From the IMG/VR virus record IMGVR_UViG_3300030333_008647, positions 1-47,765 of that record: 47,765 nucleotides of DNA. The stretch is one strand, 5' to 3'. The position numbers and the translations under genes were made by a program. The notes beneath the pieces are model-generated. The model was not told where the DNA came from. It ran no database searches and saw only the letters and a program-made list of their open reading frames with translations. Source of the DNA: a virus. This document shows positions 1-47,765 of the stretch, piece by piece. Numbering within the stretch: position 1 is the stretch's first letter; each line of letters starts with the position of its first letter.

Positions 1-118
1 AACCTGAGCCAGAGCCAGAGCCAGAACCAGAACCAGAGCCAGAGCCTGAGCCAGAACCTGAGCCTGAGCCAGAACCTGAGCCAGAGCCAGAGCCAGAACC
101 TGAGCCGGAGCCAGAACC
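1..118. repeat. Short tandem repeat coding for (Gly-Ser)n
   Basis: A degenerate 6-base repeat (GGNTCN on the minus strand, CCAGAG/CCTGAG on the plus strand) fills the first 118 bases and continues past the edge. Synonymous third positions vary (TCT, TCA, TCC; GGC, GGT) while the Gly-Ser reading is kept. This suggests selection on the protein linker and not simple slippage. Confidence 0.9.
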
Positions 119-586
119 TGTGTTGCTTTCTGCAGGGGTTTCCTGCCATGAAAATATCTTTTTTAATGTTCCTCCTCTAAAGTTTCCCATTTGATCAAAA
201 CTTACAACTAATTTTGTTCCCGGTACGATTGCGCCATCCGTAGTTATCCCTTCGTTAGCAAAATCAGCGGCAGATGCCTGAAATGTAGGGTAAAGAGAAA
301 TCGTGTTGTAATCGTCTGCGCCCAAAGGCAGCGGAAGAATACAATGAATTTCCGGAATACGTGCTTTGACTCTTACTAATGTCTTATCTCCCACTAATTC
401 TGAAGATAATTGCGCCAAACATATAGCATTAAACTCAGTTTGAGATTTTAACTTGTTAGGTTCATAGCTGGCTTTCATTACCTCTCTTAGTTGAGCGTGG
501 CCACTTTTCAAAGCATCTACGGTATCGCGATCTTCAATCGGATCAACGAGGCCCGGTGTCACAATGTTGTTAAATAAGTTAGTCAT
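1..586 (-). CDS. Virion-type protein with Gly-Ser repeat, partial (C-terminus off left edge)
   Basis: The frame starts with ATG at 586 and stays open to the window edge, so only the first 195 residues are visible. Residues 1-155 form a normal globular-looking domain; residues from about 157 onward are an uninterrupted Gly-Ser dipeptide repeat. The stretch around residues 115-150 ([18 protein letters not shown]) is beta-rich and reminiscent of the OB-type domain of phage baseplate hub proteins, with the Gly-Ser run as a flexible linker to a missing C-terminal domain such as a peptidoglycan hydrolase. That role is inference only. It directly follows the 587-892 gene and lies downstream of the gp55-like gene, a setting typical of late structural genes. 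Confidence 0.75.
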
Positions 587-892
587 CTAACCTTTGTCTC
601 CTTGAATTACATCAAATAAATCTTTTTTATCATCTTCACTAAGAGACACCGAAGTGTCTGCCTTCTTTGATAAAATTGATGCTAATTTGACTAATTGTTC
701 GTTCGAACGTTGGAGGGTTTCTACATACTTAGCTGCTATAAAGCCAAGATCTTTATGTGTGCTAGAATCATCTACTTTGTTTATTTCTGTGAAAATCTTT
801 GTAAGAAGAGTAGAGGTAATATCTCTATCATCTCTAATATTTTTAATTGCCTCTTCAATGTAATTTTCTAAATCTGTTATTTTTCGTCCCAT
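587..892 (-). CDS. Small conserved phage protein, unknown function
   Basis: A 101-residue, mostly helical, charged protein. The middle contains AAKYVETLQRSNEQLVKLAS, a helix that resembles small proteins next to late genes in T4-like marine phages (from memory, not searched). The start ATG at 892 overlaps the end of the gp55-like gene by 16 bases, so the two are probably translationally coupled. The stop lies directly before the next gene's ATG at 586. A small-terminase-like or late-transcription accessory role is possible but not shown by any motif. Confidence 0.75.
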   Translation of the reverse strand: MGRKITDLENYIEEAIKNIRDDRDITSTLLTKIFTEINKVDDSSTHKDLGFIAAKYVETLQRSNEQLVKLASILSKKADTSVSLSEDDKKDLFDVIQGDKG

Positions 893-1581
893 TCTTTTTT
901 AAACTCTGAATACCTTTTTCTTATTTTATTAAGAGAGCTTACGACTTGTTTGGTATTTAAGCCAGTAATCTCCCGAATATACAAATAAATAGCTTTTTTG
1001 TTAAAAATTTCTATATTTTCTGATTCTTTAAATAAGATCTCTATAGCTTGAATGGTTTTTTGTTCATTCGCTCGAAGAGGAAGTTTTTTCCAATCTTCAA
1101 TCTCTTGTTTTAAATGGGAAAAGAACTCAAAATGGTTTCTTTGATTGTGGTATTCATTGTGGACTACTAGTTGTTGCATTGAGTTGGATATTGTGGTGGA
1201 TGTTTCAGAAGAGAAATAATAATCATCTAAATGTACTTCTCTTTTGGCTTTTTTAGAGGTTTTTTTGACTTCTGCTATAAACCAGTTTTTTGATACCACA
1301 CTGAAGTAGGTAAAAGCTTTGGAGCCTTTAGATGGATCAAATTTGTTTAAAACTGTAATAAGCCAGTTTTTACAATCTTCACGCAAGGCATCAATGTTTG
1401 GCAAAGAAGTAAATTTATAAGTATAAACAATCTTATCTACCATTTCATCGAAAACAGGCCCAATAAATTCTTTATAAAGATCATTTCTTAACTTAGGGTC
1501 TTGACTGCTACAATAATCAATAATAGCATTTTCATGAACTTTAGTAAAATAATGTTTTTTGTTACTCTTCTTCCTCGGCAT
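877..1581 (-). CDS. 55: Late-transcription sigma factor, T4 gp55-like
   Basis: 234 residues. The stretch NKFDPSKGSKAFTYFSVVSKNWF (near residues 79-101, quoted in part: FDPSKGSKAFTYFSVVSKNW) matches the sigma region-2-like signature of the T4 gp55 family (FDPxxxxNPFAYFTQI). The C-terminal helix IREITGLNTKQVVSSLNKIR fits the end of gp55 homologues in marine T4-like phages. The family replaces the host sigma on RNA polymerase to read late promoters, in T4 together with gp33 and the gp45 clamp. No clear clamp-binding tail is visible. It overlaps both neighbours (20 and 16 bases). It supports a T4-like late programme, although I did not find a convincing set of TATAAATA late promoters by eye. Confidence 0.82.
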   Translation of the reverse strand: MPRKKSNKKHYFTKVHENAIIDYCSSQDPKLRNDLYKEFIGPVFDEMVDKIVYTYKFTSLPNIDALREDCKNWLITVLNKFDPSKGSKAFTYFSVVSKNWFIAEVKKTSKKAKREVHLDDYYFSSETSTTISNSMQQLVVHNEYHNQRNHFEFFSHLKQEIEDWKKLPLRANEQKTIQAIEILFKESENIEIFNKKAIYLYIREITGLNTKQVVSSLNKIRKRYSEFKKEWDEK

Positions 1582-1864
1582 AATCTATTCCCTCTAGGTC
1601 ATCTTCACTCGACAAAATAGATTGAAATTCGCGACACTCTTTTACAACGGACTTTGAATGACGAAGGAGATTTCCTAAAGTCTCATCACCATAAAATCTT
1701 TCTAAATTGTTGATTATTTTAATATGTCCTTCGTACTCTTCAAGCTTAATGGCAAAGTTATCCAATTCATCTTGAAAAACCAAAAATCGACGCAAAAGTT
1801 GTACAATATACCATACTAAAAATATATTACTTAATATAGAAAATGTAAATAAAATTTCTATCAT
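1562..1864 (-). CDS. Small membrane-anchored coiled-coil phage protein
   Basis: 100 residues with one N-terminal membrane segment (about residues 2-25, LFTFSILSNIFLVWYIVQLL), then a charged helix and an acidic tail (EDDLEGIDYAEEEE). The section LERFYGDETLGNLLRHSK resembles a small protein conserved beside gp55 in T4-like cyanophages (from memory). It overlaps gp55 by 20 bases and the next gene by 4, so it sits in one transcription unit with them. Function unknown. Confidence 0.75.
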   Translation of the reverse strand: MIEILFTFSILSNIFLVWYIVQLLRRFLVFQDELDNFAIKLEEYEGHIKIINNLERFYGDETLGNLLRHSKSVVKECREFQSILSSEDDLEGIDYAEEEE

Positions 1865-2115
1865 CGATTTTTTTTCAAATCCTCTTTTTGTCTTTTAAGG
1901 TCTTCTTTTGAGTTTTCTATAAATTCATTAGTTAAAACTCCAACCTTTTTGTCATTATTTTGTTTACTTTTGCTTAAATTGTTAAAGTTGCTTGGTTTCC
2001 TATAAACGTTCTTAGAATCGCACCAAAAACAATCTTCAGGGCCGTTCTCGGACATACCATGAGTCTCTTTCCAGACACCCAAACAACTTCCGCACTCATA
2101 AACATATATTGGCAT
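1861..2115 (-). CDS. FmdB-type zinc-ribbon protein
   Basis: 84 residues. Two CxxC knuckles (Cys8/Cys11 and Cys29/Cys32) after the start MPIYVYEC are typical of the FmdB/CxxC regulatory zinc ribbon. The rest is a lysine/glutamate-rich helix. Such ribbons are common in marine T4-like phages, where their role is not established. The start ATG shares bases with the stop of the 2115-2384 gene, which argues for coupled translation. Confidence 0.75.
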   Translation of the reverse strand: MPIYVYECGSCLGVWKETHGMSENGPEDCFWCDSKNVYRKPSNFNNLSKSKQNNDKKVGVLTNEFIENSKEDLKRQKEDLKKNR

Positions 2116-2384
2116 TAATCTACATTCTCAGTAGCAGTGTTCTTTGTTTGTTTTCCATCGTTAGGTTGTGCTGATACTACATCCCAATCGTGATTTTTTG
2201 TTGTATCTTCGTTAAACTTTACAATAGGGGGGTTTAAAACCACCAGACCTTCAGGTGAATTGGTTAATTTAAAACCTTCCAAGACCGGAACAATATCCGA
2301 TTGTTCTAGTAGTGATTTTTGCAATGCCATCATAAGAGCCCCTACTGCTTGCTTAGATAGATTTGTGTGTTCAACTTCAGTCAT
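2115..2384 (-). CDS. Small conserved phage protein, unknown function
   Basis: 89 residues. The N-terminal half (KQAVGALMMALQKSLLEQSD) is helical, followed by a short beta segment (GLVVLNPPIVKF) and a polar tail. A good Shine-Dalgarno sequence (GGAG) stands just upstream of ATG 2384. The pattern resembles a small protein found near zinc-ribbon and gp55 genes in marine T4-like phages (from memory). No catalytic motif is visible. Confidence 0.7.
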   Translation of the reverse strand: MTEVEHTNLSKQAVGALMMALQKSLLEQSDIVPVLEGFKLTNSPEGLVVLNPPIVKFNEDTTKNHDWDVVSAQPNDGKQTKNTATENVD

Positions 2385-2386
2385 TT

Positions 2387-3199
2387 TTATCTCCTTTGCT
2401 TTTTATTAAAGTCAATAGACTTTTCTAGCATTTCAAACATTATATCTTGTTTTTTAAAATAATTTAATAACTCTATAGAATCTTTAGGAAGACACTTCCC
2501 GCCATATCCTAATTTACCATCCGGTCCTGGTACCATAGTGTGTTGAGCGCCCACCCATTCTCCGCGAGAAAAATGTAATCTAAATTTCTCATAACTTATG
2601 TTTAATTTTTCACACAAATTATATAAATGATTACAATAGCCCACTTTCATGCTGTAAAAAGTATTACGTGCTAGTTTTAGTAGTTCTACTTCTTCCCAGA
2701 TAGGAGTTTCTATTATCTCCACATCAAGATTGTTATGAAAATTAAAAAATTTTTCATAGGCTTTCTTAACTTTTTGGGTATACTTTTTATCACCAGCTAA
2801 ATATAATTCTTTTTCATTAATAAAGTCCGCTAATGCTGTTCTTTGAGTAAGAAACTCTGGATTAAAAACAATATTATTTAAATCATATTTCTTACTCAAC
2901 TCGGAACATGTTCCTACAGGAATAGTAGATTTTATCACAATAATATTGTTTTTATTGCCTATTTCGGAATAGGTTCGTATACAATTTTCCACTATAGTGG
3001 TATCTAAGCGATTATCTTGCAAGTCAGTAGGTACATTTATAAATACAATGTCTGAGTTGTACGCATTTTCTTTATGTTTATCACTGTTGTATATTGGATT
3101 GTGTAAATCATATATGTTGGTATCATAAACCGCATTAAATTGATTTACAGCTTTTCCAACAAATCCATGGCCAATAATTCCAATGTTGTTTATTTTCAT
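2387..3199 (-). CDS. UDP-glucose/GDP-mannose dehydrogenase-like protein, short form
   Basis: 270 residues from ATG 3199, chosen over the ATG at 3211 because a GGGG ribosome site stands 6 bases before it and it forms an ATGA overlap with the upstream gene. A Rossmann GxGxxG (IGHGFVGKAV) opens the protein, and the active-site cysteine is seen in GGKCLPKD. The family oxidises UDP-glucose or GDP-mannose to the uronic acid with two NAD+. Usual members are about 390-440 residues; this one lacks the C-terminal nucleotide-sugar binding domain, so substrate binding may differ. It is the last gene of the glycan island. Confidence 0.82.
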   Translation of the reverse strand: MKINNIGIIGHGFVGKAVNQFNAVYDTNIYDLHNPIYNSDKHKENAYNSDIVFINVPTDLQDNRLDTTIVENCIRTYSEIGNKNNIIVIKSTIPVGTCSELSKKYDLNNIVFNPEFLTQRTALADFINEKELYLAGDKKYTQKVKKAYEKFFNFHNNLDVEIIETPIWEEVELLKLARNTFYSMKVGYCNHLYNLCEKLNISYEKFRLHFSRGEWVGAQHTMVPGPDGKLGYGGKCLPKDSIELLNYFKKQDIMFEMLEKSIDFNKKQRR

Positions 3200-4029
3200 T
3201 TTATACCCCATTTGATAAATTTATCATGTATATACTCGGGAGTTGGATGCCATGAGTGTTCATCTAAAAATAAAATTGGCGTGTTCAACGGATTCCAATT
3301 TTTTTCATAACGAATTTTATTTTGTGGTATAGACCATACAACATGCGGCACATTACACAAGCTGGAAAGATGCATTGGTCCGGATGATGGGCCAAAAACA
3401 CATTTAGCGTTGGTTAATAGTGTTACTAATTCATTCAAAGGTATAGAACGCAAATCCTCAGTACCATCAATCCAGCCAGCTTCTTCTTTCGTGCCAATAC
3501 ATGCTATTTTTTTATCTCCCAATAAGGTTTTAAGTTTTTTCCAATTTTCTTGACTCCAATTGTCTTCTTTTCGTAAATCTCTTGCGCGCATGTGAAAAAT
3601 ATAATCGTATTCTGATTCTTGTTTAATTCCAAATCGAATATATTCTGGTGTGACAGTGTGTGGGCCAAACGAAACCGATTCTGTATAATGAGTTTGAGGT
3701 GGTAGTCCAATTCTACGAGGTAAAAACAAAGTAGTGTTTTTATCCAACGTTATATTGTTTTGTTTAATTGTTTCTTGTAGACATTTTTTTATATCTACAT
3801 TGTACATAAAAAATGAATCTGCAAGTTCATTTGGAGGATCATAGCCATAAAAAACATCAGCAAAGTCTTCATAAAAAGCTTTAGAATTGTTTCTAGAAAT
3901 TATAATAGTTTGATCAAATTTTCTAGATAGTGCTCTAACGTAGCCTTGCCACGCAAAACATTCCCATCCAAATTCTCCAATCCATGGTCCCGCTAATAAA
4001 GTTTTTTTGTTGTTAGACGTGTTTTGCAT
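3196..4029 (-). CDS. GT9-like (heptosyltransferase-fold) glycosyltransferase
   Basis: 277 residues. The opening GPWIGEFGWECFAWQGYVR and the late motif FGPSSGPMHLSSLCNVPHV fit the two half-domains of GT9/ADP-heptosyltransferase-like GT-B enzymes, where the second motif binds the nucleotide sugar. It overlaps both neighbours (4 and 17 bases). With hldD/hldE-type genes 9-10 kb upstream in the same island, heptose is a plausible donor sugar (inference). The acceptor cannot be read from sequence. Confidence 0.68.
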   Translation of the reverse strand: MQNTSNNKKTLLAGPWIGEFGWECFAWQGYVRALSRKFDQTIIISRNNSKAFYEDFADVFYGYDPPNELADSFFMYNVDIKKCLQETIKQNNITLDKNTTLFLPRRIGLPPQTHYTESVSFGPHTVTPEYIRFGIKQESEYDYIFHMRARDLRKEDNWSQENWKKLKTLLGDKKIACIGTKEEAGWIDGTEDLRSIPLNELVTLLTNAKCVFGPSSGPMHLSSLCNVPHVVWSIPQNKIRYEKNWNPLNTPILFLDEHSWHPTPEYIHDKFIKWGIK

Positions 4030-4879
4030 AACCTATTATCTGTTTTGCCCATTCTATTCTAGTATATTTTTGTACACACTTGTAGCCATTTTCAGCTATT
4101 ATGGCCGCTTTTTCGGGATTTTTTAAATAAAAATTAATTTTTTCATTTAAATCATCAACGTTTTTATAAATTACTAAATCTTTTTTATCTGTAAAGATTT
4201 TCTCGCGGCCTTTCCAGTCATCAGTAAGCAAAAAACCCTTGGCAGCTAATATTTTATACACTCTATCTGAGGCTCCATCGGATGTACATATGTTTAAGTT
4301 AATACGTGTTTTGCTTACTTCTTCCGGATGTCTAAATCCGTAAGCATTAGAGATTAATTTTATCGGATGAGTGATTTGATTAATTATGTTTTGTCGGTTG
4401 CCATATATATTGCCAATAAAAGATAGATCGTACTCCTTGCTTATATCGCGCGGTTTATCTATATCTTGATTGTATCCTTCATAAACATGAAAAGAGTTAT
4501 TGTTTATCTCTTGAGCTTCTTGTAAAACATTTTCCTTATCGCAACAAAGATAATCTACAACTTTAGTTTTGTTTTTCATTTCCTCGTTGTATGAAACAAG
4601 AGGATCCATAAACCATAAACAAGTTTTAGCATACTTTTTTATGTCTTGAAACGTTGCTAGGGAAATTACATTACACTTGCTAAATAAAACTAAATCAAAT
4701 TTATTTTTCTTAACTACTTCAAGCAAATGGTTATCGCGAGGTGTGTTACCCATCTCAATTGCTTTTTGTCGATAGTTGTAACCGCTCACGTGATGACCAA
4801 GCTTTTTAATTGCTAATATTTGAGAATTGTTAGTTGACTTTCCTTCTTTATCGAAGACGCCAACAAATAAAATTTTCAT
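4013..4879 (-). CDS. Glycosyltransferase, CgeB/DUF3880-like
   Basis: 288 residues starting MKILFVGVF. The C-terminal half (INLNICTSDGASDRVYKILA followed by a KGREKIF stretch and a helix with YTRIEWAKQIIGY) matches the family-1-like transferases with a CgeB spore-maturation type C-terminus, in which the EhG...R/E segment binds the sugar nucleotide. It probably transfers a sugar in the host cytoplasm as part of the island. The start overlaps the radical SAM stop. Confidence 0.68.
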   Translation of the reverse strand: MKILFVGVFDKEGKSTNNSQILAIKKLGHHVSGYNYRQKAIEMGNTPRDNHLLEVVKKNKFDLVLFSKCNVISLATFQDIKKYAKTCLWFMDPLVSYNEEMKNKTKVVDYLCCDKENVLQEAQEINNNSFHVYEGYNQDIDKPRDISKEYDLSFIGNIYGNRQNIINQITHPIKLISNAYGFRHPEEVSKTRINLNICTSDGASDRVYKILAAKGFLLTDDWKGREKIFTDKKDLVIYKNVDDLNEKINFYLKNPEKAAIIAENGYKCVQKYTRIEWAKQIIGYAKHV

Positions 4880-5949
4880 TAAATAAACTCATCATTAACT
4901 TCAGGATTTTTTATCCTATCTAGATATTCATTTAAAACATGAGGGCGGCATTTATAATTTCCACATGGTTCATGATTTAATGCCGCTACTTTGTCAATGA
5001 TTTTTTGTACCTGACCGCTTGTGTGAATCTCTTCAAACGTTTGGTCATGAATATTGCCAAAACTATAGTCTTTTTGATCATAAAAGATATTACAACCATA
5101 ACAATTACCCTTGGCATCAATCAACGTTAAAAAGTTGTAAGCATAACACTTTTTGTAACAATAATTGTGACTTTGGCCCGGAATTTGAGGCATTTCTTCC
5201 AAGTTGCGACTTCTTACCATCACTTGAAAATCATCAGTACTTCGAGCTAATAACCTCTGTCTTAGTGCTTCATCTGTTAAGTTATACAGGGTTGGATTTG
5301 AAGCGCTTTTGGGATGGTTGTGGTGAGGTTTAAACTGAATATTGTCTACTCCCACATCCTTCATCATATCAGCAAACATTTCTAACTCGCCAAGATTTTC
5401 TTCTAACACAATAAATTGGGCGCCTAGCTCTACTGCCAAACCATTATCTTTTTTAAATTGTGCCGCTCTTCTGATATTTTTTATAACTCTATCAAAATCT
5501 TTAGACTTGTGGATGCTTTCATGCGACTCTGGCGTTGCAGCATCAACACTAAACCTAATCCAAGAGAAATAAGGTAATAAATCCTTTAATCTGCGTTCAT
5601 TTAATAATCCTCCATTTGTTGCCATAGAGGTTTTTATGCCACGTGAATGGGCTGCTTGTACAAATTGTTCCATTCCGGGGTGTAAAAGCGGCTCTCCTTC
5701 GCCAGCAAAATAAATTGATCGAACTCCCACATCAGCCATTGAGTGGATACCTTTTACTAAAACTTCCGTATTGATGCGAATTACACCATGGGTAATCCAA
5801 TCAACGCTACAAAAACTACAATGATGTTGACACCTGTTTGTGGGTCCAATTTCAACATGTAAAGGCGTAGCAGCACCCGTGCGTTTCCACGTCGCGACTT
5901 CTTCAGGGTAATACATTAATTTGTGCCCATCAACATCTTTAATACTCAT
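4879..5949 (-). CDS. Radical SAM / SPASM-domain protein
   Basis: 356 residues from ATG 5949, chosen because AGGAGA stands 6 bases upstream and the ATG overlaps the stop of the epimerase gene; an earlier in-frame ATG at 5967 lies inside that gene. The motif CQHHCSFC (CxxxCxxC, about residues 40-50) binds the radical 4Fe-4S cluster; GEGEPLLH is the SAM-binding GGE-like motif. The C-terminal cysteines (CYKKCYAYN, GNCYGCN, CGNYKC) form a SPASM-type auxiliary cluster. Members modify peptides or act as sugar dehydratases/oxidoreductases. The setting among sugar genes suggests carbohydrate modification, but this is not certain. Confidence 0.85.
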   Translation of the reverse strand: MSIKDVDGHKLMYYPEEVATWKRTGAATPLHVEIGPTNRCQHHCSFCSVDWITHGVIRINTEVLVKGIHSMADVGVRSIYFAGEGEPLLHPGMEQFVQAAHSRGIKTSMATNGGLLNERRLKDLLPYFSWIRFSVDAATPESHESIHKSKDFDRVIKNIRRAAQFKKDNGLAVELGAQFIVLEENLGELEMFADMMKDVGVDNIQFKPHHNHPKSASNPTLYNLTDEALRQRLLARSTDDFQVMVRSRNLEEMPQIPGQSHNYCYKKCYAYNFLTLIDAKGNCYGCNIFYDQKDYSFGNIHDQTFEEIHTSGQVQKIIDKVAALNHEPCGNYKCRPHVLNEYLDRIKNPEVNDEFI

Positions 5950-6926
5950 TAAATTTCTCCTAACCAATAATCTACTAAATCTTTAAGTGTTTTTTCAATT
6001 GGAATTGTTGGTTTCCAATTTAAAAAATTTCTTACTTTAGAATCGTCTGGAATTTGAATAGGAATGTCAACTTTTCGAAAAAATTTAGGTTCTATTTCAA
6101 GCTTTACGTTTTCTAAGCTATACAACTCCAGCATCTTATCTAAGTAGTACTGCATTGGATGTAAATCATTACCGGCAACATGAAACACTTCTCCACATTC
6201 TATATTATCTTTTTGAAACTCTAACATTAAACGATAATAAACATCCACAACATCTCTTACATCAGCAACAATGCGTTGAGATGTCATGTTGCCAATTTTT
6301 ATAACTGGTTCTTGTTGTCCTTTTAATATTCTTGCTATCTGAATAGCATCTGAGGATATAGAAAAATTACTTCCTCGGCGCGGACCAGTGTGTGAAAATG
6401 CGCGGGTGGAAAATGCTCTTAAATCTGTATTGTGGGTTCTTTCCGTAACGTACATATCAGCCACAGCTTTAGAAACTCCATAGGGATTGTTAGGATTGTA
6501 TGGCGTGCTTTCATTAATCTTAGAGTCAGCAGGGCATATTCCATACACTTCGGGGGTAGAGCAATTCATCAAAACACACAAAGGCATATTTTCAATTATT
6601 TCATCGCATATTCTTGCTGTACCAAGCGCATTAGTTTGTGTTGCTAACAAAGGCGTTTCAAATGAAGAAGGAGGATGAGCAAAGGCGCCTAGGTGAAAAA
6701 CACCCTCAAACATTTCTCCCGCAAATACATCAGAAATAGAGTCTAAATCTGTGAGATCGCCATATACAAATTCAATTTTATCAATATTATCTCCAACAAT
6801 GTTTTTGATGTCGCGACAAGTGTCTAAATTTCTTACCATTGCTACTACTTCATTGTCATCTTCTAATATTCTGTTTATCAAATGAGGGCCTGCGAAGCCT
6901 GTTGCCCCTGTTACTAAATATCTCAT
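5949..6926 (-). CDS. NAD-dependent sugar epimerase/dehydratase (GDP-mannose 4,6-dehydratase-like)
   Basis: 325 residues of the extended short-chain dehydrogenase family. The NAD motif TGATGFAG is at residues 7-14; the catalytic YxxxK is in NPYGVSKAVAD, with the Ser/Thr partner in NCSTPEVYG. The segment FSHTGPRRG is typical of GDP-mannose 4,6-dehydratase and related GDP-sugar reductases. It directly precedes the aminotransferase-like gene (4-base overlap), fitting a dehydratase then aminotransferase route to an amino sugar (inference). Confidence 0.85.
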   Translation of the reverse strand: MRYLVTGATGFAGPHLINRILEDDNEVVAMVRNLDTCRDIKNIVGDNIDKIEFVYGDLTDLDSISDVFAGEMFEGVFHLGAFAHPPSSFETPLLATQTNALGTARICDEIIENMPLCVLMNCSTPEVYGICPADSKINESTPYNPNNPYGVSKAVADMYVTERTHNTDLRAFSTRAFSHTGPRRGSNFSISSDAIQIARILKGQQEPVIKIGNMTSQRIVADVRDVVDVYYRLMLEFQKDNIECGEVFHVAGNDLHPMQYYLDKMLELYSLENVKLEIEPKFFRKVDIPIQIPDDSKVRNFLNWKPTIPIEKTLKDLVDYWLGEI

Positions 6927-7510
6927 TTAAATATCTCCATTTGCGTTAAATCTGGCCAATCTGCCGTTGTCCATTGTTTAGCCGGCGTTTTAATAGCGGC
7001 TGGTAGTTTTTTTAAACCTAAATCTGCAGTTTCGGGTGTCATATAATAATGGTAACCCATAGAACTTATATTTTGTGTTGCCCATGGCGTGTCGGGAGTT
7101 CTACCGTCGTATGACATTTTTTTCAACTCCAAGGCGGCACTTTTATCATCCATTAAAATAACGCCGCCGCGACCCAAACTTAAATGTTTTTTAAACTGAA
7201 AGCTCACAGCCATAAATGTATTTGGAACATATGTTTTAGGCTTCCAAAGAACCGCAGCATCAATTACGTTTTTAGTAACATAATAATAATCTAGCCATTT
7301 TTCGTCTTTCCACGTTAATTTTAAATTTAATTTTTTTGATAACAAAGGAATTGAAATATACGTATGCTTTGGTACTGATATTTCAGTTGCGTTGGTATAT
7401 CGTAAAGATAACTCTACGGCATGAGTACAACAATCAGTTGCGACGGCGTATGGAGCACCAAAAAAATCTGCTATTTTTTCTTCAAATATCCTTATCGATT
7501 CAAAACTCAT
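6923..7510 (-). CDS. Half-size DegT/DnrJ/EryC1 sugar aminotransferase-like protein
   Basis: 195 residues against the usual 370-400. The start FEEKIADFFGAPYAVATDCC matches the conserved FE..FA.Y.G..YAV...SGT region. VIDAA gives the PLP-ring aspartate, and the lysine in SFQFKKHLSLGRGG is the expected Schiff-base residue. The C-terminal small domain is missing. The usual SGT is DCC here. It may be a compact enzyme, a partner subunit or a decayed one. Its place between two epimerases and near a formyltransferase suggests synthesis of a formylated amino sugar. Confidence 0.72.
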   Translation of the reverse strand: MSFESIRIFEEKIADFFGAPYAVATDCCTHAVELSLRYTNATEISVPKHTYISIPLLSKKLNLKLTWKDEKWLDYYYVTKNVIDAAVLWKPKTYVPNTFMAVSFQFKKHLSLGRGGVILMDDKSAALELKKMSYDGRTPDTPWATQNISSMGYHYYMTPETADLGLKKLPAAIKTPAKQWTTADWPDLTQMEIFK

Positions 7511-7513
7511 CTT

Positions 7514-8470
7514 TTACCAATCCCATTTTTTGTCATTTTCATAATAATAGTCAATTGTCTTTTGTAATGAATCTTCTAAAGACGTTGGAGTTCTTTTTCC
7601 AATTACATTATATAATTTTGTATTATCGGATTGCAAATGCCAAATCTCCCAAGGTCTTACTCTTTCTTGATCTACGATAATTTCTATTTCGCCATGGCCC
7701 ATTAATTTTCCTATTAAACGCGCCAAATCATAGATTTGTATACCATCTTCACTTCCCATGTTATAAACTTCACCAAAATCACCCTTTTCTAGCAATTCTA
7801 CGGCCATTCTTACAGCATCACCAGCATATTGAAAATCTCTAAACGAATTGTTTCCTAAGTGGATGGTATTTGAAGTATTCAATTGATTTATAATTTCTGG
7901 GATTACATAAGGGTGTGTTTCTCTTTCTCCAACACAATTAAATTGACGCATGGCTATAGCAGGCACCTTTCCCTCTCTCCATCTAACTTGAACTAAGCCA
8001 TCAGCAGCAATTTTCGAGACGCCATAGGTAGAGTGAGGCTCAACAGGGTCTTTTTCTGTAATCTTGCCTTTCATATCGCCATAAATTTCTGCAGAAGAAA
8101 CCTGAAGAAGTCCTTTAATTTGTGCTTTTTGGCACGCATTTAAAACACGCAGAACAGCAGTCGCATTAATATCAAAGAAATGCATTGGCCTTTCAAAACA
8201 TTCTGGAATATAAGGCTCCGCAGCGTAATTAAAAACATATTCAATATTATTATCTAAAAATATTTTTGCTAATTGGTTTTCATCATCTCGAATATCATAC
8301 CAAAGAAAATCAGCTTTATCGTTTACATATTTTTTTAAACCAGTGATTAGATTATCTAATACTAAAACCTTACATCCTCTATCATCGATTAAATGATCAA
8401 CCAAGTGAGATCCTAAGAAGCCGGCTCCTCCGATAACACAAACATTTTTATTTCTAATATCTCTTGTCAT
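7514..8470 (-). CDS. NAD-dependent nucleotide-sugar epimerase/dehydratase
   Basis: 318 residues. Rossmann motif GGAGFLGSH at residues 14-22; catalytic serine in VSSAEIYG and YxxxK in STYGVSKIAADG. The C-terminal half carries the usual GDFGEVYNMGSEDG and RPWEIWHLQSDNTKL segments of UDP-glucose 4-epimerase / dTDP-glucose 4,6-dehydratase relatives. Substrate cannot be fixed by eye. It lies between the formyltransferase and the half-size aminotransferase in one direction. Confidence 0.85.
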   Translation of the reverse strand: MTRDIRNKNVCVIGGAGFLGSHLVDHLIDDRGCKVLVLDNLITGLKKYVNDKADFLWYDIRDDENQLAKIFLDNNIEYVFNYAAEPYIPECFERPMHFFDINATAVLRVLNACQKAQIKGLLQVSSAEIYGDMKGKITEKDPVEPHSTYGVSKIAADGLVQVRWREGKVPAIAMRQFNCVGERETHPYVIPEIINQLNTSNTIHLGNNSFRDFQYAGDAVRMAVELLEKGDFGEVYNMGSEDGIQIYDLARLIGKLMGHGEIEIIVDQERVRPWEIWHLQSDNTKLYNVIGKRTPTSLEDSLQKTIDYYYENDKKWDW

Positions 8471-8491
8471 ATAATTTTCCTTTATTTTTAA

Positions 8492-9091
8492 TCAAAATGA
8501 TATATCTATTTTATTACCGGAGCTATCATAATAATATGCCGAAGGCTTCTCCGGAAAATAAAAGGCACGTGCGAACTTAGTCAAATTCATTGCCTTTTTA
8601 AGATCTTTTTTATAATAAATGTTATTTTTATTTAAAGTCTCCTGCGGACTAGCAATATAATCTTTTTTAAGTAGCCTGTGAAACCAATCTTTAAACATAT
8701 CATAAATTAATTCCTCTGTTTTTTTAAACAAAGTATAGGAAGTGTCATTATTTTGTATGGGAAATTTTCTTATTTCTATTATATCACCCGTATCAACCCC
8801 TTCGTCTATAAGATGAAGAGTTGTTCCCATATATTCCTCTTCGTTGATGATTACCCAACTGCATATACCACATCCTTTGTAATCAGGTAAAATACCGGGG
8901 TGAAAGTTATAACATTTTTTATTGTTCACAACATCTGGTTTAAAAATCTTATCATATAAAACAGATACAATGATATCAGAGGCGTTTATGTTGTCAACCA
9001 ACTCAAAACCATCACACATGTTATTTTTGGCCCATTGTTTACATTTTTCGCCAATATCTCGTGCGGTGGCTATGTAGACTTTTTTATTCAA
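8492..9091 (-). CDS. Formyltransferase (sugar N-formyltransferase-like)
   Basis: 199 residues, only the catalytic N-terminal domain of the methionyl-tRNA formyltransferase family. The motif NFHPGILPDYKGCG provides the catalytic Asn and His (normally N...HxSLLP.YRG), and the downstream aspartate is in DEGVDTGDII. It lacks the C-terminal tRNA-binding domain, so a formyl transfer from 10-formyl-tetrahydrofolate to an amino sugar is more likely than to Met-tRNA. The neighbouring dehydratase and aminotransferase-like genes fit this. Confidence 0.82.
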   Translation of the reverse strand: MNKKVYIATARDIGEKCKQWAKNNMCDGFELVDNINASDIIVSVLYDKIFKPDVVNNKKCYNFHPGILPDYKGCGICSWVIINEEEYMGTTLHLIDEGVDTGDIIEIRKFPIQNNDTSYTLFKKTEELIYDMFKDWFHRLLKKDYIASPQETLNKNNIYYKKDLKKAMNLTKFARAFYFPEKPSAYYYDSSGNKIDISF

Positions 9092-9948
9092 ACTTTAAGA
9101 GCCTCTAACCTTTCTATCATTTGATCAACTACGTCATCCAACGTAGGATGTTGACTACAAAAAGTTTCGCATTCCTTGCGATCTAATACCGGGGTGTTTT
9201 CCCAAGTCTCTTTGATTTTAGCTTTAAAGTCTTCATAGTTGTTATCATCAAAATATATGGCTCTATCTCCTAGGTAATCTCGTACCCCTTGGTAGGGCGA
9301 ATTGCTGACAACAGATACTTTTCCTAAATTATAACCTTCTATGAGAGTTAACCCTCCCGTTGAAGTTTCATGGTATTCACAACACATAAAACTACATTCA
9401 GCTACTACTTTTTGAAATTCTTCTTCGGAAAGTCTGTTTTGTGACTCAAAAACTGGAATATTTAATTCTGCTGCAGCTTTTTTAAGCCATCCATAATTTT
9501 TATCATTAGGATAAGCTCTTAGTGGTTGAAGTATATATCTTTTGTCAGCTACTTCACCTTTATAATCAAAAAACCGCGCCCATGTTCTTATTAATTTACA
9601 TTTAGAGGTATCAATACCTTCTTCGCCGGCTCTAAGAATAACTTCGTTAGAAGGACACCACACTTCTACAGCATCTTTACAATATTGTATATGTTTAGGC
9701 CAGTCATATTTAATCGGAGGTTGCCAAATTGTTTTATACATATCCCACAAATGTATAATCATAGGAATGTCGGGAAATGTATTATGATACATCTCCAATA
9801 ATCCAAAATACCCAGAAGGAGCAATACTTATTATAAAATCACAATCCGGATGAACTGAATTAAAATATACCTTAACGCCTTTTTTCTCAAAGGTGGGATA
9901 CCATGGTTCTGCGTTCGGTGATGGTGGAGTTAATAAAGAAATTTTCAT
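9088..9948 (-). CDS. Glycosyltransferase, GT4-like
   Basis: 286 residues with an N-terminal half that includes SIAPSGYFGLLEMYH and a C-terminal GT-B half where CEYHETSTGGLTLIEGYNLG corresponds to the donor-binding Ex7E-type motif of GT4 enzymes. Four-base overlaps on both sides place it in one long operon. Donor and acceptor unknown. Confidence 0.72.
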   Translation of the reverse strand: MKISLLTPPSPNAEPWYPTFEKKGVKVYFNSVHPDCDFIISIAPSGYFGLLEMYHNTFPDIPMIIHLWDMYKTIWQPPIKYDWPKHIQYCKDAVEVWCPSNEVILRAGEEGIDTSKCKLIRTWARFFDYKGEVADKRYILQPLRAYPNDKNYGWLKKAAAELNIPVFESQNRLSEEEFQKVVAECSFMCCEYHETSTGGLTLIEGYNLGKVSVVSNSPYQGVRDYLGDRAIYFDDNNYEDFKAKIKETWENTPVLDRKECETFCSQHPTLDDVVDQMIERLEALKV

Positions 9949-10823
9949 GATGTAACCTCTATTTTGTTTTTTATTTCTTTTAATATATCGGAAACAGGAA
10001 TGTCCGTGGCTCTATAAGCCTCTAAAATGACCGCATTGGGATTAACCGGTGTCCAACTTTTAGTGGTAACCTCGCCGGCTGCTCTTGCGTGTAGGTTATA
10101 CCCAGAAGAATGAAGTGCTATTGTATGATGATTATAAGCAGAGGCAATCCATGGCATTCCTGAATCGCACGTCACAAGAAAATCAGTACTAAGCATTTTT
10201 TTACAACTTTCAAAATAAGTTCCCCTAAAAAAAGTTGTATTTTTAATATGTGGTTGATCTGGGCCCGACAATTGATACACCTTGTATCCTTTTTTTCTTA
10301 AAAAATTAACTATAAAATTTTGTTGTGGAATATCAACAGATCTAATTCCACCAGGATATTTACTAGAAAATAAATGCAAAGCAACTGTTTTTGGTTCACG
10401 AACAACATCTTCTATTGGGGGAAGCTTAATATCTATCAAGTCTGTTTTTAACCCCATTATATGGGCCGTTTCGGAGCAGATATGTCGATATTTTGGCCAA
10501 TCCGGTTCGTCATGCGTTGGTATTTCACAAGGGAACATGGCATCAAAATTCTGTGAATTGATATATTCTAGATCGGATTTTGTAGGCCAGTCGTTGTATC
10601 CCTCCCAAATTTTATAATCAATAATATTTTCATGATAATCGTGAAACAATGGTAAAATATCTTTATACTTATCAGCCATCCCAAAGACTATTTTTGTATC
10701 CGGATTATCTTTGATAAATTGCTCCAAAGCAGGTACCTGCATTACAATATCACCAAATTGACCATTAATACCAAAGTAAACTTTTTTGTACGGTGGTTTT
10801 TTATTGGTAAACTTAAAAGACAA
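9945..10823 (-). CDS. GT9 heptosyltransferase-like glycosyltransferase (TTG start)
   Basis: 292 residues if it starts at TTG 10823, giving MSFKFTNKKPPYKKVYFGIN. This start has an AGGGGGA ribosome site 5-6 bases upstream and begins just after the cupin stop. The only upstream ATG (10883) would put 60 bases inside the cupin gene. The motifs FGINGQFGDIVMQVPALEQF (first half) and TCDSGMPWIASAYNHHTIAL (donor site) are those of GT9/WaaC-type heptosyltransferases. The hldD/hldE genes upstream support heptose as donor (inference). Confidence 0.78.
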   Translation of the reverse strand: MSFKFTNKKPPYKKVYFGINGQFGDIVMQVPALEQFIKDNPDTKIVFGMADKYKDILPLFHDYHENIIDYKIWEGYNDWPTKSDLEYINSQNFDAMFPCEIPTHDEPDWPKYRHICSETAHIMGLKTDLIDIKLPPIEDVVREPKTVALHLFSSKYPGGIRSVDIPQQNFIVNFLRKKGYKVYQLSGPDQPHIKNTTFFRGTYFESCKKMLSTDFLVTCDSGMPWIASAYNHHTIALHSSGYNLHARAAGEVTTKSWTPVNPNAVILEAYRATDIPVSDILKEIKNKIEVTS

Positions 10824-10824
10824 T

Positions 10825-11187
10825 TTAATCCCCCTTTTGGATTCTATAGCTGTCCGAATCGAAATGCTGAGTTGAAAACTCAAATAATTCAGTGTCCTCT
10901 AATGCGATCATTTGATGACGCAAACCTCTATAGACATGAAAATTATCACCTTTGTTTAGAATTAATTCTTCAGCCTCGTTAATATCATCACTATCAGAGT
11001 ATTTAACTAAGATTTTACCTGATTGTATATAAAACACCTCGTCTTTAAGCTCGTGATAGTGCCAAGAACACCGTTTATCTTTTACAAAATATAATAATTT
11101 GCCACAATATTCTTCACAGTTAACAATCCATTTTTCAAATCCCCATCCTTTAGGGACAAAATTAATTTCCAAAGAAGTTTTCATCAT
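10825..11187 (-). CDS. Cupin-domain protein (sugar isomerase/epimerase type)
   Basis: 120 residues with one cupin barrel. Motif 1 is CSWHYHELKDEVFYIQSGKI (two His and a Glu as metal ligands), motif 2 is GDNFHVYRGLRHQMIAL. It resembles the C-terminal cupin of mannose-6-phosphate isomerase/GDP-mannose pyrophosphorylase fusions and stand-alone cupins in glycan clusters. It overlaps the HAD gene by 26 bases. The exact reaction is unknown. Confidence 0.8.
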   Translation of the reverse strand: MMKTSLEINFVPKGWGFEKWIVNCEEYCGKLLYFVKDKRCSWHYHELKDEVFYIQSGKILVKYSDSDDINEAEELILNKGDNFHVYRGLRHQMIALEDTELFEFSTQHFDSDSYRIQKGD

Positions 11188-11482
11188 TTATTCCTTTATC
11201 ATCAATATAATAATCTCCAGCGGGTTTTCCAAGCAATAGGTGATGATATAAAACCCCCCATTTGTTTACTTGCTTTTGAGTCAAATCAAAAAACATTTCA
11301 TGAGCAACTTTTGAATTATTATTAGTTCGTCCCATTCCTCTAGCGGTAAATAAAATTATAGTATGACCCTCCATATATAATTTGTTCACTTTGTTAATTC
11401 TATCTTTAAACGGTTGGGCTTTGGTATACTCTCCATCTGTAAGAGTACACAATGTGCCATCAATATCAAATATGTATGTCAT
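11162..11482 (-). CDS. Small HAD-family phosphatase
   Basis: 106 residues. The nucleophile motif DIDGTLCTL is at residues 6-14, motif II is LFTARGMGR, and the last acidic motif is in GDYYIDDKGI. This compact HAD type is common in capsule and polysaccharide clusters. In the heptose pathway a phosphatase (GmhB) removes the C7 phosphate of heptose 1,7-bisphosphate. GmhB normally carries DRDGT, so assigning that step to this gene is only a guess from its position next to the HldE-like genes. Confidence 0.78.
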   Translation of the reverse strand: MTYIFDIDGTLCTLTDGEYTKAQPFKDRINKVNKLYMEGHTIILFTARGMGRTNNNSKVAHEMFFDLTQKQVNKWGVLYHHLLLGKPAGDYYIDDKGINDENFFGN

Positions 11483-12246
11483 TATTTTATTTTATATTTC
11501 TCTCTAGGTATAAACATAAATTCACCGCCGCGATGATTTAAAATATCTGGTGGCATTAAATAACCATTTTCGTTAAATATTCTGTAGTCTAATTCATGAA
11601 ATCTTTGAAAATTAAAACCTCCATTTTCAACGTCTACCCAACCTGGATATCCTTCTATTTCAGAATAAAATTTATAATGATATCCCATAGACCAAATTGG
11701 TCGGACATTTTCTATAAGATTTGTCATAGCATGTAAAGCTATACTTTCCATTCCTTCAATATCTACTTTAACTAATTGTGGTTCGGGTAGATTGTTTTTT
11801 TTGACAAAATCATCAAATCGATAGTATTTAATTTCGGTTTCATGTAACTCATTATCAGTGCAATTATTAAATTTAGAATAAGTTGAATATTCTTTATCGC
11901 TTACCGCACATAGATAATTTGTTATATTGTAAGGAGCCGTATTTTTTACGCAACGACGATAGTTTTCCGGAAAGCCTTCAAACGCATAAACGTTCATTCC
12001 TTCAATTGCCATTGGGATAGCAAACGTTCCAATATAAGAACCAATATCATACACCACTGAGTCTTTTTTTAATAAAGAAAGAATATGTTTAAAATTATGA
12101 TCAGGTCTTTCAAAAAGAGTTTCTTGTCTGATAAACTTGTCCATGTTGTGACCTTCAGGTAAAAGATCATAAAAGGTAATTTTGTTTATATTTCCATCTA
12201 TACTTTTATAATTAATAGTTTTCTTATCTGGAGACATTTTTAACAT
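11482..12246 (-). CDS. FkbM-family methyltransferase
   Basis: 254 residues. The SAM-binding motif I is VVYDIGSYIGTFAIPMAI, motif II YAFEGFPENY, and the FkbM hallmark KVDIEGME follows. The family O-methylates sugars. It overlaps the kinase gene by 23 bases and the HAD gene by one. It probably methylates a residue of the glycan made by this island. Confidence 0.85.
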   Translation of the reverse strand: MLKMSPDKKTINYKSIDGNINKITFYDLLPEGHNMDKFIRQETLFERPDHNFKHILSLLKKDSVVYDIGSYIGTFAIPMAIEGMNVYAFEGFPENYRRCVKNTAPYNITNYLCAVSDKEYSTYSKFNNCTDNELHETEIKYYRFDDFVKKNNLPEPQLVKVDIEGMESIALHAMTNLIENVRPIWSMGYHYKFYSEIEGYPGWVDVENGGFNFQRFHELDYRIFNENGYLMPPDILNHRGGEFMFIPREKYKIK

Positions 12247-13015
12247 CCTTCTTGTTTAAACTGTATGTTCCTTCTTTGGTCACTGTTATTCTAGCACATT
12301 TATTTGCAAATTTTATTGCCTTAACAAGATTTTCTGTAGATAAATATTTATATATTAAAGAGGCGAAAAAAGTGTCGCCGGCTCCGCACACATCATGTAC
12401 TTCTACAGGGCTTGTAGGATATAAAACTTTTTTATATTCAGCACCTTTTGAACCATGAGTGACAATAAGCTCGTATTTGCTTGGATATCTTTTAACATTG
12501 GAATATTCAAGATCATTAATTTTAATAATACCATTATAAAAACATGATAAGTCAATCTTTTTACTGTCAATAAACAAAGGTATCTTGTAATCAGAACATT
12601 TCTTGGATATACACATAGCTACCGAATGGTCAATAAATCCTTTATTATAATCAACTATAGCTATAGCATCATATTCACTATATTCTATTCTATCAGCATC
12701 CTTTATGGTAAACGGTTTTAGCTTACATGCTTCACCAGTATCAAAACGTAAAAGGTGATTTTTTGTTTTAATATCCACGTATCTTTCTTTTGTAATCGTT
12801 TGATGATTGGTAAAAATATCTACATGTACATTAAATGACTCTAAATTGCTTTTAACATTTAAAGCCATTCCATTTTTTCGTTCTGTATGGGAAAGTTTTA
12901 AAACAGGTACTGGGGCTTCCGGACTAAGGCGATCACATGTGCCATAATGATATACATCTAGGCAACTGTCACCTATTATCAGCACGTTCAATAATTTTTG
13001 TTGTTGAATACCCAT
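12224..13015 (-). CDS. PfkB-family kinase, HldE kinase-domain-like (heptose 7-phosphate kinase)
   Basis: 263 residues. The N-terminus VLIIGDSCLDVYHYGTCDRL followed by SPEAPVPVLKL is very close to the HldE/RfaE kinase domain (GDxMLDxYxxGxxxRxSPEAPVPV). The PfkB catalytic signature is VCGAGDTFFASLI near residue 215. HldE is normally a single two-domain protein; here kinase and adenylyltransferase are separate, overlapping genes. It would phosphorylate D-glycero-D-manno-heptose 7-phosphate at C1. Shorter than the usual 310-320 residue kinase domain. The exact start inside the preceding gene is uncertain. Confidence 0.83.
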   Translation of the reverse strand: MGIQQQKLLNVLIIGDSCLDVYHYGTCDRLSPEAPVPVLKLSHTERKNGMALNVKSNLESFNVHVDIFTNHQTITKERYVDIKTKNHLLRFDTGEACKLKPFTIKDADRIEYSEYDAIAIVDYNKGFIDHSVAMCISKKCSDYKIPLFIDSKKIDLSCFYNGIIKINDLEYSNVKRYPSKYELIVTHGSKGAEYKKVLYPTSPVEVHDVCGAGDTFFASLIYKYLSTENLVKAIKFANKCARITVTKEGTYSLNKKDVKNVSR

Positions 13016-13358
13016 CGATATAATTAAAAATTTTTACCTCACACATGTCAGAACCTACAATATTATCAATATTATAGTCGCCGCCTTTGACGATTATATC
13101 TGGTTTTATTTGCTTTATTAAATTGTAAGGGGTGTTTTCAGAAAATATCATTACCTCATCTACATAAGACAAGGATTCTAACAAAAACTTTCGATCTTGT
13201 TGGTGATTTATTGGTCTATTTTGACCTTTAAGTCTTTTAACACTTTCATCACTATTTAAACCCACTATCACCCTGCCTAAAGATTGACAGTAGCGTAGCA
13301 ATTCTAAATGGCCACGATGAACAATATCAAAACATCCATTAGTAAAAATTAATTTCAT
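12969..13358 (-). CDS. Cytidylyltransferase-family protein, HldE adenylyltransferase-domain-like
   Basis: 129 residues. FTNGCFDIVHRGHLELL carries the HxGH nucleotide-binding motif, followed by VGLNSDESVKRLKGQNRPI and IIVKGGDY, all characteristic of the HldE C-terminal adenylyltransferase domain that turns heptose 1-phosphate into ADP-heptose. It overlaps the kinase gene by 47 bases and hldD by 4, giving the order hldD, adenylyltransferase, kinase in the transcription direction. Confidence 0.85.
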   Translation of the reverse strand: MKLIFTNGCFDIVHRGHLELLRYCQSLGRVIVGLNSDESVKRLKGQNRPINHQQDRKFLLESLSYVDEVMIFSENTPYNLIKQIKPDIIVKGGDYNIDNIVGSDMCEVKIFNYIDGYSTTKIIERADNR

Positions 13359-14251
13359 TTTTGCTCTAAAAGATTTAAATATTCATTTACTCCCTCTTCT
13401 AATGTCATAAATGAATTGTTGTATTTAGCTATAGTATTGAGTTTAGTGTTGTCTGAACTGGTAAACGTTTGGTATTTTTGTTTTATATAATCGGGCATAT
13501 CAATTTCTTCTATATCAAAATTATAACGCCTGTGTAGTATATCAACAATATCATAAAAGCTTCTTTCTGTCCCAGTGCCGCAATTATAAATACCGGATAT
13601 ATCTTTGTGTTCAAGAAAATGTAAATTTACGTCTACTACATCTTTAACATTAATAAAATCTCTTCGATAATTTTTACTATTTTTAAAAATTTTTATTTTT
13701 TTGTGTTCTTTAATTTGTTGATAAAACTGATATATAGTTGAGGCCATCTTTCCTTTGTTATGCTCTAGAGGTCCAAAAACATTGTAGTATCTTAAGCCTA
13801 CGATCTGTGGTCTGTGTGGAACATTTAAAAAGCATTCAACGTATTTATCAAATAAAAATTTAGAATTAGCATATATGTTTTTAGGATCGTTTTCGGTGCC
13901 TTCAACAAATGGACCATCGCCATAAACGCCGGCAGATGAAGCATAAATTAATCTAATATTGTTTTTTACGCATGTTCGCAAGAGTCTTGCGCTATAATCA
14001 AAATTTTTATTCATCATATATTCAACATCGTAACAAGTGGTATCAGTGCAGGCGCCTTGGTGATATATCATCTCAATCTCACTAGCAAACACACTATCAG
14101 CTTTTATAAGCTCTAGAAAAACCTCTGGGCTCCATGTTACCAAGCCATTGTAATCTACAACAGCTACTTTTTTTCCCAATGCCCGTAAACTATGAACTAA
14201 ATTTTTTCCAATAAAGCCATTTCCGCCTGTTACAACAATCATATCAGTCAC
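13355..14251 (-). CDS. hldD: ADP-L-glycero-D-manno-heptose 6-epimerase (HldD-like)
   Basis: 298 residues. TGGNGFIGKNLV is the NAD(P) motif. The stretch from HQGACTDTT through YASSAGVYG, YANSKFLFDKYV (YxxxK) and VGLRYYNVFGP follows E. coli HldD nearly motif for motif, ending with the diagnostic YQTFTSSDNTKL (YQAFTQADLTNL in E. coli). It converts ADP-D-glycero- to ADP-L-glycero-D-manno-heptose, the donor for lipopolysaccharide inner core. Sits with the split HldE genes and two GT9-type transferases. Confidence 0.88.
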   Translation of the reverse strand: MTDMIVVTGGNGFIGKNLVHSLRALGKKVAVVDYNGLVTWSPEVFLELIKADSVFASEIEMIYHQGACTDTTCYDVEYMMNKNFDYSARLLRTCVKNNIRLIYASSAGVYGDGPFVEGTENDPKNIYANSKFLFDKYVECFLNVPHRPQIVGLRYYNVFGPLEHNKGKMASTIYQFYQQIKEHKKIKIFKNSKNYRRDFINVKDVVDVNLHFLEHKDISGIYNCGTGTERSFYDIVDILHRRYNFDIEEIDMPDYIKQKYQTFTSSDNTKLNTIAKYNNSFMTLEEGVNEYLNLLEQK

Positions 14252-15116
14252 CCTCTATTAATCTTATAAACAAACTTAAAGCTGTTTTTTTTCTTTTTCT
14301 CATTTGTGTTATTAACTCTATGCCCGATAAAGAGTATATTTCTTCTGACGCAAAACCAAGTAATTTTGGTTTTGTTAAAAGTTTACAATTTAACATTTTT
14401 GCTTCTGCAGAGATTCTAGAAAAAGTTTCCAAAACTTGAGGCAAAAACACCAAACCTTTATAATGGGACAACTCTTCTAATAGTTTTTTTTCTTCACATG
14501 GTCCTATTACAGCATGTTCTATATTTTGTTTTTTACAATACTGAAGAGCTAAGGCGGTATTTTTAATTGGATTAGAAGAACCAATGATTGCTAGCTTATC
14601 ATTTTTTGGATTGTTACATAAAGATTCAATAAAATTTAATTTTTTGTCTGACCATAAGCTGCAGCCAATATTATACACATTATTAATATTGAGATTTTTT
14701 TCTATTATTTCTTTACATATACGACTTAAAACCACCACGCCAAGAGCGTTACGGTAAAAATCATGATTAATAATATCGCCAGTCGGTGCTAAAAAATCTT
14801 TATAAACGCTAGGATCTCTTGATTTGATATACTTGTGATCGTGTTCATAAATAATATATTTTTCATCTTGAAGTAATTTTTTATTTTCTTCACTTAGTGA
14901 AATAAAATTACCTACAATAAAAAAATTATTTTTTTTAAAATCATGAGCGCTCAAATCAGAGCATTTTTGTGTAGTTAAAGTATAACCTGAATCAAGAATA
15001 TGATTAATAAGAACAGCATCATTACACTCGCCACCTCCTAGAAGGTCCGAACGAAAAAAGTCTGCTAAGAAAATAATTTTTATATCATTTCGATTTCGGA
15101 TAGTTGATGTTGCCAT
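14244..15116 (-). CDS. Glycosyltransferase-like protein
   Basis: 290 residues with a GT-B-like layout: an N-terminal segment FLADFFRSDLLGGGECNDAV and a C-terminal half LAIIGSSNPIKNTALALQYC ... LPQVLETFSRISAEAKMLNC, which corresponds to the donor-binding region of GT4 enzymes (the E in ETFSR). The ATG at 15116 overlaps the previous gene by 37 bases and has no strong ribosome site, so the start is uncertain. Probable sugar transfer in the same pathway. Confidence 0.65.
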   Translation of the reverse strand: MATSTIRNRNDIKIIFLADFFRSDLLGGGECNDAVLINHILDSGYTLTTQKCSDLSAHDFKKNNFFIVGNFISLSEENKKLLQDEKYIIYEHDHKYIKSRDPSVYKDFLAPTGDIINHDFYRNALGVVVLSRICKEIIEKNLNINNVYNIGCSLWSDKKLNFIESLCNNPKNDKLAIIGSSNPIKNTALALQYCKKQNIEHAVIGPCEEKKLLEELSHYKGLVFLPQVLETFSRISAEAKMLNCKLLTKPKLLGFASEEIYSLSGIELITQMRKRKKTALSLFIRLIEGD

Positions 15117-16339
15117 TCTAAATCTTCTTTAGTAGGTAAATAATCTTCCAAACAATCTTTAAAAGCATCATATTGTTTTTCTTGAGAAAAGTTTTCAAGA
15201 ATCCATTTTTGAAGTTTTTTTGCTTGGGAAACAAATCGATTATAATCTTTGTGTACTTCACGTAATTTCATTTTGTATGAACCTTGTTCTGGGTAAGCCC
15301 AAAGAGAATCCGCTTGAATAACACCATCCCAAACAGCTTGTTGTTGTACAGGCTGTAAACCATAATCAACGCGGGCAAAATGAGGACGATTTTTGGTTTT
15401 TCCTTTTTTATTCTTTGTTGGTTTATAAAGAAAATCTAAGTGACCACTCCAGTCAGTTGCTAATACTGGAAGCGCAGAATAAGCTGCTTCGAAAAGTGGG
15501 AGACCAAAACCCTCTCCATGAGTCAAAGAAATTAGACAATGTACATCTTTATGTCGATAAAGAGAATGCATTTCTTGATCGGTTAAATCACCATGAAGAA
15601 GATATACTTTACATTGCCTCTGGGAATAATTATTTAGCAACTTACGTAATTCTTTTTCTACAGCTTTTCGATCTAATAAAGAGCCTCCCTTTACCGACGT
15701 CTTGACAATAAGACCTACATCCGGATTATCAATAAACTCTTCAACAAACCATGTGATAGTGTTAGCTAAGTTTTTTCGTGGGCCCATTTGAGCCACCGTA
15801 AGAAAATTAAATTTTGTGGAAGTTTTTAAATCTAGAGAAACTTCTTCAAATGTTTTTACTGGATAATGTACTACATCGATTTCTTTATCGCATTTAAGAA
15901 AACCTTTTTGGCCTGTTGTTCGATCTGTGCCTTCGTACACCGTTCTAAGAAAAGTATCTTTAGAATGTTCTGAAATGGTAATAATTTTATCCATTTCATT
16001 TGCTTTTCCCAACCACTGGGGTGCTACTTTTGTAGTCTCAATACCGGCTGTGACTCCAATATTAACTGCAGCAATTCTTTCCCATTCGTTGGGAATGGTT
16101 ACTTGAATGCTCATGTCATAGGCGCCTTGTTGCTGAGTATAATAGGCAGTTTTTTTAATTATCTGATCGAGCCAAACACGCTCTTCATCATTTTCCCAAA
16201 TCCAATTTGATTTTCCCCAATTAAGCGGAATTAAATAAATATCAGCGCCAGATATTTCACGAAGAGCCCTTAGAACAAATCGACAATGTTCTCCATATCC
16301 TGTACGTGTTAGGGCTGGTCCTCTTACTAAAATTTTCAT
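15080..16339 (-). CDS. Glycosyltransferase family 4
   Basis: 419 residues. FNFLTVAQMGPRKNLANTI is the start of the C-terminal GT4 domain and CLISLTHGEGFGLPLFEAAY is the Ex7E donor-binding motif. The N-terminal half opens with GPALTRTGYGEHCRFVLRAL. Retaining transferase of the GT-B fold. Overlaps the next GT4 gene by 4 bases; the two are probably translated together and act in sequence. Confidence 0.87.
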   Translation of the reverse strand: MKILVRGPALTRTGYGEHCRFVLRALREISGADIYLIPLNWGKSNWIWENDEERVWLDQIIKKTAYYTQQQGAYDMSIQVTIPNEWERIAAVNIGVTAGIETTKVAPQWLGKANEMDKIITISEHSKDTFLRTVYEGTDRTTGQKGFLKCDKEIDVVHYPVKTFEEVSLDLKTSTKFNFLTVAQMGPRKNLANTITWFVEEFIDNPDVGLIVKTSVKGGSLLDRKAVEKELRKLLNNYSQRQCKVYLLHGDLTDQEMHSLYRHKDVHCLISLTHGEGFGLPLFEAAYSALPVLATDWSGHLDFLYKPTKNKKGKTKNRPHFARVDYGLQPVQQQAVWDGVIQADSLWAYPEQGSYKMKLREVHKDYNRFVSQAKKLQKWILENFSQEKQYDAFKDCLEDYLPTKEDLEWQHQLSEIEMI

Positions 16340-17607
16340 ACTTCAATCTCCTTCATCACCCAGCTTTGAGTTTGTTTTCTTGTTTCCCACGAGCCTTCCT
16401 CTTCATGAAGTTTAACTAATACGTCGACCCAAGTCTTGTTAAATGTATCAAAATTATAATTTTTAAGTACATGATTTCGGCCAGCTAATCCTAGCGCCTC
16501 TCTTTCTTCCTTAGACATATTATACATTGTTACCAAGGCTTCTACGACCTCTTCGCCGTTAAGTCTATCTTCAAAAATCCATGGAATACTTTGAGAGCCT
16601 ATAATCGCTTTAGAACTAGGATTCAAGCCAATCCCGAAAAGTTCTTCTTCTGACTCTACCTGTTCTTGAAGTCCACCCGTCTTATTAACGATAATTGGAG
16701 TTCCACAAGATAAGGATTCTAGTGTGGCCAGTCCAAACCCTTCAGCGTCTGCAAGGTTAATAGTACAATCTGTCATATTATACAACATAGCTAGCTTTTC
16801 TTTGTCAACTTTTACTTGGCTAAAAAGTACCTCTCCATTTGTTAAATCTAATTCCTCAATTATAGCTTGAAGATCTTGACCGTGGGGGTCTTTAACTTCA
16901 GTATGCATAATCAAACAGGCTTTATCACGGCCAACTCTATTTAAAAATTCGTTAAACCAAAAAATTACAGAGCCACTTTGTTTACGCCTAGCATTTCTAT
17001 TGTTCCAAAAGAATATAAATTTATCTGGATCATACCATTCTCCAAAAACTAGTTTTTTAAATGCCTCTACTTCAACCCTATCTTCAATTGGTTTGAAAGC
17101 AGCACTATCTACGGCATGCGGAATATATTGAGATTTGACTGTAGGCGCAACTGTTTTTACAATGTCATCGGTAACTTTAGAAATTGTAGCAATAAAGTCA
17201 TTAGATTCGTAGAATGTACGATTATAGGTAGGATAGGGATAATTATCCCAAACATGATAATAAACCATTGGCAATAAAGGACGAATTTCATTTTCAATCT
17301 CCCATAACCACCCCCAAAAACGAGGATCTGTCATAAACCAAAGAATATCTGGCTTTTCTTGTCTGATAATTGAACGAAGTAATTCCGGAGTACCATAACC
17401 ATCAACAGGAAACATAATCCAATCATCTTTCCACTGTTCTGTTTGTATTGGATCGTATTTAGGATGCTTAATTGCACCTCCAAGAGAAATAATTTTAAAT
17501 TTTCCTGATTTAAGTAAAGCCTCACACATATATTTTGTTTGTGTACCTACGCCACTTGGTGATAAAGGCATATCACTAATGGTTAGGACTTTAATTTTTT
17601 TGTCCAT
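16336..17607 (-). CDS. Glycosyltransferase family 4
   Basis: 423 residues. The N-terminus MDKKIKVLTISDMPLSPSGV has the glycine-rich acceptor loop, FIFFWNNRNARRKQSGSVIF opens the C-terminal half, and NLADAEGFGLATLESLSCGT is a textbook Ex7E-type GT4 donor site. First gene of the glycan island in transcription order; it starts 9 bases after the nuclease-side gap at 17608-17616. Confidence 0.88.
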   Translation of the reverse strand: MDKKIKVLTISDMPLSPSGVGTQTKYMCEALLKSGKFKIISLGGAIKHPKYDPIQTEQWKDDWIMFPVDGYGTPELLRSIIRQEKPDILWFMTDPRFWGWLWEIENEIRPLLPMVYYHVWDNYPYPTYNRTFYESNDFIATISKVTDDIVKTVAPTVKSQYIPHAVDSAAFKPIEDRVEVEAFKKLVFGEWYDPDKFIFFWNNRNARRKQSGSVIFWFNEFLNRVGRDKACLIMHTEVKDPHGQDLQAIIEELDLTNGEVLFSQVKVDKEKLAMLYNMTDCTINLADAEGFGLATLESLSCGTPIIVNKTGGLQEQVESEEELFGIGLNPSSKAIIGSQSIPWIFEDRLNGEEVVEALVTMYNMSKEEREALGLAGRNHVLKNYNFDTFNKTWVDVLVKLHEEEGSWETRKQTQSWVMKEIEV

Positions 17608-17616
17608 AATAACCTC

Positions 17617-18420
17617 TTATCTACAATGTTCTGTTTTGTAAAACTCACAAATTCCATATTTTCCATAACAAGAAAGTTTGTTTTTGATATAGTTTTTCTT
17701 GTTGATATTATAAAGCGCCTTATTTAATAATTTAAGAGCATTATTAATTTTTTTTACACCATTTGTAACTTTGAATATTTCTACATTGTTTTTCTTAGCT
17801 GTTCTTTTGAGGAGGGCAAAATGAGTTAACACTTCTCCATATTCTTTATTATGTTTTTCGCACCAAAAGTGTTTATAAAGAGTAAGTTGATATGTAATCA
17901 TTTTTTCAGTTTTTTTGCGAGTATCCCATCCCCATCCACAAGTTTTCCAGTCAATAATATGATATTTTTTATCACTAGGAGTAAAAATAATTAAGTCTAT
18001 AAACCCTTTAAACTTCTGTTCTTGGTTTTCTATAGGAACAAATAATTTCTCTTCTACTCCAACTAACTCAAACTGTCCAAAATATTTTTTTAATCCCGGT
18101 ATGATATATTGAATTATATGATCACCTTGACTTCTCATCGATGAAATTAACTCAGCATTAAATTCAAAATTTGGAACTTTTTCTTTTAACTCGGTAAGAT
18201 TTTTTAAAAACTCTTTTTGAAAATGCACATTTGGATTATAAGTTTCCAGTGTATTGTTGGTTTCTTTTTCAACTAGATTTTCACATATAGTGTGAAGAGC
18301 AGTGCCAAAAGCTGTGTGCTCGTTGCCTTGAAATAGCTTAAGTTTTTCTAAATAAACAATTTTATGCTTCCATGGGCAATTTACCCACTCTTTTAATTCT
18401 GAAAAAGAAATGTGAGACAT
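17617..18420 (-). CDS. PD-(D/E)XK nuclease with probable Fe-S cluster (Cas4/AddB-like)
   Basis: 267 residues. FKGFIDLIIFTPSDKKYHII followed by DWKTCG gives the D...(D)xK catalytic core, and MITYQLTLYKHFW the QxxxY motif of RecB-type nucleases. One cysteine near the N-terminus (WVNCPWKH) and three at the C-terminus (LSCYGKYGICEFYKTEHC) have the spacing of the 4Fe-4S ligands in Cas4/AddB exonucleases. Likely a DNA end-processing exonuclease for replication or recombination. No CRISPR array or cas genes are nearby. Confidence 0.85.
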   Translation of the reverse strand: MSHISFSELKEWVNCPWKHKIVYLEKLKLFQGNEHTAFGTALHTICENLVEKETNNTLETYNPNVHFQKEFLKNLTELKEKVPNFEFNAELISSMRSQGDHIIQYIIPGLKKYFGQFELVGVEEKLFVPIENQEQKFKGFIDLIIFTPSDKKYHIIDWKTCGWGWDTRKKTEKMITYQLTLYKHFWCEKHNKEYGEVLTHFALLKRTAKKNNVEIFKVTNGVKKINNALKLLNKALYNINKKNYIKNKLSCYGKYGICEFYKTEHCR

Positions 18421-18442
18421 TATTCCTCTTTTTATTCGCTAA

Positions 18443-18832
18443 TTATTTACTTCTACTTCGTTTTCTTCTTTTTGATGTAGTCGCTTTTGTTTGCGTATTT
18501 TTTACTATATTTATAGTAGTATCATTTATTTCTTTTTTATTTTCAAGTGTTTTTGTGGCAGTGGGTGTTTTTGTGGCAGTGGGTAAACTTTCCTCGGCGG
18601 CGTTTAATAAAAACACCCATTCTCCTTTTAGAGCTTCTTTGTTGGTAGAATTATGTAAATGTTTAGTAGAAGGAATTGAAACTGTCTGGCCAATATTATG
18701 GGAAAAATTTTCTTCAATCCACTTTAAAACATCATTAGTGGTAATAGATAAAACTTTTCCATCGCGTTTACGAGGTGCAAGTTCTCCAATAACATGTATG
18801 TGGTTGTTTTTTTTTGTGAGTGTCAATTTCAT
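18443..18832 (-). CDS. Unknown phage protein with basic, threonine-rich tail
   Basis: 129 residues. The first 80 residues look folded (IHVIGELAPRKRDGKVLSIT ... KGEWVFLL); the rest is a low-complexity tail with a duplicated PTATKT unit, ending RRKRSRSK. A nucleic-acid contact for the tail is possible but not proven. Its stop lies 22 bases before the nuclease start, and its own start overlaps the 18832-19512 gene by one base. No family recognised. Confidence 0.7.
   Translation of the reverse strand: MKLTLTKKNNHIHVIGELAPRKRDGKVLSITTNDVLKWIEENFSHNIGQTVSIPSTKHLHNSTNKEALKGEWVFLLNAAEESLPTATKTPTATKTLENKKEINDTTINIVKNTQTKATTSKRRKRSRSK
18549..18584. repeat. Two perfect tandem copies of an 18-base unit
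   Basis: GTTTTTGTGGCAGTGGGT occurs twice in a row at 18549-18566 and 18567-18584. It lies inside the 18443-18832 gene and encodes the duplicated PTATKT segment of its tail, so copy-number change would keep the frame. Confidence 0.95.
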
Positions 18833-19512
18833 TAATAATATATCTCCTGTTGTTTGATTAAAGTGTTAATTTTATTAAACAAAATGGGACTTATGTCTTT
18901 TAGTTTTTGTTTGTCTCCCAATAAATAGTTTTCAAATCCATTTGCCCAGTATTCACGTAAAGAGGTAATAGCATAAGGAGAATAAAACAAGGATGACGAA
19001 ATAACACGTAATTTATCATATCCAATATCGTTATATAAATAACTATCAAACTTAGGAGAATAATTTATATTGTTCCATTCAGCGCTGGGTATTTTATAAT
19101 CATTAATTAAATGATATAGTGTTCGTCGTTTAGCTAAAAATTCGCGTTCTAGATATTCATCTTTATAAATGTGTTCTTGGTAGGCTTTTTCCAGCGAATG
19201 AGATATCTCATGTATAATATCGTCTAATAAATCCTCTTCGTTATCTTGATAGGGTGAAATGTATATGGCTCCATCTTTATACATCGCATTAAAAGTACGT
19301 TCTCCGCGTATAAAATCCTTGATATACGCAATATATATCACTTCAACATTATACAATAACGTCTCTGGAATTAAGCTTTCTATTTTATCGACAATATAAT
19401 TTAAATCTATATTATTTGTAAACTGATGTATAACCCTAATGGGGGTTTTATGAATAGAGTACTGTCTGTTGACATTTTCTTTCAGTGAGGATTTTTTAAT
19501 ATACTCTTTCAT
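18832..19512 (-). CDS. Putative zinc metallopeptidase-like protein (HEISH)
   Basis: 226 residues. The motif DDIIHEISHSLEKAY near residue 100 is an HExxH zinc site, followed some 15 residues later by glutamates (DEYLEREF) that could supply the third ligand. The C-terminal part is aromatic and unmatched. Overlaps neighbours by one base at each end. Peptidase activity is inferred only from the motif; the role in the phage is unknown. Confidence 0.68.
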   Translation of the reverse strand: MKEYIKKSSLKENVNRQYSIHKTPIRVIHQFTNNIDLNYIVDKIESLIPETLLYNVEVIYIAYIKDFIRGERTFNAMYKDGAIYISPYQDNEEDLLDDIIHEISHSLEKAYQEHIYKDEYLEREFLAKRRTLYHLINDYKIPSAEWNNINYSPKFDSYLYNDIGYDKLRVISSSLFYSPYAITSLREYWANGFENYLLGDKQKLKDISPILFNKINTLIKQQEIYY

Positions 19513-19796
19513 TATTTTTCTTTAGTGTTGAGAAAATCAATATTTGAAGTTACATTTGCTTCAAAATGTTCTATATCATTTATTGCTTGTTGATATCCTC
19601 GAATAAAATTTTCTTCCGCAATTGGTAATAAAAACTCAGGAAACTCTTCTGAGATTACTTGAATAATCATTTCCACATTTACTTCATCATTTTCAGGCTT
19701 AAGTTTTTCGCCCACATAATTTACCAACCATTTTTTAAATTCATTTTCTGCAATAACCGGCTTGAGCAAATCCGGATTTTCATTTTTTAAAGCCAT
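19512..19796 (-). CDS. Small unknown phage protein
   Basis: 94 residues, acidic and helical (KWLVNYVGEKLKPENDEVNV, QVISEEFPEFLLPIAEENFI). Shares one base with the HEISH gene and lies 46 bases after phoH; the gap 19797-19842 holds a short inverted repeat (TTAACA/TGTTAA) but no convincing terminator. No recognisable domain. Confidence 0.7.
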   Translation of the reverse strand: MALKNENPDLLKPVIAENEFKKWLVNYVGEKLKPENDEVNVEMIIQVISEEFPEFLLPIAEENFIRGYQQAINDIEHFEANVTSNIDFLNTKEK

Positions 19797-19842
19797 AATA
19801 ATCCCCTTTGTTTTTTTAAGTTAACACAATTGTTAATATTTT

Positions 19843-21156
19843 TTAAAGAATCTTCGAAGCAAGAGTAGCTACTTTAGAACGTTCACCTTTAACTAAAATA
19901 ATATGACCTGATAAGGCATGTTCTTTAAATTTCTCTACTGCGTGAGTAAGACCGTTAGAAGTTTCATCTAAATAAACATTGTCAATCTGTTCAATATCAC
20001 CAGTTAAAACAATTTTTGTATTTTCACCAACTCTCGTTAAAATTGTTTTTAATTCATGCGCTGTTAGATTTTGCGCTTCATCAATGATTATATACGCATT
20101 GGATATTGAACGCCCTCTTATATAAGTTAAAGCTTCTACTTCTATGGTGCCATTATCCATGTACATTTCTAAAGTTGTTTTATCATTTCCCATTAAAAAT
20201 TGTAAATTATCCTGAATGGGCGCTACCCATGGCGCCATTTTTTCTTCCATTGTACCCGGTAAAAAACCAATATCACGGCCCATGGGTTGAATTGGTCGTG
20301 AAATAACCAGTCTTCTATAATCTTCGCTTTCTACTACTTGCTGCAGCCCAGCAGCTATAGCTAAAAGTGTTTTTCCGCAGCCTGCTTTGCCGACGAGGGT
20401 AACTATATCAATTTTTTTATCTTTCAATAGTTCTAGAGCAAATATTTGTTCTTTGTTTCGAGGTTTAACACCCCAAATTCCTTTTTTGTGTTTTCCATTA
20501 ATGCGCGTTAACGGAGAATTGTAATCTTTAAATAATGCGAGTCCTGTTTTCTTTTCGTTTTGATTGGATACCAGCATTACAAATTGATTTGGGTGAAGCT
20601 TAAGTTCTTCCTCGTCCACATATATTTCTTCCCCGTTATAAAATCGATCTAACACTGGTTCATCAATAAGATATTCACTGAATCCAGTATAAATGTGGCG
20701 TGTATCAGATACTATTTGATTAGATTGAAAATCTTCAGTTATTAATCCTAATGAATCACATTTTACTCGCATATTAATATCGCGAGTTACTACGATTACT
20801 TTTCTACGAGGATTTTCTTCTTTTTGGTTTAATGCGACCCCGATTATTTCATTATCGGGAACTGTGAGATCTAAATCTTCCGGAATAGAGTCTTTATTGC
20901 AAAGCTTTACGTAAATTAAACCTTTGCCTTTTCCTAAGCGTATACCTTTATATAAACTTCCTTTTTCGCGAAGACTATCTAACTTTCGAATAGTTTCTCG
21001 CGCATTGACACCAACACTATCTTGTCTTTTTTTGTGATTATCAATTTCTTCAAGTACTTTTAAAGGTAGTACTATATCATTATTTCCAAAGGATGTAATG
21101 CTACCAGCATCAGTAAGACAAACACTAGTATCAATAACATATATTTTTTTAGCCAT
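19843..21156 (-). CDS. phoH: PIN-PhoH fusion ATPase (PhoH2-type)
   Basis: 437 residues in two domains. Residues 1-150 are a PIN ribonuclease fold with its acidic residues (YVIDTSVC, VVTRDINMRVKCDSLGL). Residues from about 235 are the PhoH ATPase: Walker A TLVGKAGCGKTLLAIAAG, Walker B AYIIIDEAQNLT, then LTGDIEQIDN. PIN-PhoH proteins act as RNA helicase/RNases in bacteria; phoH is very common in marine phages, with unclear function there. Starts at a divergent junction with the plus-strand protease gene. Confidence 0.93.
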   Translation of the reverse strand: MAKKIYVIDTSVCLTDAGSITSFGNNDIVLPLKVLEEIDNHKKRQDSVGVNARETIRKLDSLREKGSLYKGIRLGKGKGLIYVKLCNKDSIPEDLDLTVPDNEIIGVALNQKEENPRRKVIVVTRDINMRVKCDSLGLITEDFQSNQIVSDTRHIYTGFSEYLIDEPVLDRFYNGEEIYVDEEELKLHPNQFVMLVSNQNEKKTGLALFKDYNSPLTRINGKHKKGIWGVKPRNKEQIFALELLKDKKIDIVTLVGKAGCGKTLLAIAAGLQQVVESEDYRRLVISRPIQPMGRDIGFLPGTMEEKMAPWVAPIQDNLQFLMGNDKTTLEMYMDNGTIEVEALTYIRGRSISNAYIIIDEAQNLTAHELKTILTRVGENTKIVLTGDIEQIDNVYLDETSNGLTHAVEKFKEHALSGHIILVKGERSKVATLASKIL

Positions 21157-21290
21157 AATTATCCAATTGTGAAAAACAATTAACTTGCTTTAAATAAATA
21201 GTTTCAGAAATTATTTAGTTGAAAGAGGACAATTGTTTTTTATTTTGTTATTTACTATAGGGAGAAAATTTAACCCAGGAGGAAAATATA
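21157..21290. promoter_or_regulatory. Divergent promoter region between phoH and the lipoprotein protease
   Basis: 134 bases between two divergent genes. AATTGTTTTT occurs on the minus strand near 21171-21180 and again on the plus strand at 21234-21243, giving an inverted pair that could be a shared operator. On the plus strand ACTATAGGGAGA at 21254-21265 is identical to the initiation part of the T7 promoter, but the upstream specificity bases do not match. AGGAGG at 21277-21282 is the ribosome site of the protease. Which element is the true promoter is open. Confidence 0.5.
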
Positions 21291-22064
21291 ATGTTTAGAG
21301 CAATCGGTATGATTCTCTTAATGGTCTCATTTATATCTTGTAGTGTTATGAAACCAAATCTATCGGCTAATGATATCTTACCCAGAAAAGGGTATGTTTT
21401 CATTAAAAAAACAGTTAATTTAAAAAAATGTAAAGAAAATAAATGTGAAACCGGAACTATGGCTTCTGTTGGTTCTGGTTTTGTAGTAAAAATCACTTAT
21501 AGAGGAGCATTTGTTGCAACTGCCGCTCATGTTTGCTCTACAGATAAAAAAGAGTTACTTGACAACGTTACAGCAACAGATTTGTTAAAAGTTGAAACAC
21601 TTGATGGAAGATGGTATGACGCCTTAACTCTTGAATATGATAGAGAGCTAGATGCATGTTTGTTATTCGTAGAAGACTTAACCGATGGTGTGGAAGAAGT
21701 AACTATATCAGACTCAGCACCAAAAGAAGGTGATAAAGTATACAATATTGCTTCACCATATGGTATTCATTATTATCAAGTAGTGCCAATATTTGAAGGA
21801 AGGTATTTTGGAGAAATAGAAAAAAAGGCTTTTTATTCTTTTAACGCAGCGCCGGGATCAAGCGGTTCAATGATATTAAATGAAAAAGGTGAATTAATTG
21901 GATTATTACATTCAGTGTATTATAAGATGTATACTGTAGTGGTATCTGTAAGATATGGAAATTTAATTCAATTCTTACGTAGAGGAATAATCAAACACTC
22001 CACAGCGCATATGACTGAGGAGGAAAAATATAATTTATATAATGACAGATTTCCCAAGCTTTAA
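21291..22064 (+). CDS. Secreted trypsin-like serine protease, predicted lipoprotein
   Basis: 257 residues on the opposite strand to nearly everything else. The N-terminus MFRAIGMILLMVSFISCSVM is a lipoprotein signal with Cys17 as the lipid site. The catalytic triad is readable: His in VATAAHVC, Asp in RELDACLLF, Ser in APGSSGSMIL. The fold resembles HtrA/trypsin-like proteases without a PDZ domain. It is probably anchored in the host envelope and may act in exclusion, entry or lysis (inference). The last bases interlock with the stop codon of the converging gene. Own AGGAGG site and upstream region suggest separate expression. Confidence 0.85.
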   Translation: MFRAIGMILLMVSFISCSVMKPNLSANDILPRKGYVFIKKTVNLKKCKENKCETGTMASVGSGFVVKITYRGAFVATAAHVCSTDKKELLDNVTATDLLKVETLDGRWYDALTLEYDRELDACLLFVEDLTDGVEEVTISDSAPKEGDKVYNIASPYGIHYYQVVPIFEGRYFGEIEKKAFYSFNAAPGSSGSMILNEKGELIGLLHSVYYKMYTVVVSVRYGNLIQFLRRGIIKHSTAHMTEEEKYNLYNDRFPKL

Positions 22065-22267
22065 TTTTTAATAGCTTTGATGGTTTCTGGAGATATAAAA
22101 TTTAATTTTTTATTTTTATTATGAAGATCTTGTAGGGTTAAATATTGATTAGAATTCCATGAAAGGTAATTAATATCCTCCAAAAGCCATACTTTATTGT
22201 CATAAAGTACTTTAGCTCCTAGATATACTTTTCTTCCTGTCCTATCAATAGTAAATCTACTTGTCAC
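22061..22267 (-). CDS. Small protein with SH3-like beta barrel pattern
   Basis: 68 residues, TIDRTGRKVYLGAKVLYDNK then VWLLEDINYLSW, a short beta-rich pattern similar to the small proteins at 35454-35654 and 41122-41337 (a V/L-G-x-x-V strand, a turn and a W). It overlaps the next gene by 11 bases and its TAA stop interlocks with that of the protease on the other strand. Function unknown. Confidence 0.6.
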   Translation of the reverse strand: MTSRFTIDRTGRKVYLGAKVLYDNKVWLLEDINYLSWNSNQYLTLQDLHNKNKKLNFISPETIKAIKN

Positions 22268-22481
22268 TTTTCTTTTGGCCTTTTTTAGTAGTTTTTTTCT
22301 TTTTTACTGGTTCTTTCCATGCTTTAACTTTAAACCAGTCTCTTTTACTTTTTTCTCTTACTCTTTTAATTTTATAAAGTTCAAATTTATCGCCTAGTTT
22401 TTCTATTTCATGTTGAGCTTCTTCATATACTTCAAAATAGCCACAATCAGTCCAAATTTTATTAATTTTTTCTTCGCTCAT
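22257..22481 (-). CDS. Small basic unknown protein
   Basis: 74 residues from ATG 22481 (MSEEKINKIW), chosen because GAGG lies 5 bases upstream. A longer frame up to 22565 would run through the 3' end of the tmRNA and reads the familiar TWVRLPAPPL tmRNA shadow, so it is rejected. The C-terminus is lysine-rich (KKKKTTKKGQKKSDK), suggesting nucleic-acid or ribosome contact. It lies 27 bases downstream of the tmRNA. Confidence 0.72.
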   Translation of the reverse strand: MSEEKINKIWTDCGYFEVYEEAQHEIEKLGDKFELYKIKRVREKSKRDWFKVKAWKEPVKKKKTTKKGQKKSDK

Positions 22482-22508
22482 ATCAACCTCAAAATTATTA
22501 ATGTTAAG

Positions 22509-22821
22509 TGGAGGCGCTGGGAGTCGAACCCAGGTCCAAAAAATATCAAAAACAACGTCATTCACAAGATTAGTCAGTTATTAGTACTCTGACAAACACA
22601 AATCCTGCTCGCGCGTACCACTTGTTTTGTAGCCTAAAAAACAAGAAAACCGTCTAACTTCTTTAATGAAGTGTTAGAAACTCCAGATTACGCAGCTACG
22701 GCGTATTCAAATTCAACGTTATCGTTGGCATTTATAATTAATTTTAAGTATTTTTACTGTGTTACTTACACAGTCTTGCACGTTTATTTTATTCTTTCTT
22801 TGTCGAAACCGTTTCGCCCCC
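22509..22821 (-). ncRNA. ssrA: tmRNA (transfer-messenger RNA), one-piece
   Basis: 313 bases. The 5' end GGGGGCGAAACGGTTTCGAC and the 3' end GGTTCGACTCCCAGCGCCTCC plus discriminator A pair as a 7-bp acceptor stem with a G3-U70 wobble, the identity element for alanyl-tRNA synthetase. The last 21 bases named here are split by the T loop. CCA is not encoded. The resume codon GCC is at 22729 and the tag reads ANDNVEFEYAVAA then TAA. tmRNA rescues stalled ribosomes and marks the product for ClpXP-type proteases. Known in a few phages (for example mycobacteriophage Bxz1). Confidence 0.95.
22688..22729 (-). other. tmRNA tag-peptide reading frame
   Basis: Fourteen codons from GCC (22729-22727) to TAA (22690-22688) encode ANDNVEFEYAVAA, added after the alanine carried by the RNA itself. 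The AND start and AVAA end are normal for bacterial tags; the acidic-aromatic middle is longer than the E. coli tag ANDENYALAA. The C-terminal hydrophobic-Ala-Ala is the part read by ClpX in E. coli. Confidence 0.9.
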
Positions 22822-22832
22822 ATATTGTTAGT

Positions 22833-22838
22833 ATTATA
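22833..22838 (-). promoter_or_regulatory. Possible -10 box of the tmRNA promoter
   Basis: A perfect TATAAT stands 11 bases before the mature 5' end of the tmRNA. No good -35 box is found 16-18 bases further up, so the call rests on the -10 box and its position only. Confidence 0.4.
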
Positions 22839-22856
22839 TACCACTATATTATATAT

Positions 22857-23219
22857 TTAATCATTTTTTTCAAAATAAGATTCAATTTTATATTTTTTAA
22901 TATACCTATTAAAATCCATATAATCTAATCCTAAAAATCTAGCTGCTTCTCTTTTAGTTTTAGCGATACTTAAACCAGTTTTTAATAAAGCATCTACTAC
23001 TGTTTGCCGAGTAACCTTCCACAATGGCATGCCATAGAATTTACCACAGGTATACCTAGTAGCTAGTTCTAACTTAACAGCTATTAGATCTTCTAAAGAA
23101 ATATTATTGATATTATTTAAGGTAGTTTTTGAGATCTTATTTTCAGATAGTAATTTATTAACAACACTATAATTTTCGTATTTAGAAGTATTCTTTTTTG
23201 TTTTATTCTTCCAAGTCAT
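22857..23219 (-). CDS. Small DNA-binding protein with Fis-type helix-turn-helix
   Basis: 120 residues. The C-terminus VVDALLKTGLSIAKTKREAA followed by RFLGLDYMDFNRYIKKYKI is a clear Fis/NtrC-type helix-turn-helix (A.R.LG......R.IKKY). The N-terminal half is basic. Probable DNA-binding or transcription regulator; similar short proteins occur in large phages. It has its own predicted promoter at 23241-23269 and lies just upstream of the tmRNA. Confidence 0.75.
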   Translation of the reverse strand: MTWKNKTKKNTSKYENYSVVNKLLSENKISKTTLNNINNISLEDLIAVKLELATRYTCGKFYGMPLWKVTRQTVVDALLKTGLSIAKTKREAARFLGLDYMDFNRYIKKYKIESYFEKND

Positions 23220-23240
23220 TAATTATCTTTCTTAATTTAA

Positions 23241-23269
23241 TTAATACCATAAATTTTTATAATTGTAAA
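23241..23269 (-). promoter_or_regulatory. Possible sigma70-like promoter for the helix-turn-helix gene
   Basis: TTTACA (23269-23264) and TATTAA (23246-23241) are 17 bases apart and end 21 bases before the ATG at 23219. Matches are 5/6 and 4/6 to the consensus. In this AT-rich DNA that is suggestive only. Confidence 0.4.
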
Positions 23270-23316
23270 GAAAATTATTTTGTATTAAGTATTAGACATA
23301 TTTCTTAGCAATTATA

Positions 23317-23345
23317 TTTTTAGTCTATCACATTTTGACTAAAAA
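23317..23345 (-). terminator. Hairpin after the 23360-24145 gene, possible bidirectional terminator
   Basis: TTTTTAGTC and GACTAAAAA form a perfect 9-bp stem around an 11-base loop, 14 bases past the stop codon at 23360. The T and A runs are part of the stem, so it could work on either strand. Few G-C pairs make it weak. Confidence 0.5.
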
Positions 23346-23359
23346 TTTAAGAAATATTT

Positions 23360-24145
23360 TTAAAGACCTAGTTGGCCCATGTCGACATCTTCATCTTTGG
23401 CGGGGCTATAATCAGGTGACTCAGGTTCGGCGGGGCTTGGTTGCAACTCTTCTTCAAAACGATCAAAATATAATTTAAGATTGGTTAATAAATAATCTCT
23501 AAACTCATTTCTATCACTTTCATCAGCATATATATCTTCATACGCATCTAAGATTTGTTTTTCTACTTTATTAAAAGTTGTAGCAGCAAAATTTCTTCCA
23601 GTGATGTCCATATTTGTAATATCTTGAAAATTGTCCGCAGTTTCAGTTTCAACTTCTTCGACTTCTTCATCTTCAGGTCGAGCAGGTATAAATTTATCTT
23701 CTTCTACGTCGATGTCGTCGCTTTCAATGTCGATAGGCACATCAACCTCTTCGGCTAAATCTTCTGCTGCTTCATCACTAGCTTTTAAATTAATAGTAGA
23801 GGGTTTTAAAGAATTATCTACCGCATTTAGAATATGCGCTCTAAATGAATCTCTTTGTTCTTTAGAAGTAGTAAGCTCTTTGTAGGCATCTTCAATGATA
23901 GGAATAATGTTTTTAAGCAAAGCTCTAAGAGCATTTATTCCAGTCGATCTTTGAGGTTGTTCATCTGCTACGTCAGCCGATAAAGCTTCTTTAACCATAG
24001 AACGTATAATTTTACGAAATCTATTTTCTTCTAACATTTTTTTATCTTTTTTCTCATTTAGAAATTCTTTTAGAAGACCTCGAAGTACTTTACGTAAACG
24101 TTGTTCTTCTTTTATTTCATTTAAAAATTCATCGCGATTGATCAT
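23360..24145 (-). CDS. Acidic unknown protein with leader-like helices and an internal duplication
   Basis: 261 residues. The N-terminal 60 residues contain three amphipathic segments of the window's leader type (EFLNEIKEE, LRKVLRGLLKEFLNE, FRKIIRSMVKEALSAD). Two later segments look duplicated: IIEDAYKELTTSKEQRDSFR... and ILDAYEDIYADESDRNEFR..., each followed by a helix of similar length. The middle and end are very acidic. This composition suits a prohead scaffold or core-type protein (inference); no known domain seen. Confidence 0.75.
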   Translation of the reverse strand: MINRDEFLNEIKEEQRLRKVLRGLLKEFLNEKKDKKMLEENRFRKIIRSMVKEALSADVADEQPQRSTGINALRALLKNIIPIIEDAYKELTTSKEQRDSFRAHILNAVDNSLKPSTINLKASDEAAEDLAEEVDVPIDIESDDIDVEEDKFIPARPEDEEVEEVETETADNFQDITNMDITGRNFAATTFNKVEKQILDAYEDIYADESDRNEFRDYLLTNLKLYFDRFEEELQPSPAEPESPDYSPAKDEDVDMGQLGL

Positions 24146-24148
24146 TAG

Positions 24149-26278
24149 TTATACCCCAAGTTTCTGTAATAAATAGTTTAACGCCTCGTTAACTTCTTTC
24201 TCTTTTAGTTTTCTTCTTCGTTTCGGCTTACCTATTGGACCAGCAGACCCAGCAACGGCTGCAGCGACCGTTGTCTCTTCAAGATCTTCATCATTTTCTT
24301 CCAAATCACCTTTTTCTTCCATAGAATAAGCTATAGCGACGGCTTGATCTGTTGGATATCCTTCGTCTTTAAGTTTGGGAATCTTTTTAGATACTCTCTT
24401 CCTACCAGCTTTGCTGACTTTGGTTTTTTTCTTTTTTTCTTCCAGTACTTCTTCAACTAACCCACGAAAAATACCCATAAAGTGATGGGTGTCCTCCTGT
24501 AGTTTTTCTTTTACCATATCAGCTATGACATCTGTCTTATCTTTTGATTCATCAGGAATAAATCTATCAATATCTTCGTTATTACGTAAAGCATTGCGAA
24601 AATCAGTAGCATTTAATTCTTCGCCCATTGGGCAACATGCATATTTTAGAGGATCAAGAACTTCAGCATCTTTAACATATTTTTGAACATTTCCAGCAAA
24701 TCTTTGCGCAGCATCACCACCCTTGGTGCTAGCCCCTAATATAATTTTTGTTCCTTCCATCTCTGGGTTGTTGCCATATTCCATCGCTGCTTGTACAGGA
24801 GAAGGATATTCTGAGATCTCAATATTAACATTGTCCAATCCAGCATCATTAACATACATTTGTAACAGTCTTTCAGACACATCGGCAGTAATTCCGTCTT
24901 TTTCAATCGGACTAATTAAAACTACCACTCGATCAGCATATTCCAAATAGTGTTTAATCATATCTAAATGGCCTTTATGCGCCGGCTTGTATTTCCCCGG
25001 TAAAATAGCTACTATTTCTTTGCCATAATTGGCTTCGTTTTGATCTCCAAGCGCTTCTTTTACCATTTGGGGTATCTTTCCCCGTCCATATCGAAATAGG
25101 CCCAAAAGTTGGTTCATTGGGGCAAAATTTCCGGTAAATTTATACATCTGCCCTTCGTGTTGGAACACAAAGCCTTCTACAACCGTATCAATGTTATCAT
25201 GATGCTTTAATTTTGTGAGTTGTTTTACTAAAATATCATGCGCTATTTCTTTATCTGGCCCTTTATAATCTTTTATAGCTACAATTGCCTCTTCTGTTTC
25301 TTTTTTTAATCTTCTAACCTCTGCGTGATTATCTAAAATGTAAGCGCTTTTCAAGCCACGCAACAATTCAACTGCTAAATCGTGAATAGCTGCTTCGATG
25401 GGATAAATTAATTCTTTAATTATTATTTTAGAGCGTTTATTGTATTCTGAAGCTTTCTGTTTTACCTCTTGAGGCATTCCTTTAGTAATCTGAGGGGTAG
25501 TGGGAGATCCTTTTATACCTAACATGCGATTGGTTAACATTTCTCTGCGACTTTCATCAAGCTCAGGTAATTCTTCTTCTATTTTTAAAAATATTTTATT
25601 TTTTAGAAAATCTTCAATTGTCATATCACCGCTATAACCGGTTGACTGTATTTGATCAAGAGTGCGGTTGATTATTTCTTCATCCGTAATACGATTTAAA
25701 TCTAAAAATGCCGTGCGTCGAAGACTAAAAGACTCATCAGCTGCAGCCTGCTCAAATTTATCAATAACTTGATCTAAAAACTTACCTTGTTGTAAATTAT
25801 CAACAATTTCTAAGTTATTAGTAGCAGAATTATATTTTTTATGGCCCATATGATGAATATTTAAAATATTTTCATCGTAATTAACAACATTTTTCGCAAC
25901 AGGCCCTTGAATCTCGGTATTATAGAAAATTTCACCCCTAGGTCCGAAGATTTGTGCCTTTTCTTCCTCGGAAAGCGTACTTACGGCCTTTTCATATGCT
26001 TTAAAAGCAGAAACATAAGCATTTTTAGCTTTTTCGCCACCCTGAAACTTACGATTGACTAAATCTTCCATAGTCATGCCACCTTTAGCCATATCACCTT
26101 TGTTTCGCGCTGCCCGTGCCCTACCATCAACAAAACCAAGAAAAATGTTATATCCATCAGTCTTTTCGGTCCCAATAAGCTCACCATTGGCTGCTTTTTG
26201 GATAATTTCCGCCATTTTGTTGTAAGTTAGGTTACGATTATCGTAAAGATGTGCTAAATGTCCTGCTACACCGCCCAT
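24149..26278 (-). CDS. Large fusion: ligase-like KxDG domain plus HxGH nucleotidyltransferase
   Basis: 709 residues. The N-terminal part (AGHLAHLYDNRNLTY ... GTEKTDGYNIFLGFVDGRAR) resembles the DUF6267-type phage domain, where EKTDG looks like the KxDG nucleotidylation motif of polynucleotide ligases. Around residue 420, VAILPGKYKPAHKGHLDMIK has the HxGH site of cytidylyl/adenylyltransferases, with ILGASTKGG as the second nucleotide motif. Next comes FRGLVEEVLEEKKKK and a lysine-rich DEGYPTDQAVAIAYSMEEKG helix common in phage proteins. It lies among leader-bearing genes, so it may be packaged. Activities are predicted, not known. Confidence 0.78.
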   Translation of the reverse strand: MGGVAGHLAHLYDNRNLTYNKMAEIIQKAANGELIGTEKTDGYNIFLGFVDGRARAARNKGDMAKGGMTMEDLVNRKFQGGEKAKNAYVSAFKAYEKAVSTLSEEEKAQIFGPRGEIFYNTEIQGPVAKNVVNYDENILNIHHMGHKKYNSATNNLEIVDNLQQGKFLDQVIDKFEQAAADESFSLRRTAFLDLNRITDEEIINRTLDQIQSTGYSGDMTIEDFLKNKIFLKIEEELPELDESRREMLTNRMLGIKGSPTTPQITKGMPQEVKQKASEYNKRSKIIIKELIYPIEAAIHDLAVELLRGLKSAYILDNHAEVRRLKKETEEAIVAIKDYKGPDKEIAHDILVKQLTKLKHHDNIDTVVEGFVFQHEGQMYKFTGNFAPMNQLLGLFRYGRGKIPQMVKEALGDQNEANYGKEIVAILPGKYKPAHKGHLDMIKHYLEYADRVVVLISPIEKDGITADVSERLLQMYVNDAGLDNVNIEISEYPSPVQAAMEYGNNPEMEGTKIILGASTKGGDAAQRFAGNVQKYVKDAEVLDPLKYACCPMGEELNATDFRNALRNNEDIDRFIPDESKDKTDVIADMVKEKLQEDTHHFMGIFRGLVEEVLEEKKKKTKVSKAGRKRVSKKIPKLKDEGYPTDQAVAIAYSMEEKGDLEENDEDLEETTVAAAVAGSAGPIGKPKRRRKLKEKEVNEALNYLLQKLGV

Positions 26279-26701
26279 TTAAGTTTCCTTTAAATTCACT
26301 GGTCTGTTTTCTTCGTTGTATGCTTCTATTACCGCATCTAGATCTATAACTGCTTGAGCGGCATATTTATTTTTAGCGCTCTGTTTTTTTAATTCATCAC
26401 GGAAATTTTTTATTCTTTTATCAAAATTATAACGCTCCGGAATAACACTCAAAATAAAATTATGCATTTTAATTGCAATATTTTTTATCTCAGGATCGCC
26501 AACACCAGCGCCAAAATCATCTTTTGAAAAAGCACGCTTTAAGCCCCGATCTCCGTAGTAATCGAGTAGGGCCTGTGAGAGGCTTTTGACATCCTTCGCA
26601 ACGTTGCCCGGATGAGTTGGAATTTCGTCGGTCGCGTTGCTGTCCAAGTTTTCCAATTCTTCCTTGATAATTTGTTTAAGTTTTGATTTAGTGAGCTTCA
26701 T
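26279..26701 (-). CDS. Unknown protein with MKLTKSKLKQIIKEEL leader
   Basis: 140 residues. It begins MKLTKSKLKQIIKEELENLD, the clearest copy of the leader that recurs in this window. The body (ALLDYYGDRGLKRAFSKDDF, ERYNFDKRIKNFRDELKKQS) is helical without a known domain. Its stop directly precedes the 709-residue gene and its start overlaps the 26698-26955 gene by 4 bases. Predicted head-internal cargo by leader alone. Confidence 0.75.
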   Translation of the reverse strand: MKLTKSKLKQIIKEELENLDSNATDEIPTHPGNVAKDVKSLSQALLDYYGDRGLKRAFSKDDFGAGVGDPEIKNIAIKMHNFILSVIPERYNFDKRIKNFRDELKKQSAKNKYAAQAVIDLDAVIEAYNEENRPVNLKET

Positions 26702-26955
26702 ACGATGGTTCCCTCTTCTAATATCTTGACTTGTTCTTCTAAAAGTGTTATTCTTTCTTCAAGTTTTTTATTTAATCGCTTTATTTCGTGGAGATGCTGT
26801 TTTGCTACACTTAATTGTCTGTTTTCTTTTTGGCTTTTTGGGCGAACTTCGTCGAGAATACGGATAACCGATTCGACATATGCGCGCACGGAGGGCTTTG
26901 CAACCCCTTCATCTAGTAAAAACCTTCTTGTTAAATTATTAAGGTTTAATTTCAT
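26698..26955 (-). CDS. Small leader-type coiled-coil protein
   Basis: 85 residues. The N-terminus MKLNLNNLTRRFLLDEGVAK is helical and ends in LDE-G, which fits the T4 prohead protease rule (L/I-x-E before a small residue). The rest is a heptad-rich coiled coil (KQHLHEIKRLNKKLEERITL). Function unknown; part of the same coupled run. Confidence 0.72.
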   Translation of the reverse strand: MKLNLNNLTRRFLLDEGVAKPSVRAYVESVIRILDEVRPKSQKENRQLSVAKQHLHEIKRLNKKLEERITLLEEQVKILEEGTIV

Positions 26956-26956
26956 T

Positions 26957-27703
26957 TTATTTCTCTGTTGCTAGCTCTTTGATAATGTCTTGAATAACTT
27001 CGCGAAGTTTTTGCTCTTCAAGTTCTTCTTTCTCATCTAAAACCTTTTGTTTTGCTGCAGCAGATTGTGGGTGTGCTTCTAGATCTTCACCTAACTCTTC
27101 TTCTTCAAGTTCTTCCGGTGTCTCTTCTAGTTCAGCAGTAGCATAATCAGATTTGGATAAGTCATAACTTCCCATACCCTCTGTGAGAAACGAGCCCTCT
27201 TTAGGAGCAAAGCCCCATTTTTCCATTAAAATCTCGTTCATTTCGTTGTTTTTCCACTCTTTAATAGACATTTTAGTATCTCCTTGGTTGTCTGTTGTAT
27301 AAATAGTTTCATAAAGTTGTTTATTTGTCTTTTTTAGATTATCTTCCCAATCTCTAAAGCACATGTTGCCAACTTCATAAGCTTCACGCTCCATTTCACG
27401 CATATGGCCATCTTCTTGTGCGTACCCTTGAGTAGTGGGACCAGCATTTTCTAAATCACCACGCTCATTCTGTAAATGATGTACCATTTCATGCGCCAAA
27501 GAACGCAAACAATCTTTCATGTGTCGCCCTGTGATATATATAGCAATAGATTTTTCCGCTGGATCATAATAGGCTGTTTTTCCCAAAGGATTTTCACTAT
27601 TTTGTGCATCTTCTAGGAATTGAATTGACGGTGTGCTTTGAATATTATGTCGTTGTTGAAAAAAATTGACTAAACTATCCGCATATTTATTAATATTATT
27701 CAT
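26957..27703 (-). CDS. Zinc metallopeptidase-like protein (HEMVH)
   Basis: 248 residues. DCLRSLAHEMVHHLQNERGD near residue 70 is an HExxH zinc site; the downstream EREAYEVGNMCF could supply the third ligand. The remainder is an acidic tail with SFLTEGMGSYD (LTE-G, a possible prohead-protease site) and a C-terminal leader-like helix KLREVIQDIIKELATEK. It looks like a peptidase fused to a packaging signal at the C-terminus (inference). It is preceded by one copy of the AACTAATTA motif 8 bases before its ATG. Confidence 0.78.
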   Translation of the reverse strand: MNNINKYADSLVNFFQQRHNIQSTPSIQFLEDAQNSENPLGKTAYYDPAEKSIAIYITGRHMKDCLRSLAHEMVHHLQNERGDLENAGPTTQGYAQEDGHMREMEREAYEVGNMCFRDWEDNLKKTNKQLYETIYTTDNQGDTKMSIKEWKNNEMNEILMEKWGFAPKEGSFLTEGMGSYDLSKSDYATAELEETPEELEEEELGEDLEAHPQSAAAKQKVLDEKEELEEQKLREVIQDIIKELATEK

Positions 27704-27710
27704 ATATTGG

Positions 27711-27719
27711 TAATTAGTT
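27711..27719 (-). repeat. AACTAATTA motif, one of five intergenic copies
   Basis: AACTAATTA (minus strand) occurs in gaps at 27711-27719, 35441-35449, 36936-36944, 39801-39809 and 43763-43771, and once across a stop codon at 37798-37806. The intergenic copies lie about 6-45 bases before minus-strand start codons. Possible regulatory signal; function unknown. Confidence 0.45.
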
Positions 27720-27751
27720 AGAAAATCAAGTAAAAAGAAATATTTTATTGA

Positions 27752-28768
27752 TTAGATTGTGTGAGGAGAACGCGAAAAATAAAAATTGTCTACTAGGGTA
27801 TCTTGTAATGCAGTTTCAATGTGTGATTGAAGTCCGATTTCACTTAAAAAGCTTACCTTGGCTTCTCCTTTTTTACATGTTCCTTTATAATCATAAACTG
27901 ACCATTGCTTTACTTCTTCTAAAACATCCATTTTATTGACTACCAAATGGGTAACACCATTAATTTTAGCCGCTTTTTTTAATAATTTCATACTCATCCA
28001 ATTTACTTGTCGTTGGCGCCCCGTTGTAGCACCATATTCATGTCCTACTTTTTGAATCTTATCAAATATTGGGTCATCACCTTGAAATTCTTTAGCACCT
28101 ACATATGTTTCATAAGCCTTTGCCACTCCCCATACATTTCTGACTGCTTGAGGAGGAACACCATTCATTAAGGCCGCTGCAGAAATACAATTTGAAGAAG
28201 TAACATAAGGATAGTCACCCCAATCAATGTCTAAACCAAACCCTTGAGCACCTTCAAATAAAATTTTTATTTCTTTATCGTTTTCATGAAGCTCTTGATA
28301 AATATTAATTAAATAAGGTTCTAGTTCCGGAATATCTTTAGCTCTTACGCCTGTTCTAGCAAATTTATCGCGATAAGCTGGGCCATTACCACGTTTTGTG
28401 GTACCAATGGTTGTATCTTTGCCATCTTCTTTAATATGCTCTTTAGTGATAATATGTGCGTTATCTGCTACAAAAATCAATCCCTTTGTTTCAATACCGC
28501 CATCTTCTAATTCTTTTATCTCTCGAAAAAACTGATCAACGCTGAGAACGCAGCCAGGACCGATAATAGACTTAACACCGAAAAAAACACCAGCAGGGAC
28601 ATGGTGTGTGATAAACATCTTTTCATTGTGATATATAGTATGACCAGCGTTACAACCACCATTATATCTGATTACATGTGTATAATTTTCTGTTTTACAA
28701 AGATGATGAGTCACCTTTCCCTTACCACAATCTCCATATTGAAGATCAACGACAATATCTGCTAGCAT
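27752..28768 (-). CDS. purA: Adenylosuccinate synthetase, short (archaeal/phage-like) form
   Basis: 338 residues from ATG 28768, chosen because GGAGGT stands 4 bases upstream; the ATG at 28780 overlaps that site. The P-loop reads LQYGDCGKGK (usually QWGDEGKGK), then RYNGGCNAGHT with the catalytic His, IGTTKRGNGPAY, EGAQGFGLDIDWGDYPYVTS and ATTGRQRQ. It joins IMP and aspartate using GTP, the first step to AMP. The length is near that of archaeal PurA and phage PurZ, about 90 residues below E. coli. The general-base Asp is kept, so PurA is favoured over the dGMP-using PurZ. Confidence 0.9.
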   Translation of the reverse strand: MLADIVVDLQYGDCGKGKVTHHLCKTENYTHVIRYNGGCNAGHTIYHNEKMFITHHVPAGVFFGVKSIIGPGCVLSVDQFFREIKELEDGGIETKGLIFVADNAHIITKEHIKEDGKDTTIGTTKRGNGPAYRDKFARTGVRAKDIPELEPYLINIYQELHENDKEIKILFEGAQGFGLDIDWGDYPYVTSSNCISAAALMNGVPPQAVRNVWGVAKAYETYVGAKEFQGDDPIFDKIQKVGHEYGATTGRQRQVNWMSMKLLKKAAKINGVTHLVVNKMDVLEEVKQWSVYDYKGTCKKGEAKVSFLSEIGLQSHIETALQDTLVDNFYFSRSPHTI

Positions 28769-28818
28769 AGAAACCTCCATTGTTAGAAATAAATTATAAC
28801 ATATATAATTTTACTACT

Positions 28819-29136
28819 TTATAGGTTTTTAAAATATTCAATGATAAATTTTATATGATATATAAAAACTAATATGTATACGAAAAACCAAGAGAAGGTA
28901 ACTATTGATATAATTTTTTTATATTGTTTAGACAAATGCCATAGTATTACCAAAGAAAGAGAACCAAAAAGACATTTTACAAATAGAAAAACATAGGGAT
29001 GAATATCTAATAAAGCTAGCGCCACAGGATTAAGCTCTTCAGCAATCCCAGCAGTAACCCAATAATAAGTGGCAAAAGCATCAGCTAAGTTTAAAAAAAA
29101 TAACAAAACTAAAAGAATAAAAATATTTTTTTTCAT
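28819..29136 (-). CDS. Small integral membrane protein (DUF5658-like)
   Basis: 105 residues with about three to four membrane segments (residues 4-22, 40-60, 77-97). The pattern NLADAFATYYWVTAGIAEEL followed by NPVALALL is that of DUF5658-type small membrane proteins. Function unknown; sits just downstream of the VWA lipoprotein gene in transcription order (10-base gap) and may be expressed with it. Confidence 0.72.
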   Translation of the reverse strand: MKKNIFILLVLLFFLNLADAFATYYWVTAGIAEELNPVALALLDIHPYVFLFVKCLFGSLSLVILWHLSKQYKKIISIVTFSWFFVYILVFIYHIKFIIEYFKNL

Positions 29137-29146
29137 GTCTTATGTC

Positions 29147-31189
29147 TTAAGGATTTGTTTTCTTACCGCCACAAGCGGTTTCATCTAAAATCTCCAAAAG
29201 GTTATTATACATAGTAAGGACTTGCATGGTTAAAGGAAACACTTTGCCACCAATACCAGCTTCGGTCAAGGAGACATAGTTATCCGGCATGAATAAATCT
29301 AACAACCATTGTTCTGTGAAAGCATAAATAGACAATTCATCAGCCGCATTAATCATGTTGATTAAAATACTTTCCGTTATTTTAGGTTGAAGGTAAGACT
29401 GCCCCTGTTCGTCTGAAAACAATATAATTACATGTTTTGCATCATCCCTCCAGCTTATATTCCATTCTACTGCTGGCGGCAGCGATTCTTCTGTGGCCCA
29501 ACCAGTCCATTCAAGATCTTCTAATGGATAAGGAAGTTGTGAAGCTCCAACAAGATTATGGATAGCGAGATATATTGCGTCATAATTTTGTTCATCTCCA
29601 CCCTTCGTAGAATAACCCGCCGTTTGAAAGATATTCATAAATGTATCAAAATCTACCAAATCAGTTTGTAAAACAACTTGTTCTTGTGCCCATCCTTTTG
29701 CGCTAGCTGTAAAAACAAGACCCCACTTAACAACATCTGAATCGCTATAGTGAGTAGCAAATTGATTTAATGCCAACATTACAGCATTAATTTCTTCAGC
29801 CATGGAAGCAGAAAGATCTATAATAAAGAGAATATCCGTAGGTTCAAGTTCTTTATCCTCATCAATTTTACCATCGCAGTTGGTATCCGTACCATTGCAA
29901 ATATCTTCAGGTTCAGGCGCCACTTCACCCAGACACATTTTTGGCATAAAACTACCAAGATCATCATAATTTCCCCATTTTCCTTGAAAACAAATCATCT
30001 CCCCCGGCACACATATCCCTACATACATTGTTTGAGGTGGACCGCTATAACAACCAGCAACCAAATCTTCATCTACTTGTTGATTACAGTTGTCATCATG
30101 ATTATTACATTCTTCTGGTTTAATTTCTCCTAAATATTTATCACAAATCTCTCCTGGTTTGAGTATTTCTGGCAACCAATAACATTTAGCCAAACACGAT
30201 GTCATTTGTGCTTGTGCACACGTGGGATCATTAGGGTCTACACATTCACATGTTCGATATCCTGCGCCACATACCAAAGGGCTTTCCTGACAAGGAAAAA
30301 GAGTACCCACATCATTTTTAGTACATAAACAATTCAAACCCTCATCTATATCACCATCACAGTCATCATCCTGTCCATTACATATTTCAGCTTGAGGTTT
30401 TTTAGCTGCACAATACCAACTACCGTTGATACAATAGTTTAAATTTTCTTCGCACTCTGTGGAACATTTATCTATTAAATCTTCATCAACTTGGCCATCG
30501 CAGTCATCATCAATACCGTTACATACTTCATCTGGTACTTGTCCACAACCGCCACACGCATTCAATTGAAATTCATCGACGTCGCCATCACAATCGTCGT
30601 CTATTCCATTACAAACTTCTTCCGGTTCTTTACCACACCCGCCGCATGCGTTTGCCACACCATTGTCTATCACACCATCACAATCATCATCAATAAAGTT
30701 ACATTCTTCTGGTTTGCAATTTGTTTTACATTTGGTATAATATATATGTCCTTTGTCGCATGTTTTATCTTTAAAACCCGGATATCCTTCATCAGTAACA
30801 CATGGTATATCTTTTTCTATAATATGATTAGTGGGATCGCACTCTAGCAATTCTTCACATTTACCTTCCAATACAACACTGGGTGGATCGGTACAGTGGT
30901 CAATACATATTTCTTTTTGCCATATCTCATCTAAAGGTGGGCAAAAATAATAATCGCATTTAATACAATCTTGCTCATAGGTATCAGGTTCAGATACTTC
31001 TACATCTCCACCGCTAGCATCTTCTTTAGAAATATCTAGTAAAACATCTACAGGGGTGTTAACATCCGGATATGTATATTGTGGGGGGTTTGTTGCGGGC
31101 CCGTCTTTATTTTCAGTGCAGGAAACTATTAAAAATATTGTAATTAATATCGCTGTTAAGTAAAAAAATAAAGTTTTTAGGGTAGACAC
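29147..31189 (-). CDS. MopE-like repeat lipoprotein with von Willebrand A domain (GTG start)
   Basis: 680 residues from GTG 31189 (AGAGG 8 bases upstream). A lipoprotein signal ends LIVSC near residue 24. Six copies of a CNGxDDDCDGxVDE calcium-type repeat follow (for example CNGIDDDCDGQVDE, CNNHDDNCNQQVDE, CNGTDTNCDGKIDE). The C-terminal third is a VWA domain with the MIDAS motif DLSASM (ILFIIDLSASMAEEINAV). Such repeat proteins are typical of Myxococcota and related bacteria. A phage copy, probably host-derived, could be surface exposed for adhesion, exclusion or lysogenic conversion (inference). Confidence 0.85.
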   Translation of the reverse strand: MSTLKTLFFYLTAILITIFLIVSCTENKDGPATNPPQYTYPDVNTPVDVLLDISKEDASGGDVEVSEPDTYEQDCIKCDYYFCPPLDEIWQKEICIDHCTDPPSVVLEGKCEELLECDPTNHIIEKDIPCVTDEGYPGFKDKTCDKGHIYYTKCKTNCKPEECNFIDDDCDGVIDNGVANACGGCGKEPEEVCNGIDDDCDGDVDEFQLNACGGCGQVPDEVCNGIDDDCDGQVDEDLIDKCSTECEENLNYCINGSWYCAAKKPQAEICNGQDDDCDGDIDEGLNCLCTKNDVGTLFPCQESPLVCGAGYRTCECVDPNDPTCAQAQMTSCLAKCYWLPEILKPGEICDKYLGEIKPEECNNHDDNCNQQVDEDLVAGCYSGPPQTMYVGICVPGEMICFQGKWGNYDDLGSFMPKMCLGEVAPEPEDICNGTDTNCDGKIDEDKELEPTDILFIIDLSASMAEEINAVMLALNQFATHYSDSDVVKWGLVFTASAKGWAQEQVVLQTDLVDFDTFMNIFQTAGYSTKGGDEQNYDAIYLAIHNLVGASQLPYPLEDLEWTGWATEESLPPAVEWNISWRDDAKHVIILFSDEQGQSYLQPKITESILINMINAADELSIYAFTEQWLLDLFMPDNYVSLTEAGIGGKVFPLTMQVLTMYNNLLEILDETACGGKKTNP

Positions 31190-31242
31190 TCGTTATTCCT
31201 CTTATATAATAACTATAATGTATTATAGATAAAAGGTAGTCT

Positions 31243-31596
31243 TTAACTAAATTCTTCTGCTTTTTTTGGTAATTGTCTAATTGAAACAGAGGTAATTCGG
31301 TCTCCCTCTTCGTCTTTTAGGGTTTTAATCTTGTTTTTAAGTTTTTCTAGGTAAACAATAGAATTAGCCGGTTCCACATAAAAACGCACCGAAAGTTTCA
31401 TTAACTTTTGCCCTTGTTCATCTTTTTGAATTTTTTCAGTCGAACGAATAACTGTGACACCTTCAATACCTCGAATTGCTTCGAAAACTTTACCATAAAG
31501 TTTTGTATTGCTTTCTGCTCTTACCAAAAGCTCGGCATGATAAACCTCTTTTGATTCGACAAGAAAGTGTTTAAAATTTTCAACTAAATTTTTCAT
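31243..31596 (-). CDS. Leader-type protein with ACT/ferredoxin-like pattern, unknown
   Basis: 117 residues. The leader MKNLVENFKHFLVESKEV ends in LVE-S, close to the T4 prohead protease rule. The body (HAELLVRAESNTKLYGKVFE, IRGIEGVTVIRSTEK, QKLMKLSVRFYVEPA) is a beta-alpha-beta pattern like a small ferredoxin-like fold. No catalytic residues recognised. A good AGGTG ribosome site precedes ATG 31596. Confidence 0.72.
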   Translation of the reverse strand: MKNLVENFKHFLVESKEVYHAELLVRAESNTKLYGKVFEAIRGIEGVTVIRSTEKIQKDEQGQKLMKLSVRFYVEPANSIVYLEKLKNKIKTLKDEEGDRITSVSIRQLPKKAEEFS

Positions 31597-31609
31597 AACA
31601 CCTCCAATC

Positions 31610-31942
31610 TTACCACGCCTTACACGACCAATAACGTGCTTTCCATTTTGGACCTGGGTTTTTACAATTATGTCTGGCTCTAAATGATTTTCTAGCTTTA
31701 GGGTTTGATTTTCTAATCTTCATATTGGGATCTCCAAAATTTACTTTTACGACATTTCCTTTGTCGTTCTTAACATAAACTTTGGATTTTTTAACATCAC
31801 CCCGCATAGGCTTGTTTAAAGTAACTTTACGACCTTGATATTCAGCCTCTTCAATCACCTCGCCTTCTGCTAACATTTCATAATAAATATTTTCTAATTC
31901 TTCTTGAATCATTTCTTTTAATATTAACTTTGAAACTTTCAT
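31610..31942 (-). CDS. Leader-type protein with cysteine-containing basic C-terminus
   Basis: 110 residues from ATG 31942 (MKVSKLILKEMIQEELENIY), which follows the previous stop by one base; an earlier ATG at 31978 lies inside that gene. The leader is followed by MLAEGEVIEEAEYQ, with two L/I-x-E sites before Gly or Ala. The C-terminus SFRARHNCKNPGPKWKARYW is a strongly conserved basic motif of marine phage proteins (from memory). Candidate packaged DNA-binding protein. Confidence 0.77.
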   Translation of the reverse strand: MKVSKLILKEMIQEELENIYYEMLAEGEVIEEAEYQGRKVTLNKPMRGDVKKSKVYVKNDKGNVVKVNFGDPNMKIRKSNPKARKSFRARHNCKNPGPKWKARYWSCKAW

Positions 31943-31943
31943 T

Positions 31944-32186
31944 TTATTTCTTTTTTCCTCTTTCGGGGTCATCATCATCCTTCATTTCGTGACCATGGCC
32001 CTCTTCTAGAGTAGGTTCAATGTCTTCGGCCAATAAATTACGTACAATCGTATTGCCAAATTTCATATCATACACCCCAATATCACCATTTTCATTCAAA
32101 GAATGCCAAAGAACGGTACCTTTAGCATCTTCTTCTGAAATGTCGTATCTTTTCATTAAAGCTGAACTCAGCTTACCTTCTTTCAT
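31944..32186 (-). CDS. Acidic phage protein, in frame behind a separate leader peptide
   Basis: 80 residues. ATG 32186 follows directly on the TGA of the 42-residue leader ORF (32187-32315) and is in the same frame. The body YDISEEDAKGTVLWHSLNEN is compact, and the end is acidic and His-rich (EEGHGHEMKDDDDPERGKKK) with LLAED and LEEG as possible prohead-protease sites. It has no strong ribosome site of its own, so translation probably depends on coupling or on readthrough of the TGA. Confidence 0.75.
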   Translation of the reverse strand: MKEGKLSSALMKRYDISEEDAKGTVLWHSLNENGDIGVYDMKFGNTIVRNLLAEDIEPTLEEGHGHEMKDDDDPERGKKK

Positions 32187-32315
32187 TCATTGATGCTCAA
32201 CTTTCTCAACGGCATCTTCGACGTCTTTTTTAAGCTTTGATTTAAGCTTAGTTAGGTCGGTTTTCTTGACCTCTTCTTTTATAATCTCTTTTAATTTTTG
32301 TTTGGTTAGTTTCAT
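32187..32315 (-). CDS. 42-residue leader peptide ORF (MKLTKQKLKEIIKEEV)
   Basis: ATG 32315 has AGAGGT 6 bases upstream. The product starts MKLTKQKLKEIIKEEVKKTD, continues as a lysine-rich helix and ends VEHQ at TGA. It is the same leader seen at the N-terminus of 26279-26701 and 44743-45009, but here a stop separates it from the next ORF, which starts at the very next codon in the same frame. Either a stand-alone helix peptide or the N-terminus of a readthrough protein. Confidence 0.7.
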   Translation of the reverse strand: MKLTKQKLKEIIKEEVKKTDLTKLKSKLKKDVEDAVEKVEHQ

Positions 32316-32334
32316 ATGGTATACCTCTTATGTT

Positions 32335-33501
32335 TTATGATTTTTTTTGTTTCTTGGCTTTTTTGCCCCAAGATTTTCCTTTTCCTTTTTCTTTGCAAGC
32401 TGCTGGGGTGGGTCTACAAGCGGGATATTTTTTTCTTTTTTCTCCCTCTTGACGGCCACAAGATTTATAACCGCCTTTGCCATCAGGAGCATTACAATCA
32501 ACCCATCCTCCGGTTTTACCCTTCGCACCTTTACGACCAAACCAATCTTTCAAAGAACTTTCTTTTCTAGATTCAGTACCAGCTTTTTTTTTCTTCTCGT
32601 TAACTATTTTTCCAATTCTCTCTGATTGGTTTTTGTGTGTCTTTGATGCGTTTTCAAGCTCTTTTTCTATTTTTTCAAGTTCTTTTTCCTCGTCATCTGT
32701 TACTTCTTCTTGTAAATTAATAGAAATAATATATCCATCAACCTCTTCTTGTTCTCCCTCTTTTAATCCCTTCCAGATCTTGCCTTTGCGACATCTTACA
32801 ACAGCGCCGGATGCATATGCCGAAGGCCAAACATCATATTTGCGTTTTGCTATTCGAGTACATCGGTCATCACCTTCATTTATAGAAGCTTCTTCGTTGA
32901 ACCATTCTGGAGTTATTCCTTCTATAATATGCCTTTCATATTCTTTTTTGGAGTCTTTTGGGTCAATTTTACCTTCGACTAGTTTTTGTACAAAACCTAA
33001 AGTTATAGCATTTGCGGTAATATCAGCACAACGCGCAGTTACTTTGTTCTTAAGCTGATCTACAATGATACTTTCACTCGCTTCGGCTATTGGCTCCATC
33101 AGTTTCTGTGGAACATCAATTGTCATGGTGGAATAAACATAATCGCGATGTGGCTTGGGACAACAATGTTCAATAGATTCATCCAGTACATATGTTTTAT
33201 CAAATCTTGAAATTCCTTCTTCCCATAGTACCATTTTGTCAGTAACTACATCAGGCTCACCATATCTTTTAATCAACTCTAAAGCATATTCTTGAGCATC
33301 TTCATGAGCCCATTTTTGAATAGAACTTTCAGCTTTCTCTTCGAATACTAATTTTTCGCGATCATCATCATATTCTTCTACTTCACAGCCATTTGACTTA
33401 ACTATGGTTACTTTGACGTCTGTAGCACCTCTAAAAGAGTTTTTAGCAGGATATTTTGATGGATTATTCAATCCAACTTCTTTAATAATTCGTAATTTCA
33501 T
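32335..33501 (-). CDS. Leader-type multidomain protein with DUF5872-like C-terminus
   Basis: 388 residues. Opens MKLRIIKEVGLNNPSKYPA. Around residue 225, CTRIAKRKYDVWPSAYASGA is a conserved phage motif. The C-terminal 70 residues, with SLKDWFGRKGAKGKTGGWVD, NAPDGKGGYKSCGRQEGEKR and KKYPACRPTPAACKEKGKGK, fit the DUF5872 basic cysteine-containing domain. A long charged coiled coil lies between. Predicted packaged nucleic-acid-binding protein; function not established. Confidence 0.77.
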   Translation of the reverse strand: MKLRIIKEVGLNNPSKYPAKNSFRGATDVKVTIVKSNGCEVEEYDDDREKLVFEEKAESSIQKWAHEDAQEYALELIKRYGEPDVVTDKMVLWEEGISRFDKTYVLDESIEHCCPKPHRDYVYSTMTIDVPQKLMEPIAEASESIIVDQLKNKVTARCADITANAITLGFVQKLVEGKIDPKDSKKEYERHIIEGITPEWFNEEASINEGDDRCTRIAKRKYDVWPSAYASGAVVRCRKGKIWKGLKEGEQEEVDGYIISINLQEEVTDDEEKELEKIEKELENASKTHKNQSERIGKIVNEKKKKAGTESRKESSLKDWFGRKGAKGKTGGWVDCNAPDGKGGYKSCGRQEGEKRKKYPACRPTPAACKEKGKGKSWGKKAKKQKKS

Positions 33502-33506
33502 TTAGT

Positions 33507-34601
33507 TTACTCCAAGCTTCCCCCAAAACCAATCGGCGCTGATTTTGAACGCTTATAGGAGGGTTTTTTCATTTTTCCTCCTACATTATATTTATTTTTA
33601 CCACCACCAATTAAGCGTATTTTCATCTTACGATGGTTTTGTTTTACAGCTTTTTGAAAATCTTCGGTTTGTTCTTCAACTGAAACTGCTTTATTAATGG
33701 CAGATTTTAAATTATGTCTCATATCAACACCGGATATATCCCTAGGGTTGATCCATTTGTATTTTATATGTTCTTCAGGTTGAAGTTTAATTGTTCCTAC
33801 GGGTCGTGGGGCTTGATAGAAGGTAACATTTCTGTCTTTATCAACAAGCTTTAAATCTGATAAGTCTAAATTTGTTTCTTCTTTGGTTTCTCGCTTACAA
33901 CCGTCTAGTTGACTTTCTCCATAATGAATATGTCCACCCGGCAAATCCCAATTATTTTCTCCCTCTGAGCGTTGAAGTATTAAAACTTTTCCTTCGTCAT
34001 CTCGAATAACAACTTTAGATACTTTTTTAGAATCTTGTGATTCATTATTTTCAGTAACCGAAGTGTTTTTGTAGGGATCAGATAAAACTGTTTTTATACC
34101 AGCTTCTTCAGCAGCTTTTATTTCTTCTACATCATCATCATGATGAATTGCTGATTGCAATTTTTTCAATACATTTACTTTTAAACTTCCATTTGTGAAT
34201 ATAACCGCCTCGGGATCAAGATTGTATTCTTTTACAAATTTTTCAACCGGCATTTGAAACTCTGGAAAATATTTTTTATTTGGTGTTGAACTAGGCAAGT
34301 AAGTATACCATTGATTTTCATCATCTAGAAATTCTTGATGTCTAGAGGTTACAATATATACTTTGTATCCTTGGTCTTTATATTTTTTATATCTTTTAAT
34401 CATTGGCAAGTGCGGCCCATCATGAACCCAATCATCTTCTTCATCACCCCAATGAGATAAAGACAATGTATCGTCAAAATCAAAAGTAATAACTTTATCT
34501 TCTATTTTTTCTTGTAAACCATCAGGTTCCATATAAGGATGTTTTTTTAAATAAGTCATGTGTTTACGCCAGTTTTCTAACAATGCTTTCATTATTTCCA
34601 T
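33507..34601 (-). CDS. HAD phosphatase-NUDIX hydrolase fusion with leader
   Basis: 364 residues. The leader MKALLENWRKHM (second ATG, residue 4) matches the MKLLFENWRKY leader of 42426-43295. Residues about 35-190 are a HAD domain (ITFDFDDTLSLSHWGD; IVTSRH; AIHHDDDVEEI). Residues about 195-305 are a NUDIX domain with the full box GHIHYGESQLDGCKRETKEE. The tail RSKSAPIGFGGSLE is a recurring phage motif. NUDIX enzymes split nucleoside diphosphate-linked compounds; the HAD part removes phosphate, so the fusion could clear a signal nucleotide after delivery (inference). Confidence 0.83.
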   Translation of the reverse strand: MEIMKALLENWRKHMTYLKKHPYMEPDGLQEKIEDKVITFDFDDTLSLSHWGDEEDDWVHDGPHLPMIKRYKKYKDQGYKVYIVTSRHQEFLDDENQWYTYLPSSTPNKKYFPEFQMPVEKFVKEYNLDPEAVIFTNGSLKVNVLKKLQSAIHHDDDVEEIKAAEEAGIKTVLSDPYKNTSVTENNESQDSKKVSKVVIRDDEGKVLILQRSEGENNWDLPGGHIHYGESQLDGCKRETKEETNLDLSDLKLVDKDRNVTFYQAPRPVGTIKLQPEEHIKYKWINPRDISGVDMRHNLKSAINKAVSVEEQTEDFQKAVKQNHRKMKIRLIGGGKNKYNVGGKMKKPSYKRSKSAPIGFGGSLE

Positions 34602-34996
34602 CTAATCCTTCTTAAAAAACTTTGATAAATGCTAATATGAGATTTAACTTTTGTTTCTAATTTAAAATCCATAATAGTCTTATAGTCATTATAATTAGCC
34701 AACTTGGCTTCTTTAATTTTATTTTTTGCTTTTTCTAAACAACACAAAGCTTTTCTTAAATTGGTTTTAGCTGACAAATAAAGTTTTTTATTTAAATTTG
34801 CTTTAGCATCAACAAATAAGTTTTTACTTCCTAAATAGAGTTTAATTGCACATTGTACCGTGCTTTTTTTATTACAATTTAAATTAGTTTGACATATATT
34901 CAAATATTTGCTTTCTGAAGGGGGTACAATTGAAGATGAACAACTGTAAGAAAAATTTAGAAGAATAAAAAAGATGATTATTTGTTTAATGGCCAT
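34592..34996 (-). CDS. Predicted lipoprotein, paralogue of the 34997-35434 product
   Basis: 134 residues with signal MAIKQIIIFFILLNFSYSCS, lipid site near Cys19. The body shares the pattern (V/I)QCA..LY......(A)..L..KKLYLSA...L with the upstream neighbour, so the two arose by tandem duplication. The region is helical and cysteine-containing. Function unknown. It overlaps the HAD-NUDIX gene by 10 bases. Confidence 0.75.
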   Translation of the reverse strand: MAIKQIIIFFILLNFSYSCSSSIVPPSESKYLNICQTNLNCNKKSTVQCAIKLYLGSKNLFVDAKANLNKKLYLSAKTNLRKALCCLEKAKNKIKEAKLANYNDYKTIMDFKLETKVKSHISIYQSFLRRIRWK

Positions 34997-35434
34997 TTAT
35001 TGTTTATCTTCGTGGTTGTGATATGAATTAATTTTTATTTTACAAATTTTAATTTGATATTTAACTCTTTGTCTGAGTTTGGCTTCGGTTGCACTCCATT
35101 TTTTAATTCGGTTTATTCTAATTTCTGCTTCAGTTAAATGTGTTAGAGCTAACATATATTCCAAGGAAGCAGATAAATAAAGTTTTTTTGTAGCTAAACT
35201 TTCAGCGGAAACCATATAATCTTCCGCTAGAGTATAAAGAATTTCCGCACATTGTATTTCACTTTTATTTTTACAGTCAGCTTGAGGTTTACTATTGGGT
35301 GACAAATGAATAACAACAGGGCCATCTTCATATTGAGAGGTAACCAACACATTAGCATTGGGATCAGCTACATATTGTGGTCCACAACCTGATATTAAAA
35401 AAAATGTAGACAAAATAAAAATTATTTTTTTCAT
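34997..35434 (-). CDS. Predicted lipoprotein, paralogue of the 34592-34996 product
   Basis: 145 residues; signal MKKIIFILSTFFLISGCGPQ with the lipobox ISGC. The shared core is IQCAEILYTLAEDYMVSAES followed by TKKLYLSASLEYMLAL, which pairs with VQCAIKLYLGSKNLF ... NKKLYLSAKTNLRKAL in the neighbour. The pattern is reminiscent of TPR-like helical hairpins. Envelope-located; role unknown. One AACTAATTA motif lies just before the start, and no clear Shine-Dalgarno is seen. Confidence 0.77.
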   Translation of the reverse strand: MKKIIFILSTFFLISGCGPQYVADPNANVLVTSQYEDGPVVIHLSPNSKPQADCKNKSEIQCAEILYTLAEDYMVSAESLATKKLYLSASLEYMLALTHLTEAEIRINRIKKWSATEAKLRQRVKYQIKICKIKINSYHNHEDKQ

Positions 35435-35453
35435 TTAAGTTAATTAGTTATTT

Positions 35454-35654
35454 TTAGTTAAAATCGGATTTAATTAATTTTAAAGTTACATCAAGACACC
35501 AAAACTGTTCACCATTCTCCCAGAGAACTAGATATTCATAATCATCCATATCAAGAAAATCAATTGTCTTTATGTCAATTATTATCCCAAACGAATGTAT
35601 TACATCAAAAGAAACTAAGTCTCCAACGTTAAATTTTGGTTTATTGTAAAACAT
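35454..35654 (-). CDS. Small SH3-like barrel protein
   Basis: 66 residues: FNVGDLVSFDVIHSFGIIID, then YEYLVLWENGEQFWCLDVTL. The VGDLV...GIV...Y.VLW..G...WCL pattern is shared with 41122-41337 and more loosely with 22061-22267. It fits a small beta-barrel family common in marine phages. Function unknown. Confidence 0.7.
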   Translation of the reverse strand: MFYNKPKFNVGDLVSFDVIHSFGIIIDIKTIDFLDMDDYEYLVLWENGEQFWCLDVTLKLIKSDFN

Positions 35655-35661
35655 GAAAAAC

Positions 35662-36504
35662 TTATGCGCGAGAAATACCTGCGCTAGAATTGCGTACTTT
35701 TCCTTGATTATAAAGATCGTTTACTTGGTCGGCAGTAAGAGCAATATCAGTCCAATATGCTATCTCATCCATATAATATTTATAATAATTAGCAGTTGTA
35801 TGTCGTCGATATCCTAATAATATTGGTACGTTATTTAAAGTAAAGTTGCCGCTTTGAGCCGCCGATGCGGTTTCTAAGACTCCATCAACATAAATACTTA
35901 TTTCGTTTGTTTCATCTCCATCGTACACATGTACAATATGGTGCCAGTTATCATCATTAACAGAGGTTGAGCTAGCTTTCCATCCACGTCCAAGCTCCAC
36001 AACATTATTCCAATAAACATTTGCCTTGTTTCCAGTACCTACACCTACCGCAGTATAGACCCATCCTGCTGTGGGACTTTCTGCATCTTCCTCGGATATT
36101 AATAAATAATCACTATTTTGATCTGTTTTGATCCATAATGAAATAGATAATTTTTTTATTGAATTGCTAGGCTTAAGCTTGGAATTGTAAGCTATTGTTA
36201 CTTTATTGTCAACACCATTAAAACGAAGGCTTTGAAAACTCCCCGGAGGGGAAGTTGTATTCCACGTGGCATCAGCGCCCGTCTGGTCAACAGTTCCAGC
36301 TAAAGTGCCATTTAAACCATTACCAGCTTTTGACGTATCTGGGAGGGTAGTTGCATCAGAGGCAATGTCATGTACGCGCCAATAGGCAGTGGGAATTGAA
36401 TTAGGCCAGCGTCTAATACGACCGCCCTTAGAGGCATTTTTTCCGGCTCTACCAATCTTATTGCCTGCTCTGATTTTTCCACCAATGCCTTTGTGAAAAG
36501 CCAT
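35662..36504 (-). CDS. LamG/concanavalin-like domain protein, probable virion or adhesion protein
   Basis: 280 residues. The first 35 residues are basic and glycine-rich (GGKIRAGNKIGRAGKNASKG). The rest is a jelly-roll LamG-type domain: SLRFNGVDNKVTI, LSISLWIKTDQNSDYLL, NWHHIVHVYDGDETNEISIY, VDGVLE, YMDEIAYWTDIALTADQV. Such domains bind glycans and occur in fibre and head-decoration proteins. It shares one base with the 36504-36914 gene, also structural in appearance. Confidence 0.82.
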   Translation of the reverse strand: MAFHKGIGGKIRAGNKIGRAGKNASKGGRIRRWPNSIPTAYWRVHDIASDATTLPDTSKAGNGLNGTLAGTVDQTGADATWNTTSPPGSFQSLRFNGVDNKVTIAYNSKLKPSNSIKKLSISLWIKTDQNSDYLLISEEDAESPTAGWVYTAVGVGTGNKANVYWNNVVELGRGWKASSTSVNDDNWHHIVHVYDGDETNEISIYVDGVLETASAAQSGNFTLNNVPILLGYRRHTTANYYKYYMDEIAYWTDIALTADQVNDLYNQGKVRNSSAGISRA

Positions 36505-36914
36505 TAATCTGTTAATCCTGAACCGGTTAAATCATACATGTGGCTAACATCGATATTGGTTAGCGAAGCGTAAAGCTCAAAGCCACTAGTAGCATTTAAA
36601 GCATGAATAAATATTTCTTTACATTTAACGTCAAAAGTAATACTATCTCCACTAGAATCTAAAGTAATATAATGTTTTCTGCTTTCTACTTGACTGTTCG
36701 AGCCAGTAGAATTAAAAGTAATTCCAATAAGAGGATCGCCCGTACTACCAGAGGCAATTACCGTAACTGTTTTGGTTATAAAGGGAAAAGTAACTGCTAC
36801 CTCTTGTTCGTTTGCTATGGTTGATCCTGTTACATAGGGGTGTCCAGACACTTGAAATGATCCTGCGTTTCTTAGACCAACTCCGTACTTATAATTTGTA
36901 AAATTATGTGACAT
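36504..36914 (-). CDS. Beta-rich phage structural protein
   Basis: 136 residues, beta-strand-rich with many Ser/Thr/Gly. The opening NFTNYKYGVGLRNAGSFQVS and FPFITKTVTVIASG are close to a virion protein common in marine phages (from memory). A GAGGAG ribosome site stands 8 bases before ATG 36914, and an AACTAATTA motif lies just upstream. Probable head decoration or tail/fibre component, made together with the LamG protein. Confidence 0.75.
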   Translation of the reverse strand: MSHNFTNYKYGVGLRNAGSFQVSGHPYVTGSTIANEQEVAVTFPFITKTVTVIASGSTGDPLIGITFNSTGSNSQVESRKHYITLDSSGDSITFDVKCKEIFIHALNATSGFELYASLTNIDVSHMYDLTGSGLTD

Positions 36915-36992
36915 TTTTTACTCCTCGTTGTGAAGTAATTAGTTGCTTTATATTATAAATTAACTAAATGCTTCTTTGGTTACAATAATACA

Positions 36993-37793
36993 TTATTTTT
37001 TATAGGCTATATACTGTTTGTTTTTTTCAAACAAAGACATGGACGCATCATAAGACAATCTCCTCAGTTCAGAAAGTTTTTTAAGATATTCATTTCTGCG
37101 TAATACTTTAAAAACTAAATTTTCTACAGAGTATATCCCACCAGTTTCTAAGCCAGTTTTGCGATATCTTTTAATTTTTTCCATTATCGCATCACCAGTT
37201 TTTTTCGCTAATATATATTCCTTTTCGGCATATATATCATAAACATCATCAATTTCTTCCATCAATTTAGCTGCTTTTTGCTTAACAGCGGCATGATCTA
37301 TTTCAAACCTATATCGTGACGGCTGTTTAAGCCATCTATTTTCCATTAAAGAATATATGCCATTGGCTACATGTGGTTCATTACTATCTTGAATGTAAAT
37401 TTCAACTTCATAACCTTTTAGGAGAATATAATGAATATCATTCCATGCTCGGGTTTTCTCTTTAAAATAGTCTTCCATTATTGATAAGTTAGATAATTCA
37501 TTAAAATCAATAAGTATATGAAGATCAAAATCTGACATTTCTGACCAATTGTAGCTAGCCAAAGAACCAGTAAGAATAAGATCTTTTATCTCTATGTGTG
37601 AGAGATCTAAACTTTCGAAAAATTCATAAGCAATTCGTTCTGCTGCTGCAAGAACATCAGGCTTCATTTTATCCCTAAACCATAGTTCAGGGGGAAGAGT
37701 TTTTTTGGATATAAGAGAGGTGGTATCGATTGAATCTGGATCGATTAATTCTTCAAGATATGCTTTCCAAGAGTTCCAATTATTTGAGTTCAT
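36993..37793 (-). CDS. Nucleotidyltransferase-fold protein with leader-like start
   Basis: 266 residues. LILTGSLASYNWSEMSDFDL followed by HILIDF is the GS...SDxDxH motif of the polymerase-beta nucleotidyltransferase superfamily; a third acidic residue is likely in EVEIYIQD. The N-terminus WNSWKAYLEELIDPD resembles the window's leader helices. The C-terminal half is helical. It could transfer a nucleotide to protein, RNA or a small molecule; target unknown. Confidence 0.78.
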   Translation of the reverse strand: MNSNNWNSWKAYLEELIDPDSIDTTSLISKKTLPPELWFRDKMKPDVLAAAERIAYEFFESLDLSHIEIKDLILTGSLASYNWSEMSDFDLHILIDFNELSNLSIMEDYFKEKTRAWNDIHYILLKGYEVEIYIQDSNEPHVANGIYSLMENRWLKQPSRYRFEIDHAAVKQKAAKLMEEIDDVYDIYAEKEYILAKKTGDAIMEKIKRYRKTGLETGGIYSVENLVFKVLRRNEYLKKLSELRRLSYDASMSLFEKNKQYIAYKK

Positions 37794-37796
37794 ACA

Positions 37797-38015
37797 TTAA
37801 TTAGTTAATCCCTCTAAGAATAACTCATTAATATGCCCACAAACATCGCATTTAAATATTTGAATTGGCGCCAAAGTTTCTTTACCTGTGGGTGACACCA
37901 AAGCTGAAATCTTTTTTATTACAAAAGTCGGCTTAAAGGTTTCATTTCCACAAGAATCACAAATAATGTTTTCCAAATCGGACGGATTAATATTCATATT
38001 GTTCGCTGCTGTCAT
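37797..38015 (-). CDS. Small zinc-ribbon protein
   Basis: 72 residues with CDSCG (residues 19-23) and CDVCG (55-59), a two-knuckle zinc ribbon. TFKPTFVIKKISALVSPTGK lies between the two knuckles. The stop codon abuts the next gene. Common in marine phages; function unknown. Confidence 0.75.
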   Translation of the reverse strand: MTAANNMNINPSDLENIICDSCGNETFKPTFVIKKISALVSPTGKETLAPIQIFKCDVCGHINELFLEGLTN

Positions 38016-38069
38016 TTTATTAATAAAATCCTTTTTATAACGTTTAAAATATTTTTAACTGTTGACGGT

Positions 38070-38252
38070 TTAGCTGCTTTGAAATCGATTGTGGATTACT
38101 TCCAACCTCACAGACATTTCTTTAACCAATGTGGAATAGTTATTTTTTAAAATAATTAACTCATCACGAAGTTCAGAATTTGTTCTTTGTACTCTATTTA
38201 AGCGCTCATCAAGCTTTTTTACTAAAATTTCTAATTCTTTATTTGTAGCCAT
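38070..38252 (-). CDS. Small coiled-coil protein
   Basis: 60 residues, nearly all heptad-patterned helix (LEILVKKLDERLNRVQRTNS, LRDELIILKNNYSTLVKEMS). A GGAGG ribosome site is 6-7 bases before ATG 38252. Function unknown. The gap 38016-38069 shows no feature. Confidence 0.72.
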   Translation of the reverse strand: MATNKELEILVKKLDERLNRVQRTNSELRDELIILKNNYSTLVKEMSVRLEVIHNRFQSS

Positions 38253-38306
38253 AAGGCATACCTCCAGTGTAATTGATTAATATTATATATATTGTTACAT
38301 TTAAAT

Positions 38307-38621
38307 TTAAATATTTAAACCTTTTAAAGTATCAAGCACCGCATCTATTCCATATGAACTTATCAATGATTTTAAAACATATTTTAAATGCCCATGGGCT
38401 TCTATTTTTTTTAAATCACCATCTGATGTTTTAAATGTAATACTTTCTTCATATTTTTCTTTGGCTTGTGATATTTCATATCCAAGAATACACTTGTCAT
38501 ACACAAGATCATACGGGGGTACTAATTTAAGATTGGTTTTTTCTTTTTTTTCTTTTAAAACTTCTTCTAAGAGTTTCACAAATTCTTTTTTTGTCATTGG
38601 CGGTGGGGTTTTATTACTCAT
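38307..38621 (-). CDS. Small unknown phage protein
   Basis: 104 residues. An N-terminal charged helix (KKEFVKLLEEVLKEKKEKTN) is weakly leader-like; the rest (ALKGLNI-type end: SSYGIDAVLDTLKGLNI) is short and helical. Start overlaps the cysteine synthase stop by 8 bases. No known domain. Confidence 0.68.
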   Translation of the reverse strand: MSNKTPPPMTKKEFVKLLEEVLKEKKEKTNLKLVPPYDLVYDKCILGYEISQAKEKYEESITFKTSDGDLKKIEAHGHLKYVLKSLISSYGIDAVLDTLKGLNI

Positions 38622-39543
38622 GGTGATTTTCCTTTGTCATATCAAGATAACGTTCTCCTCTATCACAGATCATTGTGATCACATTACCTTTATCGGGGTT
38701 ATCCTCCAACCATTTTTTAGACGCTAATATATTAGCAGCAGAGCTTATTCCCACCATCAAGCCTTTGTCTGTAGCTAGTTTATGCATGTATTCAACAGCA
38801 TCGTCGGTTTTAATAGCTATTTCTCTATCTAAAATATTCTTATCTAAAAGAAAATTAGCACCATCGTTGATACCTTGTATGCCGTGACTCGTAGCATCTT
38901 CTGCAGGCGTCGTTAATACAAAATCAATTGCTTTTGGATTTCCAGTACCCGGAACAAAATGTAAGTCTTTGTTAAAGTATTCCCAAACTCCCATTAAAGT
39001 TCCACCGGTTCCGCTACCATGAATAAAGGCTCCCATTCTTTTGTCTTTTTCACCAGCCGCCGAAAGACTATTAAGACCATGATATATTTCTGGACCTGTA
39101 GTTTTTCTGTGGCATTTGATATTAAGAGGATTGCTAAATTGATGCGGAGACCAGTAATCATTATTTTCTTTTAGAAGATTGTCACGAACAGCAATTGCCT
39201 CCTTAAAATCATTAAAACCTACTTCTATAATTTCAGCACCAAAAAGACGCATTAGTTGTTTTCGTTCAGTGCTCATATTATAAGGCATTATTATTTTTAC
39301 TTTTTTTCTGAGCCTTGCACCAATCATTGCCAAAGATATTCCAGTGTTTCCACTAGTAGCTTCTAAAAAAGTACTTATTGTATGAAATTCTCTTCTATTT
39401 AAAGCCGTTTCAACAATATATGCCACCATTCTATCTTTTACAGAGCCTGAAGGGTTGTAGGTCTCAAATTTAGCAAATATTTTGTTTTCAATCTTTATAA
39501 GAGGAGTGGTACCAATTAAATCTTTAAATTGATATAACGTCAC
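38614..39543 (-). CDS. Cysteine synthase (O-acetylserine sulfhydrylase family)
   Basis: 309 residues, full family length. DLIGTTPLIKI opens the protein, the PLP lysine is in YNPSGSVKDRM, the substrate loop is EATSGNTGISLA, and the phosphate cup is GSGTGGTLMG. The C-terminal GISSAANILASKKW is typical. CysK and CysM cannot be told apart by eye. It makes cysteine from O-acetylserine and sulfide in the cytoplasm. Rare as a phage-carried metabolic gene; a cysteine-rich phage peptide is encoded 5 kb away. Confidence 0.9.
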   Translation of the reverse strand: MTLYQFKDLIGTTPLIKIENKIFAKFETYNPSGSVKDRMVAYIVETALNRREFHTISTFLEATSGNTGISLAMIGARLRKKVKIIMPYNMSTERKQLMRLFGAEIIEVGFNDFKEAIAVRDNLLKENNDYWSPHQFSNPLNIKCHRKTTGPEIYHGLNSLSAAGEKDKRMGAFIHGSGTGGTLMGVWEYFNKDLHFVPGTGNPKAIDFVLTTPAEDATSHGIQGINDGANFLLDKNILDREIAIKTDDAVEYMHKLATDKGLMVGISSAANILASKKWLEDNPDKGNVITMICDRGERYLDMTKENHHE

Positions 39544-39788
39544 TATGTGTCTCCTACTGAACCATTTTCTATATAATTTCTTAATTGTAATTCTAAAGTT
39601 TCAATTGCTTTTTCTAAACGTGGAATCAAATCATCCGGTAGTTTTTTTCCATCGGCAACAAGACCACGTGCCTTGATCAGAGAATTTGTTGCCTCTTTGA
39701 TTGCTTTTTTAATTCTTTCTTCGTGTAGAGAAATAATATTTTTCATTTTTATTTTTTCACTTTTTGTTTTATAATAAATTATTCTCAA
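39543..39788 (-). CDS. Small helical phage protein
   Basis: 81 residues if it begins at 39788; an internal ATG at 39746 (MKNIISLHEERIKKAIKEAT) gives a more leader-like start and may be the true one. The rest is a helical hairpin (GKKLPDDLIPRLEKAIETLE). Shares one base with the cysteine synthase start. Function unknown. Confidence 0.62.
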   Translation of the reverse strand: MRIIYYKTKSEKIKMKNIISLHEERIKKAIKEATNSLIKARGLVADGKKLPDDLIPRLEKAIETLELQLRNYIENGSVGDT

Positions 39789-39855
39789 TAATCTTTAAAG
39801 TAATTAGTTTTTACTATTTACTTTAGAACTATTACTACTCACGAGGAGTTTTTAT

Positions 39856-41118
39856 ATGAGTGATGATATATTAGGTGGGAGCATTATGTTGTGTTCGTTT
39901 TGTGGTAAAAGTAGAAAAGAAGTAAAAAAAATAATAACTGGCCTGAATGTACTAACTAACATTTGCAATGAGTGTGTAGACTTGTGTCATGAAATATTAG
40001 AGAATGATAAAAAAAGAGAAGATGAAATAGATAAAAAAGTTTCTGAGGAAGAATTTCATGAAATGCCAACCCCTCACGAAATCAAAGATCTTTTAGATCA
40101 AACTGTAATTGGGCAATACAACGCCAAAAAAGTTCTTTCTGTCGCTGTATATAATCATTATAAAAGAATTGCCGATATAAAAGTTGCAGGAAACTCATCT
40201 AAACTTAAGAAAAGTAACATACTCTTAATTGGTCCTACAGGTTCAGGAAAAACCCTTCTTGCTCAAACCTTGGCAGAAATACTAAATGTCCCAATTGCCA
40301 TTGCAGATGCCACAAGTTTAACAGAAGCTGGGTATGTTGGTGAAGATGTTGAAGGAATTTTATCTAGATTATTAGTCGCTGCTGGTAATTCTGTAAAAGC
40401 TGCCGAAAGAGGCATCGTGTATATTGATGAAATTGACAAGATTGCTTTAAAATCTGGTCGAATGGGCAACACGCGAGATGTTTCCGGAGAGGGAGTTCAG
40501 CAGGGTTTGCTAAAAATTTTAGAAGGTACAGTAGCTAATGTTCCCAAAGGAAGCAAACCCAAAGCAACCCGCGAGACAGTAAGAATGGATACTAGCAATA
40601 TATTGTTTATCTGTGGTGGTGCTTTTGTGGGCTTAGAAGAGTTTGTCACAAAAAGAATTGACGGTAACAAATCAGTAGGCTTTGGATCACGAAGTGAAGA
40701 AAATAATAAAAATAAAAACTTAAATTATACAGCACAAGACTTACATGATTTTGGTATGATTCCAGAATTAATTGGTAGAATTCCAATCACAGCTAATTTA
40801 CAAAAATTAACAGAAGAAATGCTTGTACAAATTCTCACAGAACCAAAAGATAATCTAGTCTCTCAATATGAAAAAATATTTGCTATAGATGGCACCACTT
40901 TAAGATTCTCCCCAGCATCCCTGCGCGCAATTGCTAAAGAGGCAATTGAACTAAAAAGCGGTGCGAGGGGCCTAAGATCAATTATAGAAAATATTTTATT
41001 AGATTCAATGTATGATAGTCCAACTTATAAAAACATATCTGATATATATGTTGATGAAACTTGTATAACAAAAAATATGAGACCAATGTATATTTGTGAA
41101 GAACCACCTCAAGAATAA
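39856..41118 (+). CDS. clpX: ClpX, ATP-dependent unfoldase
   Basis: 420 residues on the plus strand, full length. The N-terminal zinc domain is intact (CSFCGKSRKE ... ICNECVDLC, four cysteines). Walker A LLIGPTGSGKTLLA, pore loop GYVGEDVE, Walker B GIVYIDEIDK, and the sensor/arginine regions PELIGRIPI and KSGARGLRSIIE are all present. ClpX unfolds tagged proteins and feeds them to ClpP; no clpP is seen here, so it would use host ClpP or act alone. GAGGAG ribosome site 8 bases upstream. Together with the phage tmRNA it suggests a phage-owned tagging and unfolding route. Confidence 0.95.
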   Translation: MSDDILGGSIMLCSFCGKSRKEVKKIITGLNVLTNICNECVDLCHEILENDKKREDEIDKKVSEEEFHEMPTPHEIKDLLDQTVIGQYNAKKVLSVAVYNHYKRIADIKVAGNSSKLKKSNILLIGPTGSGKTLLAQTLAEILNVPIAIADATSLTEAGYVGEDVEGILSRLLVAAGNSVKAAERGIVYIDEIDKIALKSGRMGNTRDVSGEGVQQGLLKILEGTVANVPKGSKPKATRETVRMDTSNILFICGGAFVGLEEFVTKRIDGNKSVGFGSRSEENNKNKNLNYTAQDLHDFGMIPELIGRIPITANLQKLTEEMLVQILTEPKDNLVSQYEKIFAIDGTTLRFSPASLRAIAKEAIELKSGARGLRSIIENILLDSMYDSPTYKNISDIYVDETCITKNMRPMYICEEPPQE

Positions 41119-41121
41119 AAA

Positions 41122-41337
41122 TTATTTTTCATTAGCTTTTGAAAGCACTATTAAAGCCTCTCCCAGACACCACGATTCTTCATTAGTACCCCACAAAACA
41201 TACGCATTTGTAGCTGGATACTGATAACGCCGATCATACGATATCTTAACTACAATGCCTATTTTATTTTTTTCTTTTAAAAAAACCAGATCACCCACCC
41301 ATAAATCACAAGGAGGTGGATAATCCTTAATTATCAT
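41122..41337 (-). CDS. Small SH3-like barrel protein
   Basis: 71 residues: LWVGDLVFLKEKNKIGIVVK then YVLWGTNEESWCLGEALIVL. It shares the VGDLV...GIVV...YVLW...WCL pattern with 35454-35654, so the two are probably paralogues. Its stop lies 3 bases beyond the clpX stop, converging. Function unknown. Confidence 0.7.
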   Translation of the reverse strand: MIIKDYPPPCDLWVGDLVFLKEKNKIGIVVKISYDRRYQYPATNAYVLWGTNEESWCLGEALIVLSKANEK

Positions 41338-41665
41338 TTTGGGTACTTAAAGAGGGGTTAGTATATGGTTGTGTGTCCTCACCTTTGGTACCAATACGTT
41401 CATAAGTAGGAATATAAAGTTCCTGAGTTTCTTCAGGATCCCAATGCAACCACTGTATCATATCAACAAAAGCATTCCAGTTTTTCTTTCCAATAATTCG
41501 AATACTTTTGTCACCACCAAAACTTACAATATAGTGAATAGATTCACCAAACCGATTTTGATAAACTTCTATTTCGCCAATGGCAACTTCTATATGATCG
41601 GGGTGGTTTTTGTTTAAAATAATTTTTTTTTGAATGCGTCGTTCCCGTTTAATAATTTTCTTCAC
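41327..41665 (-). CDS. Small unknown phage protein
   Basis: 112 residues. The N-terminus is very basic (MKKIIKRERRIQKKIILNKN); the middle is beta-rich (IEVAIGEIEVYQNRFGESIH, YIVSFGGDKSIRIIG), and aromatic residues follow (WNAFVDMIQWLHWDPEETQE). Overlaps the next gene by 11 bases. No family recognised. Confidence 0.68.
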   Translation of the reverse strand: MKKIIKRERRIQKKIILNKNHPDHIEVAIGEIEVYQNRFGESIHYIVSFGGDKSIRIIGKKNWNAFVDMIQWLHWDPEETQELYIPTYERIGTKGEDTQPYTNPSLSTQNDN

Positions 41666-41690
41666 AAAATAAATAGGTCTTTAATAATTC

Positions 41691-41719
41691 TTGACTCTTA
41701 AAAAAAAATATAATAATAT
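41691..41719 (+). promoter_or_regulatory. Possible sigma70-like promoter for the His-rich lipoprotein
   Basis: TTGACT (41691-41696) and TAATAT (41714-41719) are 17 bases apart, 50 bases before the ATG. A TATAAT at 41709 is a better -10 box but too close (12 bases). The position, before a lone plus-strand gene, supports the call. Confidence 0.45.
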
Positions 41720-41768
41720 TTATTACATGGCATTGATATTGCAATATATTACTGTAGGAGGAAAATTT

Positions 41769-42146
41769 ATGACAACTTGTATAGTATATATGCTGTTTGG
41801 AGGGCTGACGTTTGCTACGTCTGGCTGTCATTCACAATTGTTTTATGGCGATAGGGTAATTACACCACACAAAGTGGTATATACTTCACACATTGATGAT
41901 TATTATCATGGCCATGGCCATTATGTTAGTAGGCATCGTGTAAGAATAAGACCTCACACTCATCGTGTAAGGCATCACCATGTACATAGAAAATATAGAC
42001 ATCGTGTGAAATATCATCACAAGAAAAAACATTATCGCAATCGAAAGCCGGTATTACGTAAGCGTGTGGTGACAAGACATTATAACAAGAAAGGTAAACT
42101 AAGAAAAAGAGTAGTTAGGCGTCATTATAAAAATAAAAGACACTAA
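41769..42146 (+). CDS. Histidine/arginine-rich predicted lipoprotein
   Basis: 125 residues from ATG 41769, chosen because AGGAGG lies 7 bases upstream; a longer frame starting at 41691 has no such site. Signal MTTCIVYMLFGGLTFATSGC ends in a lipobox (TSGC). The mature part is packed with His and Arg (YYHGHGHYVSRHRVRIRPHT; RHHHVHRKYRHRVKYHHKKK) and ends in Lys/Arg repeats. It could bind metal ions or lipopolysaccharide in the periplasm (inference). Convergent with 42143-42352, with interlocked stop codons. Confidence 0.78.
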   Translation: MTTCIVYMLFGGLTFATSGCHSQLFYGDRVITPHKVVYTSHIDDYYHGHGHYVSRHRVRIRPHTHRVRHHHVHRKYRHRVKYHHKKKHYRNRKPVLRKRVVTRHYNKKGKLRKRVVRRHYKNKRH

Positions 42147-42352
42147 CCTTTAGATGCATGAAAAGCATCTAAGATTTCTTCACAATGAGCGCGAGAGTCA
42201 CATTCTCTCCAAACACCACCTTTTTTATTATTTAAGATAACCCATCCGGATTTTCTTTTACGGATGCATCCCTTTTCAGAATCAGCACATCCTTTTCCAT
42301 CAGCCTCATTTAACTTTTCTTCATCGTCATCAAGGAAATACTTTCCTTCCAT
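42143..42352 (-). CDS. Small cysteine-containing phage protein, in frame behind a leader peptide
   Basis: 69 residues from ATG 42352. GKGCADSEKGCIRKRKSGWV and KKGGVWRECDSRAHCEEILD give four cysteines and a compact alpha-beta pattern seen in marine phage proteins (from memory). The 21-codon leader ORF 42359-42424 is in the same frame, separated only by TGA and two codons (Pro, Glu). No clear ribosome site of its own. The reading suggests a leader-plus-body protein interrupted by TGA. Confidence 0.75.
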   Translation of the reverse strand: MEGKYFLDDDEEKLNEADGKGCADSEKGCIRKRKSGWVILNNKKGGVWRECDSRAHCEEILDAFHASKG

Positions 42353-42358
42353 TTCTGG

Positions 42359-42424
42359 TCACTCATATAGTGTGGTAAGCTCTTCCTTGATTAATTGTTT
42401 AAGCTTAGTTTTTGTTATTCTCAT
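42359..42424 (-). CDS. 21-residue leader peptide ORF (MRITKTKLKQLIKEEL)
   Basis: Encodes MRITKTKLKQLIKEELTTLY and a final Glu, then TGA (42361-42359). It is a close copy of the recurring leader but ends before the body. The next ORF starts 6 bases on in the same frame. It follows the stop-start region of the 42426-43295 gene by a base. Stand-alone function is doubtful; more likely the N-terminus of the downstream protein by readthrough, or the result of a nonsense mutation. Confidence 0.65.
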   Translation of the reverse strand: MRITKTKLKQLIKEELTTLYE

Positions 42425-42425
42425 A

Positions 42426-43295
42426 TTAGTTTCCTTTTTTAGCAAGGGTTTTGCCATAATCTAACGTTTTAGTCATAAACCCTTTTACTTTAACAGTCTC
42501 TTCCTTGTACCATGCCATAGTACGTTCTCCGATATCAACCCAACGTGAAACCAATTCTTTTCCTTGTTGTGAAGTAAGCTCTTCCCCGGACCCGGTTTGA
42601 GTCCAAGCTTCTTTGAGACCTTTGTATAATAGGCGAAGTCCTTTATCAACTTGTTCCGTTTTTTTCATGAAATCATGAGGAGTTTTAGAATTATGAAGCT
42701 CGTCAATTTGCGCAAGTAATTTATATAGCGCGCTTGAGTTTCCCCCTTTTGCTTCTCTATTATCTATAATATCCACCAACTGGCCTTTCATTCCATCGAC
42801 AATGGTGTCATCTAATGGCTTACCAGAGCGATATAGTTTAGCTTGAGCTTCGTTTTCAATGAGAAAAGCAAAAGCAATATAAAAAGCAGCGACGATTAAA
42901 GTCCATTTTGCAATTTTACAAATTGTGGGAAACTGATCGCAGAAATCATCTAATTTGCCTACAAGCCAATTGATTGACTTAAGTGCCATCAAAGCATTTC
43001 GTTTAGCTAGTTCAACCAATTGTATTGATTTTTCTAACACCCAATCATTAACTTTTTCCCAACCCTTAGCTAAAAGCCCTTCTCGTTCATGAGGAGGTTT
43101 ATAGTTTGGATCGGCTGTTCTTTCAGCTTCTTTTTCCCAATTAATCTCTTCTAGTTTTTTTAACTCTAGAAGCACCATGGCTTCCCACTGAGAAAACAAT
43201 TCCTGATCGGAAATGAGCGATTTTTGATGTTGCTCACACATTAGTTCAAAAGGGGCAGTATTATATTTTCGCCAATTTTCAAATAAGAGTTTCAT
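42426..43295 (-). CDS. Leader-type protein with a membrane segment
   Basis: 289 residues. The leader MKLLFENWRKYNTAPFE matches MKALLENWRKHM of the HAD-NUDIX protein. A hydrophobic segment near residues 130-152 (WTLIVAAFYIAFAFLI) may cross a membrane; the flanks are charged helices. No enzyme motif seen. It could be a membrane-active cargo protein used at genome entry (inference). Confidence 0.75.
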   Translation of the reverse strand: MKLLFENWRKYNTAPFELMCEQHQKSLISDQELFSQWEAMVLLELKKLEEINWEKEAERTADPNYKPPHEREGLLAKGWEKVNDWVLEKSIQLVELAKRNALMALKSINWLVGKLDDFCDQFPTICKIAKWTLIVAAFYIAFAFLIENEAQAKLYRSGKPLDDTIVDGMKGQLVDIIDNREAKGGNSSALYKLLAQIDELHNSKTPHDFMKKTEQVDKGLRLLYKGLKEAWTQTGSGEELTSQQGKELVSRWVDIGERTMAWYKEETVKVKGFMTKTLDYGKTLAKKGN

Positions 43296-43322
43296 TATAG
43301 TTTTTTTCCTTACTGTTATTAA

Positions 43323-43718
43323 TTACTTTTCTTTTTTACTTTGTATAAGATCATAATAAAAAACAGTCCAATTTTCACCTAGTTCTGTTTTAATTGGCTT
43401 TACTTTCCAGTTATGTTTCTCATCGCGTTGATGGGCAAACCATAAAAAGTGTTTTAAGAGTAGTTTACCGGTAAGCGTTTGAATCTCGGCTGCGTGAGTT
43501 GGTTTCTTTTGGACTATAATCATTAAAAGTTTATTGTACTCATAACAATTACTATATATGCCAACTATCGCACCGACGCCCATTAGGCTCATATCCCATC
43601 TTTCAGAGATTTGACACTTTTCAGCTAAGTTGTCGACAGTGATGTGGGATTGTTTAACTTGTATACTAGCGCAAGAGGCCATACAGAGCATAAGCGCGGA
43701 AAGTAAAATTTTTTTCAT
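43323..43718 (-). CDS. Predicted lipoprotein, unknown
   Basis: 131 residues with signal MKKILLSALMLCMASCASIQ, lipobox MASC. The mature part has a short hydrophobic stretch (MSLMGVGAIVGIYSNCYEYN) and a mixed body. TGGAG ribosome site about 8 bases before ATG 43718. One AACTAATTA motif lies some 45 bases upstream. One of six predicted lipoproteins in the window; function unknown. Confidence 0.75.
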   Translation of the reverse strand: MKKILLSALMLCMASCASIQVKQSHITVDNLAEKCQISERWDMSLMGVGAIVGIYSNCYEYNKLLMIIVQKKPTHAAEIQTLTGKLLLKHFLWFAHQRDEKHNWKVKPIKTELGENWTVFYYDLIQSKKEK

Positions 43719-43884
43719 GTTTTCTAACTCCAGATAGAGAATTTTTTATAAATTCTATAAAATAATTAGTTTTCAGCTACATGAAAAATAAGCTAGAAAA
43801 TTTTTTATTTACTTGAAATTCGCGGCTTTAAATTTTTTTTTCAGATATTACTCAAGATTCCATATCATTTCGGTGCTTAAGTCC

Positions 43885-43910
43885 CGCATATGCGTTTGCT
43901 AGTTAACTAG
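43885..43910. other. Two adjacent perfect palindromes downstream of tdk
   Basis: CGCATATGCG (43885-43894) and CTAGTTAACTAG (43899-43910) stand four bases apart in the 193-base gap 43719-43911, directly after the tdk stop. They could be protein-binding sites or an RNA structure. The rest of the gap is AT-rich with a T8-9 run and no gene that can be supported. Confidence 0.5.
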
Positions 43911-43911
43911 T

Positions 43912-44445
43912 TTATAACGCCCAATGTGCGCGGCAGCGAGGATAATAATAATCTGCAGCCCCTACTAGTACCGTATCTTCGCTAATAGCGTTATGTCGAT
44001 ACGTGTGAGTTGCGTCTTTTCCACATACATCACAAACGGCGGTTACCTTGCAAACTTCTTCCGCTATAGCTAGCAAATAAGGCATAGGCCCAAAAGGAAT
44101 TCCGTTAGAATCCATATCCAGCCCAGCAACAACAACACGTTTATCATTATTAACTAATTTTTTTATTATATTTGGCAAGTTTTCATCAAAGAACTGCGCT
44201 TCGTCTATCGCTACGATATCTACGCTATTTGGCGTCGACAACAAGGCTTCTGAATCTAATATTGTAGAACATTTCATTTCTACGCCAGAATGCGTTACTA
44301 CGTGTGTTTCTGAATATCTATTGTCTATAGCGGGTTTATAAAGTTGAAAACGTTGTTTGGCTATCCGCGCGCGCTTCAATCGCCGCAGTAGCTCTTCTGA
44401 TTTACCTGAAAACATAGGACCACATATAACTTCTAGTCTACCCAT
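43912..44445 (-). CDS. tdk: Thymidine kinase (type II)
   Basis: 177 residues from ATG 44445, where the family starts (MGRLEVICGPMFSGKSEELL); GGAGGT stands 3 bases upstream. An upstream in-frame ATG (44478) would lie in the terminator hairpin. Walker A GPMFSGKS, Walker B VAIDEAQFF, the lid/substrate loop GLDMDSNGIPFGPM and the zinc cysteines CDVCGK and YPRCRAH are present. It phosphorylates thymidine (salvage) for phage DNA synthesis. Confidence 0.95.
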   Translation of the reverse strand: MGRLEVICGPMFSGKSEELLRRLKRARIAKQRFQLYKPAIDNRYSETHVVTHSGVEMKCSTILDSEALLSTPNSVDIVAIDEAQFFDENLPNIIKKLVNNDKRVVVAGLDMDSNGIPFGPMPYLLAIAEEVCKVTAVCDVCGKDATHTYRHNAISEDTVLVGAADYYYPRCRAHWAL

Positions 44446-44461
44446 ACCACCTCCATAATAT

Positions 44462-44494
44462 AAAAAAATAGGGGGCAATTTCTCACCCCCTATT
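44462..44494 (-). terminator. Rho-independent terminator
   Basis: On the minus strand AATAGGGGG and CCCCCTATT form a 9-bp stem around a 10-base loop, followed by a run of T. It lies after the cysteine-rich peptide gene and just before tdk, so tdk would need partial readthrough. The strongest classical terminator seen in the window. Confidence 0.85.
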
Positions 44495-44532
44495 GTTAAG
44501 ATTCTAATTTACTTTTTTAGAAAGTAAAAGCT

Positions 44533-44604
44533 TTATTTCTGCTTGCAGCTGCAATCACATTTACATTCGCAACCACCGCAGCAGTTTAGATCTTGTTTAT
44601 CCAT
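44533..44604 (-). CDS. 23-residue cysteine-rich micro-protein, metallothionein-like
   Basis: ATG 44604 is preceded by GGGAGGG at 7 bases, an excellent ribosome site, and the frame ends at TAA (44535-44533). The product is MDKQDLNCCGGCECKCDCSC followed by KQK: seven cysteines in 13 residues, mostly as CxC. This spacing is typical of metal-binding metallothionein-like peptides (Zn, Cu, Cd). It lies between tRNA-Trp and a strong terminator, so it is transcribed with the leader gene 44743-45009. Too short for ordinary gene finders. No homologue known to me. Confidence 0.75.
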   Translation of the reverse strand: MDKQDLNCCGGCECKCDCSCKQK

Positions 44605-44664
44605 ATCATGACCCTCCCTGTTGATAACTAGTAGCGCTATAGCATTACTCCATCGAGCATTACG

Positions 44665-44740
44665 TGGCAGGGCACGAGGGAATCGAACCCCCAACCCCCG
44701 GATTTGGAGTCCGGTGCTCTGCCAATTGAGCCAGTGCCCT
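44665..44740 (-). tRNA. tRNA-Trp (anticodon CCA)
   Basis: 76 bases with CCA encoded. Acceptor stem AGGGCAC/GTGCCCT, discriminator G, D stem GCTC/GAGC, anticodon stem CCGGA/TCCGG with loop CTCCAAA, T loop TTCGATT. All stems pair. Phage-borne tRNA-Trp may support translation of W-rich late proteins. The anticodon reads UGG, not UGA. Starts 2 bases after the stop of the 44743-45009 gene, so it is cut from the same transcript. Confidence 0.95.
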
Positions 44741-44742
44741 TT

Positions 44743-45009
44743 TTATTTAATGGTATCAAATTGAGCGCCCAGATCTTCGGCTTTTGAAAAATCCCCTTGT
44801 AACAGAGCCTCGTATTGTTCGTCTGTAGTTACAACGACCAATTCGAATTCGCTCGGCTCATATATAGTATGTTCACCAGAGTATGAAGGCTGTTTAGTCA
44901 CTAACACAGTATATTTCATACCTTCTCTTTCTTTTTTAGCTTTGTATTTTCCAAGATCGATAACTTCTTCTTTGATGATTTGTTTAAGTTTTGATTTGGT
45001 TAGTTTCAT
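44743..45009 (-). CDS. Unknown protein with MKLTKSKLKQIIKEEV leader
   Basis: 88 residues beginning MKLTKSKLKQIIKEEVIDLG, almost identical to the leader of 26279-26701, although the bodies are unrelated. The body is a small alpha-beta protein (KYTVLVTKQPSYSG, FELVVVTTDEQYEALLQGDF). GGAGGT ribosome site 5 bases before ATG. Probable packaged protein; function unknown. Confidence 0.77.
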   Translation of the reverse strand: MKLTKSKLKQIIKEEVIDLGKYKAKKEREGMKYTVLVTKQPSYSGEHTIYEPSEFELVVVTTDEQYEALLQGDFSKAEDLGAQFDTIK

Positions 45010-45060
45010 GGGTACCTCCGAGGTGTGTTGTAAATAGTATACAAAAAAACAAAAATCTCA

Positions 45061-45170
45061 AAAATTTAGCCGCGTTTTGCAAACGTACTTAGCCGGTCCT
45101 CTGGCGCGCGGCTCCTATAGGGCGACATACATTCCGGGTATCGGGGGGGTAGGGGGGAGGGGGTGTGTCA
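45061..45170. other. GC-rich spacer with G-run (possible G-quadruplex)
   Basis: In AT-rich DNA this 187-base gap (45010-45196) holds a GC-rich part with GGCGCGCGG at about 45103 and three G runs of 7, 6 and 5 (45143-45163), enough for a four-tract G-quadruplex on the plus strand. CCTATAGGGCGA at 45114-45125 and an inverted repeat GTCAAG/CTTGAC near 45167-45186 follow. No gene seen. It separates the leader/tRNA block from the early-type region and could be a boundary, origin or packaging-related site (inference). Confidence 0.6.
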
Positions 45171-45196
45171 AGTCTTTTTGCTTGACATGTGAAAAG

Positions 45197-45496
45197 TTAT
45201 TTTGCAGCGCTGCGATCAGTACGCTCAGTTACGCGCCCATATTTTGACAGCGCTGTGGCAATTGCGTCTTGCTCGCTAGGAGGGAAGCATGCTTTGAGGA
45301 AGCGCTCTCTATCAAAGCGTGGGTTGGTCTTCTGTAGCTCATAAGAAAAGGTAGTAGCCAAATCCTTAAGGGCATGCGCGCCACCATATGCTTGCGCTTT
45401 AAAGCCCACTTCAATAAGCGATGCTGCTTCGCTTTCGTAGTAGTCAATGTGTTTACTGAAAAGTGAAGCGATTAATTCATAGTCTTTACGAGTCAT
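45197..45496 (-). CDS. Small phage protein with RFDRERFLKAC motif
   Basis: 99 residues. NPRFDRERFLKACFPP near residue 70 is a motif found in many small phage proteins (from memory). The rest is helical. AAAGGAAT ribosome site before ATG 45496; expressed from the strong promoter 45533-45561. Function unknown; early-gene character. Confidence 0.8.
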   Translation of the reverse strand: MTRKDYELIASLFSKHIDYYESEAASLIEVGFKAQAYGGAHALKDLATTFSYELQKTNPRFDRERFLKACFPPSEQDAIATALSKYGRVTERTDRSAAK

Positions 45497-45532
45497 AGAA
45501 TTGTATTCCTTTTTATTATTTCTTATGTATGT

Positions 45533-45561
45533 ATTATCTCAAATAGCGGAGAATAAGTCAA
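45533..45561 (-). promoter_or_regulatory. Strong sigma70-like early promoter, copy 1
   Basis: TTGACT (45561-45556), 17-base spacer ending TTTGA, then GATAAT (45538-45533) followed by ACATA. An A-rich tract lies upstream and could act as an UP element. It reads into 45197-45496. Near-identical in layout to copies at 46853-46881 and 47559-47587. Confidence 0.85.
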
Positions 45562-45692
45562 GTACTTTTTTTATTTTTTTTTACTTTTATCGCCTTTTTT
45601 ATTGGGAGGACAAGGGGTGTCTTGGGGATACTGGGGAAGATATCCATTCCAGTAATATGAGCTTCAATCTGAATGTCAATATTGTTTTTCAT
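45558..45692 (-). CDS. 44-residue peptide with lysine-rich tail
   Basis: ATG 45692 has GAGGT 6 bases upstream. The peptide starts MKNNIDIQIEAHITGMDIFP and ends IKVKKNKKST. The TGA stop lies inside the -35 box of the promoter for the next gene, and the A-rich codons of the lysine tail form the upstream A tract. Function unknown. Confidence 0.65.
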   Translation of the reverse strand: MKNNIDIQIEAHITGMDIFPSIPKTPLVLPIKKAIKVKKNKKST

Positions 45693-45735
45693 TTATTACC
45701 TCGAATTGATTTGTCAAGTATATAGTGTCTAGGAA

Positions 45736-45813
45736 TTAAAGTATTATTAGCGCCATGTATATAGCCATCATCACAATTGCAATCGGGCCGTACTCTTTGG
45801 TTAGTGGGTGCAT
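45736..45813 (-). CDS. 25-residue hydrophobic membrane peptide
   Basis: MHPLTKEYGPIAIVMMAIYM followed by ALIIL and TAA. GGGAGAG stands 8 bases before ATG 45813. Residues 10-25 are a single membrane helix. The upstream sequence TATAGGGAGA (45832-45823) is identical to part of the site before the lipoprotein protease. A membrane micro-peptide, perhaps altering host envelope or a host protein early in infection (inference). Confidence 0.6.
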   Translation of the reverse strand: MHPLTKEYGPIAIVMMAIYMALIIL

Positions 45814-45919
45814 AGTTTGTTCTCTCCCTATAAGGCAAGTGTTAATTTAAATAGTTGGAATCATTATCTTTTTAATTTTTAAGTTTTTCTTTATCACACC
45901 TCGAATATAAAGTCAAGCG

Positions 45920-46111
45920 CTAATTGATCCATGTCTTCGGTGGTACGATATCGTAGTACTGGACGCTATACAACGCAGAACCAGCGGGAACACTAGCAAT
46001 GCAGGGCTTGCTCTCATCGTCTTTGTCGACGAGCCAGCAGCAATAGAAGGGCATTGTGTTGGCTAGTACTTCATGGGTTACGTCACCTTCCGTCTTTGTG
46101 TCTACCATCAT
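45920..46111 (-). CDS. Small early-region protein, unknown
   Basis: 63 residues. GAGGA stands 5 bases before the double ATG at 46111/46108. NTMPFYCCWLVDKDDESKPC contains paired and single cysteines. No known domain. The gap 46112-46258 upstream holds AGTATAGAGGGGAGA on the minus strand (46200-46186) but no clear gene. Confidence 0.65.
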   Translation of the reverse strand: MMVDTKTEGDVTHEVLANTMPFYCCWLVDKDDESKPCIASVPAGSALYSVQYYDIVPPKTWIN

Positions 46112-46258
46112 TGGATTCCTCTTGATGCGATGTGTTGATTAGGGTTGATTGTTGGTAGTATATATGCTAAATACCCCACCTCTTTTCTCCCCTCTATACT
46201 CCAGAAAACTTAAATCGTTCTCCGTTGTTATCTCTATACTATTTTTAATTGTCCCTAA

Positions 46259-46486
46259 CTAACTATTAGTTTTTTGTATATCAACCCCTGTGTAAAGTAC
46301 CACCGCTCCATCGTAGGAATACTCTAAACTACCACCCAATAGCGCTGCTAATTGTTCAAGTGATTCCTCCGTTAGTACCGTGGCTATAGCCTTAGCTACC
46401 TCTACTCTATCTTCATGTACATTAAGCTTGTGTGTGTCCATACACTCTAGTTCTCTCAATACAATACGCTGAATGTTTTCTATCAT
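46259..46486 (-). CDS. Small early-region protein, unknown
   Basis: 75 residues from ATG 46486 (MIENIQRIVLRELECMDTHK), 4 bases after the stop of the next upstream gene, so probably coupled; an in-frame ATG at 46519 lies inside that gene. The body is helical (VAKAIATVLTEESLEQLAAL) with a short beta end. No family recognised. Confidence 0.68.
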   Translation of the reverse strand: MIENIQRIVLRELECMDTHKLNVHEDRVEVAKAIATVLTEESLEQLAALLGGSLEYSYDGAVVLYTGVDIQKTNS

Positions 46487-46490
46487 TATA

Positions 46491-46655
46491 TTAATTACTC
46501 TCTTCTGATTCAAAACCATCGAACCAACAACCTTCTTTTCGCGTAGAAGGATCGTTACAGTGTTCTTTAGCTTGTTCTAATGTAAGTCCTCTTTTGATAA
46601 CTCTGCTAGGCTTGTGTAGTTCTCGATAGAAACGAATAATCTTGTAAGTTTTCAT
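46491..46655 (-). CDS. Small phage protein of the MKTYKIIRFYR type
   Basis: 54 residues, too short for ordinary listing. MKTYKIIRFYRELHKPSRVI then KRGLTLEQAKEHCNDPSTRK and a GCWFDGF segment fit a short protein very common in phages of marine and other bacteria (I-KRGLT-EEAQ-HC pattern, from memory). ATG 46655 follows directly on the TAA of the upstream gene; GAGGAATT is the ribosome site inside it. Function unknown. Confidence 0.8.
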   Translation of the reverse strand: MKTYKIIRFYRELHKPSRVIKRGLTLEQAKEHCNDPSTRKEGCWFDGFESEESN

Positions 46656-46820
46656 TTATAATTCCTCACTAGGGAACACTGATTTCCAGTCCTCTTCAAA
46701 GAGGTCAGGAAATTCTTTATATTCCTTATAAAGTTGTTGTTTTGCGTATTCGTAGACTTCTTCTTCTGTCCACGTTTCGATAACCTCTTCTACAAGTTTT
46801 TCTCTATTAGTATGAGTCAC
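46656..46820 (-). CDS. Small acidic early protein (GTG start)
   Basis: 54 residues from GTG 46820, with GAGGAAGG about 9 bases upstream: MTHTNREKLVEEVIETWTEE then EVYEYAKQQLYKEYKEFPDL. First gene after the promoter at 46853-46881. Acidic and aromatic, a composition seen in small anti-host proteins, but no function can be read. Confidence 0.7.
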   Translation of the reverse strand: MTHTNREKLVEEVIETWTEEEVYEYAKQQLYKEYKEFPDLFEEDWKSVFPSEEL

Positions 46821-46852
46821 TTTTGTTTCCTTCCTCGATTGTTTCTATATGT

Positions 46853-46881
46853 ATTATCTCAAATGTTTGGGTAATTGTCAA
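46853..46881 (-). promoter_or_regulatory. Strong sigma70-like early promoter, copy 2
   Basis: TTGACA (46881-46876), 17 bases, GATAAT (46858-46853) with TTTGA directly before and ACATATAGAAAC after it. Upstream A-rich tract. Drives the run 46820 to 46259. The -35 box contains the TGA stop of the 46878-47012 gene. Confidence 0.88.
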
Positions 46882-47012
46882 CAACTTTTTTTACTTTTTT
46901 TCACTTTTTTGTTCTCAAAGTATTCAATCATTAGACCAGCGCATATAGAAAGAAAAGCCCATACACACACATAACCAATCAATTCCCAATTAGCGTAAGG
47001 TGCAAACTCCAT
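46878..47012 (-). CDS. 44-residue membrane peptide with lysine-rich tail
   Basis: ATG 47012 overlaps the TAA of the upstream gene (TAATG), so translation is coupled. MEFAPYANWELIGYVCVWAF and LSICAGLMI form one membrane helix; the tail is EYFENKKVKKSKKSC. The stop TGA lies inside the TTGACA -35 box of the next promoter, and the lysine codons supply its upstream A tract. Confidence 0.7.
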   Translation of the reverse strand: MEFAPYANWELIGYVCVWAFLSICAGLMIEYFENKKVKKSKKSC

Positions 47013-47521
47013 TAGCAAGACTTCTTCATGGCTTCAAGCTGCTCGCGTGTCCATGATCCTTCGCTAGCTTTCTCTACGTTAGTGTGATAAAGAGTGAAGC
47101 TTTCACGAGTCTCGCCTAATTTTGCTCGTCCTCTACCGGCGCGTTTATATGTGCCGTTGTCTAGACAAATAAATGTTACGTCCTTGGTGAACGTTGTACG
47201 TTTACGGCCTCTACGCTCCATATAGTTGGGGTTTTCGGCTAGCTTTTGAGCTTTGGTCTTGACATTGCGACTCCAACGTTGCGATTTAGGCTGGAAGTCT
47301 TCTTCTGTAGGACGAGTAACGCCATTCTTTTTAATAAACTCTTCAATCATTGCCAATTCTAGACTTCTCTCGTCGATCTCTTTCATTTCATTAGTTGGAG
47401 CTTGTACGGGTACGCTCGCATCGTCCTGATTGAGACTGGTTACGTCTAGTTCACGTTGCTCAAGAATATCGGCAACGGTTACATCGGAATTAAAGCTAAT
47501 TTTTAAAGCATGTTCGGTCAT
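47012..47521 (-). CDS. Unknown early-region protein
   Basis: 169 residues from ATG 47521 (MTEHALKISFNSDVTVADIL), with AAGGAG about 11 bases upstream. A longer frame starting at TTG 47587 begins inside the -35 box of the promoter and is rejected. The C-terminal half is basic (MERRGRKRTTFTKDVTFICL, GTYKRAGRGRAKLGE) and could touch nucleic acid. No family recognised. Confidence 0.72.
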   Translation of the reverse strand: MTEHALKISFNSDVTVADILEQRELDVTSLNQDDASVPVQAPTNEMKEIDERSLELAMIEEFIKKNGVTRPTEEDFQPKSQRWSRNVKTKAQKLAENPNYMERRGRKRTTFTKDVTFICLDNGTYKRAGRGRAKLGETRESFTLYHTNVEKASEGSWTREQLEAMKKSC

Positions 47522-47558
47522 TTTGTTCTTCGCTCCTTCTGCGACTGTTTCTGTAGGT

Positions 47559-47587
47559 ATTATCTCAAAAATAAGGGTTGGTGTCAA
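47559..47587 (-). promoter_or_regulatory. Strong sigma70-like early promoter, copy 3
   Basis: TTGACA (47587-47582), 17 bases, GATAAT (47564-47559), TTTGA before and ACCTACAGAAAC after it. Upstream lies a long A-rich tract broken by G (AAAAAGTGAAAAAAAATG). Reads into the 169-residue gene. Confidence 0.88.
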
Positions 47588-47634
47588 CTAAAAAATGCGT
47601 TTTTTTTCACTTTTTTTCATTTTTTTTCACTTTT

Positions 47635-47765
47635 TTAACATCGCGCCAATACATTAGCTTCCAACGTTGATCGTTTGCTGTGAGTAAAATAGTTTTTATT
47701 ACTGCCCTTATGTGTAATCATCGGGCGCGTATAATATTCGATACCATGGTTATTTTTTAATTGCG
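47635..47765 (-). CDS. Possible C-terminal part of a gene running off the right edge
   Basis: An open frame from the right edge ends at TAA 47637-47635 and reads HGIEYYTRPMITHKGSNKNY then FTHSKRSTLEANVLARC. A second overlapping frame on the same strand (ILLTANDQRWKLMYWRDVKK with a lysine tail) is also plausible and its tail would fit the other early peptides. I cannot decide between them from this window. The 178-base stretch 47588-47765 otherwise holds only the A-rich tract. Confidence 0.3.
   Translation of the reverse strand, partial: QLKNNHGIEYYTRPMITHKGSNKNYFTHSKRSTLEANVLARC

Follow-up and report, generated by a model that had tools for sequence, protein, structure and literature searches.

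Exchangeable N-terminal leaders that probably mark unrelated proteins of marine T4-like phages for packing into the head

Short leaders of at least two sequence classes very probably mark mutually unrelated proteins of marine T4-like phages for head packing. The window analyzed here comprises 47,765 nucleotides of a 56.7-kb viral record (IMGVR_UViG_3300030333_008647, positions 1 to 47,765). With considerable confidence, we regard the leaders as propeptides for capsid targeting, which bring cargo into the prohead and which gp21 then removes. In the proposed mechanism, an N-terminal amphipathic helix (class 1, class 2 or, in cyanophages, the T4-like MKxFxxFLxEA) would dock nascent cargo on the prohead core, formed by the scaffold gp22 and its partners. 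An activated gp21-type serine protease would then cut behind L/I-x-E, at or just after the helix, and the body, freed inside the head, would stay with the DNA and could reach the next host. Packaging into the head is well supported by inference, and docking, cleavage and injection are steps that we infer. A preliminary description had proposed a T4-like head-packaging peptide with L/I-x-E; at the level of sequence, the proposal is supported by leader recurrence, a locked LxE, leader exchange between bodies, co-occurrence with gp21 and association with the head module. Further support comes from mass spectrometry by others, which places homologues of window cargo in virions of related cultured phages, and from the predicted location of the leader outside the protein fold.

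All N-termini quoted in that description are present on the minus strand at the positions given, and a 24-position profile built from other phages' leaders detects five class-1 places in the 56.7-kb record (E 5.4e-13 to 4.6e-5), a recurrence that far exceeds chance. The single leader first described on a dozen proteins is real but resolves into two or more classes: class 1 at 26701, 45009, 32315, 42424 and 31942, and an F/W-x-x-Y/F-L-x-E type (class 2) at 34592, 43295, 31596 and 37793. The features of the window are the following.

26654..26701, minus strand: class-1 leader MKLTKSKLKQIIKEEL (E 5.4e-13) of gene 26279-26701 (140 aa, body without assignment)
44962..45009, minus strand: class-1 leader MKLTKSKLKQIIKEEV (E 1.5e-9) of gene 44743-45009 (88 aa)
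32187..32315, minus strand: class-1 leader mini-ORF MKLTKQKLKEIIKEEV (42 aa, ..VEHQ; E 7e-8), its TGA end abutting the body ORF
31944..32186, minus strand: body MKEGKLSSAL.. (80 aa), in frame behind the leader mini-ORF and TGA
42359..42424, minus strand: class-1 leader MRITKTKLKQLIKEELTTLYE (profile E 1.6e-10), then TGA (42359-42361); the following gene is in the same frame
42143..42352, minus strand: body MEGKYFLDDDEEKLNE followed by ADGKGC.., a small domain whose boundary has an LNE site
31895..31942, minus strand: class-1 leader MKVSKLILKEMIQEEL (E 4.6e-5) of gene 31610-31942 (PHROG matches)
26908..26955, minus strand: leader MKLNLNNLTRRFLLDE before G, gene 26698-26955; homologues have W..FLNE versions
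31555..31596, minus strand: T4-type leader MKNLVENFKHFLVE before S, gene 31243-31596; the L250 homologue has MKDFVHNFKHFLTE before T
34557..34592, minus strand: class-2 leader MKALLENWRKHM of the HAD-NUDIX protein (33507-34592; HAD and NUDIX domain matches)
43263..43295, minus strand: class-2 leader MKLLFENWRKY of the membrane-type protein 42426-43295; the L251 homologue has MKLIMENWRKYN
37749..37793, minus strand: class-2-like leader MNSNNWNSWKAYLEE of the nucleotidyltransferase 36993-37793 (domain matches, structure model)
33472..33501, minus strand: short start MKLRIIKEVG of gene 32335-33501
24437..24478, minus strand: internal leader-like helix MGIFRGLVEEVLEE (sequence) in the 709-aa KTDG-ligase-like/NMNAT protein (24149-26278)
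23981..24145, minus strand: tandem leader-like helices (..RFRKIIRSMVKEAL..) at the start of gene 23360-24145
26960..27019, minus strand: C-terminal leader-like helix EEQKLREVIQDIIKELATEK (sequence) of the HEMVHH peptidase 26957-27703

The proteins starting at 26701 and 45009 open with MKLTKSKLKQIIKEEL/V and that at 42424 with MRITKTKLKQLIKEEL; the L388 homologue of gene 44743-45009 begins MKLTKKQLIQIIKEEV. The start at 31942 is an internal Met within the longest frame, 31610-31978, and its gene has LAE before G at residues 23-25 and a C-terminal ARHNC..YWSC module. The 26955 leader belongs to the F/W-x-x-Y/F-L-x-E type in relatives, in which the same body bears MSLDKAWKDFLNES. Homologues of the HAD-NUDIX protein carry the leaders MKNAFENWREYLKE and MKLLFENWRKYLNE. 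The 33501 start, at 10 aa, is too short to be classed on its own, but homologous bodies bear class-2 leaders such as MKLLFENWRQYLTEE. The helices of gene 23360-24145 are kept in relatives as EExxLRxxIRxLIxE. Two earlier attributions did not hold: the zinc peptidase has no N-terminal leader, its leader-like helix being C-terminal, and the DUF5872-like body was not confirmed by Pfam, its matches being PHROG families without known function. Within the window, the putative cleavage motif is seen as LLDE before G, FLVE before S, LAE before G and TTLYE; the leaders at 26701 and 45009 have only an internal I-K-E14.

Across public viral contigs, class 1 (MKITKxQLKQIIKEEL) stands in front of 135 mutually unrelated bodies and class 2 (MKLLFENWRxYLxE) in front of 94. 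The leaders span 14-24 residues and the motif is L/I/M/V-x-E; the L/I-x-E positions adjoining the leaders were not selected by the leader search. In class 2, L/I/M/V-x-E ends at E14 in 76/94 and at E15 in 9/94 (85/94 together), with 0-5 elsewhere. In class 1, L/I-x-E ends at residue 21 or 22 in 59/135, falling to about 1% per position farther on. Its residues are coupled within a register (L/I/M/V20 with E22, OR 14.7, p 3e-11; L/I19 with E21, OR 4.0, p 6e-4), with no coupling across registers, and 73 motifs were observed against a mean of 39 and a maximum of 53 in 2000 column shuffles. A strict L/I-x-E is lacking in residues 17-31 of 58 of the 135 class-1 leaders, for which I12-K-E14 within the helix, or M/V-x-E variants, could act as substitute sites.

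Either leader class is found on homologous bodies of the HAD, NUDIX, ARHNC/YWSC and KYDVWPSAYASGA families, and the leaders are therefore exchangeable modules. The AF2 model of the nucleotidyltransferase 36993-37793 puts residues 1-16 (pLDDT<50) outside the folded core as a disordered segment or free helix; leader placement is similar in the HAD-NUDIX model, whose confidence is low (55). A tblastn search of cultured phages with the bare 22-aa leader gave no match, with low-complexity masking the probable cause.

The gp21-like prohead protease anticipated in the preliminary description, like any other head gene, is missing from the 56.7-kb record, which is a fragment, but is present in a 185-kb relative of the window (G038). 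The ClpP of the record (55348-55923) was considered as a stand-in head protease and rejected, as it scores as an ordinary ClpP, under the cut-off for ClpP-related head maturation proteases. More broadly, gp21 (PF03420) is found in 20/35 class-1 and 12/20 class-2 records, and in 19 of the 22 leader-bearing records of at least 100 kb, the exceptions at that size belonging to class 1 in two cases and to class 2 in one. Conversely, 9 of 14 gp23- or window-related records picked without regard to the leader contain it. Leader genes are interspersed with terminase, portal, protease, scaffold and MCP genes, and 49/94 leader copies lie no more than 15 kb from gp21, where 23 would be expected (rotation p 0.0056). 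In G031, G019 and G009, most leaders are distant from head genes. Only 4/80 loci have leaders within 10 kb of gp23, since the leaders sit farther upstream, by terminase and portal. In relatives, the MCP (L155:12861-14804) matches the T4-like gp23 of 2500 phage records and is preceded by a scaffold-like gene; the window's own fragment has neither scaffold nor gp23.

Virion proteomics of related cyanophages bears on the same question. The S-CREM2 report lists ORF156, ORF160 and ORF154 among virion proteins, together with a SAM hydrolase (MKDFDSFLEE), a kinase (VKRFDAFLTEE) and a Cas9 (..FASFMAEAA), and its authors mention possible contamination by abundant proteins (PMC10665884). ORF156 is 36% identical to the window nucleotidyltransferase 36993-37793 (E 3e-44), although its own leader is weak (MKKLISELKLTL); ORF160 has a module in common with window gene 32335-33501; and ORF154 is a cytidylyltransferase with the N-terminus MKNFSSFLTEAD. 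The window NMNAT was rejected as an ortholog of this last enzyme: the two align only over a short catalytic motif (E 0.002), so that superfamily membership is claimed and not orthology. A Foldseek search with the nucleotidyltransferase model yielded only low-confidence matches, the best being AadA-like adenylyltransferases (E 0.014). The virion cytidylyltransferase of S-SZBM1 begins MRFRQFIIEA (PMC9146016). T4-CTS-like N-termini are enriched in S-CREM2 virion proteins (5/7 vs 38/191, p 0.006), by a pattern devised after viewing the N-termini; the same pattern is not significant in S-SZBM1 (1/3 vs 29/215), where mass spectrometry was shallow and covered three leader proteins. We found no virion mass spectrometry for any class-1 or class-2 phage.

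The leader proteins, above all the small lysine-rich ones, might instead be parts of the prohead core, comparable to gp67 and gp68 of T4, that are chopped and expelled rather than retained in the mature head and injected. Many class-1 bodies are indeed 50-150 aa long without a detectable domain, a small conserved, core-component-like protein directly after gp21 begins with the same helix type (MKKSELKKVIKPLVKECIQEVLIEEG), and T4 core proteins are cleaved at multiple LxE sites (PMC9026906). We nevertheless consider this quite unlikely, given that class 2 stands on whole enzymes from many families with no mutual relation (M23 peptidase, NUDIX, RNase T, GNAT, zeta-toxin-like kinase, HAD), that homologues of window enzymes occur in mature virions, and that body families vary from phage to phage, which core parts do not.

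It is very improbable that the helix directs proteins elsewhere in the infected cell, to the membrane, a replication compartment or a phage hub protein, with LxE a by-product of an L/E-rich helix. The leaders are amphipathic, the protein 42426-43295 is membrane-like, and some records have clusters of class-1 copies at 40-125 kb from their head genes. Against this, the residues of LxE vary together within a register more than column composition accounts for, and in class 2 LxE keeps a fixed place behind a non-periodic W/F motif. The GKGC domain has LxE ahead of it solely in the phage group where gp21 is found (LxE in 17/18 loci, gp21 in 10/16 of those records tested); a second group has LxE in 0/12 loci and gp21 in 0/12 (p 0.0009 vs the first), an absence of gp21 that is weak because the records are mostly small. 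In addition, the leader is found in 0/12 control records of T7-like phages, and cyanophage virions contain CTS-like enzymes. That the common start acts as a nucleic-acid element (a translation enhancer or gene-shuffling recombination site) and not as a peptide is extremely unlikely: over 44 bases, the DNA of the 26701 copy is 89% identical to that of the 45009 copy, and leaders lie in tandem gene arrays, where 5'-end homology would aid gene swapping, but the 135 leaders have 134 distinct 48-nt DNAs, conservation reaches LxE at the protein level, leader-like helices are also internal and C-terminal, and a DNA- or RNA-level signal is rejected because synonymous codons vary freely (K9 AAA 97/AAG 38; E15 GAG 77/GAA 58; four codons for L8).

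The two leaders at 32315 and 42424 had been taken for short ORFs; they do bear the leader, but each has an in-frame body after one TGA. In the MKEGKLSSAL family, an in-frame TGA lies exactly between the leader mini-ORF, of either class, and the body in 26/26 homologues, one of which is without the usual start codon behind the TGA. At 42424, LYE-TGA falls at the presumed cut site ahead of the ADGKGC body, whose homologues in other phages are joined to the leader without a stop. Readthrough or stop-restart could yield tagged (packed and injected) and untagged (early, cytosolic) forms of one protein; that such a programmed TGA sets the packaged fraction of some cargo seems unlikely, and the MKEGKLSSAL family is more simply read as two separate genes with ordinary translational coupling.

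Proteins carried into the host at infection, such as anti-defence factors and take-over enzymes, are known for few model phages. If the leaders are packing tags, sequence would directly reveal what thousands of uncultivated marine T4-like phages carry as cargo, and hundreds of small unknown proteins, together with stray NUDIX, HAD, nucleotidyltransferase and peptidase genes, would turn from "auxiliary metabolic genes" into candidate injected effectors. Capsid targeting would also account for the recurrent NMNAT-like and other non-structural proteins in cyanophage virion proteomes, and would offer exchangeable tags to load proteins into phage heads. No description of class-1 or class-2 leaders, and no class-1 string, was found in the open-access literature, where capsid targeting and cyanophages appear together only in a T4 review. 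The classes are apparently undescribed, within the known T4-type kind of capsid targeting.

The internal anti-restriction proteins DarA, Hdf and Ddr of phage P1 are likewise non-structural and packed in the head via the assembly pathway; we know of no short leader family shared among them. In SPN3US and phiKZ, too, many ejection proteins of the inner head bear N-terminal propeptides, cut after x-E by a gp21-related protease, and gp53 and gp54 share an identical first 15 residues while otherwise diverged. Identity with these giant-phage propeptides was rejected, as those are mostly >100 residues with A/S/G-x-E, whereas the leaders here have 14-24 residues and L/I-x-E. The cyanophages S-CREM2, S-SZBM1 and S-SCSM1 have homologous or analogous cytidylyltransferase/NMNAT-like enzymes and nucleotidyltransferases in CsCl-purified virions; their sequence class, MKxFxxFLTEA, is neither class 1 nor class 2, and the available parts of the reports describe no leader. 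In our reading, not that of the authors, the virion enzymes of S-CREM2 and S-SZBM1 appear to have N-termini of the T4-CTS type. The closest parallel is the CTS of T4 (IPI, IPII, IPIII and Alt, cut by gp21), a short N-terminal propeptide on unrelated head-interior proteins, including enzyme cargo, with aromatic or hydrophobic positions followed by L/I-x-E; a gp21 homologue likewise occurs in most of the large leader-bearing records. Alt has propeptides at both ends (PMC5694885), which matches the C-terminal leader-like helix of the window peptidase. Class 1, MKITKxQLKQIIKEELExVLxE, is longer than and dissimilar to MKTYQEFIAEA of T4, to which class 2 is closer. In contrast to the four cargo proteins of T4, most large leader-bearing records have five to thirteen class-1 copies, and these uncultivated marine phages also differ in having several leader classes per genome and polyprotein-like modules bounded by LxE.

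All N-termini quoted in the preliminary description are present in the window. The profile search proposed there was made with a profile, A1, built from leaders of other phages only, and found five copies (E 5e-13 to 5e-5) in the 56,681-base IMG/VR virus record that contains the window, so the recurrence of the leader is not due to chance. The leader genes lie on the minus strand, in the same region as PurA-like, ClpX, thymidine kinase, CysK-like and sugar-nucleotide genes. In this record, which is a fragment, no gene for a terminase, portal, protease or capsid was recognised, and a search of it with PF03420, the family of the T4 prohead protease gp21, gave no match. The prohead protease that had been sought is absent from the window's own record but present (E 1.7e-33) in G038, a more distant 185-kb relative that shares the 709-aa protein, the peptidase and their neighbours with the window and carries leaders of the first class described below 7–14 kb upstream of gp21. 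Three viral contigs that show synteny to the window (L250, L251 and L254) have the same leader genes.

The record also encodes full-length ClpX (39856–41118, plus strand; NCBIfam E 3e-167) and, beyond the window, full-length ClpP (record positions 55348–55923; NCBIfam E 8e-92), a pair unusual for a phage. The adenylosuccinate-synthase-like protein at 27752–28780 (342 aa) has PurA as its best match, below the cut-off, and also matches PurZ (3e-41). A predicted lipoprotein of 680 aa (29147–31189), read by eye as CNGIDDDCDG repeats with a von Willebrand-A-like end, had no match in NCBIfam. A stretch of some 15 kb (2387–17607), which encodes a radical SAM/SPASM protein besides genes of sugar-nucleotide and glycosyltransferase type, reads, mostly by eye, as a large surface-sugar cassette.

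The class-1 leader is a widespread module. A scan of IMG/VR with a degenerate DNA pattern encoding M-K-[LI]-T-K-x-x-L-K-[QE]-[LI]-I-K-E-E often gave 2–5 copies per contig among the matches listed, and at least 135 mutually unrelated bodies, the proteins behind the leaders, were gathered from loci among these listed matches. Residues 16–24 lie outside the search pattern and their composition is therefore unbiased; in the 135 bodies from the matches listed it runs L/I at 16, E at 17, V/I/L at 19, L at 20 and E at 22. In 59 of these 135 listed bodies an L/I-x-E motif has its E at residue 21 or 22; at later positions the motif is rare. Within a register its two residues covary (20 with 22, odds ratio 5.9–14.7; 19 with 21, odds ratio 4), no cross-register coupling was found in the same listed set, and 73 proteins carry the motif against a column-shuffle mean of 39 and maximum of 53. 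A protease site of the form P3-x-P1 would explain the coupling and the excess, which an amphipathic helix alone would not. G is enriched after the E (0.22 vs 0.08). At the DNA level the leaders differ widely and use synonymous codons freely, indicating that selection acts on the peptide.

The starts MKLLFENWRKY and MKALLENWRKHM, previously grouped as related, are indeed leaders, but belong to a separate class 2, MK-x-[LI]-[LMF]-E-N-W-[RN]-[KEQ]-[YF]-L-x-E, which a second pattern scan placed before 94 unrelated bodies, single representatives of many enzyme families. Here [LIMV]-x-E ends at E14 in 76 of the 94 and, with one residue inserted, at E15 in 9, positions that lay outside the search pattern. 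Four contigs carry both classes. Among homologs of the window bodies, leaders vary from phage to phage: HAD bodies begin MKNAFENWREYLKE, MKLLFENWRKYLNE or MKLLLENWREYLKE, NUDIX bodies MRLLIERFNKFLME, MKYSWKTFLNE or SNWNTFLTE, and homologs of the 26698–26955 body carry LTRRFLLGE or AWKDFLNE. On proteins bearing the ARHNC..YWSC module the leader is class 1 in two contigs (L087, L059) and class 2 in three (L358, L416, L379). Homologous bodies with different leaders show that the leader is a module in its own right, not tied to its body.

C-terminal modules that are basic or Cys-rich (KKPSYKRSKSAPxGFGGS; ARHNC..YWSCKAW; DWFGRKGAKGK..YPACRPTPAACK; KYDVWPSAYASGAVVRCRKGKIW) also recur on otherwise unrelated proteins (33507–34601, 31610–31978, 32335–33501), some in cultured phages too; they are possible second head-retention or DNA-binding signals.

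The preliminary description noted that a leader forming a plain part of a folded domain would speak against targeting. In the nucleotidyltransferase as modelled by AlphaFold2 (pLDDT 78), residues 1–16 are a helix of low confidence that stands free of the core, and in the weak HAD-NUDIX model (55) helix 2–17 stands apart from the HAD strand at 34; the leader does not form a plain part of the fold. The leader mini-ORFs at 32315 and 42424 are each separated from an in-frame body by one TGA:

32187–32189, in-frame TGA
42359–42361, in-frame TGA, junction LYE-TGA-CCA

In the first family, with a ..KHK-TGA-ATG junction, all 26 of 26 homologs keep the TGA, whichever leader class they have, and its adjacency to ATG fits simple translational coupling. 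A usual start codon is absent after the TGA in one member (contig L465). Contig L018 (11918–11983) repeats the YE-TGA-PE junction of 42359–42361, and no Met follows closely. Either coupling or readthrough may be at work at these junctions.

PF03420 was found in 20 of 35 records with class 1, in 12 of 20 with class 2 and in 19 of 22 leader-bearing records of 100 kb or more, the informative ones since most records are fragments. As these rates cover leader-bearing records rather than random large marine contigs, the co-occurrence is supportive, not decisive, of a link to the T4 head system. Class 1 occurs in 9/14 large records picked via gp23, the T4 major capsid type, or a window-protein homolog rather than the leader, in 0/12 contigs picked by T7-like terminase, and in none of the cultured cyanophages. 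In 13 gp21 records, the distance to gp21 is at most 15 kb for 49/94 leader copies (23 expected; rotation p 0.0056); in other records leaders make a second cluster away from it. In contigs L150 and L151, leader ORFs lie among terminase, portal, protease, a small MKKSELKKVIKPLVKECIQEVLIEEG protein, scaffold and the major capsid gene:

L150, 18332–19567, scaffold

Starts MKKSQLRQIIKEAL, FDLKKFLVENKLT and LADLLLEES likewise adjoin the head module of the cultured Flavobacterium phage immuto. Homologs of 36504–36914 sit exactly between protease and scaffold in L150/L151-type phages, so this segment may be a displaced piece of the head module.

The small GKGC..GWVILNNKK domain (42143–42352) falls into two groups that serve as a natural control for the link between motif and gp21. 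In the first, L/I/V-x-E stands at the boundary in 17/18 homologous loci, whether a leader or a long other protein lies upstream; in the second, with unrelated starts, in 0/12. The corresponding gp21 counts are 10/16 records tested vs 0/12 (p 0.0009), the second-group records being smaller.

Virion evidence comes from cultured cyanophages. For the T4-like S-CREM2, a set of 52 virion proteins has been detected (PMC10665884). Six of these have, by our reading of their N-termini, T4-type targeting starts: SAM hydrolase (MKDFDSFLEE), kinase (VKRFDAFLTEE), cytidylyltransferase (MKNFSSFLTEAD), Cas9 (..FASFMAEAA), ORF13 (MKDLHSFLTEQ) and ORF136 (MQTFSMFFSED); the accessible text does not remark on them. 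With a pattern drawn up after viewing those N-termini, 5/7 matching S-CREM2 CDS are in the virion set vs 38/191 others (p 0.006); in S-SZBM1 the same pattern gave no significant excess (1/3 matching CDS virion-detected), though the virion cytidylyltransferase of this phage starts MRFRQFIIEA. Bearing most directly on the window are S-CREM2 ORF156 (36% identity over 214 residues to the nucleotidyltransferase 36993–37793, E 3e-44) and ORF160, which has the KYDVWPSAYASGAVV module in common with 32335–33501; both are among the virion-detected proteins. Separately, 24149–26278 encodes a single protein with a KTDG ligase-type nucleotidyltransferase half and an NMNAT/cytidylyltransferase half, and the adjacent S-SZBM1 genes 141 (KWDG) and 140 (virion-detected) look like its two halves.

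In T4, propeptides of 10–19 residues carry internal proteins to the prohead core, gp21 cleaves after L/I-x-E, and Alt carries a propeptide at each end (PMC9026906, PMC5694885). By analogy, we infer that the leaders work like the T4 capsid-targeting sequence: the leader would dock its cargo on the prohead core, gp21 would cut it off after L/I-x-E, and the cargo would be injected into the host. The anatomy matches in helix, cut site, protease and enzyme-type cargo, and leader-like C-terminal or internal helices (peptidase 26957–27703, 709-aa protein) recall the two-ended Alt. A peptide common to unrelated proteins, LxE and a position outside the fold are found here, gp21 with a gp23-type head in relatives only, which makes the leaders a variant of the T4-type targeting sequence; they differ from it in their new sequence classes, several per genome, and in their many more cargoes.
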